DNA of 64,000 bases from Streptomyces sp. NBC_01754. Its GTDB lineage: Bacteria > Actinomycetota > Actinomycetes > Streptomycetales > Streptomycetaceae. The notes under the pieces were generated by a model. That model did no database searches. It had not been told where the DNA came from and saw nothing but the letters and a program-made list of their open reading frames with translations. A program made the translations under genes and the position numbers. Where the stretch lies: contig NZ_CP109132.1 in the NCBI RefSeq assembly GCF_035918015.1, positions 3,720,001 through 3,784,000 on the forward strand. Reading direction: 5' to 3'. Shown here in pieces: positions 1 through 64,000 of this stretch. Each line of letters begins with the position of its first letter. Position 1 is the first letter of the stretch.

Positions 1-79
1 TCGCGAGCAGCACCCCCGAGACCAGGGCCCCCGCTCTCGCCCCGCGCCCGAGGCTCCCCGCTGTCGTACGTACCCCCAC
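1..79 (-). CDS. N-terminus of a probable secreted protein (cut by window edge)
   Basis: Only the first 26 or so codons are in the window. A GTG at 79 reads a short Arg-containing n-region followed by a hydrophobic stretch (ALVSGVLLA), which looks like the start of a Sec signal peptide. A purine-rich GAGGGGG lies about 5 bases upstream of the GTG, which supports the start. Nothing of the mature protein is visible, so no function can be given. It is transcribed in the same direction as the DLW-39 gene next to it. The call rests on start context and signal-peptide character only. Confidence 0.4.
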   Translation of the reverse strand, partial: MGVRTTAGSLGRGARAGALVSGVLLA

Positions 80-194
80 CAGGCCCCCTCGGCCGTCAGC
101 CCCAGTCTCTTTGCTCACGCAAGCTAGCTATTTGCTGAGGTGAACTCAAGTGCACAACCGTCACGGTCCCGCAACAGCGGCCGGACAGCACGAA

Positions 195-219
195 GCCCCG
201 GCCGCTCAGCGACCGGGGC
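195..219. terminator. GC-rich inverted repeat downstream of DLW-39
   Basis: GCCCCGG (195-201) pairs with CCGGGGC (213-219) around an 11-base loop. It sits just past the stop of the minus-strand DLW-39 gene, where a factor-independent or intrinsic-like stop would be expected. There is no clear T-run, which is common for Streptomyces terminators. Confidence 0.45.
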
Positions 220-240
220 CCGTGATCAGACTGTTCCGTC

Positions 241-375
241 TCACACACCCGAACCTGCGGGCACGGAGTCGGTCGCCTCCGTCCACAGATCCTGCTCGGC
301 GCGATCCGCCTGGATCTGGCGGTACACGAGGAGCCCGCCGATGGCGGCCAGTGCGACCAGGAGAAGCTTCTTCAC
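241..375 (-). CDS. DLW-39 family small membrane peptide
   Basis: A 44-residue peptide starting at GTG 375. It has a short basic start (VKK), one hydrophobic segment (LLLVALAAIGGLLVY, roughly residues 4-18) and the family signature QDLWTEATD near the C-terminus. An upstream GAGG supports the start; longer in-frame starts lack the family's typical N-terminus. From memory, DLW-39 genes lie near gyrA, tRNA-Ile and tRNA-Ala in Streptomyces. Here the gene is about 19.5 kb from tRNA-Ile, with the accessory cluster between them. A possible TATAGT -10 lies at 421-426 on the minus strand. Function is unknown; it is probably an inner-membrane anchored peptide. Confidence 0.8.
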   Translation of the reverse strand: MKKLLLVALAAIGGLLVYRQIQADRAEQDLWTEATDSVPAGSGV

Positions 376-656
376 CGCGCGACCTCGTCTTTCCTTGACG
401 TAAGGGACTTCTGCCGCCCGACTATACACACCGGCCGATACCGTTCGGTGACCTGCCCGGGACCCGGAGGGCGCCTGTTTCCGGACCTTCACGGGACCGG
501 ACACGGCCTGTGGGGAAAGCCGCTGGAGCCCGTTGCACCAGAAGAGTGGTGTTCATCGGAAGATCGGCGCAGCGCGGGCGTCGGTGCCCGGATTCAGGCT
601 CCGGATCCACATCATCGGAAAGGTAAGCAAACCGGACCACCTGAAAGTGAGGGGCC

Positions 657-1016
657 ATGAGCACCTTCAAGGTCAAGAGCATCTGGACCGCCTTCGTCAC
701 CGTCTTCTTCGCACTCCTCGCCTCGCTGGGCCTCACCTCCACCGCCCAGGCCACGGTCACGGAGCCGACGGTCACGCCCCAGGAGCACACGAGCGCGACC
801 ACGGCAACCGCGGCGGCTCCGTCGGTCCGCTGGACCCTTCCGCGTGACCGGGCGCTGCCGCCCACGATGAAGCAGCGCATCCGCGCCGAGGCCCACGGCT
901 CCTCCCCGGCCACCCGCCACCTGTCGGCCGACCCGGCGGCCACCACCCCCGCGACGGGCACTGCCCACGCCCACCGCACGACCCCGGGGGGCGACTCGGC
1001 CCTGCTCCCGCCGTGA
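657..1016 (+). CDS. DUF6344 family protein, putative secreted or anchored
   Basis: A 119-residue protein starting at ATG 657 with GAGGGG six bases upstream. The N-terminus has a Lys followed by a hydrophobic stretch (IWTAFVTVFFALLASLGLTSTAQA, residues 9-32) like a signal peptide or anchor with a possible AQA cleavage site. The rest is Ala/Thr/Pro-rich with the conserved block RALPPTMKQRIRAEAHG. I recognise this combination as the Streptomyces DUF6344 family, a normal member of the gyrA-tRNA neighbourhood. No enzymatic motif is present. It marks the left edge of conserved gene order before the accessory cluster. Confidence 0.75.
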   Translation: MSTFKVKSIWTAFVTVFFALLASLGLTSTAQATVTEPTVTPQEHTSATTATAAAPSVRWTLPRDRALPPTMKQRIRAEAHGSSPATRHLSADPAATTPATGTAHAHRTTPGGDSALLPP

Positions 1017-1044
1017 GCCCTGCGCCACCGCACTCCAGACTCCA

Positions 1045-1081
1045 GGCCCCTGGTCCGGTTCACACCGGACGGGGGCCCTTT
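1045..1081. terminator. Bidirectional terminator between DUF6344 and MocR1
   Basis: GGCCCC..GTCCGG (from 1045) pairs with CCGGAC..GGGGCC around a TTCACA loop and is followed by a short T-run at 1079-1081. It overlaps the stop codon of the convergent MocR1 gene (1060-1062), so it can serve both genes. It also marks the left breakpoint of the accessory block. Confidence 0.65.
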
Positions 1082-2553
1082 CGCGTGCCCGCCAGGTCGC
1101 GGTAGGCGGCGCCGAGGGCATCGAGGCTGCGGGCCAGGGCGGCGCAGTTCACCGCGGCGTAGCTGACCACCAGGGCCGGCGGCCTCGTGGTGTCCGTCAG
1201 CACGTAGAAGCGGCCGCCGCGCACCAGCACCGAGCGGTGGCGGGCGGCCCGTACCAGCGCGTGTTCGTCGACGTGGGCGGGGAGTTCGAGGTACGCCTGA
1301 AGGCCGCTGTCCCGCCCCAGGAGCCGGGCTCCGGGCAGGCAGCTCGCGACTTGGCGGCGGACGACCCCGCGCCGCTTGTGGAATTCGGCGCGCATCTTGC
1401 GCTGGTGCCGGTCCAGGCCGCCCGTGTCGATGAACCGGGCCAGGGAGAGCTGCTCGATGCCCGAGCAGCCGAGGTCCCAGCCGGCCCGTACGTGCTCCAC
1501 CGAGGACATCAGCTCCGAGGGCGCGGCCAGCCAGCCCAGCCGCAGGGCGGGGGCGAGGATCTTGCTGGCGCTGCCCGCGTAGACGACCCGGTCGGGGGCC
1601 AGGCTCTGGAGGGCGGGCTGCCGGTCGGAGCGGTGCAGGAAGGCTCCGTCGAAGTCGTCCTCCAGTACGTAGCCGTCCACCGAGCGGGCCCAGGCGATGA
1701 GCCGCTCGCGGCGCTCCTGGCTGAGCCGGGAGCCGGTCGGGAAGTGGTTGCCCGGAGTCATCAGCACGGCGCGTACGCCGCTGCGCTCCAGGAGGTCCAC
1801 GCGCAGCCCGTCCTCGTCGACCGGTATGCCGACCGGGCGCAGACCCGAGCTGGTGATGAACTCGCGCTCGCCCGGGTGGCCGGGGTCCTCCACCCCCAGG
1901 GACCGGTGGCCCCGGTCGATGAGCACCTTGCAGATCAGGGCCAGCCCCTGGGCGAACCCCGCGGTGAGCATCAGGTCCTCGGGCCTGGTCCGTACGCCAC
2001 GGACCCGGCCGAGGTAGCCGGTCAGCACGTGCCGGGCCAGGGGTACGCCGGCGGGCGGGGCGTAGCTGAACTCCTGGCGTCCGGCGTCCTGGATCACGGC
2101 GGTGACACAGCGGATCCAGTCCTGCCGGGGGAAGGCCGCGATGTCCGACGTACCGGTGCGCAGGTCCCACATCGCCTCGGCTGACTCGCGGTCGTGGGAG
2201 ACGAGCGTGGGGGCCACCCGGGAGCTGGGCGGCTCCGAGACGGTGGTTCCCGAACCGCGCTTCGTCAGCAAGTACCCCTCGGCCACCAGCCGTTCGTACG
2301 CCTCGACCACGACGCTCCTCGACACCCCGAGGTCCAGGGCCAGTTGGCGGGTGGAGGGGATGCGGGTGCCGGGCCGCAGGGAGCCGTTCTCGACCGAACG
2401 GTGCAGGAAATTGCGTACCTGTACGGCCAGCGGCAGAGGCGATTCGCGATCAACGGTGAGGGGGAGTTGCCACGACAAGTGGTCTTCTCTCTGACGGTCG
2501 AAGTGGTATGGCCAGGCATTCTGGCATCTGATGAAGTCGTCTCGCACACACAT
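1060..2553 (-). CDS. MocR-family transcriptional regulator 1 (GntR-type HTH fused to aminotransferase-like domain)
   Basis: A 497-residue protein. A GntR winged-helix domain comes first (about residues 38-105, ending in LTKRGSG), then a fold-type-I aminotransferase-like domain (about 130-485). The PLP-binding lysine is present at K331 in SASKILAPALRLGW. MocR proteins bind PLP or a PLP-amino acid adduct as effector and usually control adjacent or divergent genes. The gene is divergent from the TrpE-like gene with a 183-bp gap that contains the inverted repeat TGGTC-N5-GACCA. A start near 2480 is also possible because the first 25 residues are poorly conserved in character. Likely a cluster-situated activator or repressor; its effector is unknown. 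Confidence 0.88.
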   Translation of the reverse strand: MCVRDDFIRCQNAWPYHFDRQREDHLSWQLPLTVDRESPLPLAVQVRNFLHRSVENGSLRPGTRIPSTRQLALDLGVSRSVVVEAYERLVAEGYLLTKRGSGTTVSEPPSSRVAPTLVSHDRESAEAMWDLRTGTSDIAAFPRQDWIRCVTAVIQDAGRQEFSYAPPAGVPLARHVLTGYLGRVRGVRTRPEDLMLTAGFAQGLALICKVLIDRGHRSLGVEDPGHPGEREFITSSGLRPVGIPVDEDGLRVDLLERSGVRAVLMTPGNHFPTGSRLSQERRERLIAWARSVDGYVLEDDFDGAFLHRSDRQPALQSLAPDRVVYAGSASKILAPALRLGWLAAPSELMSSVEHVRAGWDLGCSGIEQLSLARFIDTGGLDRHQRKMRAEFHKRRGVVRRQVASCLPGARLLGRDSGLQAYLELPAHVDEHALVRAARHRSVLVRGGRFYVLTDTTRPPALVVSYAAVNCAALARSLDALGAAYRDLAGTRKGPRPV

Positions 2554-2683
2554 TCGCCACCCCGGGGGGAACTGGGGCGGCCAAGGGGGATGCGGGGGGA
2601 AGGACCCGGCGAGAAGCCGGTCATGCGTGACGTGCGGCGGCAGACCGATGGCCTGCGGGTGTTCGTGCTGCCCTCAAAGCCCT

Positions 2684-2729
2684 TGGTCTCTTGGACCAGA
2701 AAGATTTTCGCTGTGTCTTTACTGTCAGA
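2684..2729 (+). promoter_or_regulatory. Candidate operator and promoter of operon A (TrpE-like operon)
   Basis: TGGTC (2684-2688) and GACCA (2694-2698) form a perfect inverted repeat with a 5-base spacer. TACTGT (2720-2725), inside the string TACTGTCAGA, lies 21 bp further on and could be a -10. The same string occurs before the second operon at a matching distance. No good -35 is spaced 17-18 bp from it, which suits an activator-dependent promoter. The inverted repeat lies in the divergent gap with MocR1. Confidence 0.5.
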
Positions 2730-2736
2730 ACTGACC

Positions 2737-4284
2737 GTGCCGGGCGTGACAGGTCCGGGACCACTGAGCGCGGACGGCGCTCCGGCGGGGGGCGTACGCG
2801 TCCGGGTGCTCTCCACCGAACTGCCGCCCACCGACCCGCTCCAGCTGTACGAAGCCCTGACCCACGCCCGGGAACACGACGACGTCTACCTCTTCGAGAG
2901 CCTGGACGGGCCGGCCCAGGACCGGCACTACGCGGCGGTCGGCTACGGCCGCCTCGCGGAGCTGCGGGTCTTCGCCGGCCGGGTGGAGCTCACGGCCGGC
3001 GGTGAGCTGGGCGCGGCGCTGGCCGCGTCCCTCTCGTCGGCCGCCGGGGAAGCGGCCGGTGAGCACGGGGGCGTACGCCGGTGGTCGACGGATGACTCCG
3101 CGACCGTGTGGCGCATGCTGCGGGCCGTGCAGAGCGCGTTCGTAGTGGACACCGATGTGCCCACCGACACCTTCGCCTTCGGCTTCCTCACCACGCTCTC
3201 CTACGAGGCCGCCTGGCTCATGGAGGAACTCCCCGAGCAGCGCGCGGACGTCGAGCTGCCGCGCTGCACGCTCACCCTCTTCCGGGACACGGTCTGGTAC
3301 GGCCTGCGGGACGGCGGGGTCCGCCATCTCTCCGCGCACGGCGACCTGTTCCCCGCGGAGAACGGGCCGCCCCTGTGGGAGGTCCTGGACACCATGAAGG
3401 AGCGGGGGACGCGGGACGGCGCCCCGGTGGTGCCGGCGGCGCCCGCGCCCCGGTCCGTGCGGGACACCGTGGACCGGGAGACGTTCATCGCCCGCGCCGA
3501 GCGCTGTCTCGGACACATCGGGGTGGGCGACAGCTACCAGATCCAGATCGGCCACCGGATCGACGTCAAGACCGAGTTGACCCCGCTCCAGGTCTACCAG
3601 CGGCTGCGGCACCGCAATCCGTCGCCCTACATGTACCTGGTGCCGTGGGCCGGCCGTACGGTGATCGGGGCCAGCCCCGAGCTGTTCGTACGGATCCAGG
3701 ACGGGCACATCTCCATGCGGCCCATCGCGGGCACCGCACCACGGGCCGCCGATCCGGCCGAGGACGCCCGGCTGGTGGCCGGGCTGCGGGAGAGCGCCAA
3801 GGAGCAGGCCGAGCACGTGATGCTCGTCGACCTGTGCCGCAACGACATCGGGCGGGTCTGCGTGCCCGGCACGCTGAGCGTCGACACGATGATGGAGGCC
3901 GAACCCTTCGCCTACGTCCACCACCTGGTCTCGACCGTGTCGGGCCGGGTCAGGGACGGCACGGACGTCTGGGCGTCGATCTGCGCGACCTTCCCGGCCG
4001 GCACCATGACCGGGGCCCCGAAGCTGCGCGCCATGGAGATCATCAGTGAGATCGAGGACCAGCCCCGGGGGATCTACGCCGGAGCGCTGGGCCTGGTCGA
4101 CGTACGCGGCTTCTCGGTGCTCGCGCTCTGCATCCGCACCACCGTCCACGACGGGCAGCGGTACAGCACCCAGGCGTCGGCCGGTGTGGTGGCCGACTCC
4201 GTGCCCGCCGACGAGTGGCGCGAGACGCTGGCCAAGATGAGCGCCACCTACTGGGCGCTGACCGGCGAGGAGCTGCTGACATGA
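2737..4284 (+). CDS. Anthranilate/ADIC synthase component I-like enzyme (TrpE family)
   Basis: About 515 residues. It has the chorismate-binding domain with PIAGT in RPIAGTAPR, EHVMLVDLCRND, a VHH in place of the usual VMH, and FPAGTMTGAPKLRAMEIISE. PIAGT, rather than the PIKGT of aminodeoxychorismate (PABA) synthases, points to amination at C2 of chorismate, giving anthranilate or 2-amino-2-deoxyisochorismate. The usual AGAGIV glycine block reads ASAGVV, and the GTRPRG after PIAGT is altered to GTAPRA, so the outcome may differ from TrpE. The next gene (glutaminase) overlaps by 4 bases. The start is uncertain: GTG 2713, 2737 and 2746 are all in frame with no strong ribosome site. A start at 2713 would include a rare TTA as third codon. 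2737 is chosen because it lies just after the suspected transcription start. Confidence 0.85.
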   Translation: MPGVTGPGPLSADGAPAGGVRVRVLSTELPPTDPLQLYEALTHAREHDDVYLFESLDGPAQDRHYAAVGYGRLAELRVFAGRVELTAGGELGAALAASLSSAAGEAAGEHGGVRRWSTDDSATVWRMLRAVQSAFVVDTDVPTDTFAFGFLTTLSYEAAWLMEELPEQRADVELPRCTLTLFRDTVWYGLRDGGVRHLSAHGDLFPAENGPPLWEVLDTMKERGTRDGAPVVPAAPAPRSVRDTVDRETFIARAERCLGHIGVGDSYQIQIGHRIDVKTELTPLQVYQRLRHRNPSPYMYLVPWAGRTVIGASPELFVRIQDGHISMRPIAGTAPRAADPAEDARLVAGLRESAKEQAEHVMLVDLCRNDIGRVCVPGTLSVDTMMEAEPFAYVHHLVSTVSGRVRDGTDVWASICATFPAGTMTGAPKLRAMEIISEIEDQPRGIYAGALGLVDVRGFSVLALCIRTTVHDGQRYSTQASAGVVADSVPADEWRETLAKMSATYWALTGEELLT

Positions 4285-4880
4285 GGGTCCTGCTCGTCGA
4301 CGCGTACGACAGTTTCAGCCACATCATCGACCAGTACCTGCTCACGCTGGGGGCGCGGACCGAGGTGGTGCGTTCGCGCACCCGCACGGTGGCGGAGCTG
4401 GTGGAGTCGGCGCCCGACGCCGTGGTGCTGGGCCCCGGCCCCGGGCATCCGGCCGTCTCGGGCCACGTCGAGCTGGTGCACGCCTTCGCCGGGCGGGTGC
4501 CGGTGCTCGGCGTCTGCCTCGGCCACCAGGCGATCGGCCTCGCCTACGGGGGGCGGGTCGGCGTCGCCGAGCACCTGATGCACGGCAAGACCAGCCCGGT
4601 CGAGCACGACGGCGACGGGGTGTTCGCGGGCGCCGTGACTCCGCTGACCGTCACCCGCTACCACTCGCTGATCGTCACCGATCCGCCGCCGGAGCTCGCG
4701 GTCACGGCGACCTCGCTCGACGACGGCTATGTGATGGGAGTGCGGCACCGGACGCTCGCCGTCGAAGGGGTGCAGTTCCACCCGGAGAGCGTGACGACCG
4801 ACGACGGGCTGCGGCTCTTCGGCAACTTCCTGGCACAGGTGGGGGACGTGCCGCTGGCGGCCGGGGCGCCCGCCCGCTGA
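4281..4880 (+). CDS. Glutamine amidotransferase component II (TrpG/PabA family)
   Basis: A 199-residue class-I glutamine amidotransferase. The catalytic nucleophile is C79 in GVCLGHQA, and the His/Glu pair is H167 and E169 in FHPES. The oxyanion block GPGPGHP is at 51-57. It hydrolyses glutamine and passes ammonia to the TrpE-like partner, with which it overlaps by ATGA, so the two are translationally coupled. Length and motifs are complete. It is probably dedicated to the cluster rather than to housekeeping tryptophan or folate synthesis, which should have their own copies elsewhere. Confidence 0.92.
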   Translation: MRVLLVDAYDSFSHIIDQYLLTLGARTEVVRSRTRTVAELVESAPDAVVLGPGPGHPAVSGHVELVHAFAGRVPVLGVCLGHQAIGLAYGGRVGVAEHLMHGKTSPVEHDGDGVFAGAVTPLTVTRYHSLIVTDPPPELAVTATSLDDGYVMGVRHRTLAVEGVQFHPESVTTDDGLRLFGNFLAQVGDVPLAAGAPAR

Positions 4881-4946
4881 CCGGGCGGGGGGAACGGGAA
4901 CGACGGCGGGGCAGGTGACCGCAGGAAAGCGATCCGGGGGAATCGG

Positions 4947-5657
4947 ATGAACGACGCAACAAGCCCGCTGGCCGTGGTGACCGGCGCCGCGGGAGGCATC
5001 GGCCGGGCCGTGACCGCGGCACTGGCCGGGGCGGGACACCGGGTCCTGGCCGTCGACGTCAAGGACGACGCCGACCCGGCCGCACACGCCGTGCTCACCG
5101 CCGACCTCGGCGTACCGGCCGCCGCCGAAGAGCTCTTCCGGCTGATCGAGGAGCGGTACGGGCTGCCCTCGGTCCTGGTCAACAACGCCGGGATCTACGA
5201 GGCCAGGGACTTCCTGGACTACGACGCGGAGAGCTACCGCCGGGTCTTCGACATCAACGCGGGCGCGGCCTTCTTCTGCACCCAGACGCTGGCCCGCCGG
5301 CTGATCGCCGCCGGGCGGCCGGGCAGCGTGGTCAACGTGGCCTCCATCAGCGGACAGACCGGAAGCCCCGACGCGGCGTACGGAGCCTCCAAGGGCGCCG
5401 TGATCGCGCTGACCCGGAGCCTGGGGCGGGCGCTGGCACCGCACCGCATCCGGGTCAACGCCGTGGCCCCGGGGCTGATCGACACCCCGATGGCCGGGCG
5501 GGTCCCCGCCGACCGCGCGGCCGACTACCGCCGGAGCATCCCGCAGCGGCGGTTCGGCGAGGCCGCCGAGGTCGCGTCGGCGGTGTGCTACCTCGCGGGT
5601 CCCGGCGCCGGCTATGTCACCGCGGCCGTCCTGGACGTCAACGGCGGCCTGCACTGA
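4947..5657 (+). CDS. Short-chain dehydrogenase/reductase
   Basis: A 236-residue classical SDR. It has TGAAGGIG (residues 12-19) for NAD(P) binding, NNAG, the catalytic Ser in VASIS, YGASK with the catalytic Tyr and Lys, and a C-terminal substrate loop ending VNGGLH. Size and motifs fit enzymes such as DhbA (2,3-dihydro-2,3-dihydroxybenzoate dehydrogenase) or the bacilysin enzymes BacC and BacG. The sequence alone does not choose between oxidation of a dihydroaromatic alcohol and reduction of a keto or enone group. It follows the amidotransferase by 66 bp with a GGGGGAA site before the ATG. In context it probably acts on a cyclohexadienyl or cyclohexenol intermediate. Confidence 0.9.
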   Translation: MNDATSPLAVVTGAAGGIGRAVTAALAGAGHRVLAVDVKDDADPAAHAVLTADLGVPAAAEELFRLIEERYGLPSVLVNNAGIYEARDFLDYDAESYRRVFDINAGAAFFCTQTLARRLIAAGRPGSVVNVASISGQTGSPDAAYGASKGAVIALTRSLGRALAPHRIRVNAVAPGLIDTPMAGRVPADRAADYRRSIPQRRFGEAAEVASAVCYLAGPGAGYVTAAVLDVNGGLH

Positions 5658-5790
5658 CGCGGGCGGCCACCCGGCACCCTCTTCCGCCTCCATCCGCACA
5701 CTCCTCGCCACCGCCCGCGCACGGCGGCAGCGCGCCGCCCGGCCTGCGCGCCTCACGCGTACCACCTCACTCCGAAAGGACCCACCGCCC

Positions 5791-7212
5791 ATGTGGCTGC
5801 CCACGCACGGCCCCGCGGCCGACTTCGCCGCGCGGTACCTCGACCTCCACCAGGCGTTCTACGACCGCACGCTGACCGACCGGGCCCTCGACGACTGGCG
5901 CACCCGCCAACTCCGTACCGTGCTCGACCAGGTCAGCACCGGATCGCCCTTCTACGCACGGCACCTGAAGGGCGTCGACCTGGACGCGGTCACCCCGGAC
6001 GACCTGACGGCGCTGCCCTTCACCACCAAGGCCCGGCTGCGCGAGGAGATGCTCGACGTCCTCAGCCGGCCGCTGGCCGACGCGCTCTTCTTCTACGAGA
6101 CCACCGGCACCACCGGGGCCGCCACCCCGTGCCCCCGCGACGGCCGGGAGATCGTCGCCAGCAACGCCCACATCACCGAGTCCTGGGCCTCGATCTTCCG
6201 CCACCACTTCGGTGACCACGCCCCGCGCATCGGGCTGATGGGCCCCACCGAGGTGCACTCGTTCGGCGACACGCTCGGTGACATCGCCCGTAACGTCGGC
6301 TCGCTCAACGCCAAGATCTGGCCCTACTCCCCGGTCATCGGCTTCCAGAAGGCGCTCCAGCTGATGAAGGAACTGGAGCTGGAGGTGATCTGCTGCACCC
6401 CCGGCGTCGCGCTCACCCTCGCCAAGGCCGCCGAGCACTACGGCTACGACCTGCGGAGCGACTTCTCCGTCAAGCTGCTGCTGACCACCGGCGAGATGTG
6501 CACCCCGGCGCTGGCGCACAATCTGGAGACGGTCTGGGGCGCGGACGTCTACAACATCCTGTACGGGTCGCAGGAGGCGTTCGTGGTCGCGACCGCCTGC
6601 CGCAACAAGCGGATGCACCTGTCGCAGACCAACTACCTCATCGAGGTGGTGGACCCCGAGACCGGCGAGTCCGGCGGACCGCGCGGCAACGGCGAGCTGA
6701 CCGTGACCATGCTGATCGACGGGGTGAAGCCGCTGATCCGCTACCGCACGGGCGACGTCGTCGCGATCGAGGCGTCGGACTGCGGCTGCGAGATGCCGGG
6801 CGATCTCGTACGGATCGTCGGCCGCACCCTGGACCGGCTCGAACTCGGCGGGCGGAAGTTCACCGCGGGCCAGGTCGAGACGGCCGTCATGACCGGGGTC
6901 ACGGGCTCCGCCGGATACCAGGTGGTGATCGAGCGGGACGACGCCGGACAGGACCGGCTGACCGTCCGCCTCGAACTGCTCAAGGGGCTCGTCGAGGACG
7001 CGGAGGCGCTGGCCGACTCCGTACGGAACGGGGCCGCCGCGGCCCTCGGGGTGCCCGTCACCGTGGAGCTCAGCGACGGACTCGACTCCATCGTGAGCAC
7101 CGGGGCCTTCGTCAGCTGGAAGGCCGCCCGCATCGTCGACCGGCGCACCACCCCCGACCACGAGACCGAAGTGGCCCAGAAGATGGCGAAGAACCGTGGC
7201 TATGAGCGCTGA
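5791..7212 (+). CDS. PaaK-like acyl/aryl-CoA ligase (AMP-forming)
   Basis: A 473-residue member of the ANL superfamily, nearest in character to phenylacetate-CoA ligase. ETTGTTG (E103-G109) is the ATP phosphate loop, YGSQEA the acid-recognition and adenine region, and YRTGD (Y318-D322) the nucleotide ribose motif. The start at 5791 follows GAAAGGA by 10 bases; longer in-frame starts run through non-coding-looking sequence. It would adenylate a carboxylic acid and may transfer it to CoA or directly to an amine. No carrier protein is visible in the cluster, so a free CoA ester or acyl-AMP is likely. Anthranilate or another cluster acid is a plausible substrate. The BacA-like gene overlaps its end by 11 bases. 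Confidence 0.88.
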   Translation: MWLPTHGPAADFAARYLDLHQAFYDRTLTDRALDDWRTRQLRTVLDQVSTGSPFYARHLKGVDLDAVTPDDLTALPFTTKARLREEMLDVLSRPLADALFFYETTGTTGAATPCPRDGREIVASNAHITESWASIFRHHFGDHAPRIGLMGPTEVHSFGDTLGDIARNVGSLNAKIWPYSPVIGFQKALQLMKELELEVICCTPGVALTLAKAAEHYGYDLRSDFSVKLLLTTGEMCTPALAHNLETVWGADVYNILYGSQEAFVVATACRNKRMHLSQTNYLIEVVDPETGESGGPRGNGELTVTMLIDGVKPLIRYRTGDVVAIEASDCGCEMPGDLVRIVGRTLDRLELGGRKFTAGQVETAVMTGVTGSAGYQVVIERDDAGQDRLTVRLELLKGLVEDAEALADSVRNGAAAALGVPVTVELSDGLDSIVSTGAFVSWKAARIVDRRTTPDHETEVAQKMAKNRGYER

Positions 7213-7861
7213 CGTCGCGGCCCTGCCGGGGCCGCTCACCGAGGAGTACACCGCGCGCTGGAGCGAGCTGACCGGCCGCTGGGCCGCACAGCCCGGCACC
7301 ACCCTGGGCACACTGGGGCCGGACGGTACCTCCAGCCAGCTGGCGGCCCGCTTCCTCGCCCAGCAGCACGGGCTGTCCGTCGAGCTGTTCGTCACCTTCG
7401 ACGAGGTGCTGGAGCGGCTCGTCGACCGGAAGATCGACTACGCGCTGGTGCCCAGCGCCTACCAGGGGCTGACCCGCTTCCACTGGCACCGGGACCTGCG
7501 GCTCCAGGCGTTCTTCCCGCAGGCCACCCCGGAGTACGGGATCGCGGGCCGGGCGGGCACGGCGGCGGACCTGGGGCCGCACGGGACGCCGGTCACGGTC
7601 GCGGCCATGTGGGAGGTCCGCCGGATCTACGCCGAAGTGGTGCCCGCCGCACTGAGCGACCGCGAGGTGCGCTGGGTGGAGGCGGTCTCCACGCAGCACG
7701 CCGCCGAGATCGTGGCCCGGGGCGGGGCCGAACTGGCGGTCACCAACGCCCCCGGGATCCACGCCCACGGTCTGCGCTGGGTGGCCGTCCGGCCGGGCGC
7801 GGAGATCCTCTGGACGCTTTTCGGCCCCGCCGCACCGGCCCGTACGGGCGTTCCGGCCTGA
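7202..7861 (+). CDS. BacA-like prephenate decarboxylase homologue (prephenate dehydratase fold)
   Basis: A 219-residue protein with a single prephenate-dehydratase-type periplasmic-binding fold and no ACT domain. Key blocks are TLGPDGTSS, TFDEVLERL, YALVPSAYQG and the stretch around RDLRLQAFF followed by TPEYGIAG. These resemble, from memory, BacA of bacilysin biosynthesis (TLGPEGTSS, VPHAYDG, PDLQLLQIF, TPMYGLA) more than PheA. BacA decarboxylates prephenate without aromatisation, giving a dihydro-4-hydroxyphenylpyruvate. A chorismate mutase encoded in the second operon could supply prephenate. A GTG at 7196 is an alternative start. A TRF triplet at about residue 81 is not in the position of the dehydratase TRF motif. 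Non-aromatising decarboxylation is inferred. Confidence 0.75.
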   Translation: MSADVAALPGPLTEEYTARWSELTGRWAAQPGTTLGTLGPDGTSSQLAARFLAQQHGLSVELFVTFDEVLERLVDRKIDYALVPSAYQGLTRFHWHRDLRLQAFFPQATPEYGIAGRAGTAADLGPHGTPVTVAAMWEVRRIYAEVVPAALSDREVRWVEAVSTQHAAEIVARGGAELAVTNAPGIHAHGLRWVAVRPGAEILWTLFGPAAPARTGVPA

Positions 7862-7938
7862 GCGTCCGTGCCGGACGGCCGGTCCAACCGGCCCGGCCGC
7901 CCGGTCCAACCACCCTTACGACACTGGAGATCGCCGAC

Positions 7939-9228
7939 GTGCCACGCAGAACCCTGCTCCACCGCGCCACGGTCCAGGAGGGCCTGGGCCGCGCCTCCCT
8001 TCCGCGCCACAGCGTGCTGCTGAACGGTGACCGCGTCGAGGCGGTCCTGCCCGATGACCTGGCCCCGCTGCACGCCCCCGATGTCGACGTCCTCGACCTG
8101 GACGGCCGCACCGTCATGCCCGGCATGACGCTCGGCCACACCCACATCGCCTACCTCGACATCCTCGACGGGCGGGAGATGCTCTTCAAGTACTCCGTCC
8201 CCGAGGTGACGCTCGCCGCCGCCGAGAACACCGCCAACCTCCTCGCCCTCGGCTACACCGGCTTCGTCGGCGCCGGCTCGGTCGCCGGGATCGACATGGC
8301 CCTGCGCCGTGCCGTCGACTCCGGGCGGCTGCGCGGCCCCCGGATCACCCCGTGCAGCCGGGACCTGATGGTGTCCGGGCCGCCCGAGCGCCGTAACCCG
8401 GAGGTCAAGAAGCGCATCCCGACGGACCTGATGCGCCTGGCGGACACCCCCGAGGAGATGGCCGAGTACGTCATCGGGGAGATCGAGCAGGGCGCGGAGA
8501 TCGTCAAGGTCTTCTCCTCCGGCGACGACACCTTCCCCAACGGCCGCTCCCACGAACTGCTGTTCACCGCCGAGGAGCTGGTCATCGCCACCCGTACGGC
8601 GCACGAGCACGGCGCCCGGGTGCGGGCCCACTCGCGCGGGCTCGGGGGCATCCGCAACGCACTCGCCGCCGGGGTCGACGTCATCGACCACGCCACCTAC
8701 GCCGACGACGCGGCGCTGGAGACCATCGCCGAGCGGGACGTCTTCGTCGTCCCGAGCCTCTACCAGCCGCACATGCTGCTCACCACCGGCACCGAGCACG
8801 GCAAGACCCCCGAGTACCTGGAGACGCTGGAGTTCGAGGCCGAGGTCGCGAACACCCTGCGGATCCTGCCGCTCATGGTCGAGATGGGCATCCCGGTGGT
8901 GGCCGGGGACGACTTCGGCTTCGCCTGGACCCCGCACGGTACGTACGCCAAGGAGCTGGAGCTCTACGTCACCCTGGCGGGCATCCCCGCCCCGACCGTG
9001 CTGACCTGGGCGACGGCCAACGGCGCACGGCTCGCGGGGCGCGGGGACGACGCCGGGACCGTACAGCAGGGACGCCTGGCCGACCTGGTCGTGACGGACG
9101 GGGACCCGGCCGAGGACATCACGGTGCTCAGCCGCCCCGGGGCGATCGAGCTGGTCCTGCTCGGCGGCGAGGCCGTCGCCGGCACCACCGAGCGCTACCG
9201 CGCCCCGGTCACGGCAGGAGCCTCCTGA
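7939..9228 (+). CDS. Metal-dependent amidohydrolase (imidazolonepropionase/prolidase-like)
   Basis: A 429-residue amidohydrolase-superfamily enzyme with the complete metal set: H67 and H69 in GHTH, K190 in EIVKVF (probable carboxylated bridging lysine), H231 in RAHSRG, H251 in DHATYA and D324 in AGDDFG. This layout fits a binuclear or mononuclear hydrolase acting on amides, lactams or cyclic imines. GTG 7939 has GGAG ten bases upstream; longer frames run back through the preceding gene. The stop overlaps the start of the MFS gene by one base. It may hydrolyse or form a ring amide, or release an amide-protected product; the substrate cannot be read from sequence. Confidence 0.88.
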   Translation: MPRRTLLHRATVQEGLGRASLPRHSVLLNGDRVEAVLPDDLAPLHAPDVDVLDLDGRTVMPGMTLGHTHIAYLDILDGREMLFKYSVPEVTLAAAENTANLLALGYTGFVGAGSVAGIDMALRRAVDSGRLRGPRITPCSRDLMVSGPPERRNPEVKKRIPTDLMRLADTPEEMAEYVIGEIEQGAEIVKVFSSGDDTFPNGRSHELLFTAEELVIATRTAHEHGARVRAHSRGLGGIRNALAAGVDVIDHATYADDAALETIAERDVFVVPSLYQPHMLLTTGTEHGKTPEYLETLEFEAEVANTLRILPLMVEMGIPVVAGDDFGFAWTPHGTYAKELELYVTLAGIPAPTVLTWATANGARLAGRGDDAGTVQQGRLADLVVTDGDPAEDITVLSRPGAIELVLLGGEAVAGTTERYRAPVTAGAS

Positions 9229-10463
9229 TGGCGCGCACCCGTCCCGTCCTGCCGGTCCTGCCAGTCCTCGCCGTCGGCGCCTTCGCCATCGGCACGGACA
9301 CCTTCGTGGTGGCCGGAGTCCTTCCCGAGGTGGCCGGCGACCTGTCGGCGAGCCTGCGGGGCGTCGGCTGGGTGAGCACCGTCTTCGCGCTCACCTACGC
9401 CGTCCTCGCCCCCGTCCTCGGGGCGCTCACCGGCCGCCTGGAGCGGCGTACCGTCCTGGTGATCTCCCTGGTGGTCTTCGCCCTGGGCAACGCCGCCTCC
9501 GCCCTCGCCCCGGACCTGGGGACGCTGCTGGCGGCCCGGGTCGCGACCGCCGCGGGCGCCGCCCTCTACATCCCCGCGGCCTCCGCGTCCGCCGGGGCCC
9601 TGTCGGCTCCGGAACGGCGCGGCCGGGCCCTGGCCGTCGTACTGGGCGGGCTCTCCGCGGCGACCGTCGTCGGGGTGCCGTTCGGCACCTGGCTGGCGGC
9701 GGACCTGGGGTGGCGGGCCACCTTCTGGCTGCTCGCCGGGCTCGGGTTGCTCTGCGCCGCCGCCGTGGCCGGGGGGCTGCCCCGGATCCAGCTGCCGGCC
9801 GCGCCCGGCCTGGCCGCACGGCTGGCCCCGGCCCGGGACCCCCGGGTGCTGTTCACCGTCCTGACCACGCTGCTGTTCATGACGGGCGGCTACCTGGCCC
9901 TCACCTACATCGGCGCGGTCCTCCACCCGGCGACGGGCGGCGACGGCACCGGTCTGGCCCTGCTGCTCCTGGTCTTCGGCGTGACGGCCGTGGGCGGCAC
10001 GGTGCTGGGCGGCAGGGCCACCGACCGCTGGGGGGCGACGCCCGTCCTGCTCGCCTCGGTCGCGGGGCTCGCCGCGGTCCTGGTGACGCTGCCGCTCACC
10101 CGCGACCGGGCGCTGACCGCGGCCGTGGCCATGGCGGCCTGGGGCGTCACCGCGATGGCCACCCAGCCGCCGCAGCAGCACCGGCTGTTCTCGATCGCGC
10201 CCACCTCGGGGCCGCTGCTGCTCTCGCTGAACTCCTCGGCGACCTTCGCGGGCATCGCGCTCGGGGGCTTCCTCGGCGGCCGGGTGGCCGGCGACGGCGC
10301 GGCGGGCTCCCTCGACCTGCTGGGCCCGTTCGGCGCGGGCCTCGCGGCCCTGGCCCTGGTCACGGCGCTCATCGGCGTACGGGCGACACCGCGCGAGGAG
10401 GCGACGGCGACGGCGGCCGGACCGCCCGCCGCCACCCCCGAGGCGGCCGGCAAGCAGAGCTGA
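9228..10463 (+). CDS. MFS drug/metabolite exporter 1 (DHA1-like)
   Basis: A 411-residue membrane protein with 12 predicted hydrophobic helices. The loop 2-3 signature is degenerate (GALTGRLERRTVLV), and a motif-C-like GVPFGTWLAADLGWRATFW follows helix 5, as in AraJ/YdhP-type proton-driven exporters. It is translationally coupled (TGATG) to the amidohydrolase and is the last gene of operon A. It probably exports the cluster product or an intermediate, and may confer self-resistance. Confidence 0.88.
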   Translation: MARTRPVLPVLPVLAVGAFAIGTDTFVVAGVLPEVAGDLSASLRGVGWVSTVFALTYAVLAPVLGALTGRLERRTVLVISLVVFALGNAASALAPDLGTLLAARVATAAGAALYIPAASASAGALSAPERRGRALAVVLGGLSAATVVGVPFGTWLAADLGWRATFWLLAGLGLLCAAAVAGGLPRIQLPAAPGLAARLAPARDPRVLFTVLTTLLFMTGGYLALTYIGAVLHPATGGDGTGLALLLLVFGVTAVGGTVLGGRATDRWGATPVLLASVAGLAAVLVTLPLTRDRALTAAVAMAAWGVTAMATQPPQQHRLFSIAPTSGPLLLSLNSSATFAGIALGGFLGGRVAGDGAAGSLDLLGPFGAGLAALALVTALIGVRATPREEATATAAGPPAATPEAAGKQS

Positions 10464-10506
10464 AGCGGCCGGCGAGCGGGGCCGAAGGGGGGCGGCCGGG
10501 TGGGCA

Positions 10507-10530
10507 CCCGGGGTCCGGTACGGACCCGGG
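10507..10530. terminator. Strong inverted repeat after operon A
   Basis: CCCGGGGTCCG (10507-10517) pairs with CGGACCCGGG (10521-10530) with one bulged G and a GTA loop. It lies 44 bp past the MFS stop and probably ends operon A. Because its core reads GGTCCG-GTA-CGGACC, it could also act as a regulator site; no T-run follows. Confidence 0.45.
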
Positions 10531-10540
10531 CGGTCCGCAA

Positions 10541-10604
10541 GTGGCCTCCCGGAATTGCCGGGAATTGGCCACAGCGGGCCCCCCTCCCTCTCCCTACTGT
10601 CAGA
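10541..10604 (+). promoter_or_regulatory. Candidate operator and promoter of operon B
   Basis: GTGGCC-TCCCGG (10541-10552) is opposed by CCGGGA-ATT-GGCCAC (10558-10572), an imperfect 32-bp palindrome. TACTGT (10595-10600), within TACTGTCAGA, follows 22 bp later. Operon A has the same string 21 bp after its inverted repeat. This suggests one activator controls both operons. The untranslated leader to the B3/B4 start would be about 70 bases. Confidence 0.5.
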
Positions 10605-10676
10605 CACGCCATCAGTGGCCCCGGAACGAGGACCACGGACCCGGACCACCGACCACGGACACAAAGGACCCCCTCC

Positions 10677-11447
10677 ATGGACAGCGCTTCTCCCGTCGCA
10701 GGCGCCCTGACGGTCACGATCGACGAGCGGTTGTCGGAGCGCGTACCCGGCTATGTGCTCGGCCTGATCGCCGTACCGGACATCGAGGTCGTCGGTGACG
10801 ACCCGGCCGTGGGCGCCCTGCTCACCGCCGCCGAGGACGCGCTGCACGGCGAGCGGCTCGGCAAGGCGGACGTCTCCGCGCTGCCCGGCATCGCCGCCTG
10901 GCGGGACGCCTACCGGTCCGTCGACGTCAACCCCAACCGCTTCCCCTGCGCCGCCGAGTCGGTGCTGCGCCGGGTGGCCAAGGGGGACCGGCTGCCGCGC
11001 ATCAACTCCCTGGTGGACCTGTGCAACGCGGTGTCGCTCACGGTGCGGCTGCCCGTCGCCTCCTGCGACGTCGGTGACATCGAGGGCGAGCTGGCGGTAC
11101 GCCTCGCCGAGGGGAGCGAGACCTATCTGCCGCTCGGCGCCCCCGACGCGCCGGAGCACCCCGAGCCGGGGGAGGTCGTCTACGCGGACGGACAGGGCCG
11201 GGCGCACTCGCGGCGGTGGAACTGGCGGCAGGGCGACGTGGTCAAGACGGGCCTCGGCCGCAACCGGCTCCTGATCACCGTCGAGTCGGTGCACGAGGGC
11301 GGCCGGGAGACCGTCGAGCGGGGGCTCCGCCAGGTCGCCGACGCGCTCGCCGGGTTCACCGCCGAGCCGGCCCCGCCCGTGGTCCTCGACCGGTCCACGC
11401 CGTCCGCGGAGCTGTTCGGCGCCCCGTCGGCCGCGACGGTCCGCTGA
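10677..11447 (+). CDS. Free-standing B3/B4 domain protein (PheRS editing-domain-like)
   Basis: A 256-residue protein made of a B3/B4 domain. Conserved blocks include DAYRSVDVNPNRFPCAAESV, RLPRINSLVDLCNAVSL and an RRWNWRQGD segment. In bacterial phenylalanyl-tRNA synthetase beta chains this domain hydrolyses Tyr mischarged on tRNA-Phe; free-standing copies are widespread and largely uncharacterised. AAAGGA lies nine bases before ATG 10677, so this start is chosen over longer frames. First gene of operon B, 36 bp before the ATP-grasp gene. In a cluster that seems to make an aromatic-like amino acid, it may clear analogue-charged tRNA or act as an amino-acid binding or hydrolytic enzyme. Family call is firm, role is inference. 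Confidence 0.82.
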   Translation: MDSASPVAGALTVTIDERLSERVPGYVLGLIAVPDIEVVGDDPAVGALLTAAEDALHGERLGKADVSALPGIAAWRDAYRSVDVNPNRFPCAAESVLRRVAKGDRLPRINSLVDLCNAVSLTVRLPVASCDVGDIEGELAVRLAEGSETYLPLGAPDAPEHPEPGEVVYADGQGRAHSRRWNWRQGDVVKTGLGRNRLLITVESVHEGGRETVERGLRQVADALAGFTAEPAPPVVLDRSTPSAELFGAPSAATVR

Positions 11448-11483
11448 GCCCTCCCGCCACTCGACCCGTACGAGGAGACCCGC

Positions 11484-12707
11484 ATGAACCGCTCGATCCT
11501 GGTGATCTACCGGCCCGCCGCCGGCCGTTACACGGCACAGCTCCGCAGCGTCGTCGAGGCCGCCACCGACCTCGGGGTCCAGCCCGTGGTGCTGCTGCCC
11601 ACCGGCTGGGAGGAGGCGCCCGAGGTGGCGGGGCTGCCCCGCTACCACGCCGATCTGGACGACACCGCGGCCGTCCGGGCCGTGATCGACACCATCTGCG
11701 CCGAGCACGGCATCGAGCGGATCTTCCCCCTCTTCGAGGGCGACGTCCTGCCCGCCAGCCGCAGCCGCCGGGACCACTCCATCCCCGGCCTCATTCCGGA
11801 CCAGGCGCTCAACTTCCGCGACAAGAACGTGATGCACCGCAGGGCGGAGGAGCTCGGCGTGCGGGTGGCCCGCTCCTGCCGGCCCGACACCGTCAACGCG
11901 GTCGCGGAGTTCGCCGCCGAGGTGGGCTACCCGGTCGTGATCAAGCCGTACGCGGGCTGGGCCTGCGGCGACACCTACCGGGTGGACAGCCGCGAGGACC
12001 TGGACCGGGTCTGGGAGGCGATGGGCGACGACCGGCACGAGTACCGGGTCGAGGAGTTCGTCCGCGGCACCGAGTTCCACGTCGACTCGCTCTTCCAGAA
12101 CGGCGAGGTGGTCTTCGAGCAGCTCTCGCAGTACACCTACTCCGTCCTGGAGTACCTCGACGAGCCGGGCGGCACCATCTCCCGCAAGCACGGGCTGTCC
12201 CCCCGCGAGCAGCGCATCCTCGAACTGAACGCCGTGGTGCTGCGCGGGTTCGGGCTGAGCACCGGTGTCGTCCACGCGGAGTTCTTCCTGCCGGACGACG
12301 ACGGCGACGTCGTCTTCGGTGAGGCCGGCGCCCGGGCGGGCGGCGGCTCGATCGTCCCGGCCATCGAGGCGGGGCGCGGCATCAACCTGGCGGGCGAGTG
12401 GTGCCGCCTGGAGCTCGACCCGGACCACCGGCCGCCCGCCCGGCTCGGCCCGGAGATCGGCACCGAGTACCTGAGCTCCCCGAAGTACGGGCGGATCACC
12501 GCCATCACCACACCCGAGGAGCTGATCGCGCTCGACACGGTGCTGGACGCCGATGTGTGGAAGAGCGTCGGGGACGTCCTGGCCCCGCCGACCGCGTCCA
12601 ACGACGTCCTGGGCTGGTACGTGTGCGAGGGCACCGACTTCGAGGACGTGCGGGCCCGGTTCAAGACCGTACGGGACACGTTCCACGTCACCACCGAGCA
12701 GGCGTGA
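11484..12707 (+). CDS. ATP-grasp amide/peptide ligase
   Basis: A 407-residue ATP-grasp protein. The ATP-binding lysine is in YPVVIKPYAG (about residues 151-160); a second block is YRVEEFVRGTEFHVDS; metal ligands are expected in VVHAEFFL and VVFGEAGARAGGG. The order matches the carnosine-synthase/L-amino-acid-ligase branch that includes BacD. Such enzymes join a carboxyl group to an amine through an acyl phosphate, typically to make dipeptides. GAGGAGA precedes ATG 11484. It is the best candidate for the step that joins two building blocks of the product. Confidence 0.9.
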   Translation: MNRSILVIYRPAAGRYTAQLRSVVEAATDLGVQPVVLLPTGWEEAPEVAGLPRYHADLDDTAAVRAVIDTICAEHGIERIFPLFEGDVLPASRSRRDHSIPGLIPDQALNFRDKNVMHRRAEELGVRVARSCRPDTVNAVAEFAAEVGYPVVIKPYAGWACGDTYRVDSREDLDRVWEAMGDDRHEYRVEEFVRGTEFHVDSLFQNGEVVFEQLSQYTYSVLEYLDEPGGTISRKHGLSPREQRILELNAVVLRGFGLSTGVVHAEFFLPDDDGDVVFGEAGARAGGGSIVPAIEAGRGINLAGEWCRLELDPDHRPPARLGPEIGTEYLSSPKYGRITAITTPEELIALDTVLDADVWKSVGDVLAPPTASNDVLGWYVCEGTDFEDVRARFKTVRDTFHVTTEQA

Positions 12708-12780
12708 GCGGCCGGCGTGCGACGGGACAGCACGTTACGGAACCCCGCGTGACCAGCCGTCGCAGGAAGGAGGCCATGCC

Positions 12781-14019
12781 ATGTGGCTGACCCGGTTCAA
12801 AGAGCTGCCGCTCGCGCTGCGGGTGCTCTTCCTCGCGTCGTTCGTCAACCGCGCGGGCATGTTCGTCTTCCCGCTGCTCGCCGTGTACCTGGTGCGCGGC
12901 GAGGGGCTCAACCCCGGCGAGGCGGGCCTGCTCATCTCCATCGGCAGCACCGGCCTGCTGGTCGGCAGCCTGCTCAGCGGGCCGCTCTGCGACCTGCGCG
13001 GCCGGCGCACCGCGCTGCTGACGGCGCTGCTGCTGAACGCGGCGGGCTATCTGGGCCTCGCCGTCTTCGACGGCCCGCCGTGGACGTACGCGGGGCTGCT
13101 GTTCATCGCCCTGGTCGGCATGGGCATGTTCAGCCCGGCCTCCAACACCCTGGTCGCCGACCTGACCACCCCCGAGCAGCGCCCCTTCGCCTACACGATC
13201 AGCTACGTCGGCAACAACCTGGGAATGGGCGTCGGCCCGCTCCTCGGCGGCGTCGCGGCGGCCTACTCGTACCACGTCATGTTCGCGGGGAACATCCTCG
13301 CCGGGCTGGTATGTGCCGCGATGATCCTGATCTGGGTGCCGCGCGACCTCCCCACCCGCACGGCGGAGCACAAGGACAAGGCCCGCACGGGCTCGCTCGG
13401 CCACGGCCATGTGCTGCTGATCGTCCTGGTCTCCTTCTTCTACGTCGCTCCGCTGATCGGCCTGGAGTACGCGCTGCCGCTGGCCGTCACCACGGTGCTG
13501 GAGCAGTCGGCCGGCCTGGTCGGCGCCGTCTACACCATCAACAGCGTCGTCGTGGTCAGCCTCGGCCTGCTCCTGGAGAAGCACATCCGGGCGTACGGCA
13601 CCAAGCTGCTGCTCCTGATCGCCGGCGCGCTGTGGGCGCTGGGCCTCGCCGTGATCGCCTTCGCCTTCTCGCTGCCCGCCATCCTGCTCTCCACGGTGGT
13701 GTGGACACTCGGCGAGATCATCGCGTCCGTCGTCGTACCGACCTACATCGCCGACCACGTCGACAAGCGCCGTGTCGGCAGCTTCATGGCGCTCAACGGC
13801 TTCGTTCTCGGGCTGGCCCGCCTCGTCGTCCCCGTCGGCCTGGGCGTCATCTGGACGGCCCACGGCCACGAGCCCGTCTTCCTGACCCTGCTCGCCGCCC
13901 CGGTGGCCGGGATGGCCGTCTTCGCGCTGCTGCGCGTCAGGCGGGCGCCCACCTCCGCCGTACCGGACCCGTCGGCCGCCCCCGTCGCGGCGGCCGATGC
14001 CGCACCACAGGCCAACTGA
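12781..14019 (+). CDS. MFS transporter 2
   Basis: A 412-residue, 12-helix MFS protein. The loop 2-3 signature reads [14 protein letters not shown], close to the DHA1 consensus GxLADRxGRR. ATG 12781 has an AGGAAGGAGG site eight bases upstream. It has low similarity in character to MFS 1, so the cluster has two separate exporters, perhaps one per product or for product and intermediate. Bacilysin clusters carry one such exporter (BacE). It lies between the ATP-grasp and TrpB-like genes in operon B. Confidence 0.88.
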
Positions 14020-14092
14020 CCGTCCACAGGCATGTTCACCGTGCCGGAACACACCGGGAAACACCGCACCACTCCAAGAACAGAGAGCGCAC

Positions 14093-15397
14093 ATGTCTCA
14101 GACCAAGTTCCTGCTGCCCGAGAACCGCACCCCCACCACCTGGTACAACGTGGTGGCGGACCTGCCCAAGCCGCTGGAGCCGATGCTGCACCCCGGCACC
14201 CGTGAGCCGCTCACCACGGCGGACCTGGAGCCGTTGTTCCCGCCGGAGCTGATAGCCCAGGAGTTCACCACGGCACCGACCGTGGACATCCCGGGCGCCG
14301 TGCTCGACGTGTACAAGCAGTGGCGGCCGAGCCCGCTGGTCCGCGCCCGCCGGCTGGAGCGGGCGCTGGACACCCCGGCCCGCATCTACTTCAAGAACGA
14401 GGGCGTCAGCCCGGCCGGCAGTCACAAGCCCAACACGGCGATCCCGCAGGCGTACTACAACAAGCAGGCCGGTGTGGAGCGGCTCACCACCGAGACCGGC
14501 GCCGGCCAGTGGGGCAGCTCCCTCGCACTCGCCTGTTCGTACTTCGGCCTCGTCTGCGAGGTCTACATGGTCAAGGTGAGCTATCAGCAGAAGCCCTACC
14601 GCCGCGGCCTGATGGAGACCTTCGGCGCGAGCGTCACCGCCAGCCCCAGCGAGCTGACCGCCGTCGGCCGGGCCGCGCTCGCCGCCGACCCCGACTCACC
14701 GGGCAGCCTGGGCCTGGCCATCTCCGAGGCGGTGGAGGCGGCGGTGGGCAGCGGCGGCACCGCCAAGTACGCGCTCGGCTCGGTGCTCAACCTGGTCCTG
14801 CTGCACCAGACGATCATCGGCCAGGAGGCCCAGCTCCAGATGGAGCTGGCCGAGGACCACCCGGACATCGTGATCGGCGCGGCCGGCGGCGGCTCCAACT
14901 TCGGAGGCCTCGCCCTGCCCTTCCTCGGCGAGCAGCTCCGCGGCGGGCGCGGCGTCCGGGCCGTCGCGGTGGAGCCCGCGTCCTGCCCGACGCTGACCGA
15001 GGGCAAGTTCGACTACGACTTCGGAGACACCGCGGGCCTGACCCCGCTCACCAAGATGCACACCCTCGGCCACGACTTCGTGCCGCCGAGCATCCACGCG
15101 GGCGGACTGCGCTACCACGGCATGTCGCCGATCATCAGCGCGCTCAAGGAGCTCGACCTCCTGGAGGCCCGCGCCGTCCCGCAGACCGCCTGCTTCGAGG
15201 CCGGCGTGACCTTCGCCCGCCACGAGGGCATCGTGCCGGCTCCGGAGTCGACGCACGCGGTGCGCGCCGCGATCGACGAGGCGCTGGCCTGCAAGGAGTC
15301 CGGCGAGTCGAAGAGCATCCTGTTCTCGCTCTCCGGCCACGGCCACTTCGACATGCAGGCGTACATCGACTACTTCGCCGGCAAGCTCAAGGACTGA
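14093..15397 (+). CDS. TrpB2-like PLP enzyme (tryptophan synthase beta homologue, no TrpA partner)
   Basis: A 434-residue fold-type-II PLP enzyme of the TrpB2 branch. It has GSHKPN with the PLP lysine (TrpB2 usually GSHKIN), ETGAGQWG carrying the catalytic Glu, and the phosphate loop GGGSNFGG. No TrpA gene lies near, so it should work on a free nucleophile or on another PLP reaction such as serine dehydration or beta-replacement. The Ile-to-Pro change beside the PLP lysine is unusual. It could attach an amino-acrylate unit to an arylamine or ring carbon made by the cluster. A start at ATG 14093 follows AGAGAG; longer in-frame frames extend into the MFS gene. Confidence 0.85.
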
Positions 15398-15466
15398 CCA
15401 GTACGGGGGGGCAGGGGCGGGCCGAGGGGGGCCGCCCCTGAACATCGCTGACTTTGGGGGAAGTTC

Positions 15467-16150
15467 ATGCAGTACATGACGCAGGACATACAGGGAGAGC
15501 GGCCGGTCGTCCTCGGCATATCCGGGTCGGAGAGAGCCGGCGGCAACACGGATCTCGCCCTGGAGTACGCGGGCAGGCTGGTGCGGGAGCGGGGTGCCGT
15601 GTTCCGCACGGTGTACCTGCGCGACCACCGCATCTCGCCGTGCAGCCCGTGCGGCGACTGCAACGCACGGACGCTTCCGTGCGCGCTGAAGGACGACACG
15701 CCCGCCATCGTCGAGGAGATGAAGCGGGCCGACGGCATCATCTACGCCGTCCCCGTGCACGGCTTCGGCCTGGCGCACCTGATGCAGATCTTCATCGAGC
15801 GGGCGGGCGTGGGCTTCCTGCGCTTCGACCGGCCGCTCGCCAACAAGGTGGGCGGGATCATCGTCACCGGCCGGCGCTACAGCGACTCCTCGGTGCACAA
15901 CCAGATCGTCGACAATCTGCTGCTCAACCGCATGATCCTGGTGGGCAGCGGTTTCCCCGCCCTGCTGCGCAACACCTCCAAGGAACCGGGCCTGAACGAC
16001 ATCGAAGGTCTGGACGCCCTGGAGCGGATGACGCACCGGATGATCGACATGACGCAACTGCTGCGCAGGCACCAGGCGGCGACCGGGGAGCCGGTGCTGC
16101 TGCCGGACGACCGCAACGAGCGGGTGGCACGGGCCCATTCGACGTCCTGA
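15467..16150 (+). CDS. NAD(P)H-dependent FMN reductase, iron-sulfur flavoprotein-like
   Basis: A 227-residue flavodoxin-like protein. SGSERAGGNTD (19-29) is the FMN phosphate loop. A compact cysteine set C59-X2-C62-X2-C65-X6-C72 matches the CX2CX2CX4-7C pattern of archaeal/bacterial iron-sulfur flavoproteins (Isf), so a [4Fe-4S] cluster beside FMN is likely. It may reduce a ring, a nitro or N-oxy group, or supply electrons or reduced flavin. GGGGGAAG precedes ATG 15467. Two genes before the UbiD-type decarboxylase; no UbiX is present. Confidence 0.82.
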   Translation: MQYMTQDIQGERPVVLGISGSERAGGNTDLALEYAGRLVRERGAVFRTVYLRDHRISPCSPCGDCNARTLPCALKDDTPAIVEEMKRADGIIYAVPVHGFGLAHLMQIFIERAGVGFLRFDRPLANKVGGIIVTGRRYSDSSVHNQIVDNLLLNRMILVGSGFPALLRNTSKEPGLNDIEGLDALERMTHRMIDMTQLLRRHQAATGEPVLLPDDRNERVARAHSTS

Positions 16151-16198
16151 CACCCGCCGGCCTTTCACTCACACAACCGTCCAGGGAGAGTTCTGACC

Positions 16199-16543
16199 AT
16201 GACCACCACCGCCCCGGCCCTCGTAGGGATCGACTTCGACTCCATGCCCTGGGAGAAGTGGAACAAGCCCGGCGCCGACGGCCGGGTGAAGATCGCCTAC
16301 ACCGGCGGTCTGCGCGTACGCCTGATGGAGCTGCCCGCGGGCTTCAACGAGGAGGAGTGGTGTGAGCGCGGACACCAGGGCTATGTGCTCCAGGGCGAGT
16401 TCACCATCCACTTCGACAACCGGTCGGTGCCCTGCCGCCCCGGGATGGGCTTCATCATCCCCGGCGACGAACGGCACCGCTCGCAGGGCTCCGACGACGA
16501 GCCCACCGTCGTGTACGTCATCGACCAGGTCCCCCCGGCGTGA
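16199..16543 (+). CDS. Small single-domain cupin
   Basis: A 114-residue cupin. ERGHQGYVLQGEFTIHF supplies motif 1 and GMGFIIPGDERHR motif 2, with His/Glu residues able to bind a metal. GGGAGAG precedes ATG 16199. The bicupin BacB, which isomerises the BacA product in bacilysin synthesis, is about twice this length, so a related isomerase role would need a dimer. An oxygenase or a binding role is equally open. The end overlaps the chorismate mutase start (GTGA). Confidence 0.8.
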   Translation: MTTTAPALVGIDFDSMPWEKWNKPGADGRVKIAYTGGLRVRLMELPAGFNEEEWCERGHQGYVLQGEFTIHFDNRSVPCRPGMGFIIPGDERHRSQGSDDEPTVVYVIDQVPPA

Positions 16544-16923
16544 GTGCGGCGACCGGAACGGCCAGGGCCGACGGCGGCCCGGCGCGCATCGACAAGCTGC
16601 GCGGCTCCATCGACCTACTGGACCGGAAGATCGTCGCGCTCCTGGCCGAGCGGACCCGTGTCGTCCTCGAGCTCACCCAGCACAAGCGCGACGAGGAGGC
16701 GGTGCGCTCGCCCGACCGGGTGGAGCAGGTGGTCAGCAGGGTACGGGACATCGCCGGCGAGGAGGGGATGGAGCCGGTCATCGTGGAGGCCACCTACCGC
16801 ACGCTGATCGCGGAGCTGACCGACCTCCAGCTGCGGCTGCTCACCGAACGCCGGGCGGCCGCGGCGAGGGGCTCGGCCGGAGGCCGAGCGGGCCCGACGA
16901 GCCCGGCGGAGGGCGCGGGATGA
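16540..16923 (+). CDS. AroQ-type chorismate mutase (or aminodeoxychorismate-mutase-like)
   Basis: A 127-residue all-helical mutase starting at GTG 16540. The active-site set of the AroQ family is visible by comparison with E. coli EcCM: Arg in KLRGSID, Arg in AERTR, Lys in QHKRDE, Arg-Glu in DRVEQV and Gln in DLQLRLL. The N-terminus carries about 14 extra residues. It converts chorismate to prephenate; close relatives (PapB/CmlD) act on 4-amino-4-deoxychorismate. Because the cluster's TrpE-like enzyme has PIAGT rather than PIKGT, chorismate itself is the simpler substrate. The GTGA and ATGA overlaps on both sides show tight coupling. Confidence 0.88.
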   Translation: MSAATGTARADGGPARIDKLRGSIDLLDRKIVALLAERTRVVLELTQHKRDEEAVRSPDRVEQVVSRVRDIAGEEGMEPVIVEATYRTLIAELTDLQLRLLTERRAAAARGSAGGRAGPTSPAEGAG

Positions 16924-18359
16924 CCCGTCGCCGCCTGGCCGACCTGCGCACCGCGCTGGCCGGCCTCGATCTGATGCCCGGCGAGCTGGTACGCGTACAG
17001 GAGGAGGTGCCGGCCCGGTTCGGGGTCTCCTCCCACTACGCGAAGTGGGCCGGCACCCCGGCCCCGCCGCCGACCGGTCCCGGGCCGGCGGTCCTCTTCG
17101 AGCGGGTCGCACCCGAATCCGCCGACGCCGAGGCGCGGGCCGTGCTCATGGGGCTCTACGGCACCCGCCGCAGGGCCGCGGCCCTGCTGGGCACCACCCC
17201 GGCGGAGCTGCCCCGGCGGCTGCTGGACGCCGTCGCGGCGCCCCTGCCGCCGGTACCCGCCCGGGAGGGCAGGGCCCCGGCCCGGGGCACCCTCGCCCCG
17301 GACCTGACCGCGCTGCCGGTGCCGGTGCTCACCGCCGAGGACGCGGGGCCGTACCTCACGCTCGGGGCGGTCCTGGCGACCGACCCGGAGACCGGCGTAC
17401 GGAACCTGTCCATCCACCGGATGTGCGTCCAGGGCCCGGACCTGCTGTCCATCTGGATGGTGCCGGGCCGGGACCTGGAGGCCGCGTACCGCTCGGCCCA
17501 GCGCGCGGGCCGCCCGCTGCCCGTGGCGATCCATCTGGGGCTCGGGCCCGCGGTGCTGCTCTCCTCCTGCTGCCCGACCTCGCTCGTCCCGCCGGGGCTC
17601 GACGAGCTCGCGGTGGCGGGGGCGCTGGGCGGGGCGCCGGTGGAGCTGCTGCCGTGTACGACGGTGGACGCGGAGTACATCGCCGACGCCGAGTACGTAC
17701 TGGAGGGGCAGCTGCTGCCCGACCTGGCGCCGGAGAACCCGCACGGCCCCGCGGCCACCCCGGAGTTCCTCGGCTACCAGGGCCGGGCGCACCCCTCGCT
17801 GCCGACGGTCCGGATCACCGGGATCACCGCACGGGACGGAGCGATCCTCCAGGCCGTGTCGGGGCCCGGCCACGAGCAGTCGGTGCTGCTCGGCTTCGGC
17901 ATGGAGGCCGCGGTGCTGGCCCGGCTGCGGGAGCTGGACGCCCCGGTGGCCTCGGTGCTCTGCCACACGGCGGGGGGCGGCCAGCTGATGGTGGTGCTCC
18001 AGTGGGCGTTCAAGCGCACGGCCGACGACGACGAAGCGGTGCGCAAGGCGTCGGCGTCGGTGCTGGAGGAGTTCCGGATGGCCAAGCTGGTCGTCTCGGT
18101 CGACGAGGACGTGGACCTGGAGTCCGACGAGGACCTGTGGTGGGCGATGACCACCCGGATGCAGGCCGACCGCGATGTGCTGGTGCTGCCGGACCGGGAG
18201 GGGTTCCCGCTCGACCCGACGCAGTCCACCGCGTACTCGCCGGCCCTCTCGGCCGACGGCCGCACCGCCAAGGCGGTCTTCGACTGCACGGTCCCCTACG
18301 CCCAGCAAGGCCGCTTCCACCGGCCCCGCTTCACCCCGCCTTCCCCGGACGGGACCTGA
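16920..18359 (+). CDS. UbiD-family prenyl-FMN-dependent decarboxylase
   Basis: A 479-residue UbiD family protein. R167 in NLSIHRM and the acid-rich block AEYVLEG...PENPHG (about 257-272) match the Arg-Glu-Glu catalytic region that surrounds prFMN in UbiD/Fdc1. It overlaps the mutase by ATGA and is the last gene of operon B; its end overlaps the convergent MocR2 gene by 29 bp. UbiD enzymes need prenylated FMN from UbiX, which must come from elsewhere in the genome. A likely reaction is decarboxylation or carboxylation of an aromatic or alpha,beta-unsaturated acid made in the cluster. Confidence 0.87.
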   Translation: MTRRRLADLRTALAGLDLMPGELVRVQEEVPARFGVSSHYAKWAGTPAPPPTGPGPAVLFERVAPESADAEARAVLMGLYGTRRRAAALLGTTPAELPRRLLDAVAAPLPPVPAREGRAPARGTLAPDLTALPVPVLTAEDAGPYLTLGAVLATDPETGVRNLSIHRMCVQGPDLLSIWMVPGRDLEAAYRSAQRAGRPLPVAIHLGLGPAVLLSSCCPTSLVPPGLDELAVAGALGGAPVELLPCTTVDAEYIADAEYVLEGQLLPDLAPENPHGPAATPEFLGYQGRAHPSLPTVRITGITARDGAILQAVSGPGHEQSVLLGFGMEAAVLARLRELDAPVASVLCHTAGGGQLMVVLQWAFKRTADDDEAVRKASASVLEEFRMAKLVVSVDEDVDLESDEDLWWAMTTRMQADRDVLVLPDREGFPLDPTQSTAYSPALSADGRTAKAVFDCTVPYAQQGRFHRPRFTPPSPDGT

Positions 18360-19887
18360 CCTCCCGTACGACGTCGGCGAGGAGCGCCACGCCCTCGGTG
18401 ATACGGGCGGTGGTCAGGGCCGCGTACCCCATCAGAAAGGTCGGCTCGGCCGGCAGCTCCTGGACGAAGTAGCCGGACGCGGGATATATCCGCACCCCGC
18501 GTCCGGCCGCCAGGCGGGCGATCTCGCCCTCCCCCGCGCCACGGGTCCCGGTGAGGGTGACCAGGACGTGCAGCCCGGCCGCCTCGCCCGAGATCCGGAC
18601 CTCGGAGCCGAAGTGTTCCAGCAGCGCCTCGATCAGGCGGCTCCTGCGCTTGCGGTAGAGGCGGGTCATCCGGCTGATGTGGCGCAGATAGCCGCCGGTG
18701 GAGATGAAGTGGGCGAGCGCGTCCTGGCCGACCGTGGGCGTGAGCCGGTCGGTGATCCACTTGATGCCGAGGAACGGCTGCACGAGGTGCGGCGGGAGGA
18801 CGGCGTAACCGATCCGCAGGGCCGGGAAGAGCGTCTTGCTGAAGCTGCCCACGTACACGACGGTGTCCCGGTGCCGCGCGGCGGCCAGGGCGGGCAACCG
18901 CTCCGCGGTGAAGGTGAACTCGTTGTGGTAGTCGTCCTCCAGAACGGTCGCCCCGCTGCGGTGCGCCCACTCCAGCAGGGCCGTCCGTCGGCCCTCGGAC
19001 ATGATGAACCCGGTCGGGAACTGGTGCGAGGGGGTCACGTACACCAGCTTGACCCGGGCCGGATCGTGCCCGTGGGCCCGTACGCGGGCGTCGATGTCCC
19101 CGACCCGCAGCCCCTGCTCGTCCACCGGCACCGGCACCACGGCGGCCCGGGAGCAGCCGAAGATCTGCCGCAGCACGGTGTGGCTGGGGTCCTCGATGAC
19201 CACCACGTCCCCGGGCCCCACCAGCAGCCGTACGAGGATATCCATGGCCTGGGTGGCCCCGCCGGTCACCATGATGCGGTCGGCGGAGGCATCCAGGGCC
19301 CGGCTCTGCCGCACCAGCGTGGCGATCTCGGTGCGCAGCGCGGGCGCCCCCTCGGCCGGCCCGTACCCGAGCGCGGCGGCGTCCGCCCGCCCGTACGCCT
19401 CCTGCAACGACTGGAGCCAGCGCGTCACGGGGAAGTCGGCGAGCGCGGGCGTCCCGTGCCGGAAGTCGATTCCGGCGCCCGGGTGGTGCGCGGGCGCCGG
19501 CTCCCAGGGCTGCCACAGCGCGTCCCCGTCCGCCGTGGACCGGGGCGGCTGCGGCGCGAGTGCGGCGGGCACCACCGGCCGCCCCGGGGCCGCCGCACCG
19601 CCCGTCACCCCGGCGGTCCCGGCCACCCGCGTACCGGAGCCGCGCCGCGCGGTCAGGATGGCGTTGGCCCGCAGCAGTTCGTAGGCCCGCATGACGACGG
19701 TCCGGGAGACACCGAGCTGGAGGGCCAGTTCCCGCGAGGCGGGCACCACGTCCCCGGCCCGCAACTGCCCCGACCGCACCAGCAGCGTGACCTGATCGCA
19801 CACCTGCTGCTGCAAGGGCGTGGCGCTCTCCCGGTCCAGAGCGATGAGCAGCTCCGACGACCCCACCCCTGCCCCCTCACTGACCAC
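18331..19887 (-). CDS. MocR-family transcriptional regulator 2
   Basis: A 518-residue GntR-HTH plus aminotransferase-like protein. The winged helix lies at about residues 23-90 and the PLP lysine is K351 in SFSKTLFPAL. GTG 19866 (VGSSELLIALDRES) is an alternative start. Immediately upstream on the same strand are a terminator and tRNA-Ile, so little room is left for a promoter. Either it is expressed by read-through or its promoter overlaps the terminator. With MocR1 at the other end, it brackets the cluster. It may sense a PLP or amino-acid signal and control one of the two operons. Confidence 0.87.
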   Translation of the reverse strand: MVSEGAGVGSSELLIALDRESATPLQQQVCDQVTLLVRSGQLRAGDVVPASRELALQLGVSRTVVMRAYELLRANAILTARRGSGTRVAGTAGVTGGAAAPGRPVVPAALAPQPPRSTADGDALWQPWEPAPAHHPGAGIDFRHGTPALADFPVTRWLQSLQEAYGRADAAALGYGPAEGAPALRTEIATLVRQSRALDASADRIMVTGGATQAMDILVRLLVGPGDVVVIEDPSHTVLRQIFGCSRAAVVPVPVDEQGLRVGDIDARVRAHGHDPARVKLVYVTPSHQFPTGFIMSEGRRTALLEWAHRSGATVLEDDYHNEFTFTAERLPALAAARHRDTVVYVGSFSKTLFPALRIGYAVLPPHLVQPFLGIKWITDRLTPTVGQDALAHFISTGGYLRHISRMTRLYRKRRSRLIEALLEHFGSEVRISGEAAGLHVLVTLTGTRGAGEGEIARLAAGRGVRIYPASGYFVQELPAEPTFLMGYAALTTARITEGVALLADVVREVRSRPGKAG

Positions 19888-19897
19888 CCGCAGACGA

Positions 19898-19933
19898 CGA
19901 AGGCCCCCAACCGGAACCGATTGGGGGCCTTCG
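19898..19933 (-). terminator. Terminator of tRNA-Ile
   Basis: Perfect 13-bp arms, CGAAGGCCCCCAA (19898-19910) and TTGGGGGCCTTCG (19921-19933), around a 10-base loop. It lies four bases past the tRNA 3' end and ten bases before the MocR2 start. Confidence 0.8.
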
Positions 19934-19936
19934 CAT

Positions 19937-20013
19937 TGGTGGGGCTAACAGGATTTGAACCTGTGGCCTCATCCTTATCAGGGATGCGCTCTAACCAACT
20001 GAGCTATAGCCCC
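19937..20013 (-). tRNA. tRNA-Ile (GAT anticodon)
   Basis: The minus strand reads a complete cloverleaf. The acceptor strands GGGGCTA and TAGCCCC pair, the D-arm contains AGCTCAGTTGG, the anticodon loop reads CTGATAA (anticodon GAT), the T-arm contains GGTTCAAATCC, and a CCA end is encoded (19937-19939). It is the right border of the accessory cluster. In Streptomyces a tRNA-Ala usually follows near this point; none is visible in the window. Confidence 0.96.
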
Positions 20014-20038
20014 GCCGCGCTGTTGCGCTGACCTCTGA

Positions 20039-20067
20039 AGATTAGCGCACGTCGGGGCCAGTCCCAA
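20039..20067 (-). promoter_or_regulatory. tRNA-Ile promoter
   Basis: On the minus strand TTGGGA (20067-20062) and TAATCT (20044-20039) are separated by 17 bp, a near-canonical vegetative promoter. The start site would be about 20 bases before the mature tRNA 5' end. Confidence 0.6.
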
Positions 20068-20084
20068 AATCGGTATCCGGCGGC

Positions 20085-20774
20085 CTACTCGTCCTCGGCG
20101 AGAGTCAGCTCGACTCCGCCCACGAAGCCGGCCGACAGGTTGTAGATGAACGAGCCCAGCGTCGCCAGCGCGGTGGCCAGCACCACGTCGATCACCGCGA
20201 TGACCGAGGTGAAGACGAGGACGCGCGGCAGCGACAGGAACGACTGGAGATCGAAGCCGTTGCTCTCGTTCGAGCCGGTGGCCTCACTGATCGTGCCGCC
20301 CACCGTCTCGAAGACGCCCATCGCGTCCATCACCATCCACAGGACCGCGGACGCGACCACCGTGCAGATGCCCAGCGCGATGGACAGCAGGAAGCTGACC
20401 TTCATCACCGACCACGGATCGGCCTTCGCCACCCGCAGACGGGCCTTACGGGTACGCGGAGTGGTCCGCGCCCCCGTCCGGGGCAGACGGGTCGCCTGGG
20501 CGCCCACGGTCCCCCGCGCACCCCCTTGAGTACCGGCTCCCCCCTGCGTACCGTCCGCGGGCGACGGATACGCCTGCGGCGGGTGGTAGGGCCCCGCCTG
20601 GCCCGGTGCGGGTTCGCGTTCGCCGGGCAGTGGCCCGGTCGCGTACCCCTCGTACTGGGGCTGAGGTCCCCGAGTGTCCGTCACAGTGCCCCCTTGGGAG
20701 TCCGTGGCAGGGCCACGGGCACCGTTCGCGCCTGCTCCCGAAGCGGCCGGACCGGCGCCCGTGGCTCCACTCAC
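20085..20774 (-). CDS. DUF3566 family membrane protein
   Basis: A 229-residue protein. Residues 1-115 are a Gly/Pro/Ala-rich disordered region; a conserved KADPWSVMKVSFLLSIALGICTVVASAVLW block holds the first membrane helix and is followed by a second around 184-210. The acidic end is LAEDE. DUF3566 genes follow gyrA in Streptomyces and mycobacteria; the function is not established. The start is four bases past the gyrA stop, so it is co-transcribed with gyrB-gyrA. Confidence 0.88.
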   Translation of the reverse strand: MSGATGAGPAASGAGANGARGPATDSQGGTVTDTRGPQPQYEGYATGPLPGEREPAPGQAGPYHPPQAYPSPADGTQGGAGTQGGARGTVGAQATRLPRTGARTTPRTRKARLRVAKADPWSVMKVSFLLSIALGICTVVASAVLWMVMDAMGVFETVGGTISEATGSNESNGFDLQSFLSLPRVLVFTSVIAVIDVVLATALATLGSFIYNLSAGFVGGVELTLAEDE

Positions 20775-20777
20775 GCT

Positions 20778-23393
20778 CTACTCCTCGTGCTCCCCGGCCG
20801 AAGGCTCCGTGCCCTCGGCCACGCTCTCGGCATGGGCCTCGACCGTGTCGTCTTCGGCCCCTTCGGTCCCGTCGACCTCTTCGGCCTCACGACCCGCCTC
20901 GGCGTTGCGCGCGATGCCGACGACGGCGTCGCGCTTGCCCAGATTGATCAGTTGGACGCCCATGGTGTCACGGCCCGTCTCCCTGACTTCACTGACTCGC
21001 GTACGGATCACACCACCGCCGAGCGTGATGGCGAGGATCTCGTCCGTCTCCTCCACCACCAGCGCGCCCACGAGCGATCCCCGGTCCTCGACGATCTTGG
21101 CAGCCTTGATGCCCAGACCGCCACGTCCCTGGACGCGGTACTCGTCCACGGCGGTCCGCTTCGCGTACCCGCCGTCGGTCGCCGTGAAGACGAACGTACC
21201 GGGCCGGACCACATTCATCGAGAGCAGTTCGTCGCCTTCACGGAAACTCATGCCCTTCACGCCGGAGGTCGCGCGGCCCATCGGGCGCAGGGCGTCGTCC
21301 GTCGCCGTGAACCGGATCGACTGGGCCTTCCTGCTGATGAGCAGCAGGTCGTCCTCGGCCGACACCAGTTCCGCACCGATCAGTTCGTCGTCCACGCCGC
21401 TCTCCGTCTCCCGGAGGTTGATCGCGATGACACCACCGGAGCGAGGTGAATCGTAATCCTTCAGCGACGTCTTCTTGACCAGACCGCCCTTGGTCGCCAG
21501 CACCAGGTACGGCGCCGCCTCGTAGTCGCGGACGGCCAGGATCTGGGCGATCTGCTCGTCCGGCTGGAACGCCAGCAGGTTCGCGACGTGCTGGCCGCGG
21601 GCGTCCCGGCCGGCGTCCGGCAGCTCGTAGGCCTTGGCCCGGTACACCCGGCCCTTGTTCGTGAAGAACAGCAGCCAGTGATGGGTCGTCGACACGAAGA
21701 AGTGGTCGACGATGTCGTCTTCCCTGAGCTTCGTACCGCGCACGCCCTTGCCGCCCCGCTTCTGCGAGCGGTAGTCGTCCGTCTTGGTCCGCTTCACATA
21801 GCCGCCACGGCTGATCGTGACGACGATGTCCTCCTCGGCGATCAGGTCCTCGACGGACATGTCACCCTCGAAGGGCACCAGCTTGGAGCGCCGGTCGTCG
21901 CCGAACTTGTCGACGATCGCGGCCAGTTCCTCGCTGACGATCTTCCGCTGGAGCTCCGGCGACGCCAGGATCGCGTTGTAACGGTCGATCTTCGCCTGGA
22001 GCTCGTCGTGCTCGGCGGTGATCTTCTGGCGCTCCAGTGCGGCCAGCCGGCGCAGCTGCATCTCCAGGATCGCGTTCGCCTGGATCTCGTCGATCTCCAG
22101 CAGGCCCATCAGGCCCTCGCGCGCGGTCTCCACCGTGTCGCTGCGGCGGATGAGGGCGATGACCTCGTCGATCGCGTCGAGCGCCTTGAGCAGGCCGCGC
22201 AGGATGTGCGCCCGCTCCTCGGCCTTGCGCAGCCGGAAGCGCGTACGCCGGACGATGACCTCGATCTGGTGCGTCACCCAGTGACGGATGAACGCGTCGA
22301 TCGACAGGGTGCGCGGCACCCCGTCGACGAGCGCCAGCATGTTCGCGCCGAAGTTCGTCTGCAGGTCGGTGTGCTTGTACAGGTTGTTCAGGACGACCTT
22401 GGCGACCGCGTCCCGCTTGAGCACCACGACCAGACGCTGGCCGGTGCGCGAGGACGTCTCGTCGCGGACGTCCGCGATCCCGCCGACCTTGCCGTCCTTC
22501 ACCAGGTCGGCGATCTTCTGCGCGAGGTTGTCGGGGTTGGTCTGGTACGGAAGCTCCGTGACGACCAGGCACTGCCGGTTCTGGATCTCCTCGACCGCGA
22601 CGACCGCCCGCATCGTGATCGAGCCACGGCCCGTGCGGTAGGCGTCCTCGATCCCGTTACGGCCCACGACCAGCGCGCCGGTGGGGAAGTCCGGGCCCTT
22701 GATCCGCTCGATCAGCGCTTCCAGGAGCTCGCCCGCGGAGGCCTCCGGGTGCTCCAGGTACCACTGCGCGCCCGCCGCGACCTCGCGCAGGTTGTGCGGC
22801 GGGATGTTGGTCGCCATACCGACCGCGATGCCCGCCGCACCGTTCACCAGGAGGTTGGGGAACCGCGCCGGCAGAACCGTCGGCTCCTGGTTGCGGCCGT
22901 CGTAGTTGTCCTGGAAGTCGACGGTCTCCTCGTCGATGTCCCGGACCATCTCCATGGACAGCGGCATCATCTTGCACTCGGTGTACCGCATGGCGGCGGC
23001 CGGGTCGTTGCCCGGGGAACCGAAGTTGCCGTTGGAGTCCACCAGCGGCATGCGCATCGACCACGGCTGCGCCAGGCGCACCAGCGCGTCGTAGATCGAG
23101 GAGTCGCCGTGCGGGTGGTACGTGCCCATGACGTCACCGACGACGCGGGCGCACTTGTAGAAGCCCTTCTCGGGCCGGTAGCCCCCGTCGTACATCGCGT
23201 ACAGCACCCGGCGGTGGACGGGCTTGAGGCCGTCCCGCACGTCGGGCAGCGCGCGCGAGACGATGACGGACATCGCGTAGTCGAGGTAGGAGCGCTGCAT
23301 CTCCGCCTCGAGCCCCACGGGCTCGACACGCATGCCCACACCCGGGACGGCGGGCACCTCTTCAGGCATCACAGGGGAGTTCTCGTCGGCCAT
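20778..23393 (-). CDS. gyrA: DNA gyrase subunit A
   Basis: An 871-residue GyrA. The catalytic tyrosine is Y137 in AAMRYTE; the GyrA box appears as QKRGGKGV and starts the C-terminal beta-pinwheel. The quinolone region reads [10 protein letters not shown], with Ser and Asp at the positions equal to E. coli 83 and 87, so no typical fluoroquinolone-resistance change is present. The C-terminal tail is acidic (last about 30 residues). It forms A2B2 gyrase with the gyrB product and introduces negative supercoils. The gene lies 46 bp downstream of gyrB in the same operon. Confidence 0.98.
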
Positions 23394-23439
23394 TACTGGT
23401 CAAAATCCTTTCGGGCTGCGGCTTGCTGGTACGGCCGAC

Positions 23440-25876
<2,437 letters not shown>

Positions 25877-26449
25877 TCAGCCGTATGTGTCGCCGGGACC
25901 TCGGCTGCCGGGGCTGCGAAGCGGACCGAAACCCCGCTGCGGACCCCCCGGGCCCAGCACCTTGATCAGGCGCACCGTGCCATGGCCCAGATCGGTGTTC
26001 AGCCGCGCCACCAGCTGCGGTGCCAGCAGCCGGAGCTGCGTCGCCCACGCCGTGGAATCGCAGCTCACCGTGAGCACCCGCTCCTGCGGATCCTCGTCGT
26101 AGCGCAGCGGCACACAGTGCTTGGCCAGGTCGCCCCCGACGATCTGCGGCCAGCGGCCCATCACACCGCCCACCGCGGCCGGCGTCTCCCAGCCGCGTTC
26201 CGTGATCAGCCGGTTGATGGCCGAGCCCAGCGGCAGCGGGTCGCGCCCGTCCGAACGGGCTCCCGACCGCAGCCCACCGCCGCGTCCGGCCTGTCTGCGC
26301 TGCTGCGCCGCCGTACCCCGGGCACGGGCCTGCTCCTTCGCCGCCCGCAGAGCGACCCGCGCCAGATCGACACCCGACAGCTCGGGCTCCTTGGCGGCCG
26401 GGGAGACGGGCCCGGCCGGCCGGCCGGGGAGCTCCGGCAGGCCGCTCAC
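25877..26449 (-). CDS. DUF721/DciA-like protein
   Basis: A 190-residue protein with a DUF721 core at about 85-165 ([18 protein letters not shown] and [17 protein letters not shown]). The N-terminus is Arg/Gly-rich and disordered. DUF721 proteins in DciA-type bacteria load the replicative helicase; actinobacterial members between recF and gyrB are thought to do this. It overlaps recF by four bases (ATGA), so it is in the recF operon. Confidence 0.85.
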
Positions 26450-27576
26450 AGCCGCTCCACCGCGCCCTCGGCGACGGCGTACCGCGCCCCCGACAGCACG
26501 CCGGGGACGTCGTCGTCCACCGCCGCCGTCACCAGCACCTGCTCACCGGGGGCCACCAGCTCGGCCAGCCGCTCGCGCCGCCGGGTGTCCAGCTCGGCGA
26601 ACACGTCGTCCAGGACCAGCACCGGCTCGTTGCCCTCGCCACGCAGCAGGTCGTAGGAGGCCAGCCGCAGCGCCAGGGCGTACGACCAGGACTCGCCATG
26701 GCTCGCGTACCCCTTCGCGGGCATGCCCCGCAGCCCGAGCACCAGATCGTCACGGTGCGGTCCCACCAGCGTCACGCCCCGTTCGATCTCCTGCTTGCGT
26801 GACTCGGCGAGCGCCGCCGTCACCTGCTCGTACAGCTCCTCGCGGGTCCGGGGGAGCGCCACCCCGGGCCCGGCGGAGCAGCGGTACTCGAGCACCACCG
26901 GGCCGCCGCCCGGCGCGACGTCCGAGTACGCCTTGTCGGCCAGCGGCTGGAGGGTGGCGACCAGGTCGAGCCGCTGGGCGAGCAGCTCCGCGGCGACCCG
27001 GGCCAGATGCTGGTCCCACACGTCCAGGGTGGACAGGTCCATCGAGCGGCCGCCGTGGCGCCGTGCCATCGCGGCGGACTTCAGCAGGGTGTTGCGCTGC
27101 TTCAGCACCCGCTCGTAGTCGGACCGGACTCCCGCCATCCGCGGGAAGCGGGCCGTGACCAGCTCGTCGAGGAAGCGGCGGCGCTCCCCCGGGTCGCCCT
27201 TCACCAGCGCCAGGTCCTCCGGGGCGAACAGCACCGTCCGCACCATTCCCAGGACGTCACGCGGCCTGACCTGCGAGGACCGGTTGATACGCGCCCGGTT
27301 GGCGCGGCCCGGGTTGATCTCCAGCTCGACGAGCTGCGACCGCTCGCCCTGGGTGACCGCGGCGCGGACGACGGCGCGCTCCGCGCCCATACGCACCAGC
27401 GGGGCGTCGGAGGCGACCCGGTGGCTGCCGAGCGTCGCCAGATAGCCCACCGCCTCGACCAGATTGGTCTTGCCCTGGCCGTTGGCCCCCACGAACACGG
27501 TGACGCCCGGGTCGAGAGGGACCTCGGCCCGGGCGTACGAGCGGAAGTCGGCCAGCGAGAGATGCGTGACGTGCAT
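26446..27576 (-). CDS. recF: DNA replication and repair protein RecF
   Basis: A 376-residue SMC-like ATPase. Walker A is [12 protein letters not shown] (about 30-41), the signature motif is in the [12 protein letters not shown] region, and Walker B is [13 protein letters not shown] near residue 320. RecF loads RecA at gaps with RecO and RecR. It sits between gnd and DUF721 on the minus strand, as in other Streptomyces. Confidence 0.97.
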
Positions 27577-27639
27577 GGTCGCCGGCCTTCCCGCTTTCCT
27601 GCTTCGTGCTCTGCTGTCGCGCTGGATGTGACTGTGTGA

Positions 27640-28518
27640 CTACTTCTTGTTCTCGACCGCGTGGCCGCCGAACTGGTTGCGCAGTGCGGCGATCATCTTC
27701 ATCTGCGGGGAGTCGTCCTGCCGCGAGGCGAAGCGCGCGAACAGGGAGGCGGTGATCGCGGGCAGCGGCACCGCGTTGTCGATGGCCGCCTCGACCGTCC
27801 ACCGGCCCTCGCCGGAGTCCGCGGCGAAACCGCGGAGCTCGTCCAGGTGCTCGTCGTCGTCCAGCGCGTTGACCGCCAGGTCCAGCAGCCAGGAACGGAT
27901 GACCGTGCCCTCCTGCCAGGAGCGGAAGACCTCGCGCACGTCCGTGACGGAGTCGACCTTCTCCAGCAGCTCCCAGCCCTCGGCGTACGCCTGCATCATG
28001 GCGTACTCGATGCCGTTGTGGACCATCTTCGCGAAGTGGCCGGCGCCTACCTTGCCCGCGTGGACGGAACCGAAGTCGCCCTCGGGCTTGAGCGCGTCGA
28101 AGACCGGCTGGACCTTGGCGACGTTCTCGTCGGTGCCGCCGTACATCAGGGCGTAGCCGTTCTCCAGGCCCCAGACACCGCCGGATACACCGCAGTCGAC
28201 GAAACCGATGTCCTTGATGCCCAGCTCGACGGCGTGCTTCTCGTCGTCGGTCCAGCGGGAGTTCCCGCCGTCCACCACGACGTCGCCCGGGGACAGCAGC
28301 TCGGCCAGCTCGTCGATGGTGGACTGGGTCGCGGCACCGGCCGGAACCATCACCCACACCACGCGCGGACCCTTGAGCCTGCCCACAAGCTCCTCGAGGC
28401 TGTGGACATCGGCGACGTCCGGGTTGCGGTCGTACCCGATGACGGTGTGGCCTGCGCGGCGGATGCGCTCACGCATGTTGCCGCCCATCTTGCCGAGACC
28501 GACGAGACCGAGCTCCAT
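27640..28518 (-). CDS. gnd: 6-phosphogluconate dehydrogenase, decarboxylating (short form)
   Basis: A 292-residue enzyme of the short, NAD-type Gnd group (about 300 residues rather than 470). The dinucleotide motif is GLGKMGGNM (7-15), with VDGGNS and the catalytic Lys/His-Asn in KMVHNGIEYAMM. It oxidises 6-phosphogluconate to ribulose-5-phosphate in the pentose phosphate pathway. Its place between dnaN and recF is a known feature of Streptomyces and relatives. Confidence 0.95.
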   Translation of the reverse strand: MELGLVGLGKMGGNMRERIRRAGHTVIGYDRNPDVADVHSLEELVGRLKGPRVVWVMVPAGAATQSTIDELAELLSPGDVVVDGGNSRWTDDEKHAVELGIKDIGFVDCGVSGGVWGLENGYALMYGGTDENVAKVQPVFDALKPEGDFGSVHAGKVGAGHFAKMVHNGIEYAMMQAYAEGWELLEKVDSVTDVREVFRSWQEGTVIRSWLLDLAVNALDDDEHLDELRGFAADSGEGRWTVEAAIDNAVPLPAITASLFARFASRQDDSPQMKMIAALRNQFGGHAVENKK

Positions 28519-28585
28519 CAGAGATTCCTTAAGCGTTGTGCCGATTCGTACCCGGGACCGAGCCTACGCCCGGACCGGGACGGCG

Positions 28586-28619
28586 CGGTGGGCGTGCTCA
28601 GCGCTGAACACGCCCACCG
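28586..28619 (-). terminator. Terminator after dnaN
   Basis: CGGTGGGCGTG (28586-28596) pairs with CACGCCCACCG (28609-28619) around a 12-base loop. It lies between dnaN and gnd on the minus strand. The T-run is weak. Confidence 0.6.
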
Positions 28620-28649
28620 GAAACCGCCGTGACAGGAACGATCGCCGGG

Positions 28650-29780
28650 TCAGCCGGAGAGGCGGACCGGCATGATCAGGTACTTGTAGGCGTCGTCCGC
28701 CTCCGCGTCGACGGCCGGGCGGCCGCTGAGCAGGGCGGGCTTGGTCGACGTCGTGAAGGACAGCTGGGCGACCGGCGAGTCGATCGCGCTGAGGCCGTCC
28801 AGCAGGAAGGTCGGGTTGAAGGCGATCGAGATGTCGTCGCCCTCCAGGACGGCGTCGACCCTCTCCACGGCCTGTGCGTCGTCGCTGGAGCCTGCCTCCA
28901 GGATCAGCACGCCCTGCTCGAAGCTGAGCCGCACCGGGGTGTTCCGCTCGGCGACCAGGGCCACACGCTTGACGGCCTCGACGAAGGGGGCCGTCTCGAT
29001 GACCGCGACCGAGTTGAACTCCGTGGGAAAGAGCGTGCGGTACTTCGGCAGGTCGCCCTCGAGCAGCCGGGTCGTCGTGCGGCGCCCGGCGCCCTCGAAG
29101 CCGATGAGGCCCTCACCGGCACCCGAACCGGACAGCGCCAGCGTGACCGTGTCACCGCTGGTGAGGGCCTTGGCGGTGTCCAGCAGCGTCTTGGCGGGCA
29201 CCAGGGCGACGGCCGAGGCGTCCGGGTTCTCCGGCTTCCACAGGAACTCGCGGACCGCGAACCGGTACCGGTCGGTGGACGCGAGGGTGACCGTGTCGCC
29301 CTCGATCTCGATCCGCACGCCCGTCAGCACGGGCAGGGTGTCGTCGCGGCCGGCCGCGATGGCGACCTGGGCGGCGGCGGAGGCGAAGACCTCACCGGGG
29401 ACGGTGCCCGTCGCCGTCGGCATCGTCGGCAGGGCCGGGTACTCCTCCACCGGCAGGGTGTGGAGCGTGAACCGGGAGGAGCCGCAGACCACGGTGGCCC
29501 GCACACCGTCGGTGGAGATCTCCACCGGGCGGTTGGGAAGGGCGCGGCAGATGTCGGCGAGCAGCCGGCCGGAGACGAGGACCGTGCCGTCCTCCTCGAT
29601 CTCGGCGTCCACCGAGACCCGTGCCGAGACCTCGTAGTCGAAGCTGGAGAAGCTGAGGGCTCCGTCCTCGGCCTTCAGCAGAAGACCCGCGAGAACGGGC
29701 GCCGGCGGACGGGCCGGGAGGCTGCGGGCCACCCAGGCCACCGCCTCCGCGAGTACATCGCGCTCCACCCGGATCTTCAC
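28650..29780 (-). CDS. dnaN: DNA polymerase III beta subunit (sliding clamp)
   Basis: A 376-residue clamp made of three homologous domains of about 125 residues; it begins MKIRVERDVLAEAV and ends in the conserved YLIMPVRLSG, whose C-terminal strand forms part of the protein-binding pocket. The dimeric ring tethers DNA polymerase to DNA. It is separated from dnaA by oriC, the standard Streptomyces arrangement. Confidence 0.98.
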   Translation of the reverse strand: MKIRVERDVLAEAVAWVARSLPARPPAPVLAGLLLKAEDGALSFSSFDYEVSARVSVDAEIEEDGTVLVSGRLLADICRALPNRPVEISTDGVRATVVCGSSRFTLHTLPVEEYPALPTMPTATGTVPGEVFASAAAQVAIAAGRDDTLPVLTGVRIEIEGDTVTLASTDRYRFAVREFLWKPENPDASAVALVPAKTLLDTAKALTSGDTVTLALSGSGAGEGLIGFEGAGRRTTTRLLEGDLPKYRTLFPTEFNSVAVIETAPFVEAVKRVALVAERNTPVRLSFEQGVLILEAGSSDDAQAVERVDAVLEGDDISIAFNPTFLLDGLSAIDSPVAQLSFTTSTKPALLSGRPAVDAEADDAYKYLIMPVRLSG

Positions 29781-30652
29781 CGGAACCGCCTCCTGCTGTT
29801 GCTCGCTCGCCCTGCTGGCCTTCTCGTCTGGTGGGGGCTCCCTGCCGATGGGCCGGGGAGACCGCCGGGGTCCAGTCTGACGTACGGCACCGACACTCGT
29901 GGCTGCTCGGGGTCAAGTCGCGCCGAGAGGCGCGTGACGCTCCAGGGCCGAGTTGTGCACAGGGCCCACTTCGAAGCTGATTCCTGGCTAACTCTGAGTG
30001 GTAGTAGTAGTAGGCCCTGTGGAAACCGTGGATAACGTCGTTTGTCCAGGTCAGCAGCTGTTTTTTGTCCACTGCGCCTGTGGGTGGCACCGGTGGACAA
30101 CTAGGCGTCTCTGTGGACACACGAAAGTTCTGCACACCCGATGCACAGGTGAGGGCCACTTCTCCCCAGGTGCGTCCCCAGCTTTACCCACGTTCCCCAC
30201 AGCCCAATCGACGGGCCCGGTGTGACGCCTTTCACTCTCGGCAGTGAACGTGGGTGTCGGGTTGCCGAACAGTGGACAGCCCTGTGGGGAACCTGGGGAA
30301 ACCTGGGGACAACAGGGGTCAGCCTGTGAGTCACCGGTGGACAACAGCGACGAACGTCGCGGGAGCCAAAAACTATCCACAGGCTGTGGATGATTGTTGA
30401 CCACAAATCCCCAGGCACATGACCTGGCCTGATGGAGTATCGGCAGCTCTCCCTGTGGACACAATCTGGACAACTTCGCAGTCCCCAGGCTGTGGACGCG
30501 AGATTCCCCGTGGATCTGTGGAGAACGTGCAGGTGGCGCCCAGTATTCGAACAAGAACGGGGGCGCTGACGACGAAGGGCGCCCGGCGGGACGTGCGTAC
30601 ACGGTCCTGCTGGGCGCCCTCGGCGCGGTGTGGGGCCGGCCGGTGCCGGTCG
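29781..30652. other. oriC: Chromosomal replication origin oriC
   Basis: 872 bp without genes between dnaN and dnaA, holding many copies and near-copies of the DnaA box TTGTCCACA on both strands. Examples are 29953-29961 (TTGTGCACA), 30018-30026, 30027-30035, 30065-30073 (TTGTCCACT), 30092-30100, 30112-30120, 30336-30344, 30373-30381, 30385-30393, 30397-30405, 30454-30462 and 30491-30499. Boxes cluster in two groups (about 29.95-30.12 and 30.33-30.50 kb). The spacer between is G-rich. This matches the large, box-rich Streptomyces oriC. Confidence 0.95.
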
Positions 30653-32431
30653 TCAGCTGTTCTTGATGCGGTTGGTCAGCTCGGTGACCTGGTTGTAGAT
30701 GGAGCGCCGCTCCGCCATCAGCGCACGGATCTTCCGGTCGGCGTGCATGACGGTGGTGTGGTCGCGCCCGCCGAACTGCGCACCGATCTTCGGCAGGGAG
30801 AGATCGGTGAGCTCCCGGCAGAGGTACATGGCGATCTGGCGCGCCGTCACCAGCACGCGGCTGCGCGAGGATCCGCAGAGGTCCTCCACCGTCAGCCCGA
30901 AGTAGTCGGCGGTGGACGCCATGATGGCCGGCGCGGTGATCTCAGGGGCCGTGTCCTCGCCTCCCGGGATCAGGTCCTTGAGCACGATCTCGGTCAGGCC
31001 CAGGTCCACCGGCTGGCGGTTGAGGCTGGCGAACGCCGTCACGCGGATGAGCGCCCCCTCCAGCTCGCGGATGTTCCGTGAGATCCGCGAGGCGATGAAC
31101 TCGAGCACCTCGGGAGGGGCGTTGAGCTGCTCCTGCACCGCCTTCTTCCGCAGGATCGCGATGCGCGTCTCCAGCTCGGGCGGCTGCACATCGGTGGTGA
31201 GGCCCCACTCGAAGCGGTTGCGCAGCCGGTCCTCCAGGGTCACCAGCTTCCGCGGCGGCCGGTCGGAGGACAGAACGATCTGCTTGTTGGCGTTGTGCAG
31301 GGTGTTGAAGGTGTGGAAGAACTCCTCCTGCGTCGACTCCTTGCTCGCCAGGAACTGGATGTCGTCGACCAGGAGGATGTCCACGTCGCGGTACCGCTTG
31401 CGGAAGGTGTCGCCCTTGCCGTCGCGGATCGAGTTGATGAACTCGTTGGTGAACTCCTCGGAACTCACGTACCGCACCCGGGTGCCCGGGTAGAGGCTCC
31501 GCGCGTAATGCCCGATGGCGTGCAGCAGGTGCGTCTTGCCGAGGCCGGACTCCCCGTAGATGAACAGCGGGTTGTACGCCTTCGCGGGGGCCTCGGCCAC
31601 GGCGACGGCCGCGGCGTGGGCGAAGCGGTTGGACGCCCCGATGACGAAGGTGTCGAAGAGGTACTTCGGGTTCAGCCGGGCGTGCGGCTCGTTCGTGCCC
31701 GGCGCCGGCGCCGACTGGGTGCCCAGGGGCCCGCCCGGCCGCCCGGGCCCGCCCGGGTGGCGCGGGAGCTGGTCCTGCATGTCGTGGCGGTCGCGCCCGT
31801 CGCGCTGCGGTTCGTAGCCCTGGCGCTCGGGGGGCTGCGGACGGTAGTCGTGCTGCGGCTGCTGAGGGCGCGGACTCGCGTACGGGTCCATGTCCTGGTA
31901 GCCGCCGTGCCGGGGCTGCCAGGACAGGTCCTCCTGGCTGCGGGGCCAGGCGCCGGGCTCCGGACGCTGCTGCTGGTAGTCCGGGTAGGCGGGGCGGGCC
32001 GTGGGCATGCCGTCGTCGGAGGGGCGGTGGCCGTAACCGTCGTAGGCGTCGTTGTGCGGGGGCTCGTCCCGCTGCGGTCCCTGGTAGCGGTGGGACTGCT
32101 GTCCCTGGGACTGGTGCTGCGGGTGCAGGGGGGGCGCGGGTGGGGAGGGGGGCTCGTTCGCGGAGTCGTCGACCGTGATCGCGATCCGGATCGGGCGGCC
32201 GCACTCACGGGTCAGCGTCTCGCTGATGAGCGGTGCGAGCCGGCCCTCCAGGACGCGCTTGCCCCACTCGTTGGGCACGGCCAGCAGCGCGGTGTCCGCC
32301 ACGAGGGCCAGTGGCTGGCAGCGCTCGATCCACTGCCTGTCCTTCGGCTCGATGGCCTGTTGCCCCTCCCCGAGGAGTTGGTCCAGCACGCGTGGCCACA
32401 CTGCGGCAAGATCGGCAGGTACGTCAGCCAC
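30653..32431 (-). CDS. dnaA: Chromosomal replication initiator DnaA
   Basis: A 592-residue DnaA starting at GTG 32431 ([12 protein letters not shown]) with GAGAGAG eight bases upstream; the frame extends further but that start fits known Streptomyces proteins. Domain I is at 1-90. Domain II (about 95-250) is a long Pro/Gln/Arg-rich disordered linker, typical of Streptomyces. Domain III has Walker [12 protein letters not shown] and Walker [10 protein letters not shown]. Domain IV has [15 protein letters not shown] for DNA binding. It binds the boxes in oriC and opens the origin. Confidence 0.98.
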
Positions 32432-32812
32432 AAGGCACGCTCTCTCGCATGTCCCACGAATGTGTGCTTCTCGGGACGGGATGGGTCGGGTGGGGTGAGG
32501 CCCGGCAGGAGGGAAGGAAAGGAACCGGAGCTCAGCCACGGTAGTCAGGCCGACCCGCGCGGTTCAAGTCGTTGTCCACAGGCTGTGTACAGAACAGGGT
32601 GGCACTGAGCCGGTTTGACCGAATGACGCGGCCGCGCGTACCGTGGCGAGGTCGAGTTGTCGATGGCTGCTGCCGCCTGCCTCCGATGGGCAAACATCAC
32701 GATCTGTGATTGTGAAGCGGTGCACTAAGGCGTTTACGCGAGTTCCTCGTGGGCGCACGGTGACAGCCAGGCGATGTCCCGCCAACACACGAATCATTTC
32801 TGGAGCCCCCGA
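32432..32812. promoter_or_regulatory. dnaA-rpmH divergent regulatory region with DnaA boxes
   Basis: 381 bp with no gene. A perfect DnaA box TTGTCCACA is at 32572-32580 and a related TGTGTACAG at 32584-32592, about 140 bp upstream of the dnaA start, which fits autoregulation of dnaA. A candidate rpmH promoter is TTGTGA (32710-32715), 17 bp, TTTACG (32733-32738). The dnaA promoter itself is not clear. Confidence 0.7.
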
Positions 32813-32950
32813 GTGAGCAAGCGCACCTTCCAGCCGAACAACCGTCGTCGCGCCAAGACCCACGGCTTCCGGCTGCGTATGCGTACCCGTGCCGGCCGCG
32901 CGATTCTCGCGAACCGCCGTGGCAAGGGTCGCGCCAACCTGTCCGCCTGA
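32813..32950 (+). CDS. rpmH: 50S ribosomal protein L34
   Basis: 45 residues from GTG 32813 to TGA 32948-32950. The sequence has the L34 signature: [18 protein letters not shown], then [15 protein letters not shown] and a basic end. GGAG lies eight bases upstream. First gene of the plus-strand series rpmH-rnpA-yidD-yidC, opposite dnaA as in most bacteria. Confidence 0.98.
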
Positions 32951-32968
32951 TCGCGGCCAGGTCATGAC

Positions 32969-33340
32969 GTGCTGCCTACCGAGAACCGGCTGAGGCGGCG
33001 CGAGGACTTCGCGACCGCGGTACGCCGGGGACGCCGGGCCGGCCGCCCGTCGCTCGTCGTACATCTACGCAGCGGTGCTACGGACCCGCACGTGCCGGGG
33101 GAGAGCCTTCCCCCGCCGCGTGCGGGTTTCGTTGTCAGCAAGGCGGTGGGTGGGGCGGTGGTCCGCACCGCGGTGAAGCGCAGGCTTCGCCATCTGGTGC
33201 GCGACCGACTGGCCCAGTTGCCCCCCGGTAGCCTTGTTGTCGTACGAGCATTGCCCGGATCGGGCGAAGCCGATCATGCACAACTGGCCCGAGACCTGGA
33301 CGCCGCTCTGGAGCGGCTGCTGGGAGGGGGCGCGCGATGA
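32969..33340 (+). CDS. rnpA: Ribonuclease P protein component
   Basis: A 123-residue RnpA starting at GTG 32969. It has the N-terminal [17 protein letters not shown] and the RNR-type basic block [16 protein letters not shown]. It helps RNase P RNA process tRNA 5' ends. The end overlaps yidD by four bases. Confidence 0.96.
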
Positions 33341-33696
33341 AGTACCCGCTGCTGGCTCTCATCAAGCTGTATCAGTGGACGATCAGCCCGCTTCTCGGGC
33401 CTGTCTGCCGCTACTACCCGTCGTGTTCCCACTATGGATATACGGCGATCGACCGGCACGGTGCGATCAAGGGAACGGCGCTGACCGCATGGCGCATCCT
33501 GCGTTGCAATCCGTGGTCACCCGGCGGCGTGGATTACGTACCGCCACGCAAACGTCCGCGTTGGCACGAACTGCTGCGCAGCCACGCGGGTCGCGGCAAG
33601 GGCGGGGATCCCGCCGCCGATGTGCCTGCCCGGGGGTCGGTGTCCGACCCTCCGAGCCCGGCCACAGAGACCTCGCCCAATGCTCAAGGAGCCTGA
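33337..33696 (+). CDS. yidD: Membrane protein insertion efficiency factor YidD
   Basis: A 119-residue protein. The conserved first 75 residues carry the YidD pattern: [28 protein letters not shown] and [17 protein letters not shown]. The last 40 residues are a variable, low-complexity tail. It is thought to aid YidC-dependent insertion. It lies between rnpA and yidC as usual. Confidence 0.95.
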
Positions 33697-33699
33697 TTA

Positions 33700-34959
33700 G
33701 TGGACACGATTGCCAGTCTGTTCAGCTTCATCACCTGGCCCGTCTCATGGGTCATCGTCCAGTTCCACAAGCTCTACGGTGCGATCTTCGGTGAAGACAC
33801 CGGGTGGGCCTGGGGCCTGTCCATCGTGTCCCTGGTGGTCCTGATCCGGATCTGCCTGATCCCGCTCTTCGTGAAGCAGATCAAGTCGACCCGGAACATG
33901 CAGGTGCTCCAGCCGAAGATGAAGGCGATCCAGGAGCGCTACAAGAGCGACAAGCAGCGCCAGTCCGAAGAGATGATGAAGCTGTACAAGGAGACCGGGA
34001 CCAACCCGCTCTCCTCGTGCCTTCCCATCCTGGCGCAGTCACCGTTCTTCTTCGCCCTGTACCACGTGCTCTCGGCCATCGCCTCGGGCAAGACGATCGG
34101 TGTCATCGACCAGCCGCTGCTCGACAGCGCGCGTCAGGCACACATCTTCGGCGCACCGCTGGCCGTGAAGTTCATGGACAGCGAGGAGAAGGTCGCGGCG
34201 CTCGGCTCCTCGCTGACCGACGTCCGGATCGTCACCGCGGTCATGATCGTGATGATGTCCGCCTCGCAGTTCTTCACCCAGCGCCAGCTGATGACGAAGA
34301 ACGTCGACCTGACGGTCAAGACCCCGTACATGCAGCAGCAGAAGATGCTGATGTACATCTTCCCCGTGATCTTCGCGGTCATGGGCATCAACTTCCCCGT
34401 CGGTGTTCTCGTCTACTGGCTGACCACGAACGTCTGGACCATGGGTCAGCAGATGTACGTGATCAACCAGAACCCCACGCCGGGCAGCAAGGCGCAGGAG
34501 CAGTACCTGAACCGGCTGCTGAAGAGCGTCACGGCGCACGGTGAGGTACGAGGCAGGACGCGGCGTAACACCGTCAAGCGAATCGTCGCCAAGGGTCCGG
34601 ACCGCAACGACCTCGAGCGCAAGTTCGTCACCGGTCTCGGCAAGCTGGGTCTCGCCCCCCGGGAGGACGGGGCGGTCGAGAAGAGCGAAGCGGCTCTCGC
34701 GGAGGCCGAGGGCGGCGCCGGGGCGAGGCGGCAGCAGCCCAGGCGTCAGACCAAGGCGAAGCGTCAGACGGCCACCACCCAGCCCGGTGGGGCGTCCGCG
34801 GACGTGGCCGGTTCCAAGACCTCACTGACGAAGCGGGACGCCTCGCAGGTCGACAAGCCGAAGTCGGCGGGCAAGTCCGCCGCGTCCGGTTCCTCACGCC
34901 AAGCCAAGTCCGGACAGCGCAAGGGTCCGCAGCGGCCCAAGCACCCGTCCAAGAAGTAA
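33700..34959 (+). CDS. yidC: Membrane protein insertase YidC
   Basis: A 419-residue YidC/Oxa1 insertase of the Gram-positive/actinobacterial type, without the large periplasmic P1 domain. It starts at GTG 33700 with a first helix, then core helices including [16 protein letters not shown] and [16 protein letters not shown]. The hydrophilic-groove Arg is in [12 protein letters not shown]. The C-terminal 130 residues are Lys/Arg/Gln-rich, which suggests ribosome contact. Confidence 0.96.
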
Positions 34960-34974
34960 GAAGGAGTCCATCCA

Positions 34975-35484
34975 GTGACGGAAGGCACCACCACCACGGC
35001 CGCTGAGGGCAGCGACACCTTGACCCGCCTCGAACAGGAAGGCGAGATCGCGGCCGACTACCTGGAGGGTCTGCTCGACATCGCCGACCTCGACGGCGAC
35101 ATCGACATGGATGTGGAGGCGGACCGGGCCGCGGTTTCGATCATCAGCGACTCGGCACGTGACCTGCAGAAGCTCGTGGGACGCGACGGCGAGGTGCTGG
35201 AGGCCTTGCAGGAGCTGACGCGCCTGGCCGTTCACCGTGAAACCGGTGACCGGAGCCGTCTCATGCTGGACATCGCCGGATTCCGTGCCAAGAAGCGTGA
35301 GGTGCTCGCCGCACTGGGCGCCAAGGCCGCGGACGAGGTCAAGAGCTCGGGCGAGCCCGTGAGGCTGGAGCCGATGACGCCGTTCGAGCGCAAGGTCGTG
35401 CACGACGCGATCGCCGCGGCCGGCCTGCGCAGTGAGTCCGAGGGCGAGGAGCCGCAGCGCTTCGTCGTCGTTCTCCCGGCCTGA
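34975..35484 (+). CDS. jag: RNA-binding protein KhpB (Jag), KH and R3H domains
   Basis: A 169-residue protein with a KH domain (about 35-105; [20 protein letters not shown]) and an R3H domain (110-165; [13 protein letters not shown]). It lacks the N-terminal Jag domain of Firmicutes. It binds RNA, and in other bacteria works with KhpA in cell-envelope control. It starts 15 bases after yidC. Confidence 0.93.
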
Positions 35485-35593
35485 CCGGACCCTTGTACGA
35501 TCGGCCCCGTCTGTCCGCAGGCGGGGCCGATCTTTGTCAGCCTGTTTGTCAGCCACCCACAGTGCGCTAGTGCGGTACGGAAGGACGGTCCCC

Positions 35594-36310
35594 GTGACGG
35601 ACGAATCAGAGCTCCCCGAGGCGCCCGAGGAAGCGCGGGCGGTGTTCGGAGAGTTCTTTCCGGAGGCTGTCCGATACGCGGAGCTCCTCGCGGACGCCGG
35701 TGTGAAGCGGGGCCTGATCGGTCCCCGCGAAGTGCCGCGACTGTGGGGACGCCACCTGCTCAACTGCGCCGTCCTCTCCGAAGCGGTTCCCAAAGGCGTC
35801 ACCGTCTGCGACGTGGGCTCCGGTGCCGGGCTACCGGGTATCCCTCTGGCGCTGGTACGGCCGGACCTGAAGATCACGCTTCTCGAGCCGCTGCTGCGCC
35901 GGACGAACTTCCTCCAGGAGGTCGTCGAGCTGCTCGGCCTCGACCACGTGACGGTCGTACGGGGCCGTGCGGAGGAGGTCCTCGGGACCCTTCCGCCCGT
36001 CCACGTGGTGACGGCACGGGCCGTGGCACCGCTTGACCGGCTCGCCGGCTGGGGCGTCCCCCTGCTGCGCCCCTACGGGGAGATGCTGGCGCTCAAGGGC
36101 GATACGGCGGAAGAGGAGATCCAGGGAGCACGGGCAGCCCTGAGCAAGCTCGGTGTGGTGGAGACCGAGGTGCTGCATGTCGGCGAAGGGCTCGTCGAGC
36201 CGATGTCCACGGTGGTACGGGTCGTCGTCGGCGAGAGCCCGGGCGGGGTGAGGTTCGCCGCGAAGCGGGCCAAGGCGGCGAGGACCAGCCGGACACGTCG
36301 ACGCCGCTGA
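35594..36310 (+). CDS. rsmG: 16S rRNA (guanine-527-N7)-methyltransferase RsmG
   Basis: A 238-residue SAM methyltransferase starting at GTG 35594 with GGAAGGA upstream. The SAM motif is [17 protein letters not shown] (about 73-89); [12 protein letters not shown] and [13 protein letters not shown] are conserved RsmG blocks. It methylates G527 of 16S rRNA; loss gives low-level streptomycin resistance in Streptomyces. It precedes parAB, the usual order. Confidence 0.96.
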
Positions 36311-36439
36311 GAGGCTTCGGTCGCACGGCGCGACAGTTTCATCCCTTTCGCGGCATTCTTGGGTGATGCTCCATGTAAGCAGCGATATGCGCTGTCTGCG
36401 GAGTGTCGAAACCTTGGCGCCCGCCCGCAGGGGCATCGT

Positions 36440-36453
36440 GTTTCACGTGAAAC
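36440..36453. other. parS: parS site 1
   Basis: Perfect 14-bp GTTTCACGTGAAAC, upstream of parA, with no extended flanking symmetry. ParB binds such sites and spreads to condense the origin region. Confidence 0.9.
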
Positions 36454-36536
36454 GTCGCTCTCTGCTCCAGGGAATTATCGATCGCGGTCGTGCGGCTGCC
36501 GCGCCGCGTGACCGCAAGCCCGTACGGGCTACGGAG

Positions 36537-36563
36537 TTGTCCACAGAAGCGGTTTCGTCCACA
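36537..36563 (+). promoter_or_regulatory. DnaA box pair upstream of parA
   Basis: TTGTCCACA (36537-36545, perfect) and TCGTCCACA (36555-36563, one mismatch) are 18 bp apart in the same orientation, 37-63 bp upstream of the chosen parA start and between two parS sites. They could couple parA expression to DnaA. The remaining part of the 289-bp gap (36311-36599) holds nothing else I can name. Confidence 0.6.
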
Positions 36564-36599
36564 GAAGAGTCGGCCTCGCTGGTTCGCCGCCCCGAAAGC

Positions 36600-37676
36600 A
36601 TGGCAGGCTCTGTTCATTGCGAGCCTGAAGTCGAGGAGAGTGAATCCTTGCGGTCCGACGCCGACACCGCGGGACCGGTGACCGACCCGGTCCCCGGTCC
36701 CCGTACCGAGTCCATGGGAGGCGGTGTTTCACGTGAAACACCGCCTCCCATGGACGACACCCCCATCGGTCGGGCGGCCCAGCTGGCGGTCGAGGCCCTA
36801 GGCCGCGCCGGCGAGGGTCTGCCCCGCCCTGACCGGACGCGCATCATGGTCGTCGCCAACCAGAAGGGCGGGGTGGGCAAGACGACCTCCACGGTCAACC
36901 TTGCCGCTTCCCTCGCACTGCATGGTGCGCGTGTCCTGGTGGTGGACCTCGACCCGCAGGGGAACGCCTCCACGGCTCTGGGGATCGACCACCACGCGGA
37001 AGTCCCCTCCATCTACGACGTTCTGGTGGAGAGCATGCCTCTCTCCGACGTGGTGCAGCCGGTTCCGGACGTCGAGGGTCTCTTCTGCGCCCCGGCCACC
37101 ATTGATCTCGCCGGTGCGGAGATCGAGCTGGTGTCGCTGGTGGCGCGGGAGAGCCGACTGCAGCGGGCGATCCAGGCGTATGACCAGCCGCTGGACTACA
37201 TCCTCATCGACTGTCCGCCGTCGCTCGGTCTGCTCACCGTCAACGCGCTCGTCGCCGGGGCCGAGGTGCTCATTCCGATCCAGTGCGAGTACTACGCCCT
37301 GGAAGGCCTCGGCCAGCTGCTGCGCAACGTCGACCTGGTCCGGGGGCATCTGAACCCCGACCTCCATGTGTCGACGATCCTGCTGACCATGTACGACGGC
37401 CGGACCAGGCTCGCGTCCCAGGTGGCGGAGGAGGTGCGCAGCCACTTCGGCAAGGAGGTGCTGCGGACCAGCATTCCACGCTCGGTGCGCATCTCGGAGG
37501 CACCGAGTTACGGGCAGACCGTACTGACCTATGATCCTGGCTCCAGCGGGTCCTTGTCCTACCTCGAGGCGGCTCGGGAGATCGCCCTCCGGGGTGTCGG
37601 TATCCACTACGAGGCTCAGCATGCCCAGACGGGCGTTCAGAACCACCAGCAGAGCAATTCGGAGGGCATGCAGTGA
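36600..37676 (+). CDS. parA: Chromosome partitioning ATPase ParA
   Basis: A 358-residue ParA starting at ATG 36600, matching the length and N-terminus I remember for Streptomyces ParA (MxGSVHxEPxxEESE). The deviant Walker A KGGVGKTT is at about 90-97, Walker [10 protein letters not shown], and LIDCPPSLG later. The N-terminal 80 residues are a disordered region. The frame runs further upstream, through DnaA boxes and parS site 1, so those are taken as leader. A parS-centred 46-bp palindrome lies inside the N-terminal coding region. ParA positions the ParB-parS complex, mainly during sporulation. Confidence 0.95.
36710..36755. repeat. parS: 46-bp perfect palindrome with parS site 2 at the centre
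   Basis: Twenty-three bases (36710-36732) are the exact reverse complement of the following 23 (36733-36755). The centre is the perfect parS site 36726-36739; the arms outward read GTCCATGGGAGGCGGT and its complement. It lies within parA codons, encoding [15 protein letters not shown]. In-frame ATGs occur in each arm (36714 and 36750). Confidence 0.95.
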
Positions 37677-38752
37677 GTGAGCGTCGTAGGGGGCTGGGGC
37701 GTGGGCTCGGTGCGCTGATTCCCGCAGCTCCCCAGGAGCAGGAGCCGTCGGCTTCCGGTGCCATGGGCACGGCCAGGACGGGCACCGTGCGGTCCGACCG
37801 GGGAGTGGCTGTGGCGAGGGTGACGGCCCTGGCGCCTGGCCGGGTCGTCCCGGAGCCGAGTTCCCCGGCGGACACAGGCGCCGTCAGGGGAACGGACTCG
37901 GCCGGGGCGTACTTCGCCGAGATCCCGCTCAGCCAGATCGTGCCCAACCCCAAGCAGCCTCGTGTGGTCTTCGATCAGGACGCCCTCGACGAGCTGGTGA
38001 CCTCCATCAAGGAGGTCGGGCTTCTTCAGCCGGTGGTCGTGCGCAAGGTGGCCGAGGAGCGCTATGAGCTCGTCATGGGTGAGCGGCGCTGGCGGGCCTG
38101 CGGTGAAGCGGGGCTGGAGGACATCCCGGCGATCGTCCGGGCGACCGACGACGAGAAGCTGCTGCTCGACGCGCTCCTGGAGAACCTGCACCGGGCCCAG
38201 CTGAACCCGCTGGAGGAGGCCGCGGCATACGACCAGCTGCTCAAGGACTTCAACTGCACGCATGACCAGCTGGCAGACCGTATCGGCCGGTCCCGGCCGC
38301 AGGTGTCCAATACGCTGCGGCTGCTGCGGTTGTCCCCGCAGGTACAGCGCAGGGTGGCGGCCGGGGTGCTCTCGGCCGGTCACGCGCGGGCACTGCTCTC
38401 GTTGGACGACTCCGAGGAGCAGGACCGGCTGGCCCACCGCATCGTGGCAGAAGGCTTGTCGGTGCGTGCGGTCGAGGAGATCGTGAACCTGCGTGGCTCC
38501 GAACTGGCCGACTCAGCGAAGCCGCGAGGGCCCCGGGCCGGGGGGCGAGTCTCACCGGCACTGACAGACCTGGCCTCCAGGCTCTCGGACCGCTTCGAGA
38601 CGCGGGTGAAGGTCGACCTCGGACAGAAGAAGGGCAAGATCGTCGTCGAGTTCGCCTCGATGGAGGATCTGGACCGCATTCTCGGCAGTCTCGCCCCGGG
38701 CGAGGGCCGCGTGCTGGAGCGCAGCGTCGAAGAGGAAGCCGACGAGGCCTGA
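37673..38752 (+). CDS. parB: Chromosome partitioning protein ParB
   Basis: A 359-residue ParB starting at GTG 37673, overlapping the parA stop. It begins [14 protein letters not shown], the ParA-interacting N-terminus. The CTP-binding/N-engagement domain contains GERRWRA; the helix-turn-helix for parS is around [17 protein letters not shown]; the C-terminal dimer domain ends the protein. It loads at parS sites in this window and forms the origin-proximal complex. Confidence 0.97.
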
Positions 38753-38833
38753 GGCAGCCACCGGACAGGCAGACGACGGCTCGGCCGACGCCGGACGGCG
38801 AAGGCTGAGGGCTCGTGGCCGGCAGGACGACAG

Positions 38834-38877
38834 GGCGGGCTGTGTTCCGGAGGAACTCCGGGGCACAGCCCGCCTTT
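38834..38877 (+). terminator. Terminator after parB
   Basis: GGCGGGCTGTG (38834-38844) pairs with CACAGCCCGCC (38864-38874), then TTT. It ends the long plus-strand operon. The rest of the 367-bp gap to the GNAT gene holds a purine-rich AGAGGAGG at 38957-38964 but no convincing gene. Confidence 0.8.
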
Positions 38878-39119
38878 GCTTTCTCTCGGTATCCGCATCA
38901 TGTCCAGGTGGATACGATGCGTTCTGGTATGGCGTATCCACCACCGTGATCCACCTCAGAGGAGGCGGGGGCCGTGCGATCAGTGCATCGCAGCCACCTG
39001 GTGACAGTCGGGTTGGGGATTGGAGCTGTCGGGGGTTTCGTCGGCAGCTTGTTCCGAGAACGGAATGCGCTGGCGGCCGCACGTGATGCGGCGGGCGAAG
39101 GAAGCGAGGGACCGCCTAC

Positions 39120-39737
39120 ATGGGGCGTCGGCTTGTACCGCTCACCGTGGACAACCTTTCGGATCTCCCCAGGCGTTGTCGCTCGTGCGTCTTCTGGGAA
39201 CTTGATCCGGTCAGCGGGGAAGCCGCAGTAGAGGCAGGCAGGACGGAGGCGGAGAAGGAGTCCTGGATCTCCGCCGTGCTGTTGGAGTGGGGCTCCTGCG
39301 GGCGGGTCGTCTATGTGGACGACGTCGCGGCCGGCTACGTCCTCTACGCACCGCCGGCCTACGTGCCACGGGCCACGGCTTTTCCGACCAGCCCTGTATC
39401 CCCCGATGCCGTCCAGCTGATGACCGCATTGATGCTGCCCGGCTTCCAGGGGCAAGGGCTGGGCCGTGTGATGGTGCAGACCGTCGTCAAGGATCTGTTG
39501 CGCCGGGGCTTCCGGGCTATCGAGGCCTTTGGTGACGCCCGGTGGAAGGAGCCCGCCTGTGTGCTGCCCGCAGATCATCTGCTCGCGGTCGGCTTCAAGA
39601 CCGTCCGGCCGCATCCTGCGTATCCCCGGTTGAGACTGGAGCTACGGACGACGCTCTCCTGGAAGGAGGACGTCGAGCTGGCACTGGACAGACTGCTGGG
39701 GGCCGTTCAGAAGGAACCCGCACTGAGGCCCCTCTGA
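39120..39737 (+). CDS. GNAT-family N-acetyltransferase
   Basis: A 205-residue GNAT protein. The acetyl-CoA motif is ALMLPGFQGQGLGRVMVQ (about 102-119), close to the Q/RxxGxG/A pattern. The start ATG 39120 follows GAGGGA by nine bases. The gene lies between parB and trxA, a conserved position in Streptomyces; its substrate is not known. The end is 51 bp before a terminator shared with trxA. Confidence 0.85.
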   Translation: MGRRLVPLTVDNLSDLPRRCRSCVFWELDPVSGEAAVEAGRTEAEKESWISAVLLEWGSCGRVVYVDDVAAGYVLYAPPAYVPRATAFPTSPVSPDAVQLMTALMLPGFQGQGLGRVMVQTVVKDLLRRGFRAIEAFGDARWKEPACVLPADHLLAVGFKTVRPHPAYPRLRLELRTTLSWKEDVELALDRLLGAVQKEPALRPL

Positions 39738-39787
39738 CACGGGAGCCTGATCCCTTGGCAGGCTGTGCGAGCGGGCCGGGCACGCAG

Positions 39788-39828
39788 AACGGGCCCGCCT
39801 CGAAAGGCGGGCCCGTTTCACGTGAAAC
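39788..39828. terminator. parS: Convergent terminator fused to parS site 3
   Basis: AACGGGCCCGCC (39788-39799) and GGCGGGCCCGTT (39806-39817) make a perfect stem with a TCGAAA loop. The right arm runs directly into the perfect parS site 39815-39828 (GTTTCACGTGAAAC), sharing its first three bases. It lies between the convergent GNAT and trxA genes and can stop both. Confidence 0.85.
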
Positions 39829-39843
39829 ATCGCTACCGCAGCA

Positions 39844-40176
39844 CTACTCGGTGATGAAAGCCTCGAGGTCGCGAAGGATCGCGGCCTTCGGCTTGGCGCC
39901 GACGATGGTCTTGGCGACCTCGCCACCCTGGTACACGTTGAGCGTCGGAATGGACATCACGCCGTACTTGGCAGCGGTGGCCGGGTTCTCGTCGATGTTG
40001 AGCTTGACGATCTCGATCTTGTCCCCGTGCTCGGCGGCGATGGCCTCGAGGGAGGGAGCGATCTGGCGGCACGGGCCGCACCAGGCAGCCCAGAAGTCCA
40101 CCAGGACAGGCTTGTCGTTCTTCAGGACGTCCTCATCGAAAGAGGCGTCGGTCACGTTCTTCAGGGCGCCGGCCAC
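39844..40176 (-). CDS. trxA: Thioredoxin
   Basis: A 110-residue thioredoxin starting at GTG 40176, with AAGGAGG eight bases upstream. The active site is WCGPC in DFWAAWCGPCRQIAP; the cis-proline region is SIPTLNVYQGG. It is the second gene of the trxB-trxA unit and receives electrons from TrxB. It reduces protein disulfides in the cytoplasm. Confidence 0.97.
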   Translation of the reverse strand: MAGALKNVTDASFDEDVLKNDKPVLVDFWAAWCGPCRQIAPSLEAIAAEHGDKIEIVKLNIDENPATAAKYGVMSIPTLNVYQGGEVAKTIVGAKPKAAILRDLEAFITE

Positions 40177-40219
40177 GGCGGCCTCCTTAACTTCGTGGGG
40201 GTGTGGGTCAGGACAAGCG

Positions 40220-41191
40220 TCAGACTGCGGGCGTCTTCTCGGGCTCGGCCGGCTTCTCGTCGGCGAGCGCGGCCAGGAAGCGCTCTGCGTCGAGAGCGGC
40301 GGAGCAGCCGGTCCCGGCAGCGGTGATGGCCTGTCGATAGGTGTGGTCGACCACGTCGCCGGCGCCGAAGACGCCCTGGACGTTGGTCTGGGTCGACGGT
40401 GCCTCGACCTTGAGGTAGCCCTCGTCGTCGAGTTCGAGCTGGCCCTTGAAGAGCTCCGTACGCGGGTCATGGCCGACGGCGATGAACAGGCCGGTCACCG
40501 GAAGCTCGGAGGTCTCACCCGTCTTGGTGTTGCGCAGGGTGAGCCCGGACAGCTTCTGGTCGCCATGCACCGTGGCGACCTCGCTGTCCCAGGCGAACGT
40601 GATCTTCGGGTCGGCGAAGGCGCGATCCTGCATCGCCTTGGAGGCACGCAGGGAGTCACGGCGGTGGATGATCGTGACCGACTTGGCGAACCGGGAGAGG
40701 AACGTCGCCTCCTCCATGGCCGTGTCGCCGCCACCGACCACAGCGATGTCCTGGTCCTTGAAGAAGAAGCCGTCGCAGGTGGCGCACCAGGAGACACCGC
40801 GTCCGGAGAGCGTGTCCTCGTTCGGAAGCCCCAGCTTGCGGTGCTGGGAGCCGGTGGTGACGATGACCGTCCTGGCGCGGTGCACCGTGCCGGCGGTGTC
40901 CGTGACCGTCTTGATGTCGCCGCTGAGGTCGACGGAGATCACGTCGTCGGGGATGAGCTCGGCACCGAAGCGCTCGGCCTGGGCGCGCATGTTGTCCATG
41001 AGCTCGGGGCCCAGGATGCCGTCCTGGAAGCCCGGGAAGTTCTCCACGTCGGTGGTGTTCATCAGCGCACCACCGGCGGTGACGGCGCCCTCGAAGACCA
41101 GCGGCTTCAGCGACGCGCGAGCGGTGTACAGGGCGGCGGTGTAACCGGCCGGCCCGGAGCCGATGATGATCACATTGCGGACGTCGCTCAC
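40220..41191 (-). CDS. trxB: Thioredoxin reductase
   Basis: A 323-residue NADPH-dependent flavoprotein starting at GTG 41191, with GAGGAAG upstream. FAD motif is GSGPAG near the N-terminus; the redox-active site is CATC in [10 protein letters not shown]; the NADPH motif is [13 protein letters not shown] SigR-type promoter lies about 70 bp upstream, matching the SigR-controlled trxBA of S. coelicolor, so induction by disulfide stress is likely. Confidence 0.97.
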
Positions 41192-41260
41192 GGGTTTCTT
41201 CCTCGTCTCTACGGACTGCCTACTGCCTACTGGGGTCGGTTCACGACTCTCACCCCACCC

Positions 41261-41286
41261 AACGGATCCTACGGGGCACACATTCC
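41261..41286 (-). promoter_or_regulatory. SigR-type promoter of trxBA
   Basis: On the minus strand GGAAT (41286-41282), 18 bp, then GTT (41263-41261). This is the consensus GGAAT-N18-GTT of SigR, the thiol-oxidative-stress sigma factor of Streptomyces. It lies in the gap between the anti-sigma gene and trxB. Confidence 0.8.
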
Positions 41287-41328
41287 CGAAGTGCCGGATC
41301 GGCTTCCAGGTGCTTCCCGGCGGGGCTC

Positions 41329-42294
41329 TCAGGGGCGTGTGTACGCCTGGGAGAGCAGAAGGCGGCCCTTCGCCGGGGGGGTGATCCCGACGCACGTGGC
41401 ATCCACGACATAGGCCTGGACCCGGTTCGGGTCACTGGCGTGCGGCAGGACCACGAGGAAGGCGGAAGTGCCCTGGTAGGTGCCCTCGTTCACGGCGAGG
41501 GCGGGAGCGTCGCGCCCAGTGCCCTGTTGGACGCACGGCGGTACGTCCGCGACAGGCGCGAGCAGCGGGCTGCCGACGGCAGCGGGGCCGGAAGGCGTGT
41601 TCCGCGGTGACGACTGGGCGTCCATCGACGGCTCGTGTGTACCGGGGTCGGACGTCCCGGCACCAGGGGCCTGGGACAGGGGGGCCTCGGATGCGGGGGT
41701 TGCTTCCTTGAGGAGGGCATGGACCTGGACTCCGAGGGTGCCGTCGGCGAAGTCGTGGGTACTGTCCGTCCTGATTCCGGCACCTTGGTCGGTCGTCTTC
41801 AGCGCTGAGGTCTCGCTCGTCTGCACCGACTGAAGGAGGAAGACACTCACCCCCACCACTGCGGCTCCGAACGCGGTTCCGAGTATCAGAGCGTGGCGAC
41901 GACGCCGAGCCGAGCGCCGGCCGGGTCCGGAAGCCCGCCGAGGATGCCCGGAGGGCCGGACGGTGGTAGGTGCGCCCATCGGCTGATGACGTGTTTCACG
42001 TGGAACCGCGTGCGCGAAGGTCCGTGACTCCCGCGCGGCAAGGGACTCAGTCGCCAGCGCGGCGTCGATGCGGTCGGTGAACTCCTCAGGCATCCGCAGG
42101 GGCCGGGGCACGTTTCCGAGCAGCGAGCGGATGTCTTCCAGCGAGTCATGCACGTCGCCGCACGGTGTGCAGGCATCGAGGTGCTGACGGAGGGCCGAGG
42201 CGCGAGGGGCGGGCACGAGCCCTTCGGCGAGGTCGGAGAGCTCCGAGACGTCCGGGTGCTGGATCGTGCCGGCCGTGTCAGCCGCGGATGTCAT
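41329..42294 (-). CDS. Anti-sigma factor with zinc-finger motif (partner of SigM)
   Basis: A 321-residue membrane protein. The N-terminal domain has the ZAS-type motif HLDACTPC (H-X3-C-X2-C) at about 38-45, which binds sigma. One membrane helix is at about 132-153 ([21 protein letters not shown]), followed by an extracytoplasmic Pro/Ser/Thr-rich domain with conserved Cys. It overlaps sigM by four bases. It probably holds SigM inactive until an envelope or osmotic signal. A one-mismatch parS lies in its coding sequence. Confidence 0.87.
41993..42006. other. parS: Degenerate parS site 4
   Basis: GTTTCACGTGGAAC differs from the consensus by one base (A to G at position 11). It lies inside the anti-sigma gene. 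Streptomyces genomes are known to carry several such near-consensus sites near oriC. Confidence 0.7.
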
Positions 42295-42995
42295 CCGTGA
42301 CCACCTCCTCCCTTCGTGACAGCGGGGTCATGCGCGCCTGCTTCTCGTGGTGCCGACGGTGCTGGGACGGATGCCCCTCGCGTCCGGTTCCTCTCCATGA
42401 CGTCGATTCCGCTCTCCCCCGCCCCGTTCCGTAGATGCGTGAGCAGGGGAAGCAGTCTGGCCCTGCCTCGTGCGCAGCGGCTCTTGACCGTGCCGGTCGG
42501 GATGTCGAGGATGCGGGCGGCCTCCGCGACGGGGTAGGCCTGCATGTCCACCAGGACGAGGGCCGCCCGTTGCTCGACGGGGAGAGTGGCCAGGGCGGCG
42601 AGCAGTTCGCGGTGCAGATCCTGCCGCTCGGCGGGCGCCTCGGCGGATTCGTGTGGCTCCATGAGCTGGTCGAGCCGTTCGGCGTCGTCCACCGGCGCTG
42701 TCTTGCGTGAGGCGGCCTTTCGGACCCGGTCCAGGCACGCGTTGACGGTGATCCGGTGCAGCCAGGTGGTGACGGCGGACTGGCCTCGGAAGGTGTGGGC
42801 GGCCCGGAAGGCGGATACGAGAGCGTCCTGCACGGCGTCGGCCGCTTCCTCACGGTCGCCGAGTGTCCGTAGGGCCACCGCCCAGAGACGGTCCCGATGA
42901 CGGCGAACGAGTTCACCGAAGGCGTCCGGTTCGCCTGCGACATGCTGTTCCAGGAGAACCTGGTCACTGGTGTCGGCGAATCTGGCGTCGTCCAA
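42291..42995 (-). CDS. sigM: ECF RNA polymerase sigma factor SigM
   Basis: A 234-residue ECF sigma factor. Region 2 (about 25-95) holds [19 protein letters not shown] and [14 protein letters not shown]; region 4 (about 135-185) holds [36 protein letters not shown]. The C-terminal 35 residues are an extra low-complexity tail. Its place next to the pseudokinase, murJ and trxBA matches sigM of Streptomyces and mycobacteria. Confidence 0.92.
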
Positions 42996-43019
42996 CGGTG
43001 AGCCCCCTCCCCCGGACCG

Positions 43020-44738
43020 TCAGCTGGTGACCTTGATGTCCGCGACCTTGCCCCGGTATTTGCCGTCGTCGCTGCTGTAGGGCAGCTTCGTCAGCCAGAC
43101 CAGAAGGTAGCGTGCCTGGACCGGCTTGTCGGCCGTGAGGGACACCTTCGTTCCGGTTCCGCGGGCGACCGTGGTGAATCCGCCCGGCATCTGGGGGATC
43201 GAGGAGCTGTCCGTGGTCCGCAGCTCGACCGAGGTCTCGCCACCGAGGAACGACACGTCGACCTTGCTCACGCGCTGCACCTCGCCCAGGTCGAGAACGA
43301 CGCCGACGCCCTCCTTCAGCTTGCCGAAGTCCGCGGTGTAGTAACCGTCCGTGGGCCAGTAGGAACCGGTGTCCCCGTCGTAGGCGTTCTTCAGCGAGTC
43401 CGGCTTCTCGACGCCGTTGCCCAGGGGGTCGTAGTCCTTCGCGCCGATGATGGAGACGGGCTTGCTGGGCTCGGGTTCCTTGTTGTCGTCGCTGTCGTTC
43501 TCGGTGTTCTGCGTGGTGGTCGGCTCGTTGGTGTCGTTGCTGCGGTCGAGGACGGTTTCCGCGAGCTGCCAGCTGCCGAGTCCGAGCGCTGCGATGAGGA
43601 GGGCCGACACCGCCCACTTGAGGACTTTGCCGGTGCGGCTCTGGAGCGGGGGCGGCGGAGCCTGGACGATCGGCTGCGTGGCAGCGGCGGGGACGGCCGA
43701 AGGCCGCCCGAACGTGCCCTGTTGGTAGGTGGTCCGCTGGTACTCGGGCGGCGCGGTGAAGGCGGGTTCCGGAGGCAGGACGCGTGGCATGGCCGCGACC
43801 GCCTTGGCCAGCTCGTCGGGTGTGGTGCACGGCTGTTCCTGCCGCGACGCGGTGGCGCCGTCGTTGGCGAGCGCGCGCATGGCGAGCTCCGACAGCCCCC
43901 GGTGGACGCCCGCGCGTACCTGGTCGGGCGGGATCAGCCCCAGGTCCTTGGGGAGGCCGGAGAGCCCGTAGGCGTCGTTCTCGTACGGCCAGCGGCGGGT
44001 CAGAGCCGCGTACAGGAGTGCTCCGACGGCTTCCGTGTCGGTCCGCGACGGGCGCTCCGCGGTGACGCCGCGCAGTGCGGCGTTCACGGCGAGCCCGCGG
44101 ATCCGGTACTGACCGGTGGAGCTGCGCAGTACGGCACCCGGAGTGAGCCGCAGATGCGAGAGGCCCTCTCGGTGGGCGGCGGCCATGGCCTGGGAGATCT
44201 GGCTCACGAGCTGGTATGCGTCGTGTGCCTCCAGCGGCCCCGCGGCGAGCAGCGCGGTGAGCTCCGTGGCGTCCGGGAGCCATTCGTGGACGACGTAGAC
44301 GAGGTCGTCCTCCTCCACGGCGTCCAGGACCTGGACGAAGCGGGGGTCTCCCAGCAGGGCGGAGGAGCGGGCGGCGGCGAGAACCGAACGGGCGCGTGGG
44401 TGGTCGGCGGGGAGCAGATGCACGCCTACCGCGCGGCGCAGCTTCTCGTCGACGGCACGCCAGCTGCTGAATCCGTCCAGTCGGGTGACGCACTCCTCGA
44501 GGCGGTAGCGCTTGGCCAGCTTGTGACCGCTGTGCAGATCGGGGGCCGGCGGTACGGCGTCCGGGCCCGCCTGCCCGTTGTCCGGGCCCGCCTGTCCGCC
44601 GTTCGCATCGTCCGGGTCTGCGCCCTTGGTGTGGGCTTGGGCCGTTCCGTCGGCCGTGGCTTCATCCGCCTTGGCGGTCAGCGGCTTGTCGCCGCTGTTG
44701 TCGGCCACGTCGACGGCAGCCGTGCTACGTTCCGCCAC
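43020..44738 (-). CDS. Membrane pseudokinase with extracellular discoidin-like domain (MurJ partner)
   Basis: A 572-residue protein starting at GTG 44738 (GCAGGAA upstream). Residues 70-330 have a protein-kinase-like fold, but the catalytic features are lost: the HRD position reads LSHLRLTP and no DFG is found, so it is a pseudokinase. One membrane helix is at about 370-395 (VLKWAVSALLIAALGLGSW). The outer part (about 425-572) resembles a discoidin/F5-8 type fold (SLKNAYDGDTGSYWPTDGYY, VGVVLDLG). In mycobacteria the same parts are fused to MurJ (MviN); here they are a separate gene downstream of murJ. Confidence 0.85.
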   Translation of the reverse strand: MAERSTAAVDVADNSGDKPLTAKADEATADGTAQAHTKGADPDDANGGQAGPDNGQAGPDAVPPAPDLHSGHKLAKRYRLEECVTRLDGFSSWRAVDEKLRRAVGVHLLPADHPRARSVLAAARSSALLGDPRFVQVLDAVEEDDLVYVVHEWLPDATELTALLAAGPLEAHDAYQLVSQISQAMAAAHREGLSHLRLTPGAVLRSSTGQYRIRGLAVNAALRGVTAERPSRTDTEAVGALLYAALTRRWPYENDAYGLSGLPKDLGLIPPDQVRAGVHRGLSELAMRALANDGATASRQEQPCTTPDELAKAVAAMPRVLPPEPAFTAPPEYQRTTYQQGTFGRPSAVPAAATQPIVQAPPPPLQSRTGKVLKWAVSALLIAALGLGSWQLAETVLDRSNDTNEPTTTQNTENDSDDNKEPEPSKPVSIIGAKDYDPLGNGVEKPDSLKNAYDGDTGSYWPTDGYYTADFGKLKEGVGVVLDLGEVQRVSKVDVSFLGGETSVELRTTDSSSIPQMPGGFTTVARGTGTKVSLTADKPVQARYLLVWLTKLPYSSDDGKYRGKVADIKVTS

Positions 44739-44862
44739 CGTCGTTCCTGCCTCCCCATCCGTTGCGCGATGCCAGCCAGCTCTGCACAGGCCAATTGTGC
44801 CCACACTCCGGTGCTATGCACGACACGCGGAGTCCGGTGATGGTTGTGCGGCTCGTGGGACT

Positions 44863-47022
44863 TCAGCGTCCGAGTCGTCCCCGGACCATGCCGACCATGC
44901 CGTTGAGCTCCTCGATACGCATCTTTCTCGCCGCGACGAAGAAGACGCCCAACAGGACCACCGTGCCGCAGACCAGGGCCACCACCGAACCGCCGGCCCC
45001 CTCGCCGAGCGCCTTGAGCAGGGCGAAGCCCACGGCACCGCCGAGCACCGCCGCGGGGACCGCGGCCAGGCAGAGACGGGCGTAGGTACGCACCACACGG
45101 GCGCCGTCGAGGTCGCCTCCGAGCCGGTTGCGCAGCCGGCGCCAGGCGACACCGACGCCGACCGCGTAGGCGAGGCCGTAGGCGCCCGCCATTCCGATGA
45201 CCGCCCACCGGGCCGGCAGGACCACGTAGCACAGGGCCGAGAACGCCGCGTTGACCGCCGCCACGATGACGGTGTTGTAGAAGGGGGTGCGGGTGTCCTC
45301 GTAGGCGTAGAAGCCACGCAGCACGACGTACTGCACGGAGTACGGGATGAGGCCGAGTCCGAACGCCATCAGGATGAAGCCCATGGACCGTGCCGCATCG
45401 GTGCCGCTGGAGGCGTAGAGCAGGGTGCACATCGGCAGACCGAGGGCGAGGAAGGTGAACGCGACCGGCACGATCGCCACAGCGGAGTTGCGAAGCCCCT
45501 GAGAGATGTCGTCGCGGACGGCCCCGGGGTCGTTGTCATGGGCGGCGCGGGAGATGCGGGGCAGCAGGGCCGCCATGACCGAGACGGTGATGATCGCCTG
45601 GGGCATGCCCCAGATGAGCTGGGCGTTGGAGTAGGCGAGGAAGCCCGTGCCGTTCTTCCCGGAGAGCTTGCCGGCCGAGGTCGCCAGCTGGGTGACCACG
45701 ATGACGCCGGCCTGGTTGGCCAGCACGAAGAGGACCGTCCACTTGGCGAGCTTGATCGTCTTGCCGAGCCCGTGGCCCCTCCAGTCGAAGCGCGGGCGGA
45801 AGCGGAACCCCGCCTCGCGGAGGTAGGGGATCATCGCCAGTGCCTGGACGATCAGACCCAGCAGCGTGCCGATGCCCAGCAGGCGGACGCCTTCCGGCGG
45901 GATCGTCTCGACGCCCATGCGCGACTCGGCCGACGTGCCGTAGACCCAGATGAACAGCCCGAACGTGACGATCATGACGATGTTGTTGAGGACCGGGGTC
46001 CACATCATCGCCCCGAACTTGCCACGGGCGTTGAGGATCTGGCCCATCACCACATGGACGCCCATGAAGAAGATGGTCGGCAGGCAGTAGCGGGCGAAGG
46101 TGACGGCCACGCTGTTGGCCGCGGCGTCGTTCGCGATGGTCGGCGACATCATGTGGATGAGCCACGGGGAGGCGAGGACGGCGACCGCCACGATCCCGCC
46201 GAGCGTCACCATCACAAGGGTGAGGAGGCGGTTGGCGTAGGCCTCGCCGCCGTCCGCGTCGTCCTTCATGGACCGGACGAGCTGGGGTACGAAGACCGAG
46301 TTCAGCCCCCCGCCCACGGTGAGGATGTAGATCATCGTCGGCAGGGTGTAGGCGATCGTGAAGCTGTCACCGAGGAGTGCGGCGCCGAGAGCGGCGGTGA
46401 TGACCAGGCTGCGGACGAATCCGGTGAGCCGGGACACCAGGGTGCCGGCCGCCATCAGCGCGCTTGACTTCAGTATCCCGGAGGCACGGCCCCCGGACTT
46501 CGGAGGTACGGGGGCCGGAGGGGCTTCGGGCTCGGCCGGCGGCCCGGGAGGCCGCCCCAGGTCCTGCTGGTCGCGGAAGAGGTGGGCGAAGGCGTCGGGC
46601 TCCGCCGGCTGGTCCGCCGCCCGGGTGACGAGGTCGTCCACCCCCACGTACTGGGTGGTCGCCGCGTCGTCCCCGTACGGAAGGTGCCGGGAAGGGCCTG
46701 CGGGCTCCGGTGGCGGCGTCTGCGCCCAGAGACGGGGGTCCGGGGGGTACTGGGCGGCGGGAGGCTGCTGGTAGAGCGCCTGCGGCTCCTGATAGGTACC
46801 GGGGGGCGGCGGCGGGTGGGCGGCACGATCGTAGAGGGCCTCGGCGACCGGGTCCTGAGCGGCGAGATCCTGGGACCGGTACGGATCGTGGCCGTACGCG
46901 TGCTGCAGGTACGGGTCGGGCGTGCCCCCGTCCTGGCCGGTGCCCGGAGGCACCGGCGGACCGCTGGACGACCCAGCTCCGCCCGCGCCTTGGCCGCGGT
47001 CACCGTCGTACGGCGCGTTCAT
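44863..47022 (-). CDS. murJ: Lipid II flippase MurJ
   Basis: A 719-residue MOP-superfamily flippase. The first 165 residues are Pro/Gln/Tyr-rich and cytoplasmic; the rest has about 14 helices starting SALMAAGTLVSRLTGFVRS, with later conserved stretches GLRNSAVAIVPVAFTFLAL and VLRGFYAYEDTRTPFYNT. It moves lipid II across the membrane for peptidoglycan synthesis. The pseudokinase gene follows on the same strand. Confidence 0.94.
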   Translation of the reverse strand: MNAPYDGDRGQGAGGAGSSSGPPVPPGTGQDGGTPDPYLQHAYGHDPYRSQDLAAQDPVAEALYDRAAHPPPPPGTYQEPQALYQQPPAAQYPPDPRLWAQTPPPEPAGPSRHLPYGDDAATTQYVGVDDLVTRAADQPAEPDAFAHLFRDQQDLGRPPGPPAEPEAPPAPVPPKSGGRASGILKSSALMAAGTLVSRLTGFVRSLVITAALGAALLGDSFTIAYTLPTMIYILTVGGGLNSVFVPQLVRSMKDDADGGEAYANRLLTLVMVTLGGIVAVAVLASPWLIHMMSPTIANDAAANSVAVTFARYCLPTIFFMGVHVVMGQILNARGKFGAMMWTPVLNNIVMIVTFGLFIWVYGTSAESRMGVETIPPEGVRLLGIGTLLGLIVQALAMIPYLREAGFRFRPRFDWRGHGLGKTIKLAKWTVLFVLANQAGVIVVTQLATSAGKLSGKNGTGFLAYSNAQLIWGMPQAIITVSVMAALLPRISRAAHDNDPGAVRDDISQGLRNSAVAIVPVAFTFLALGLPMCTLLYASSGTDAARSMGFILMAFGLGLIPYSVQYVVLRGFYAYEDTRTPFYNTVIVAAVNAAFSALCYVVLPARWAVIGMAGAYGLAYAVGVGVAWRRLRNRLGGDLDGARVVRTYARLCLAAVPAAVLGGAVGFALLKALGEGAGGSVVALVCGTVVLLGVFFVAARKMRIEELNGMVGMVRGRLGR

Positions 47023-47071
47023 CGAAACCCCACCTCATTGTCCCCGGCCGACCGGCCCCGACAGACATCGC

Positions 47072-49369
47072 TCAACGGTCCACTTTCTCACCCGTTCCCG
47101 ACGGGTCCCCGCTTTCCGGACCGGTGTCCGGTGTCGGGTCACTCGGCTGCTCGGGTTCGCCGTCGCCGTTCTCCTCCGGGCCGCCCGCCGCCGCGCGCTT
47201 GCGCTGGGTGTACATCCTGATCCCCGCCAGGACGAGCAGCAGAAGCCCGCCCGCGATCACCAGGAGAACCGTAGGCGTGATCTCGGAGACCTTCACCGTG
47301 AAGGTCATCTCCTCGCCGTACGGCGTTCCGTCCCGGGTGAAGAGCCGGGCGGTGACCTGCGCCTGCCCGTTGGCGTTGGCCGACGCGTCGAACTTCACGG
47401 ACTGGCTGTGCCCGCCCGCGATCTTGACCGGCTGTTGGGCCACCGCTCCGCCGTCGTTCAGTTCGAGCCGTGCGGCGTTGCCCGAGGTCAGCCGGAGCTC
47501 AAGGTGCTCGACGCCCTGGACCAGCTTGTTCTGCACGGTGACCGGGATGGTCGCGCTGCGTCCGGACAGGGTGACGGCGGACTTCGTGATGAGCTGCACC
47601 TCACCGGTGAGGCTCCGCAGGTAGTCGCGGACCGTGTCACGGTACTGCTGGGCTTCCAGCGGTCTGCCGCGCCAGGACGTGGACACCGCGCGGTTGACCG
47701 CGTTCCCGAAGGGGGTCACCACCCGTTCGGGCTGGGTGAGGATGACCTGGAAACTGTTCAGCGAGTCCTGTGTCGTCCGGATGTCCTGGAACGCCTGGGT
47801 GGGGAGTTCCTGGCTGCGGAGCTTCTTCGGGTACGCGGAGGCCTTGGGGATCTTGGTGGTGGCGCGGGCGTCGGGCTTCTCCTCGGCCGCCGCCACCAGA
47901 TCGAGCGGCTGCGTCCAGTGCGCGTCGGTGAGGGCCCGCAGGGCATGCGCCATCGTCTGCGCCTGGGCCGCGGTGGGTGTCCGCTGCGGCGCGACGACGA
48001 TACTGCGCGACTTGTCGGGGGCCTGCTCGGTCAGGGCCAGCGTCTGCGCGAGGAACTTCTGTACGGCCGCCGTCGAACTGTCCGCCCTGGCCATGTCGCC
48101 CTCGAAGAGGGTGGAGAGCCGGTGGTCGGCGACGACCGCGGTGGTGCCGCCCCCGACGGGCCGGGCGGCGGTCGGGGTGTAGAGCAGGCCACCGACCTCC
48201 TCGAGGCTGTCGCTCCGGGCGATCACCCTGTGCGCGCCGGCCGAGGTGGCGACGTCGACGACGGAGGGATCGATCGCGCCGTCGACCGGCCAGGCGAAGT
48301 CGGTGGACGGTTTCACATGGAGCACGGTCTCGACCGTCAGCCCGGCGACCTCGGTCGCCGTCTGCAGGTGGCTGAGCGTGCCCGAGACGTTCTTGCCGCG
48401 GTGTGCGATGGAGGCGAGGTCGGGGTCGGCGTAGGGCAGGGCCACCACCGTGCCGTCCTTCACCGCATCCTGGAGCGCGGTGAGCCACTGCTTGGCGAGG
48501 TCCTGGTTCGTCCCGGGGACGGTGGTGTCTCCCCTCTTGACGCGGTAGTTCTTCGTCATGGCGTCGACCGAGGCCAGCAGGTCCGGATCGATCACCCAGG
48601 TCACGGGGAGCCCCCCGCCGAGCGAGACCATCTGCTCCAGCCGGCCACCGGGGGCAAGCTCGAGCGCGAGATGGTCGTCGGCGAAGACGGGGGTCTGCTG
48701 CTCGTCGGAACCCGTCTCCGCGGTGACGTGGGCGGAAGCGATCAGCGGCCAGAGAAAGGTCAGCTTGGTCTTGCTCTCGGTGTCCTCGGGCTGCCACGGC
48801 AGGAAGGTCCGCTGGATGCCGAGCACCTGGTCGTAGGGGGCTTCGGCGGTCTGTCCGGTGAGTGACACCCCGAGCTGGTAGACGCCCGCCTCGTCCAGGC
48901 CGAGCTTCTTCACCGGGACCTCTAGGGCGAAGTCCTGACTGACCCCGGAGACGAGCTCGGGCATCTTCAAGGTGTACGGGGCGCCGAGACCGACCGGGTC
49001 GCTGCCGGGCAGATAGCCGGTGCGCCCGGCGGCTTCGTCGACCGCGGACCGGCCGGAGAGCCTCGGTCCGACGCGGAGATCGACCTCGGCGTCGGTGACC
49101 GTCTTCTTGCCCTTGTTCGTCAGCGTGCCCGAGACCGTCAGCGTGTCCCCCTTGACAGGTGCGCTCGGAGCGAGTGCGTCCAGGGACACAGTGACGGTCC
49201 GTGAACCGGTCACGATCTTGTTCGCGACGGTGGCCTGCGCCGGCAGGGCCGCCGGGCCCGTCAGCAGCCCCGCCAGCAGAGGCACCCCGACGAGCAAGGA
49301 GGCCGTGCGCCGGAGCCACCGGCGGGCAGGGGAGGTGGTCGTCCCCTGGGAGTCTGCCGCCTCGGCCAC
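47072..49369 (-). CDS. DUF6049 family secreted/anchored protein
   Basis: A 765-residue protein starting at GTG 49369 (GAGGGACG upstream); a longer start at 49474 gives an extra 35 unlikely residues. A signal peptide follows SPARRWLRRTASLLVGVPLLAG; the mature part is a large extracellular region, with one C-terminal helix (VLLVIAGGLLLLVLAGIRMY) and a charged cytoplasmic tail. Homologues sit upstream of murJ in mycobacteria (Rv3909) and Streptomyces. Role unknown; location suggests cell-envelope assembly. Confidence 0.88.
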   Translation of the reverse strand: MAEAADSQGTTTSPARRWLRRTASLLVGVPLLAGLLTGPAALPAQATVANKIVTGSRTVTVSLDALAPSAPVKGDTLTVSGTLTNKGKKTVTDAEVDLRVGPRLSGRSAVDEAAGRTGYLPGSDPVGLGAPYTLKMPELVSGVSQDFALEVPVKKLGLDEAGVYQLGVSLTGQTAEAPYDQVLGIQRTFLPWQPEDTESKTKLTFLWPLIASAHVTAETGSDEQQTPVFADDHLALELAPGGRLEQMVSLGGGLPVTWVIDPDLLASVDAMTKNYRVKRGDTTVPGTNQDLAKQWLTALQDAVKDGTVVALPYADPDLASIAHRGKNVSGTLSHLQTATEVAGLTVETVLHVKPSTDFAWPVDGAIDPSVVDVATSAGAHRVIARSDSLEEVGGLLYTPTAARPVGGGTTAVVADHRLSTLFEGDMARADSSTAAVQKFLAQTLALTEQAPDKSRSIVVAPQRTPTAAQAQTMAHALRALTDAHWTQPLDLVAAAEEKPDARATTKIPKASAYPKKLRSQELPTQAFQDIRTTQDSLNSFQVILTQPERVVTPFGNAVNRAVSTSWRGRPLEAQQYRDTVRDYLRSLTGEVQLITKSAVTLSGRSATIPVTVQNKLVQGVEHLELRLTSGNAARLELNDGGAVAQQPVKIAGGHSQSVKFDASANANGQAQVTARLFTRDGTPYGEEMTFTVKVSEITPTVLLVIAGGLLLLVLAGIRMYTQRKRAAAGGPEENGDGEPEQPSDPTPDTGPESGDPSGTGEKVDR

Positions 49370-49534
49370 GCGTACCCGTCCCTCGTCGTCGTCGGCTGGT
49401 GTCGGTCCTGCCGGTCTCTGCGTCCACGCATGGTAACGATGCGGCCGAGGGCTGAGTGCCGCGGAGTGCGTCACTTGACCGGGAGAGGCTCGCAGGGGCC
49501 CGGAAACGATGGCGCCCGGGCCGGTCGGGGCACG

Positions 49535-49549
49535 TACCCTTTTCTGTTG
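49535..49549 (+). promoter_or_regulatory. Probable leaderless promoter of the CCA gene
   Basis: TACCCT (49535-49540) fits a -10 hexamer and is 8 bases before the GTG at 49549, with no ribosome-binding sequence between. This spacing is typical of leaderless Streptomyces transcripts. The -35 is not clear. Confidence 0.5.
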
Positions 49550-50991
49550 TGCCGAACGCCAACGAAGACAACCTCAGTGCACTGAGCCAGGTGCAGCACC
49601 GCGCAGCCAGCGAACTGCTACAGGTGCCCCCGGTCGCCGACGACCTCGCCCGCCGGTTCCAGGAGGCCGGTTTCCGTCTCGCAGTGGTCGGAGGGTCGGT
49701 CCGCGACGCATTGCTCGGCAGGCTCGGCAACGACCTGGACTTCACGACCGATGCCCGCCCGGACGACGTGCTCAAGATCGTCCGCCCGTGGGCCGACTCG
49801 GTGTGGGAGATCGGGATCGCGTTCGGGACCGTCGGTTCGCAGAAGGACGGCTACCAGATCGAGATCACGACCTACCGGTCGGAGGCGTACGACCGCACTT
49901 CGCGGAAGCCGGAGGTCTCCTACGGCGACTCCATCGAGGAAGACCTGGTACGCCGCGACTTCACGATCAACGCCATGGCGGTCGCGCTGCCGCAGAAGGA
50001 GTTCATCGACCCCCACGGCGGTCTGGAAGACCTGGCCGCTCGGGTGCTCCGGACCCCTGGCAAGCCCGAGGACTCCTTCTCCGACGACCCACTGCGTATG
50101 CTGCGGGCCGCGCGCTTCGCGTCACAGCTTGATTTCGAGGTCGCGCCCGAGGTCCTCGCGGCCATGACGGACATGGCCGGACGCATCGAGATCGTCTCGG
50201 CGGAACGCGTCCGTGAGGAGCTCAACAAGCTGATCCTCTCCGATCGCCCCCGCACGGGGCTGGGCCTGCTCGTGGAGACGGGCCTGGCCGACCGGGTGCT
50301 GCCCGAGCTTCCCGCGCTCCGACTGGAACGTGACGAGCATCACCGTCACAAGGACGTCTACGAGCACTCCCTGACGGTCCTGGAACAGGCCATCGACCTG
50401 GAGGAGGGCGGTCCGGACCTCACGCTGCGGCTCGCCGCTCTGCTGCACGACATCGGCAAGCCGAAGACGCGGCGCTTCGAGAAGGACGGCCGTGTCTCGT
50501 TCCATCACCACGAGGTGGTGGGCGCCAAGCTGGCCAGGAAACGGCTGACCGGGCTCAAGTACTCCAACGAGATGGTCAAGGACGTCTCCAAGCTCGTGGA
50601 GCTGCACCTGCGCTTCCACGGTTATGGAGACGGGGAATGGACCGACTCCGCGGTGCGCCGGTACGTGCGTGACGCGGGTCCCCTGCTGGACCGGCTCCAC
50701 AAGCTGACGCGCTCGGACTGCACGACGCGGAACAAGCGCAAGGCGAACGCCCTGTCGCGGACCTACGACGGGCTCGAGGAGCGCATCGCGCAGCTGAAGG
50801 ATCAGGAGCAGCTGGACGCCATCCGCCCGGACCTGGACGGGAACGAGATCATGGAGATCCTCGGGGTCGGCCCCGGTCCGGTGATCGGCAAGGCGTACTC
50901 CTTCCTCCTTGAGCTGCGACTGGAGAACGGGCCCATGGAGCGGGACGCGGCGGTCGCGGCGCTCAAGGAGTGGTGGGCCGCGCAGGGCTGA
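49549..50991 (+). CDS. CCA tRNA nucleotidyltransferase (HD-domain type)
   Basis: A 480-residue enzyme starting at GTG 49549 (VPNANEDN). The nucleotidyltransferase head has GGSVRDALLGRLGNDLDF; the neck has RRDFTINAMAV and ADRPRTGL-like parts; a C-terminal HD domain contains LLHDIGKPKTRR and HHHEVVG. It adds or repairs tRNA 3' CCA ends. Since tRNA-Ile here encodes its CCA, repair and other tRNAs are its targets. Confidence 0.95.
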   Translation: MPNANEDNLSALSQVQHRAASELLQVPPVADDLARRFQEAGFRLAVVGGSVRDALLGRLGNDLDFTTDARPDDVLKIVRPWADSVWEIGIAFGTVGSQKDGYQIEITTYRSEAYDRTSRKPEVSYGDSIEEDLVRRDFTINAMAVALPQKEFIDPHGGLEDLAARVLRTPGKPEDSFSDDPLRMLRAARFASQLDFEVAPEVLAAMTDMAGRIEIVSAERVREELNKLILSDRPRTGLGLLVETGLADRVLPELPALRLERDEHHRHKDVYEHSLTVLEQAIDLEEGGPDLTLRLAALLHDIGKPKTRRFEKDGRVSFHHHEVVGAKLARKRLTGLKYSNEMVKDVSKLVELHLRFHGYGDGEWTDSAVRRYVRDAGPLLDRLHKLTRSDCTTRNKRKANALSRTYDGLEERIAQLKDQEQLDAIRPDLDGNEIMEILGVGPGPVIGKAYSFLLELRLENGPMERDAAVAALKEWWAAQG

Positions 50992-51001
50992 CGAGTTCAG
51001 A

Positions 51002-51029
51002 CGCTGGTGTTTCACGTGAAACACCAGCG
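51002..51029. terminator. parS: 28-bp palindrome with parS site 5 after CCA gene
   Basis: Fourteen bases (51002-51015) are exactly complementary to the next 14. The centre 51009-51022 is GTTTCACGTGAAAC; the arms extend it by CGCTGGT. It sits 11 bases past the CCA stop, and may combine ParB binding with transcript termination. Confidence 0.8.
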
Positions 51030-51069
51030 CCTGCCTGAGGCGCCCGGATGTGCTCCAGAGTGTGTCTTC

Positions 51070-51099
51070 AGGGGTGTGTTTCACGTGAAACACACCCCT
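51070..51099. terminator. parS: 30-bp palindrome with parS site 6 at the MFS gene end
   Basis: Fifteen-base arms (51070-51084 and 51085-51099), outer part AGGGGTGT, centred on GTTTCACGTGAAAC (51078-51091). Its last base is the first base of the convergent MFS stop (51099-51101). The two sites 5 and 6 are 69 bp apart between convergent genes. Confidence 0.8.
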
Positions 51100-52415
51100 C
51101 ATTCCTCGCGCCGGGTGCCGATCCGGGGACTGGCGGGAGCCGTTCCGGCCCGGAGCCGGCGCATCATCGCCACCGAGACGGCGGCATAGAGCACGGCCAC
51201 CGTGACCACCACGACGACGGACCGTCCGTCAGCGGGAAGCACCAGGGCCGACACTCCTGCCGCCGCGACGAATGCGACGTTGAACAGCACGTCGTACAGC
51301 GAGAAGACCCTGCCGCGGAAGGCGTCGTCGACGGAGGTCTGGACCTCGGTGTCCGCGGCGATCTTCGACCCCTGTGTCACGAGTCCGAGGATGAACGCGG
51401 CCGCCAGCATCGGGACGGGGGCAAAGGGCAGCCCCAGCGCCGGTTCCAGGACGGCGGCCACACCCGTGCACAGCGCCAGCCAGCCGTACCGTCCGAAACG
51501 CCCGACGGCCCAGGGGGTCATCGTGGCAGCCACGAAGTAGCCCGCGGCGGAGAAACCGAGCGCCAGGCCGAGCAGGGCGAGCCCGTGGGACTCGCTTTTC
51601 GCCCAGGCGTAGCGGCACAGCATCAGCAGCATCACGGTCAGCGCCCCGTAACAGAAACGCATGACCGTCATGGCGGCGAGGACGCGCGCCGCGTCCCGGC
51701 GTTCCGCGAGGTGACGGAAGCCGGCGACGAGGCCACGTGTGGTCGTGGCGAGGGCCTCGCGCAGTCGGACGTGGGGCTGGTCCTGATCCGGTCCGAGGAG
51801 CTCACGCGGCAGCCCCAGGGAGGCCAGCGCCGACAGCAGGTAGAGCGTCGCTCCCAGCAGGACCACCGCGGTGTCGGAACCGTCCGTCAGCAGCCGGACG
51901 GCCAGAGCCAGCCCGCCACCCAGGGTGGCGGCCAGCGTGCCGGCGGTGGGTGAGAGGGAGTTGGCCACCACGAGCCGGTCGGCGTCCACCACACGGGGGA
52001 GGGCGGCCGACAGTCCGGCGAGCACGAAGCGGTTGACGGCGGTGACACAGAGGGCCGAGGCGTAGAACGCCCAGTCCGGCGCGGGACTCAGGAGCAACAG
52101 GGCGGTACAGCAGGCGAGTACGGCTCGCAGCAGATTGCCGTAGAGGAAGACCTGTCGGCGTGGCCAGCGGTCCAGCAGGACACCCGCGAAGGGACCGACC
52201 AGTGAATACGGAAGGAGCAGGACGGCCATGGCCGAGGCGATGGCGCCGGGTGTCGTCTGGCTCTCCGGTGAGAAGACCACATAGGTGGCGAGGGCGACCT
52301 GGTAGACGCCGTCTGCCGACTGGGAGAGAAGCCGTACGGCCAGGAGACGACGGAAGTTCCGCAGGCGTAGGAGAACGCCCAGATCACGCGCGACAGGCAT
52401 GTGGGCAAGAGTCAC
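51099..52415 (-). CDS. MFS transporter (antiporter/exporter-like)
   Basis: A 438-residue, 12-helix MFS protein. The loop 2-3 block is AGVLLDRWPRRQVFLY. The likely start is GTG 52415 or ATG 52400; neither has a good ribosome site. The gene lies just downstream of a hairpin after the inositol synthase gene, so its promoter is hard to place. In this position other Streptomyces also have an MFS gene. Substrate unknown. Confidence 0.85.
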   Translation of the reverse strand: MTLAHMPVARDLGVLLRLRNFRRLLAVRLLSQSADGVYQVALATYVVFSPESQTTPGAIASAMAVLLLPYSLVGPFAGVLLDRWPRRQVFLYGNLLRAVLACCTALLLLSPAPDWAFYASALCVTAVNRFVLAGLSAALPRVVDADRLVVANSLSPTAGTLAATLGGGLALAVRLLTDGSDTAVVLLGATLYLLSALASLGLPRELLGPDQDQPHVRLREALATTTRGLVAGFRHLAERRDAARVLAAMTVMRFCYGALTVMLLMLCRYAWAKSESHGLALLGLALGFSAAGYFVAATMTPWAVGRFGRYGWLALCTGVAAVLEPALGLPFAPVPMLAAAFILGLVTQGSKIAADTEVQTSVDDAFRGRVFSLYDVLFNVAFVAAAGVSALVLPADGRSVVVVVTVAVLYAAVSVAMMRRLRAGTAPASPRIGTRREE

Positions 52416-52466
52416 ACATTCAAGGGGTCCCCGGGCAGACGGACTGCCTGGGGACCCCTTGAATGT
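52416..52466 (-). terminator. Long hairpin between ino1 and MFS gene
   Basis: Arms of 23 bases (52416-52438 and 52444-52466) with one mismatch around a 5-base loop; inner arm reads GGGGTCCCC. It follows the inositol synthase stop (minus strand) by 66 bases and directly abuts the MFS start. Confidence 0.75.
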
Positions 52467-52532
52467 GGAGCGGACGGAACGTCGCCGCTCGTCATCCCGA
52501 ATCCGGTGAGGCGAAAGCCGTCACCGTCGGGA

Positions 52533-53615
52533 TCAGCGCTCGGCGTCGCCGTTGATGAACTTCTCGACGTTCTCGCGGGCCTCGTCGTCGAAGTACTGCA
52601 CGGGCGGGCTCTTCATGAAGTAGGACGAGGCGGAGAGGATCGGGCCGCCGACGCCGCGGTCCTTGGCGATCTTCGCCGCACGGACCGCGTCGATGATGAC
52701 ACCGGCCGAGTTCGGGGAGTCCCAGACCTCGAGCTTGTACTCCAGGTTCAGCGGAACGTCACCGAAGGCGCGGCCCTCGAGGCGCACGTACGCCCACTTG
52801 CGGTCGTCCAGCCAGGCCACGTAGTCCGAGGGACCGATGTGGACGTTGTCCGCGCCCAGCTCGCGGTCACGGATCTGCGAGGTGACCGCCTGGGTCTTCG
52901 AGATCTTCTTGGACTCCAGCCGCTCACGCTCGAGCATGTTCTTGAAGTCCATGTTGCCGCCGACGTTCAGCTGCATCGTGCGGTCGAGGACGACACCCCG
53001 GTCCTCGAAGAGCTTCGCCATCACACGGTGCGTGATGGTCGCGCCCACCTGGGACTTGATGTCGTCACCGACGATCGGGACGCCGGCCTCGGTGAACTTG
53101 TCCGCCCACTCCTTGGTGCCGGCGATGAACACCGGGAGCGCGTTGACGAACGCGACCTTGGCGTCGATGGCGCACTGGGCGTAGAACTTCGCAGCCGCCT
53201 CGGAGCCGACCGGCAGGTAGCAGACGAGGACGTCCACCTGCTTGTCCTTGAGGGTCTGGACGATGTCGACCGGAGCCTCGTCGGACTCCTCGATCGTCTC
53301 GCGGTAGTACTTGCCCAGGCCGTCGTGGGTGTGGCCGCGCTGGACGGTCACACCGGTGCTCGGCACATCGGCGATCTTGATCGTGTTGTTCTCGCTGGCG
53401 CCGATGGCGTCCGCGAGGTCGAGACCGACCTTCTTCGCGTCGACGTCGAAGGCGGCGACGAACTCGACGTCACCCACGTGGTAGTCGCCGAACTGAACGT
53501 GCATCAGACCGGGCACCTTGCCCGCCGGATCGGCGTCCTTGTAGTACTCGACGCCCTGCACCAGCGAGGCGGCGCAGTTGCCCACGCCGACGATGGCTAC
53601 GCGAACCGAACCCAT
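52533..53615 (-). CDS. ino1: Myo-inositol-1-phosphate synthase
   Basis: A 360-residue enzyme with the short prokaryotic type I1PS pattern: [12 protein letters not shown] for NAD (10-21), [25 protein letters not shown], and [14 protein letters not shown] region near LESKKISKT. It makes inositol-1-phosphate from glucose-6-phosphate for phosphatidylinositol and mycothiol. A PadR gene precedes it on the same strand by 61 bp, and may control it. Confidence 0.95.
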
Positions 53616-53676
53616 GCCGATTGCTCCCTGTGTGTTCTCTGTGTTCCCGGACGGAGCCGTGCGGTTCCGAGGGATG

Positions 53677-54378
53677 TCACTTGGTGTCGTCGGACGGATC
53701 CGGCCGGGAGTGGTCCCGGTTCCGGGGCAGGCCGCCCGTCTCTCCTGATGTGTCGTGCTGAGTGGAGCCCTCGGGTGAGGATCGGCGCTGATCCCGTCCC
53801 GACCGCTCGCTCTCGATGAGCTCGTTCAGCCAGCGCACTTCGCGCTCCACGGACTCCATGCCGTGCCGCTGAAGCTCAAGCGTGTAGTCATCGAGTCGTT
53901 CCCGGGTGCGGGCCAGCGAGGCGCGCATCTTCTCGAGACGCTCCTCCAGCCTGCTGCGCCGGCCTTCGAGCACGCGCATGCGCACCTCGCGTTCCGTCTG
54001 CCCGAAGAAGGCGAACCGAGCGGCGAAATGCTCGTCCTCCCAGGAGTCCGGGCCGGTGTGCGAGAGCAGTTCCTCGAAGTGCTCCTTACCTTCTGCCGTC
54101 AACCGGTAGACGATCTTGGCGCGGCGTCCGCCCAGCGAGGACGTGGAGGTGACCCCACGGACCGTGGCGGGCGGAGTCGCCGGATCGCTGCCGGTCTCCT
54201 CGATCAACCAGCCGTTGACGACCAGCGTCTTGAGGCAGGGGTAGAGCGTGCCGTAGCTGAACGCGCGGAAGATCCCCAACGAGGTGTTGAGGCGTTTGCG
54301 CAGTTCGTACCCGTGCATCGGGGACTCACGGAGCAGGCCGAGCACCGCGAATTCGAGGATGCCGGAGCGTCTGCTCAC
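53677..54378 (-). CDS. PadR-family transcriptional regulator
   Basis: A 233-residue regulator. PadR winged helix at about 1-110 ([56 protein letters not shown]), then a coiled-coil C-terminus (110-190; [26 protein letters not shown]) for dimers, then an acidic, disordered tail. A 33-bp palindrome about 55 bp upstream is a likely operator. It probably represses itself and perhaps ino1 and the divergent PBP gene. Confidence 0.92.
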
Positions 54379-54764
54379 CTTCGCGTCCTCCTTCGCTGGT
54401 ACTCCCGCGGAGCTCGAGAGCCCACCTTATGCCGTGCTGATGTATCGACTCGATACATCAGCACGATAGATCGACTCGTGATGTACGACAAGGAGGACCT
54501 TCGTGAGCGGCGTCACATTGGTGTCACGTAGGGAGCGACTTGCGTTATTTGGGGTGAAGTTCGGTCCCAGAAGGTTTTTGACCGTGCGTAGTCTGTGCGG
54601 CATGCAGACCACCGGGAACCGCGAGGCGCGCTCGCGCGTCAGTCATCGCGGACTGCCGGATGTACTGCGGGTGAGCCTTCCGCAGGGTTTGTCCGCAATT
54701 CGGGGGGACCGGATCTCAACTGCCGCTTCCAGGCGCTCTCGCCTGCCCGAGGAGTAGTCGTTCG
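54379..54764. promoter_or_regulatory. 386-bp divergent region between PadR and PBP genes
   Basis: Contains the palindrome at 54433-54465 and a partial third copy (GATAGATCGACTCG, 54465-54478). A TAGTCT (54589-54594) could be a -10 for the PBP gene, but no clear -35 pairs with it. AAGGAGG at 54490-54496 precedes GTG 54503, but that frame has poor Streptomyces codon character and is treated as non-coding. Confidence 0.6.
54433..54465. promoter_or_regulatory. 33-bp perfect palindrome, likely PadR operator
   Basis: Arms CGTGCTGATGTATCGA (54433-54448) and its complement (54450-54465) around a single C. The core ATGTATCGA-C-TCGATACAT resembles the ATGT/ACAT dyads bound by PadR regulators. It starts 55 bp before the PadR start codon. 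Confidence 0.75.
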
Positions 54765-57473
54765 ATGAGCGAGCACCGTCGCAAACCGCCGCAACCGCAA
54801 GGTGGCGGACGTGCCGCGGCCAGACGAGCCGCCCAGCAGCCTGCCGGACGCCGCCAGTCGTCACGCAGAGCACCGTCGGCGTCACCGTCCGGCGCCCACG
54901 AGGACGAGGAGCCGTCGTACGGCGGCCGTGCCGAGGCCCGGCGGGCCGCCCAGCGCGGTGGCGGAGGCGGCCGACGCCGGGGCGGCGGCGAGAACGCGGG
55001 ACACGAAGGCCGCGGGCGGGGCCGTGCGGCGGACGGCCGGTCCGGCAAGAAGAGGTTCATCGACTACCCGCGCATGGGCAAGGACGGTGTACGGCGCTGG
55101 ATCCCCTCGTGGAAGCTGGTCTCCAGTCTCTGCCTGGGCTTCCTGGCCCTGGTCATGGGCGCGGCGGGCCTCGCCTACGCGCTCGTCACGACCCCCCAGG
55201 TCAAGGACATCGCGACGGCGCAGAACAACGTCTACTACTGGGCCGACGACACCCAGATGGTCGCGACAGGCGGCTCCGTCAACCGCCAGGAGATCAGCTA
55301 CGAGCAGATCCCCGAGGCCATGCGGAACGCCGTCATCTCCGCGGAGAACAAGTCGTTCGAGAAGGACAAGGGCATCGACCCGATGGGTATCGGCCGGGCC
55401 TTCTGGAACATGGTCAAGGGCGGTGAGACCCAGGGCGGGTCGACGATCACCCAGCAGTACGTCAAGAACTCGATGCTCTCCCAAGAGCAGACCATGAGCC
55501 GGAAGTTCAAGGAACTCTTCATCACCCTCAAGGTCGGCAAGACCGTCCCGAAGAGTGAGGTGATGGCCGGCTACCTGAACGTGTCCTACTACGGACGGGG
55601 TGCCTCGGGCCTCCAGGCGGCCGCCCGCACCTACTTCGACAAGGACGCCGTCGACCTCGACCCGAGCGAATGCGCCTTCCTGGCGACCCTGCTCAAGGGG
55701 CCGAGCTACTACGACCCGGCCGGGCACCCCGAGATCGACCCGGTCAACATGACCAAGGAGGAGAACACCCGCCGGGCCACGAAGCGGTGGGCGTGGATCC
55801 TCGACGAGGAGGTCAGGGACGGCAAGCTGAGCGCCGCCGAGCGCAAGAAGTACACGTCCCTGCCCAAGACCGGTGAGCCGAAGAAGGACACCGAGCTGGG
55901 CGGCCAGACCGGGTACCTGGTGGATCTCGCCACGGAATACTTCCTCGCCCACAACGACAGGAACATCACCGAGCAGCAGATGGCCCAGGGCGGATACGAG
56001 ATCCACACGACCTTCGACAAGAAGAAGGTCCAGGAGCTCGAGAAGGCCATCACGAAGGTGTACGACGACAAGATCGACGAGAAGGAGCGGCCCGAGCTGG
56101 ACACACACGTCCAGTTCGGTGGCGCGTCGATCGACACCGGTACGGGCGCGATCCTCGCCACCTACGGTGGTCAGGACGCGACCAAGCACTACACCAACAA
56201 CGCGGACGCGACGGGCGCTCAGGTCGGTTCGACGTTCAAGCCGTTCGTCCTCGCCGCCGGAATGCAGTACGGCGTGCGCAACCCCGACGGCGGGCCCGAC
56301 CAGGGCCAGTCGGAGCGCACGCCGGTCTCACCGGCCAGTATCTACAATGGTGCCGAAGCGCTCGAGATCAAGAAGTACGACGGCACGGTCTGGCTGAACG
56401 ACGACGGCAATCCCTGGCTCCAGACCAACGACGGCCACAAGGGCTACGGCGACATCACGCTGCGGGAGGCGATGGAGGAGTCCGCCAACTCCCCGTTCGT
56501 CCAGCTCGGCATGGACGTCGGGACCGACAAGGTGAAGGACGTCGCGGTCGCGGCAGGACTCCGGGACGACAGCTTCATGGCCAACTCGAGCGTGCCCTCG
56601 TTCTCGATCGGCACGTCCTCGCCCAGCGCCATCCGCATGGCCGGTGCCTACGCCACCTTCGCCACCAGCGGCAAGCAGAACGAGCCCTTCTCCGTCACGG
56701 AGGTCAAGCACAAGGGCGAGACCGTCTACCGGCACGAGAAGGTGACCAAGACCGCGATGGACAGTGCCATCGCGGACAACGTCACCGACGTGCTCAAGAG
56801 TGTCGTCGAGCGGGGCACCGGTAAGCCCGCCCGGCTCGAAGGCCGGGAAGCGGCGGGCAAGACGGGTACCACGGACCGCAACCTCTCCGCCTGGTTCGTG
56901 GGGTACACGCCCCAGCTGTCGACCGCCATCAGCATGTTCCGTTTGGACGACGACGAGTCGAACAAGGATCGTGAGTTCGAGGCGATGTACGGCACCGGCG
57001 GCGAGGAGAAGATCCACGGAAACTCCTTCCCCGCCCAGATCTGGCACGCCTACATGACCGCGGCGCTCAAGGGCGCGGAGGTGCTGAGCTTCCCGGAGCC
57101 GGAGCCGGTCGGGAAGAAGGTCTGGGGCGGCGGCGCGGTCAGCCCCAGCCCGACGCCGAGTCCGTCGCCCTCGGAGACGGAGGCCAGCGAGTCCCCGGAG
57201 CCGCCGCCACCGTCGCCTTCGAGTCCGTCCCCGGACCCCAGCGACACGTGCGGGATGTGGGGCTGGGACTGCAACGACGACAACGGCGGCGGCGCCAACG
57301 CGGGCACCGACAACGGCGGCGCCTCGGAGGGCAACGACGGCGGGGCGGACGCCGGTGCCGACGGCGGGTCCGATGCCGGAGGCAGCGAGGGAACGTCCGA
57401 GGGCGCCGGTGGCAGCGCGTCCGGCGCCGGCGGTCCCGGCCGTCCGGGAGGCTTCTTCGGAAACGGCGGATGA
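54765..57473 (+). CDS. Bifunctional penicillin-binding protein (transglycosylase/transpeptidase, class A)
   Basis: A 902-residue class A PBP starting at ATG 54765 with GAGGAG upstream. Residues 1-110 are a basic/Gly-rich cytoplasmic tail; one helix at about 116-141; GT51 transglycosylase at about 165-340 (ENKSFEKDKGID, GGSTITQQYVKN); transpeptidase at about 440-770 with S489 in STFK, S573 in SAN and K699 in KTG. The tail (790-902) is Pro/Ser then Gly/Asp/Ala-rich. It polymerises and cross-links peptidoglycan. Confidence 0.95.
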   Translation: MSEHRRKPPQPQGGGRAAARRAAQQPAGRRQSSRRAPSASPSGAHEDEEPSYGGRAEARRAAQRGGGGGRRRGGGENAGHEGRGRGRAADGRSGKKRFIDYPRMGKDGVRRWIPSWKLVSSLCLGFLALVMGAAGLAYALVTTPQVKDIATAQNNVYYWADDTQMVATGGSVNRQEISYEQIPEAMRNAVISAENKSFEKDKGIDPMGIGRAFWNMVKGGETQGGSTITQQYVKNSMLSQEQTMSRKFKELFITLKVGKTVPKSEVMAGYLNVSYYGRGASGLQAAARTYFDKDAVDLDPSECAFLATLLKGPSYYDPAGHPEIDPVNMTKEENTRRATKRWAWILDEEVRDGKLSAAERKKYTSLPKTGEPKKDTELGGQTGYLVDLATEYFLAHNDRNITEQQMAQGGYEIHTTFDKKKVQELEKAITKVYDDKIDEKERPELDTHVQFGGASIDTGTGAILATYGGQDATKHYTNNADATGAQVGSTFKPFVLAAGMQYGVRNPDGGPDQGQSERTPVSPASIYNGAEALEIKKYDGTVWLNDDGNPWLQTNDGHKGYGDITLREAMEESANSPFVQLGMDVGTDKVKDVAVAAGLRDDSFMANSSVPSFSIGTSSPSAIRMAGAYATFATSGKQNEPFSVTEVKHKGETVYRHEKVTKTAMDSAIADNVTDVLKSVVERGTGKPARLEGREAAGKTGTTDRNLSAWFVGYTPQLSTAISMFRLDDDESNKDREFEAMYGTGGEEKIHGNSFPAQIWHAYMTAALKGAEVLSFPEPEPVGKKVWGGGAVSPSPTPSPSPSETEASESPEPPPPSPSSPSPDPSDTCGMWGWDCNDDNGGGANAGTDNGGASEGNDGGADAGADGGSDAGGSEGTSEGAGGSASGAGGPGRPGGFFGNGG

Positions 57474-57540
57474 CACCGGCCGTGCACCCCGCCGGTGACC
57501 GCGCGTACGACTGACAGGACTCCGCGCGCACGAGTGATAC

Positions 57541-57577
57541 AGGAGCCCGCCGCACCGCAAGGTGCCGGCGGGCTCCT
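57541..57577 (+). terminator. Terminator after PBP gene
   Basis: AGGAGCCCGCCG (57541-57552) pairs with CGGCGGGCTCCT (57566-57577), followed by a T. It lies 68 bp past the PBP stop and ahead of GT87. Confidence 0.75.
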
Positions 57578-57634
57578 TCGTGACCCGGGCCCGTCCCGGG
57601 CCCCCGCACGGTGCCGTACGGCAGGATGTGCGGC

Positions 57635-59128
57635 ATGCCAAGCCCAGAAGAGACGAGCACGCACCAGGACCGGTCCGTCGTACGGCCCACGTGGCGGGAC
57701 GAGATCGCCGCGGCCGGCAGCGAGCTGATCGGCGGACCGCTGGGCCGCTGGGCGCGCGTCGGATCCGGTCCGCTCACGCCGGTGCGCGTCATGGTGCTCG
57801 TGGCCATCGGGATGTTCGCCCTCGGCATGGTGCAGAAGCTGCCCTGTTACGACTGGGCGTGGTTCCAGGGAGCGAGTTCGCAGTACACGCACGCGTGCTA
57901 CTCCGACATCCCGCACCTCTACGTCGGGCGGGGTTTCGCCGACGGCCTCGTGCCCTACGCCGACCGGCTCGGCGGCGACATGGCGTATCTGGAGTACCCG
58001 GTACTCACCGGGCTGTTCATGCAGGTCGCGTCGTGGCTGACGCTGACACCGGGCTCCGACCCCATGCAGCAGCGCGAACAGATGTACTGGATGGTCAACG
58101 CGGGCATGCTCATGATCTGCGCCGTGGTCATCGTCGTCTGTGTCGCCCGGACCCACCGCAACCGTCCGTGGGACGGCCTGCTCGTGGCCCTCGCTCCGGC
58201 GTTCGCGCTCACGGCGACGATCAACTGGGACCTGTTCGCGGTCGCCCTGACCGCCGCCGCGATGCTGATGTGGTCCCGCGGCCGGGTGCTCGCCTTCGGC
58301 GTCCTCATCGGCCTGGCGACGGCCGCCAAGCTCTACCCCGTCCTGCTGCTGGGCCCGTTGCTCGTCCTGTGCCTGCGGGCCGGGAGGCTGCGGGAGTTCA
58401 GCAGGGCGCTGGGCGGGGCCGTGGCGGCCTGGCTGGTGGTGAACGTGCCGGTCATGCTGGTGGCCCCCGAAGGGTGGAAGAAGTTCTACACCTTCAGCCA
58501 GGAACGGCAGATCGACTTCGGCTCGTTCTGGCTGGTCATCACCCAGCGCACCGGTGAACCCATCGACGTCTCCACCGTGAACACGGCGTCGGTGCTGCTG
58601 ATGATCGTGCTGTGCGCGGGAATCGCCGGGCTGGCCCTGGCCTCCCGGCACCGGCCGCGCTTCGCGCAGCTCGCCTTCCTGGTGGTGGCCGCCTTCGTCC
58701 TGACGAACAAGGTCTACTCACCGCAGTACGTACTGTGGCTGATCCCCCTCGCCGTCCTGGCGAGGCCGCGCTGGCGGGACTTCCTGATCTGGCAGGCATG
58801 CGAGGTCGCGTACTTCCTGGGGATCTGGATGTACCTCGCGTACACGACGAGTGGTGACAAGCACCAGGGGCTGCCGGAGGAGGGCTACCAGATCGCCGTC
58901 GCCCTGCACCTGCTGGGAACGCTGTACCTGTGTGCCGTGGTCGTCCGGGACATCCTGCTGCCCGAGCGGGACCCCGTGCGGTGCGACGGCTCGGACGACC
59001 CGTCGGGCGGGGTGCTCGACGGGGCCCCGGACACCGTCGCCCTCGCGCACCGCGGGGCCGGAGGGCGGACACCCGCGGCCGAAGGCCCGCGGGTGGAGTG
59101 GGGTGCGGGCGGACCGCCCGCACCCTGA
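57635..59128 (+). CDS. GT87-family (DUF2029) membrane glycosyltransferase
   Basis: A 497-residue protein with about 10-12 helices and the GT87 features YLEYPVLTGLF, ATAAKLYPVLLLGP and NKVYSPQYVLWL. GT87 enzymes are polyprenol-phosphate-dependent mannosyltransferases. Start ATG 57635 (MPSPEETSTH) is chosen over ATG 57611; the preceding GCAGGATG is only a weak site. C-terminal 60 residues are polar. Its partner substrate in this organism is unknown. Confidence 0.85.
   Translation: MPSPEETSTHQDRSVVRPTWRDEIAAAGSELIGGPLGRWARVGSGPLTPVRVMVLVAIGMFALGMVQKLPCYDWAWFQGASSQYTHACYSDIPHLYVGRGFADGLVPYADRLGGDMAYLEYPVLTGLFMQVASWLTLTPGSDPMQQREQMYWMVNAGMLMICAVVIVVCVARTHRNRPWDGLLVALAPAFALTATINWDLFAVALTAAAMLMWSRGRVLAFGVLIGLATAAKLYPVLLLGPLLVLCLRAGRLREFSRALGGAVAAWLVVNVPVMLVAPEGWKKFYTFSQERQIDFGSFWLVITQRTGEPIDVSTVNTASVLLMIVLCAGIAGLALASRHRPRFAQLAFLVVAAFVLTNKVYSPQYVLWLIPLAVLARPRWRDFLIWQACEVAYFLGIWMYLAYTTSGDKHQGLPEEGYQIAVALHLLGTLYLCAVVVRDILLPERDPVRCDGSDDPSGGVLDGAPDTVALAHRGAGGRTPAAEGPRVEWGAGGPPAP
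59101..59125. terminator. GC-rich palindrome at the GT87 3' end
   Basis: Twelve-base arms GGGTGCGGGCGG and CCGCCCGCACCC around a single A, overlapping the last GT87 codons. It lies between the convergent GT87 and alanine-racemase-like genes and may terminate both. Confidence 0.5.
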
Positions 59129-59146
59129 ACGGTGCGGGGCGGGGAC

Positions 59147-60178
59147 CTAGTGGTCCACGAGGCGGTCGAACTGCGTGGTGGTGTGCCGCAGATGAGCCAC
59201 CAGTTCGTCGCCGACCCTCGGCTCCTGCGTGTCCGAGGGGACGAAGAGGATCGACACCTGCATGTGCGGCGGCTCGGCGAACCAGCGCTGCTTCCCCGCC
59301 CAGACGAACGGCGAGAGATTGCGGTTGACCGTGGCCAGGCCGGCACGTGCGACGCCCTTGGCACGCGGCATCACCCCGTGGAGCGCCTTGGGCGCCTCCA
59401 GCCCGACACCGTGTGACGTCCCGCCGGCGACGACCACCAGCCAGCCGTCGGAGGCGGCCTTCTGCTGGCGGTAGCCGAACCGGTCGCCCTTGACCACGGG
59501 CGTGACGTCGAGCACCGCGCCGCGGTACTCCGTCGCCTCGTGATCGCCGAGCCAGAGCCGGGTACCGATGCGGGCGCGGAAGCGGGTCTGGGGGAACTGC
59601 TGCTGCAGTCGCGCGAGTTCCTCGGACTTCAGATGGCTCACGAACATGGTGTGCAGGGGCAGCCGGGCGGCGCGCAGGCGGTCCATCCAGGCGATGACCT
59701 CCTCGACCGCGTCCGAACCGTCCGTGCGATCCAGCGGCAGGTGCAGGGCGAACCCTTCGAGGCGTATGTCCTCGATCGCCGCGTGCAGCTGACCGAGCTC
59801 CTCCTCCTTGACCCCGTGGCGCTTCATCGAGCTCATGCACTCGATGACGACACGGGCACCCACCAGGGCGTGCACACCGTCCACCGAGGAGACCGACCGG
59901 ATGACGCGGTCGGGCAGCGGCACCGGCTCCTCGCCCCGGCGGAAGGGCGTGAGCACCAGCAGGTCGCCGCTGAACCAGTCCTTGACCCGGGCGGCCTCGT
60001 ACGTGGTGCCGACGGCCAGGGTGTCGGAGCCGAAACGGATGGTCTCGTCGGCCAGCCGTTCGTGTCCGAAGCCGTAGCCGTTGCCCTTGCAGACAGGGAC
60101 GAGCCCGGGGAACTGGTCGAGCACGGATTTCTGGTGCGCCCGCCAGCGCGCGGTGTCGACGTAGAGGGAGAGCGCCAT
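59147..60178 (-). CDS. Alanine-racemase-like PLP-barrel protein (possibly non-racemase)
   Basis: A 343-residue protein with the Alr N-terminal barrel. The PLP lysine is in VCKGNGYGFG. In the C-terminal half, the region that in Alr reads GY-A-DG (with the catalytic Tyr near residue 265) instead reads GGTSHGVG, so the second catalytic base seems lost. It lies 72 bp downstream of femX on the same strand, so a link with peptidoglycan side chains is likely. It may be a different PLP enzyme rather than a racemase. Confidence 0.75.
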   Translation of the reverse strand: MALSLYVDTARWRAHQKSVLDQFPGLVPVCKGNGYGFGHERLADETIRFGSDTLAVGTTYEAARVKDWFSGDLLVLTPFRRGEEPVPLPDRVIRSVSSVDGVHALVGARVVIECMSSMKRHGVKEEELGQLHAAIEDIRLEGFALHLPLDRTDGSDAVEEVIAWMDRLRAARLPLHTMFVSHLKSEELARLQQQFPQTRFRARIGTRLWLGDHEATEYRGAVLDVTPVVKGDRFGYRQQKAASDGWLVVVAGGTSHGVGLEAPKALHGVMPRAKGVARAGLATVNRNLSPFVWAGKQRWFAEPPHMQVSILFVPSDTQEPRVGDELVAHLRHTTTQFDRLVDH

Positions 60179-60250
60179 GGCCGGCCCGGAACCTTTCTGG
60201 TGGCTGCGGTGGAGTTCGAAGGATGAGGAGGTGAAGGAGGTGGCCCAGGG

Positions 60251-61369
60251 TCAGCGACGGGACATATACATGTCGAGCGCCTTGTGGAGCAGCTTGTTGA
60301 GGGGGAAGTCCCACTCGCCGACGTACTCGACGGCTTCCCCGCCGGTGCCGACCTTGAACTGGATCAGGCCGAACAGATGGTCCGTCTCGTCCAGGGAGTC
60401 GCTGATACCGCGCAGGTCGTAGACGGTCGCGCCCATCGCGTACGAATCACGCAGCATCCGCCACTGCATGGCGTTCGACGGCCTGACCTCGCGCCCGATG
60501 TTGTCGGACGCGCCGTACGAGTACCAGACGTGCCCGCCGACCACGAGCATCGTGGCCGCGGAGAGGTTCACGCCGTTGTGCCGGGCGAAGTACAGCCGCA
60601 TGCGGTTCGGGTCCTCCGAGTTGAGGACGGTCCACATGCGCTGGAAGTACGAGAGCGGTCGCGGGCGGAAGTGGTCACGCACCGCGGTGATCTCGTACAG
60701 CCGCTGCCACTCGGCCAGGTCCTCGTAGCCGCCCTGGACGACCTCGACGCCGGCCTTGTCGGCCTTCTTGATGTTGCGGCGCCAGAGCTGGTTGAAGCCC
60801 TTGAGCACGTCCTCCAGGGAGCGGTTGGCCAGCGGCACCTGGAACACGTAGCGCGGCTGTACGTCACCGAATCCGGCGCCGCCGTCCTCACCCTGCTGCC
60901 AGCCCATCTTCCGCAGCCGGTCCGAGACCTCGAAGGCCCGGGGCTCGATGTGGGTGGCCTCGACGTCACGCAGCCGCTTGACCTCGGGATCCTGGATGCC
61001 GGCCTTGATGGCCGCCGAGTCCCAGCGGCGGATGACCACGGGCGGACCCATCTTCACCGAGAACGCGCCCTGCTGCTTGAGGTGCGCGAGCATCGGCTGG
61101 AGCCAGTCGTCCAGGTTCGGGGCGTACCAGTTGATGACCGGGCCCTCGGGGAGGTAGGCGAGGTAGCGCTTGATCTTCGGCAGCTGGCGGTAGAGCACCA
61201 GGCCCGCGCCGACGATCTCGCCGGCCTTGTCGAACCATCCGAGGCTCTCCGAGCGCCATTCGGTCTTCACGTCCGCCCACGCCGGGACCTGGCAGTGACT
61301 GGCCGAGGGAAGGCTCTGGATGTACGCCAGATGCTGTTCTCGGCTGATGGTCCTCAGGGTCAGGCTCAT
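60251..61369 (-). CDS. femX: FemX-like aminoacyltransferase (Gly/Xaa addition to lipid II)
   Basis: A 372-residue Fem-family protein starting at ATG 61369 (GAGGAGC upstream). It has two GNAT-like subdomains and a coiled region around LWRRNIKKADKAGV, with DLRGISDSLDETDHLFGLIQFK near the end. In Streptomyces FemX adds the first glycine of the bridge to LL-diaminopimelate in peptidoglycan precursors. It heads a two-gene unit with the racemase-like gene. Confidence 0.9.
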   Translation of the reverse strand: MSLTLRTISREQHLAYIQSLPSASHCQVPAWADVKTEWRSESLGWFDKAGEIVGAGLVLYRQLPKIKRYLAYLPEGPVINWYAPNLDDWLQPMLAHLKQQGAFSVKMGPPVVIRRWDSAAIKAGIQDPEVKRLRDVEATHIEPRAFEVSDRLRKMGWQQGEDGGAGFGDVQPRYVFQVPLANRSLEDVLKGFNQLWRRNIKKADKAGVEVVQGGYEDLAEWQRLYEITAVRDHFRPRPLSYFQRMWTVLNSEDPNRMRLYFARHNGVNLSAATMLVVGGHVWYSYGASDNIGREVRPSNAMQWRMLRDSYAMGATVYDLRGISDSLDETDHLFGLIQFKVGTGGEAVEYVGEWDFPLNKLLHKALDMYMSRR

Positions 61370-61544
61370 GCGGGGCGCTCCTCGGCAGGTGTGTCCCCAT
61401 CGGTCAGGGGCTCCGGCTCTCGCGCCGAAGCCTACTGTGGCCGGGGGACGCCCGGCCCGGCCCCGTCGGGACCGCACCGGGCGTCCGCCGCTCGGCGGCG
61501 CCTGCCGGGGCGCTGTGCGGCCGGGCGGGCCCGGTCCGCGCCGG

Positions 61545-61901
61545 TCAGGTGATCACGCCGCCGAAGAGGCCGCCGTGCGCCATGCCGACGAGGAAGCCGA
61601 CCCCGGAGGAGCCGATCCCCATGATGAAGGCGAACCGCTGCCACGTGGTCTTGGAGATGTACTGGCCGTAGGCCCCGGTCAGGAGGCCGATCAGCCCGGC
61701 CCAGGAGGTGAGCAGGTGCAGGTGGTGGAACATCGCCGACACGAACGCGAGGATCCCGAGCACCCCGGCCACCACCATCAGCACTTCTTGGAGCGGATGG
61801 GGCCTGCCGTCGGTCGCGAAGAGGGAGCCGGTGGCGGGGCGGGGATTGGCCACCCGGCTGGGGGCGGGCCGGCCGCCGGTGGATCGGACTGTCTGTGCCA
61901 T
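61545..61901 (-). CDS. Small hypothetical membrane protein
   Basis: A 118-residue protein starting at ATG 61901 with AGGAGG upstream; a longer frame has no such site. The first 40 residues are polar; three helices follow (LMVVAGVLGILAFVSAMFHH, LTSWAGLIGLLTGAYGQY and FAFIMGIGSSGVGFLVGMA). I do not recognise a named family. It is divergent from the rpsF operon and lies next to femX, a conserved position in Streptomyces. Confidence 0.8.
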   Translation of the reverse strand: MAQTVRSTGGRPAPSRVANPRPATGSLFATDGRPHPLQEVLMVVAGVLGILAFVSAMFHHLHLLTSWAGLIGLLTGAYGQYISKTTWQRFAFIMGIGSSGVGFLVGMAHGGLFGGVIT

Positions 61902-62044
61902 GGAGCACCTCCTGGCCGAGAGAGCGGAGCGATGTGCGCGGGACCCGCTGCCCGTGACCTGCTGTGCGTGGGCGCGGGACCTGCTGCGCGATGGAGCGCC
62001 TCTCACACCACATCTGTCTCGATTGTGCGCCCTGAACACCGGAT

Positions 62045-62074
62045 TTCAACCGGAAGGCGGTCTGCGGGTACTCT
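62045..62074 (+). promoter_or_regulatory. Candidate rpsF operon promoter
   Basis: TTCAAC (62045-62050), 18 bp, TACTCT (62069-62074), in the 344-bp gap between the small membrane protein and rpsF. It would give a leader of about 165 bases. Confidence 0.45.
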
Positions 62075-62199
62075 GTACGGTCTGCACCGGTGTCTGCCCG
62101 GAAGCCGGCCCGGCAGCCCCTTCGACTCATGAGAAGGGCGTTGTCAGAGGCGGCTGTTTTACTCGGGGACACTGTTGCTCACGCATCACGACCCTCCTG

Positions 62200-62224
62200 C
62201 CACGGAACGCCCGTGGCCGCTGAG
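62200..62224 (+). promoter_or_regulatory. Possible S6:S18 leader-binding hairpin
   Basis: CCACGG (62200-62205), loop AACGC, CCGTGG (62211-62216) is followed directly by CCG (62217-62219). The S6:S18 autoregulatory RNA of rpsF-rpsR operons has a stem with a bulged CCG. The lower stem would be only three pairs, so this is tentative. Confidence 0.35.
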
Positions 62225-62245
62225 TCCAAAGGAGGTGGGTTCCAC

Positions 62246-62536
62246 ATGCGTCACTACGAGTTGATGGTCATCCTCGACCCCGATCTCGAGGAGCGAGCAG
62301 TCTCCCCGCTGATCGAGAACTTCCTCTCCGTCGTCCGTGAGGGCAACGGAAAGGTCGAGAAGGTCGACACCTGGGGCCGTCGTCGTCTCTCTTACGAGAT
62401 CAAGAAGAAGCCCGAGGGCATCTACTCGGTCATCGACCTGCAGGCCGAGCCGGCAGTCGTCAAGGAGCTCGACCGACAGATGAAGCTGAACGAGTCGGTC
62501 CTCCGGACCAAGGTCCTCCGCCCCGAGGCCCACTGA
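62246..62536 (+). CDS. rpsF: 30S ribosomal protein S6
   Basis: 96 residues from ATG 62246 with AAAGGAGGTG upstream. It has the S6 pattern [38 protein letters not shown] and ends before the Glu-rich tail seen in some species. It opens the rpsF-ssb-rpsR-rplI operon and pairs with S18 in the ribosome. Confidence 0.97.
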
Positions 62537-62607
62537 GCGTCCAGCTCAGCGGTTATCGGGTTCGAGTAGCAAGCAGCCAGAAGTAATCCCCGCCGAGAGG
62601 TTCATCC

Positions 62608-63228
62608 ATGGCAGGCGAGACCGTCATCACGGTCGTCGGCAATCTCGTCGACGACCCCGAGCTGCGCTTCACCCCGTCCGGTGCGGCGGTCGCGAAGTTC
62701 CGTGTCGCGTCCACTCCCCGCATCTTCGACCGGCAGACCAATGAGTGGAAGGACGGCGAAGGCCTGTTCCTCACCTGCTCGGTCTGGCGTCAGGCGGCGG
62801 AGAATGTCGCCGAGTCGCTCACGCGCGGCATGCGTGTCGTCGTGCAGGGCCGGTTGAAGCAGCGGTCCTACGAGGACCGCGAGGGCGTCAAGCGCACGGT
62901 CTACGAGCTGGATGTCGAGGAAGTCGGCCCCAGCCTCAAGAACGCCACGGCCAAGGTCACCAAGACCACCGGTCGCGGTGGTCAGGGCGGCCAGGGTGGA
63001 TACGGCGGCGGCCAGCAAGGCGGCGGCAACTGGGGCGGCGGTCCCGGTGGCGGCGGCCAGCAGGGCGGCGGCCAGCAGGGCGGCGCTTCGGCGGACGACC
63101 CCTGGGCCACCAGCGGTCCGGCCGGCGGCCAGCAGGGCGGCGGCGCCGCTTCGCAGGGTGGCGGCGGGAGCTGGGGCGGAAGCTCCGGCGGTTCCGGCGG
63201 CGGCTACTCGGACGAGCCCCCCTTCTAG
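62608..63228 (+). CDS. ssb: Single-stranded DNA-binding protein
   Basis: A 206-residue SSB. OB-fold at 1-112 ([22 protein letters not shown]); Gly/Gln-rich linker 120-195; acidic tip DEPPF, the docking peptide for replication and repair proteins. It lies in the rpsF operon as in most Gram-positive bacteria; this copy is likely the main, essential one. Confidence 0.96.
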
Positions 63229-63271
63229 GGCTGCTCGTACCCCCACTTCTTGATCACACAGGAGAAACACC

Positions 63272-63508
63272 ATGGCGAAGCCGCCTGTGCGCAAGCCTAA
63301 GAAGAAGGTCTGCGCTTTCTGCAAGGACAAGACCCAGTACGTGGACTACAAGGACACGAACATGCTGCGGAAGTTCATTTCCGACCGTGGCAAGATCCGT
63401 GCCCGCCGCGTCACCGGCAACTGCACGCAGCACCAGCGTGACGTCGCCACGGCCGTCAAGAACAGCCGTGAGATGGCGCTGCTGCCCTACACGTCCACCG
63501 CGCGATAA
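63272..63508 (+). CDS. rpsR: 30S ribosomal protein S18
   Basis: 78 residues. It has [19 protein letters not shown] and the RNA-binding end [28 protein letters not shown]. Two cysteines (CAFC) in the N-terminal part suggest a zinc-binding (C+) form. Confidence 0.97.
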
Positions 63509-63526
63509 GGGAAGGGTGACCGAATC

Positions 63527-63973
63527 ATGAAGATCATCCTCACCCACGAGGTCACTGGCCTCGGTGCCGCCGGCGACGTCGTGGACGTCAAGGACGGATA
63601 CGCCCGTAACTACCTGGTTCCGCGTGGCTTCGCCATTCGCTGGACCAAGGGTGGCGAGAAGGACGTGGCGCAGATCCGCCGCGCCCGCAAGATCCACGAG
63701 ATCGCGACGATCGAGCAGGCCAACGAGATCAAGGCCAAGCTCGAGGGCGTGAAGGTCCGTCTGGCTGTTCGCTCCGGCGACGCCGGCCGTCTCTTCGGCT
63801 CCGTCACCCCGGCCGACATCGCCTCGGCGATCAAGACCGCGGGTGGCCCGGACGTCGACAAGCGCCGCGTCGAGCTCGGTTCGCCGATCAAGACGCTGGG
63901 CGGACACGAGGTGTCCGTCCGTCTGCACCCCGAGGTTGCCGCGAAGCTCGGTATCGAGGTCGTTGCCGCCTGA
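63527..63973 (+). CDS. rplI: 50S ribosomal protein L9
   Basis: A 148-residue L9. N-terminal domain [28 protein letters not shown] with NYLVPRG, a long connecting helix and a C-terminal domain ending [19 protein letters not shown]. Last complete gene of the window. Confidence 0.97.
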
Positions 63974-64000
63974 GGGCGCAGCTCGGCAGAGCTGAAGGAA

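Follow-up and report, generated by a model that had tools for sequence, protein, structure and literature searches.

The window analysed here is a stretch of 64,000 nucleotides from Streptomyces sp. NBC_01754. It carries 15 co-directional genes lying between two MocR regulator genes, or 17 genes counting both regulators (Table 1). The bracketing by MocR genes announced in the original prediction is recovered with Pfam/NCBIfam profiles, whereas its count of sixteen genes corresponds to neither number. The enzyme families that it listed are also supported by these profiles, with Chorismate_bind, GATase, PaaK-like AMP-binding and FMN_red among those matched; the prephenate dehydratase match of the BacA-like protein is weak and exactly at the cut-off (25.2 bits). 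As it had stated, no polyketide synthase, NRPS or carrier protein was reported in the Pfam/NCBIfam scan. Two MFS genes come in addition to its enzyme list. The cluster had been placed between a DUF6344 gene and tRNA-Ile: the tRNA gene is present, but the two frames at the left end have no Pfam match.

Table 1. Genes of the cluster and neighbouring features (positions in the window)
Feature	Position	Strand	Basis and remarks
MocR1 regulator, GntR and aminotransferase domains	1060..2553	-	Pfam/NCBIfam; divergent from TrpE
TrpE-like chorismate amination enzyme	2590..4284	+	Pfam; PIAGT; start uncertain
TrpG-like glutamine amidotransferase	4281..4880	+	Pfam; Cys and His motifs
Short-chain dehydrogenase (SDR)	4947..5657	+	Pfam
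PaaK-family acyl-AMP ligase, XsbC-like	5791..7212	+	Best X. szentirmaii match at xsb; tree
Prephenate-decarboxylase-fold (BacA-like) protein, altered motif	7202..7861	+	11-base overlap with PaaK
Metal-dependent amidohydrolase	7939..9228	+	Pfam; GTG 7939 start likely, unproven
MFS exporter-like protein 1	9228..10463	+	Best NCBIfam Cmx/CmrA, below cut-off
Free-standing B3/4 protein, possible aminoacyl-tRNA deacylase	10677..11447	+	9f7e CtdA, E 2.3e-22
ATP-grasp protein with L-amino-acid ligase C-terminal domain	11484..12707	+	PF18603 (LAL_C2)
MFS exporter-like protein 2	12781..14019	+	Family scan
TrpB2-like PLP enzyme	14093..15397	+	NF009057; GSHK and ETGAGQWG kept
FMN/[Fe-S] dehydrogenase-like protein, SgcG/XsbA kind, probable ADIC dehydrogenase	15467..16150	+	XsbA homology
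Single-domain cupin	16199..16543	+	Family scan
AroQ-type chorismate mutase	16540..16923	+	PF01817
UbiD-family decarboxylase	16920..18359	+	Pfam/NCBIfam; Glu pair kept
MocR2 regulator	18331..19887	-	Pfam/NCBIfam; convergent with UbiD
tRNA-Ile(gat)	19937..20013
dnaN	28650..29780
Presumed oriC	29781..30652		Gap bracketed by dnaN and dnaA
dnaA	30653..32539

The cluster is confirmed at these coordinates and its pattern is far beyond chance. It occupies an accessory island of ~19 kb (insertion or replacement, window ~1077-19885) that adjoins a tRNA gene and lies close to the replication origin. The site is empty in the genome of a relative, G005, where the counterparts of window 181-1076 and 19886-20880 (L103, 17584-18496 and 18794-19801) are ~300 bp apart. 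Genomes G004 and G006 are also devoid of the island at the corresponding site. The empty site in G005 and the identical gene order in related loci indicate that the cluster is a real unit. Its G+C content is 0.726 versus 0.685 in the right flank. A tRNA-targeted integrative element is not supported as the insertion route: no second exact 12-mer copy of the tRNA 3' end (40 bases) that could form a far-border repeat occurs within 124 kb, and none of the 17 genes was identified as an integrase in the Pfam scan. The island site lies near the middle of the contig, which is 7.74 Mb long. Taking the gap between dnaN and dnaA as oriC from the positions of these genes, the distance is 9.9 kb to MocR2, in agreement with the ~10 kb predicted, and 11.4 kb to the UbiD gene. 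This proximity looks particular to Streptomyces sp. NBC_01754 and would reflect a strain-specific insertion, since the fetched flanks of cluster-bearing relatives contain no GyrA or DUF3566 match.

Among 19 related actinobacterial loci, 14 carry the complete set in unchanged order, three agree as far as they extend (L004, L013 and L020 are cut off within the cluster) and two are variants (L011 and L021). Genes of the relatives were called with a crude gene picker and some starts are uncertain. The motif counts given for distinct rows are recounts after removal of duplicates (G131 and G782 are both the genome of L008; L062 is the L011 locus; L092 continues L003), and L006 is absent from several motif alignments because its frames are broken. 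MocR1 is present in all 17 named type-A loci. Of 13 distinct genomes, 12 have MocR2 next to the cluster, in a check that left out L012; in the thirteenth (G785) the contig is not that of L013. B3/4 genes also occur in type B and in the L011 variant, and the Spirilliplanes variant carries a LysE-type gene, two points in favour of the pathway proposed below. The cluster is rare among Streptomyces: closely similar copies of the marker gene are found in 5 of 392 (own genome counted), and the amidohydrolase at E<=1e-70 in 6 of 295 genomes, all six of which also have the marker gene. Moreover, chorismate-binding, UbiD, PheA and a second B3/4 protein are encoded in the genome at loci of their own outside the cluster. 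These observations refute dispersed housekeeping copies.

The benzoxazolinate cassette is described, in excerpts of PMC10098953, as a TrpE-like synthase of 2-amino-2-deoxyisochorismate (ADIC), an FMN/[Fe-S] dehydrogenase and a PaaK-family ligase. The new finding is that homologues of all three lie inside the cluster. No characterised cluster matching the whole set was found in the openly licensed PMC literature; the claim that it resembles no known cluster therefore holds for the whole only and fails for this sub-part.

The cluster TrpE-like proteins carry the motif PIAGT (22 of 22 distinct aligned rows) while the genome's own paralogues L079 and L082 carry PIKGT, the aminodeoxychorismate-type motif. 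By PIAGT, the enzyme would be of the C2-amination type, a motif that cannot separate ADIC from anthranilate synthases. The TrpG Cys and His motifs are conserved in 23 of 23 distinct rows. The TrpE motif bears on an amiclenomycin- or stravidin-like 4-amino route, in which TrpE/TrpG would be an aminodeoxychorismate synthase, the mutase would form aminodeoxyprephenate and the BacA-like protein would decarboxylate it. The enzyme classes are indeed those of the stravidin cluster, but PIAGT points away from 4-amination, and of the one-carbon chain-extension genes which the stravidin cluster carries, neither an HMGL nor an aconitase family was identified among the 17 genes (Pfam scan). Such a route has a very slim chance.

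The only match of the FMN protein in Xenorhabdus szentirmaii lies at the xsb locus, at 44-45% to the protein at the place of xsbA, with which it shares the motif PCxxCGDCN. A homologue from Streptoalloteichus sp. ATCC 53650 (63%) is named ADIC dehydrogenase. The FMN protein appears to belong to the SgcG/XsbA family and is a probable ADIC dehydrogenase. The best X. szentirmaii match of the PaaK protein is again at xsb (E 1e-82, the next match having 2e-17; 33-36% to XsbC), ~2.7 kb from that of the FMN protein, in a locus (L077) whose layout is that of xsbABCDE as given in the excerpts of PMC10098953. In the PaaK tree, the cluster PaaKs and XsbC form one group (100/100) that excludes two other PaaKs, XsbC being on a long branch whose join was flagged as unsure by the tree tool. 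Furthermore, PaaK lies beside a BacA-like gene in six of seven other, type-C-like loci that have no TrpE or FMN match (L057 being the one without a PaaK match). These pairs without the cassette, together with the long branch of XsbC, leave an XsbC-like function of PaaK less than certain.

Benzoxazolinate itself, decorated with amino acids, could be the main product given the cassette homology. However, xsbA, xpzC and xsbC alone are enough for benzoxazolinate in E. coli (excerpts of PMC10098953) whereas the cluster has conserved BacA, amidohydrolase, UbiD and TrpB2, which makes this quite unlikely; the acid is probably processed further. A catabolic island for an aromatic compound, with UbiD, the PaaK-like ligase, amidohydrolase, cupin and flavoprotein as enzymes, uptake by MFS proteins and MocR control, would draw on families common in aromatic degradation. 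Yet TrpE/TrpG and chorismate mutase draw on chorismate, the xsb locus matched by the FMN protein and PaaK is biosynthetic, the Pfam scan shows no ring-cleaving dioxygenase family among the 17 genes, and degradation would hardly call for an amino-acid ligase or a B3/4 protein. A catabolic function is thus highly improbable.

A TRF motif and an ACT domain are typical of prephenate dehydratases, while BacA, AerD and Plu3043 are prephenate decarboxylases. The BacA-like protein has the prephenate dehydratase fold without the TRF motif: all 23 BacA-like rows have a gap where the genome's own PheA (L087) has TRF. Window-family members end at 177-246 aa with a prephenate dehydratase domain only or no Pfam domain listed; no ACT domain is listed for them, the other rows being trimmed. 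The structure search covered the BacA-like protein only. The His of the HPAP/HPAA region, which we infer to mark prephenate decarboxylase activity, is kept in 16 of 16 other aligned BacA-like proteins and PheA. It is replaced by Met, Leu or Val in all 23 distinct type A/B proteins, where a Glu occupies the Ala position.

This fold is central to a bacilysin-like alternative. Chorismate mutase would supply prephenate, the BacA-like protein would decarboxylate it without aromatisation, cupin and SDR would yield dihydro- or tetrahydrotyrosine and the ATP-grasp protein a dipeptide, the TrpE/FMN/PaaK part supplying the second building block. All these components, including MFS proteins, are present, and the same profile also detects BacA-like relatives in cyanobacteria and Xenorhabdus. 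The chorismate mutase (PF01817, 63.2 bits for a cut-off of 27) recurs in L021 and in the L011 variant, 12 kb downstream of BacA, so that it probably matters. However, the replacement of the His in type A/B proteins speaks against prephenate decarboxylation, L021 and L011/L062-L063 show no cupin match, and the 20 kb of L052 and of L053 no chorismate mutase match. The cupin here has 114 aa and one cupin stretch, with five weak PDB matches, none named BacB; BacB of bacilysin is a two-domain cupin isomerase. The bacilysin-like reading is unlikely and, like the stravidin-like and catabolic ones, is set aside.

The presumed metal ligands of the amidohydrolase are present in 22 of 22 distinct rows, and its best NCBIfam and PDB matches are peptidase-like. 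Pairs of a PaaK-like ligase and an amidohydrolase form heterocycles in nataxazole and closoxazole (excerpts of PMC12118335), and benzoxazole formation by PaaK and amidohydrolase might be envisaged here by analogy only.

The best solved-structure match of the B3/4 protein is the canavanyl-tRNA deacylase CtdA (9f7e, Table 1), with which it shares WNWRQ, suggesting a possible CtdA-related aminoacyl-tRNA deacylase. Elsewhere in the genome, B3/4 occurs at one locus only, in a frame of 849 aa that we take for PheT. The ATP-grasp protein would be an L-amino-acid ligase by the domain criterion (LAL_C2, 51.5 bits for a cut-off of 29.4). TrpB2 scores 707 bits against NF009057 (cut-off 366), with both its motifs in 18 of 18 distinct rows. 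The UbiD Glu pair is conserved in 12 of 12 distinct rows and the Asn in 11, L021 having Ala.

We favour a pathway to which we give a probability of about 0.45: a biosynthetic island, gained by horizontal transfer, whose route starts from chorismate and leads through ADIC and enolpyruvoylanthranilate to a non-protein amino acid and its dipeptide, with tRNA editing as immunity. TrpE/TrpG would aminate chorismate at C2 to ADIC, and the FMN/[Fe-S] dehydrogenase would convert ADIC to 3-O-enolpyruvoylanthranilate; these early steps are proposed from homology. The PaaK-family ligase would adenylate a carboxylate; together with the BacA-fold protein encoded next to it and the amidohydrolase, it would close or reshape a heterocycle. 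UbiD would remove the ring carboxylate, and TrpB2 couple the exposed ring with a serine-derived alanine to give a beta-heteroaryl-alanine. The ATP-grasp ligase would cap the latter as a dipeptide exported by the MFS proteins, the B3/4 protein would deacylate the producer's own mischarged tRNA for self-protection and the two MocR proteins would act as regulators. The sequence itself shows the gene set, its conservation, the island nature, the cassette homology and the intact motifs, whereas we infer the product, all substrates, the order in which the late steps follow each other and what chorismate mutase, cupin and SDR contribute. Chorismate mutase and the BacA-fold gene are odd in an ADIC route. 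The peptidase-like matches of the amidohydrolase, the SDR missing in 6 of 17 type-A loci (four of the six gaps inspected), the lack of B3/4, ATP-grasp and cupin matches in L021 and its Ala in place of the conserved UbiD Asn also weigh against the pathway.

A more specific version is doubtful: a new antimetabolite pathway family would bring together the cassette, a prephenate-decarboxylase fold now acting on an ADIC-derived substrate, and UbiD with TrpB2 as a pair that takes the carboxylate off and puts alanine in its place. A Tyr- or Trp-like heteroaryl amino acid would be exported as a dipeptide, with B3/4 trans-editing as self-resistance. Azatyrosine would be a bold sub-case. It is suggested by the ADIC dehydrogenase homologue of Streptoalloteichus sp. 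ATCC 53650, which we take to be the kedarcidin producer; kedarcidin contains an azatyrosine part. No Streptoalloteichus name appears among the best 120 of 130 amidohydrolase relatives (7997 candidates sharing most words were scored) or among 62 BacA relatives; many rows being nameless, this speaks only weakly against a link to kedarcidin. If true, the pathway would extend the ADIC branch to free amino acids and dipeptides without carrier-protein chemistry, give the prephenate-decarboxylase fold a use outside prephenate chemistry and offer an example, testable in an ordinary laboratory strain, of an antibiotic producer that gains immunity by tRNA editing. Candidate producers are available since 14 named Streptomyces and Micromonospora genomes carry the whole set.

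Among known systems, bacilysin shares with the cluster the BacA fold, cupin, SDR, ATP-grasp ligase and MFS protein, but here the BacA motif is changed, the cupin is single-domain and TrpE, FMN, PaaK, UbiD and TrpB2 are additional. The xsb (X. szentirmaii) and sgc (C-1027) systems, in the excerpts of PMC10098953, have the TrpE-like protein, FMN/[Fe-S] dehydrogenase and PaaK-family ligase in common with it. Unlike them, it has no NRPS or enediyne partner among its 17 genes and adds the BacA-fold protein, amidohydrolase, UbiD, TrpB2, amino-acid ligase and B3/4 protein. Nataxazole and closoxazole (excerpts of PMC12118335) also have a PaaK-like ligase gene close to a metal amidohydrolase gene, whereas the nearest PDB matches of the amidohydrolase here are peptidase-like. 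Stravidin and amiclenomycin (excerpts of PMC13336041) would share a chorismate-derived non-protein amino acid if the present reading is right, but the TrpE motif is C2-type and one-carbon chain-extension genes were not found among the 17 genes (Pfam scan). Finally, the B3/4 protein resembles CtdA (9f7e; excerpts of PMC10018355) in being free-standing and carrying WNWRQ but, unlike CtdA with its canavanine-degrading context, it lies within a putative biosynthetic cluster.

The island is a real, rare and horizontally moving biosynthetic unit. It lies within the window (G000:C1:3720001-3784000 of a 7.77-Mb genome) and comprises 17 genes between the left-edge gene and tRNA-Ile(gat): MocR1 on the minus strand, 15 genes on the plus strand, and MocR2 on the minus strand. 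The two MocR brackets of the original prediction stand, but its count of sixteen genes rises to 17 with both MocR included, and the DUF6344 name proposed for the left-edge gene was not found by Pfam in the two left-end frames scanned. Family names of island genes derive from Pfam and NCBIfam. Overlaps of 1-11 bases occur between TrpE/TrpG, PaaK/BacA, AHase (amidohydrolase)/MFS1, cupin/CM (chorismate mutase) and CM/UbiD, and the longest intergenic gap, 5' of the B3/4 gene, is only ~210 bases. The genes therefore likely form an operon-like unit.

Coordinates of features in the window and in comparison loci
Feature	Sequence	Positions	Remarks
tRNA-Ile(gat)	window	19937-20013	flanks island on MocR2 side
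dnaN-dnaA gap	window	29781-30652	taken as oriC
Stretch between matched flanks	L103, empty site of G005	18496-18794	~300 bp
Variant region	L011/L062	13781-20613	incl. TrpD-like phosphoribosyltransferase, weak Trp-dioxygenase match, B3/4, ATP-grasp
Genes adjoining type B cluster	L052	80-4840	xylose-isomerase-like, M20 peptidase, Ldh_2, GFO/IDH/MocA
Interrupted HMGL-like gene	L051	4641-6962	split by DDE_3 transposase-like gene

A BacA-profile search identified 36 loci in named genomes, including 19 actinobacterial loci with at least 43% identity (L003-L021). The same gene set, which the original prediction proposed to look for elsewhere, recurs in 14 of these 19, where B3/4, ATP-grasp, MFS2, TrpB2, FMN (FMN/[Fe-S] dehydrogenase-like protein), cupin, CM and UbiD follow MFS1 in conserved order. 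L004, L013 and L020 agree with this order up to where their sequence ends; L011 and L021 are variants. MocR1 is present in all 17 loci with a cluster like this island (type A) and SDR in 11 of them. Of 13 distinct genomes, 12 have MocR2 next to the cluster, the 13th counting as neither presence nor absence. The S. altiplanensis draft (L006) gives TrpE, MFS1, AHase and TrpB2 matches in pieces, perhaps through draft-assembly frameshifts. The MocR2 match runs through one TGA in each of three Micromonospora genomes (G785, G787, G788), which may point to a start lying upstream or to a genuine break in the gene.

A BacA-like match of any strength is present in 27 of 392 Streptomyces genomes; in five of them, our strain and the L011 variant included, it is a close one. 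Two of 396 Actinomycetota genomes have any BacA match, and of these two only our strain is of the island type. AHase relatives at E<=1e-70 were found in six of 295 genomes, each of which also has a BacA of type A or B.

Type B loci (L052, L053) include TrpE, TrpG, FMN, AHase, BacA, PaaK, B3/4, ATP-grasp and SDR, with no TrpB2, UbiD, CM or cupin match within the 20 kb fetched; further genes adjoin the L052 cluster (see table). The L011/L062 variant carries TrpE to FMN together with B3/4, ATP-grasp and TrpD-like genes and a weak Trp-dioxygenase match. A CM match (39%) lies ~12 kb downstream of its BacA, at 2561 of L063; TrpB2, UbiD and cupin gave no match across L011/L062-L063. In L021 (Spirilliplanes) the core is accompanied by TrpB2, UbiD, CM and a LysE-type gene; searches for B3/4, ATP-grasp and cupin gave no match. 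Since they are present across type B, L011/L062 and L021, TrpE, TrpG, FMN, PaaK, BacA and AHase are the core common to all variants.

A third group corresponds to 15 of the 392 Streptomyces genomes, with BacA-like matches at E 1e-22 to 1e-29. BacA is paired with PaaK in six of the seven loci fetched (L051, L054, L055, L056, L064, L065; L057 lacks PaaK), and none of the seven shows a TrpE or FMN match. Our strain carries one, L051, at 6.21 Mb (G000:C1:6205000-6224900). In this locus, the one scanned, aconitase, HMGL and class IV aminotransferase genes lie near BacA-PaaK, a set that looks like a chain-extension route. The locus may be inactive, because a DDE_3 transposase-like gene splits its HMGL-like gene.

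In G005, the best match of 12 relatives for the tRNA-Ile/DUF3566 stretch, the counterparts of window 181-1076 and 19886-20880 lie ~300 bp apart. The 18.8 kb that run from the stop of MocR1 to the start of MocR2 were therefore inserted or substituted for a short stretch; given the ~300 bp between these flanks, the island may have replaced such a stretch. It is likewise absent from this site in G004 and G006, and tRNA-Ala(tgc) to tRNA-Ile spans 4-6 kb in these three genomes versus 25 kb in ours. No repeat of the tRNA-Ile end was found within 124 kb and no integrase among the 17 island genes. The oriC-proximal place looks particular to our strain, since GyrA/DUF3566 had no match in any fetched flank of cluster-bearing relatives (reaching at most ~19 kb past MocR2 and mostly 3-5 kb on the MocR1 side).

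The putative late-step enzymes retain the residues to which roles are assigned in their families: the UbiD Glu pair in 12/12 distinct rows and its Asn in 11/12, the TrpB2 Lys and Glu motifs in 18/18, and the AHase HxH/K/H/H/D residues in 22/22. UbiD and TrpB2 may work in succession as TrpA and TrpB do, UbiD exposing a ring carbon to which TrpB2 would then add alanine. The B3/4 protein matches two solved structures, 9mkl and 9f7e (CtdA canavanyl-tRNA deacylase, E 2.3e-22); CtdA guards cells against canavanine (PMC10018355). One further B3/4 locus in our genome, an 849-aa frame, is taken to be PheT.

The first steps of the pathway, end product excluded, can be placed with fair confidence on the 2-amino-2-deoxyisochorismate (ADIC) branch. 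PIAGT occurs in 22 of 22 distinct cluster TrpE rows aligned; the paralogues of our genome (L079, L082) have PIKGT instead, whose Lys marks aminodeoxychorismate synthases. The FMN protein has a homologue (63%) that bears the name ADIC dehydrogenase. The three-gene benzoxazolinate cassette combines a TrpE-like ADIC synthase with an FMN/[Fe-S] dehydrogenase, such as SgcG or XsbA, and with the acyl-AMP ligase XsbC, which is of the phenylacetate-CoA-ligase family (PMC10098953). In Xenorhabdus szentirmaii DSM 16338, the genome containing L036, the window FMN protein has one match, and the best PaaK match lies ~2.7 kb from it. The layout there (L077: flavoprotein, 803-aa frame, PaaK-like, 353-aa frame, 453-aa frame) agrees with xsbABCDE as described in PMC10098953, and the window FMN protein shares a cysteine motif with its xsb-locus counterpart.
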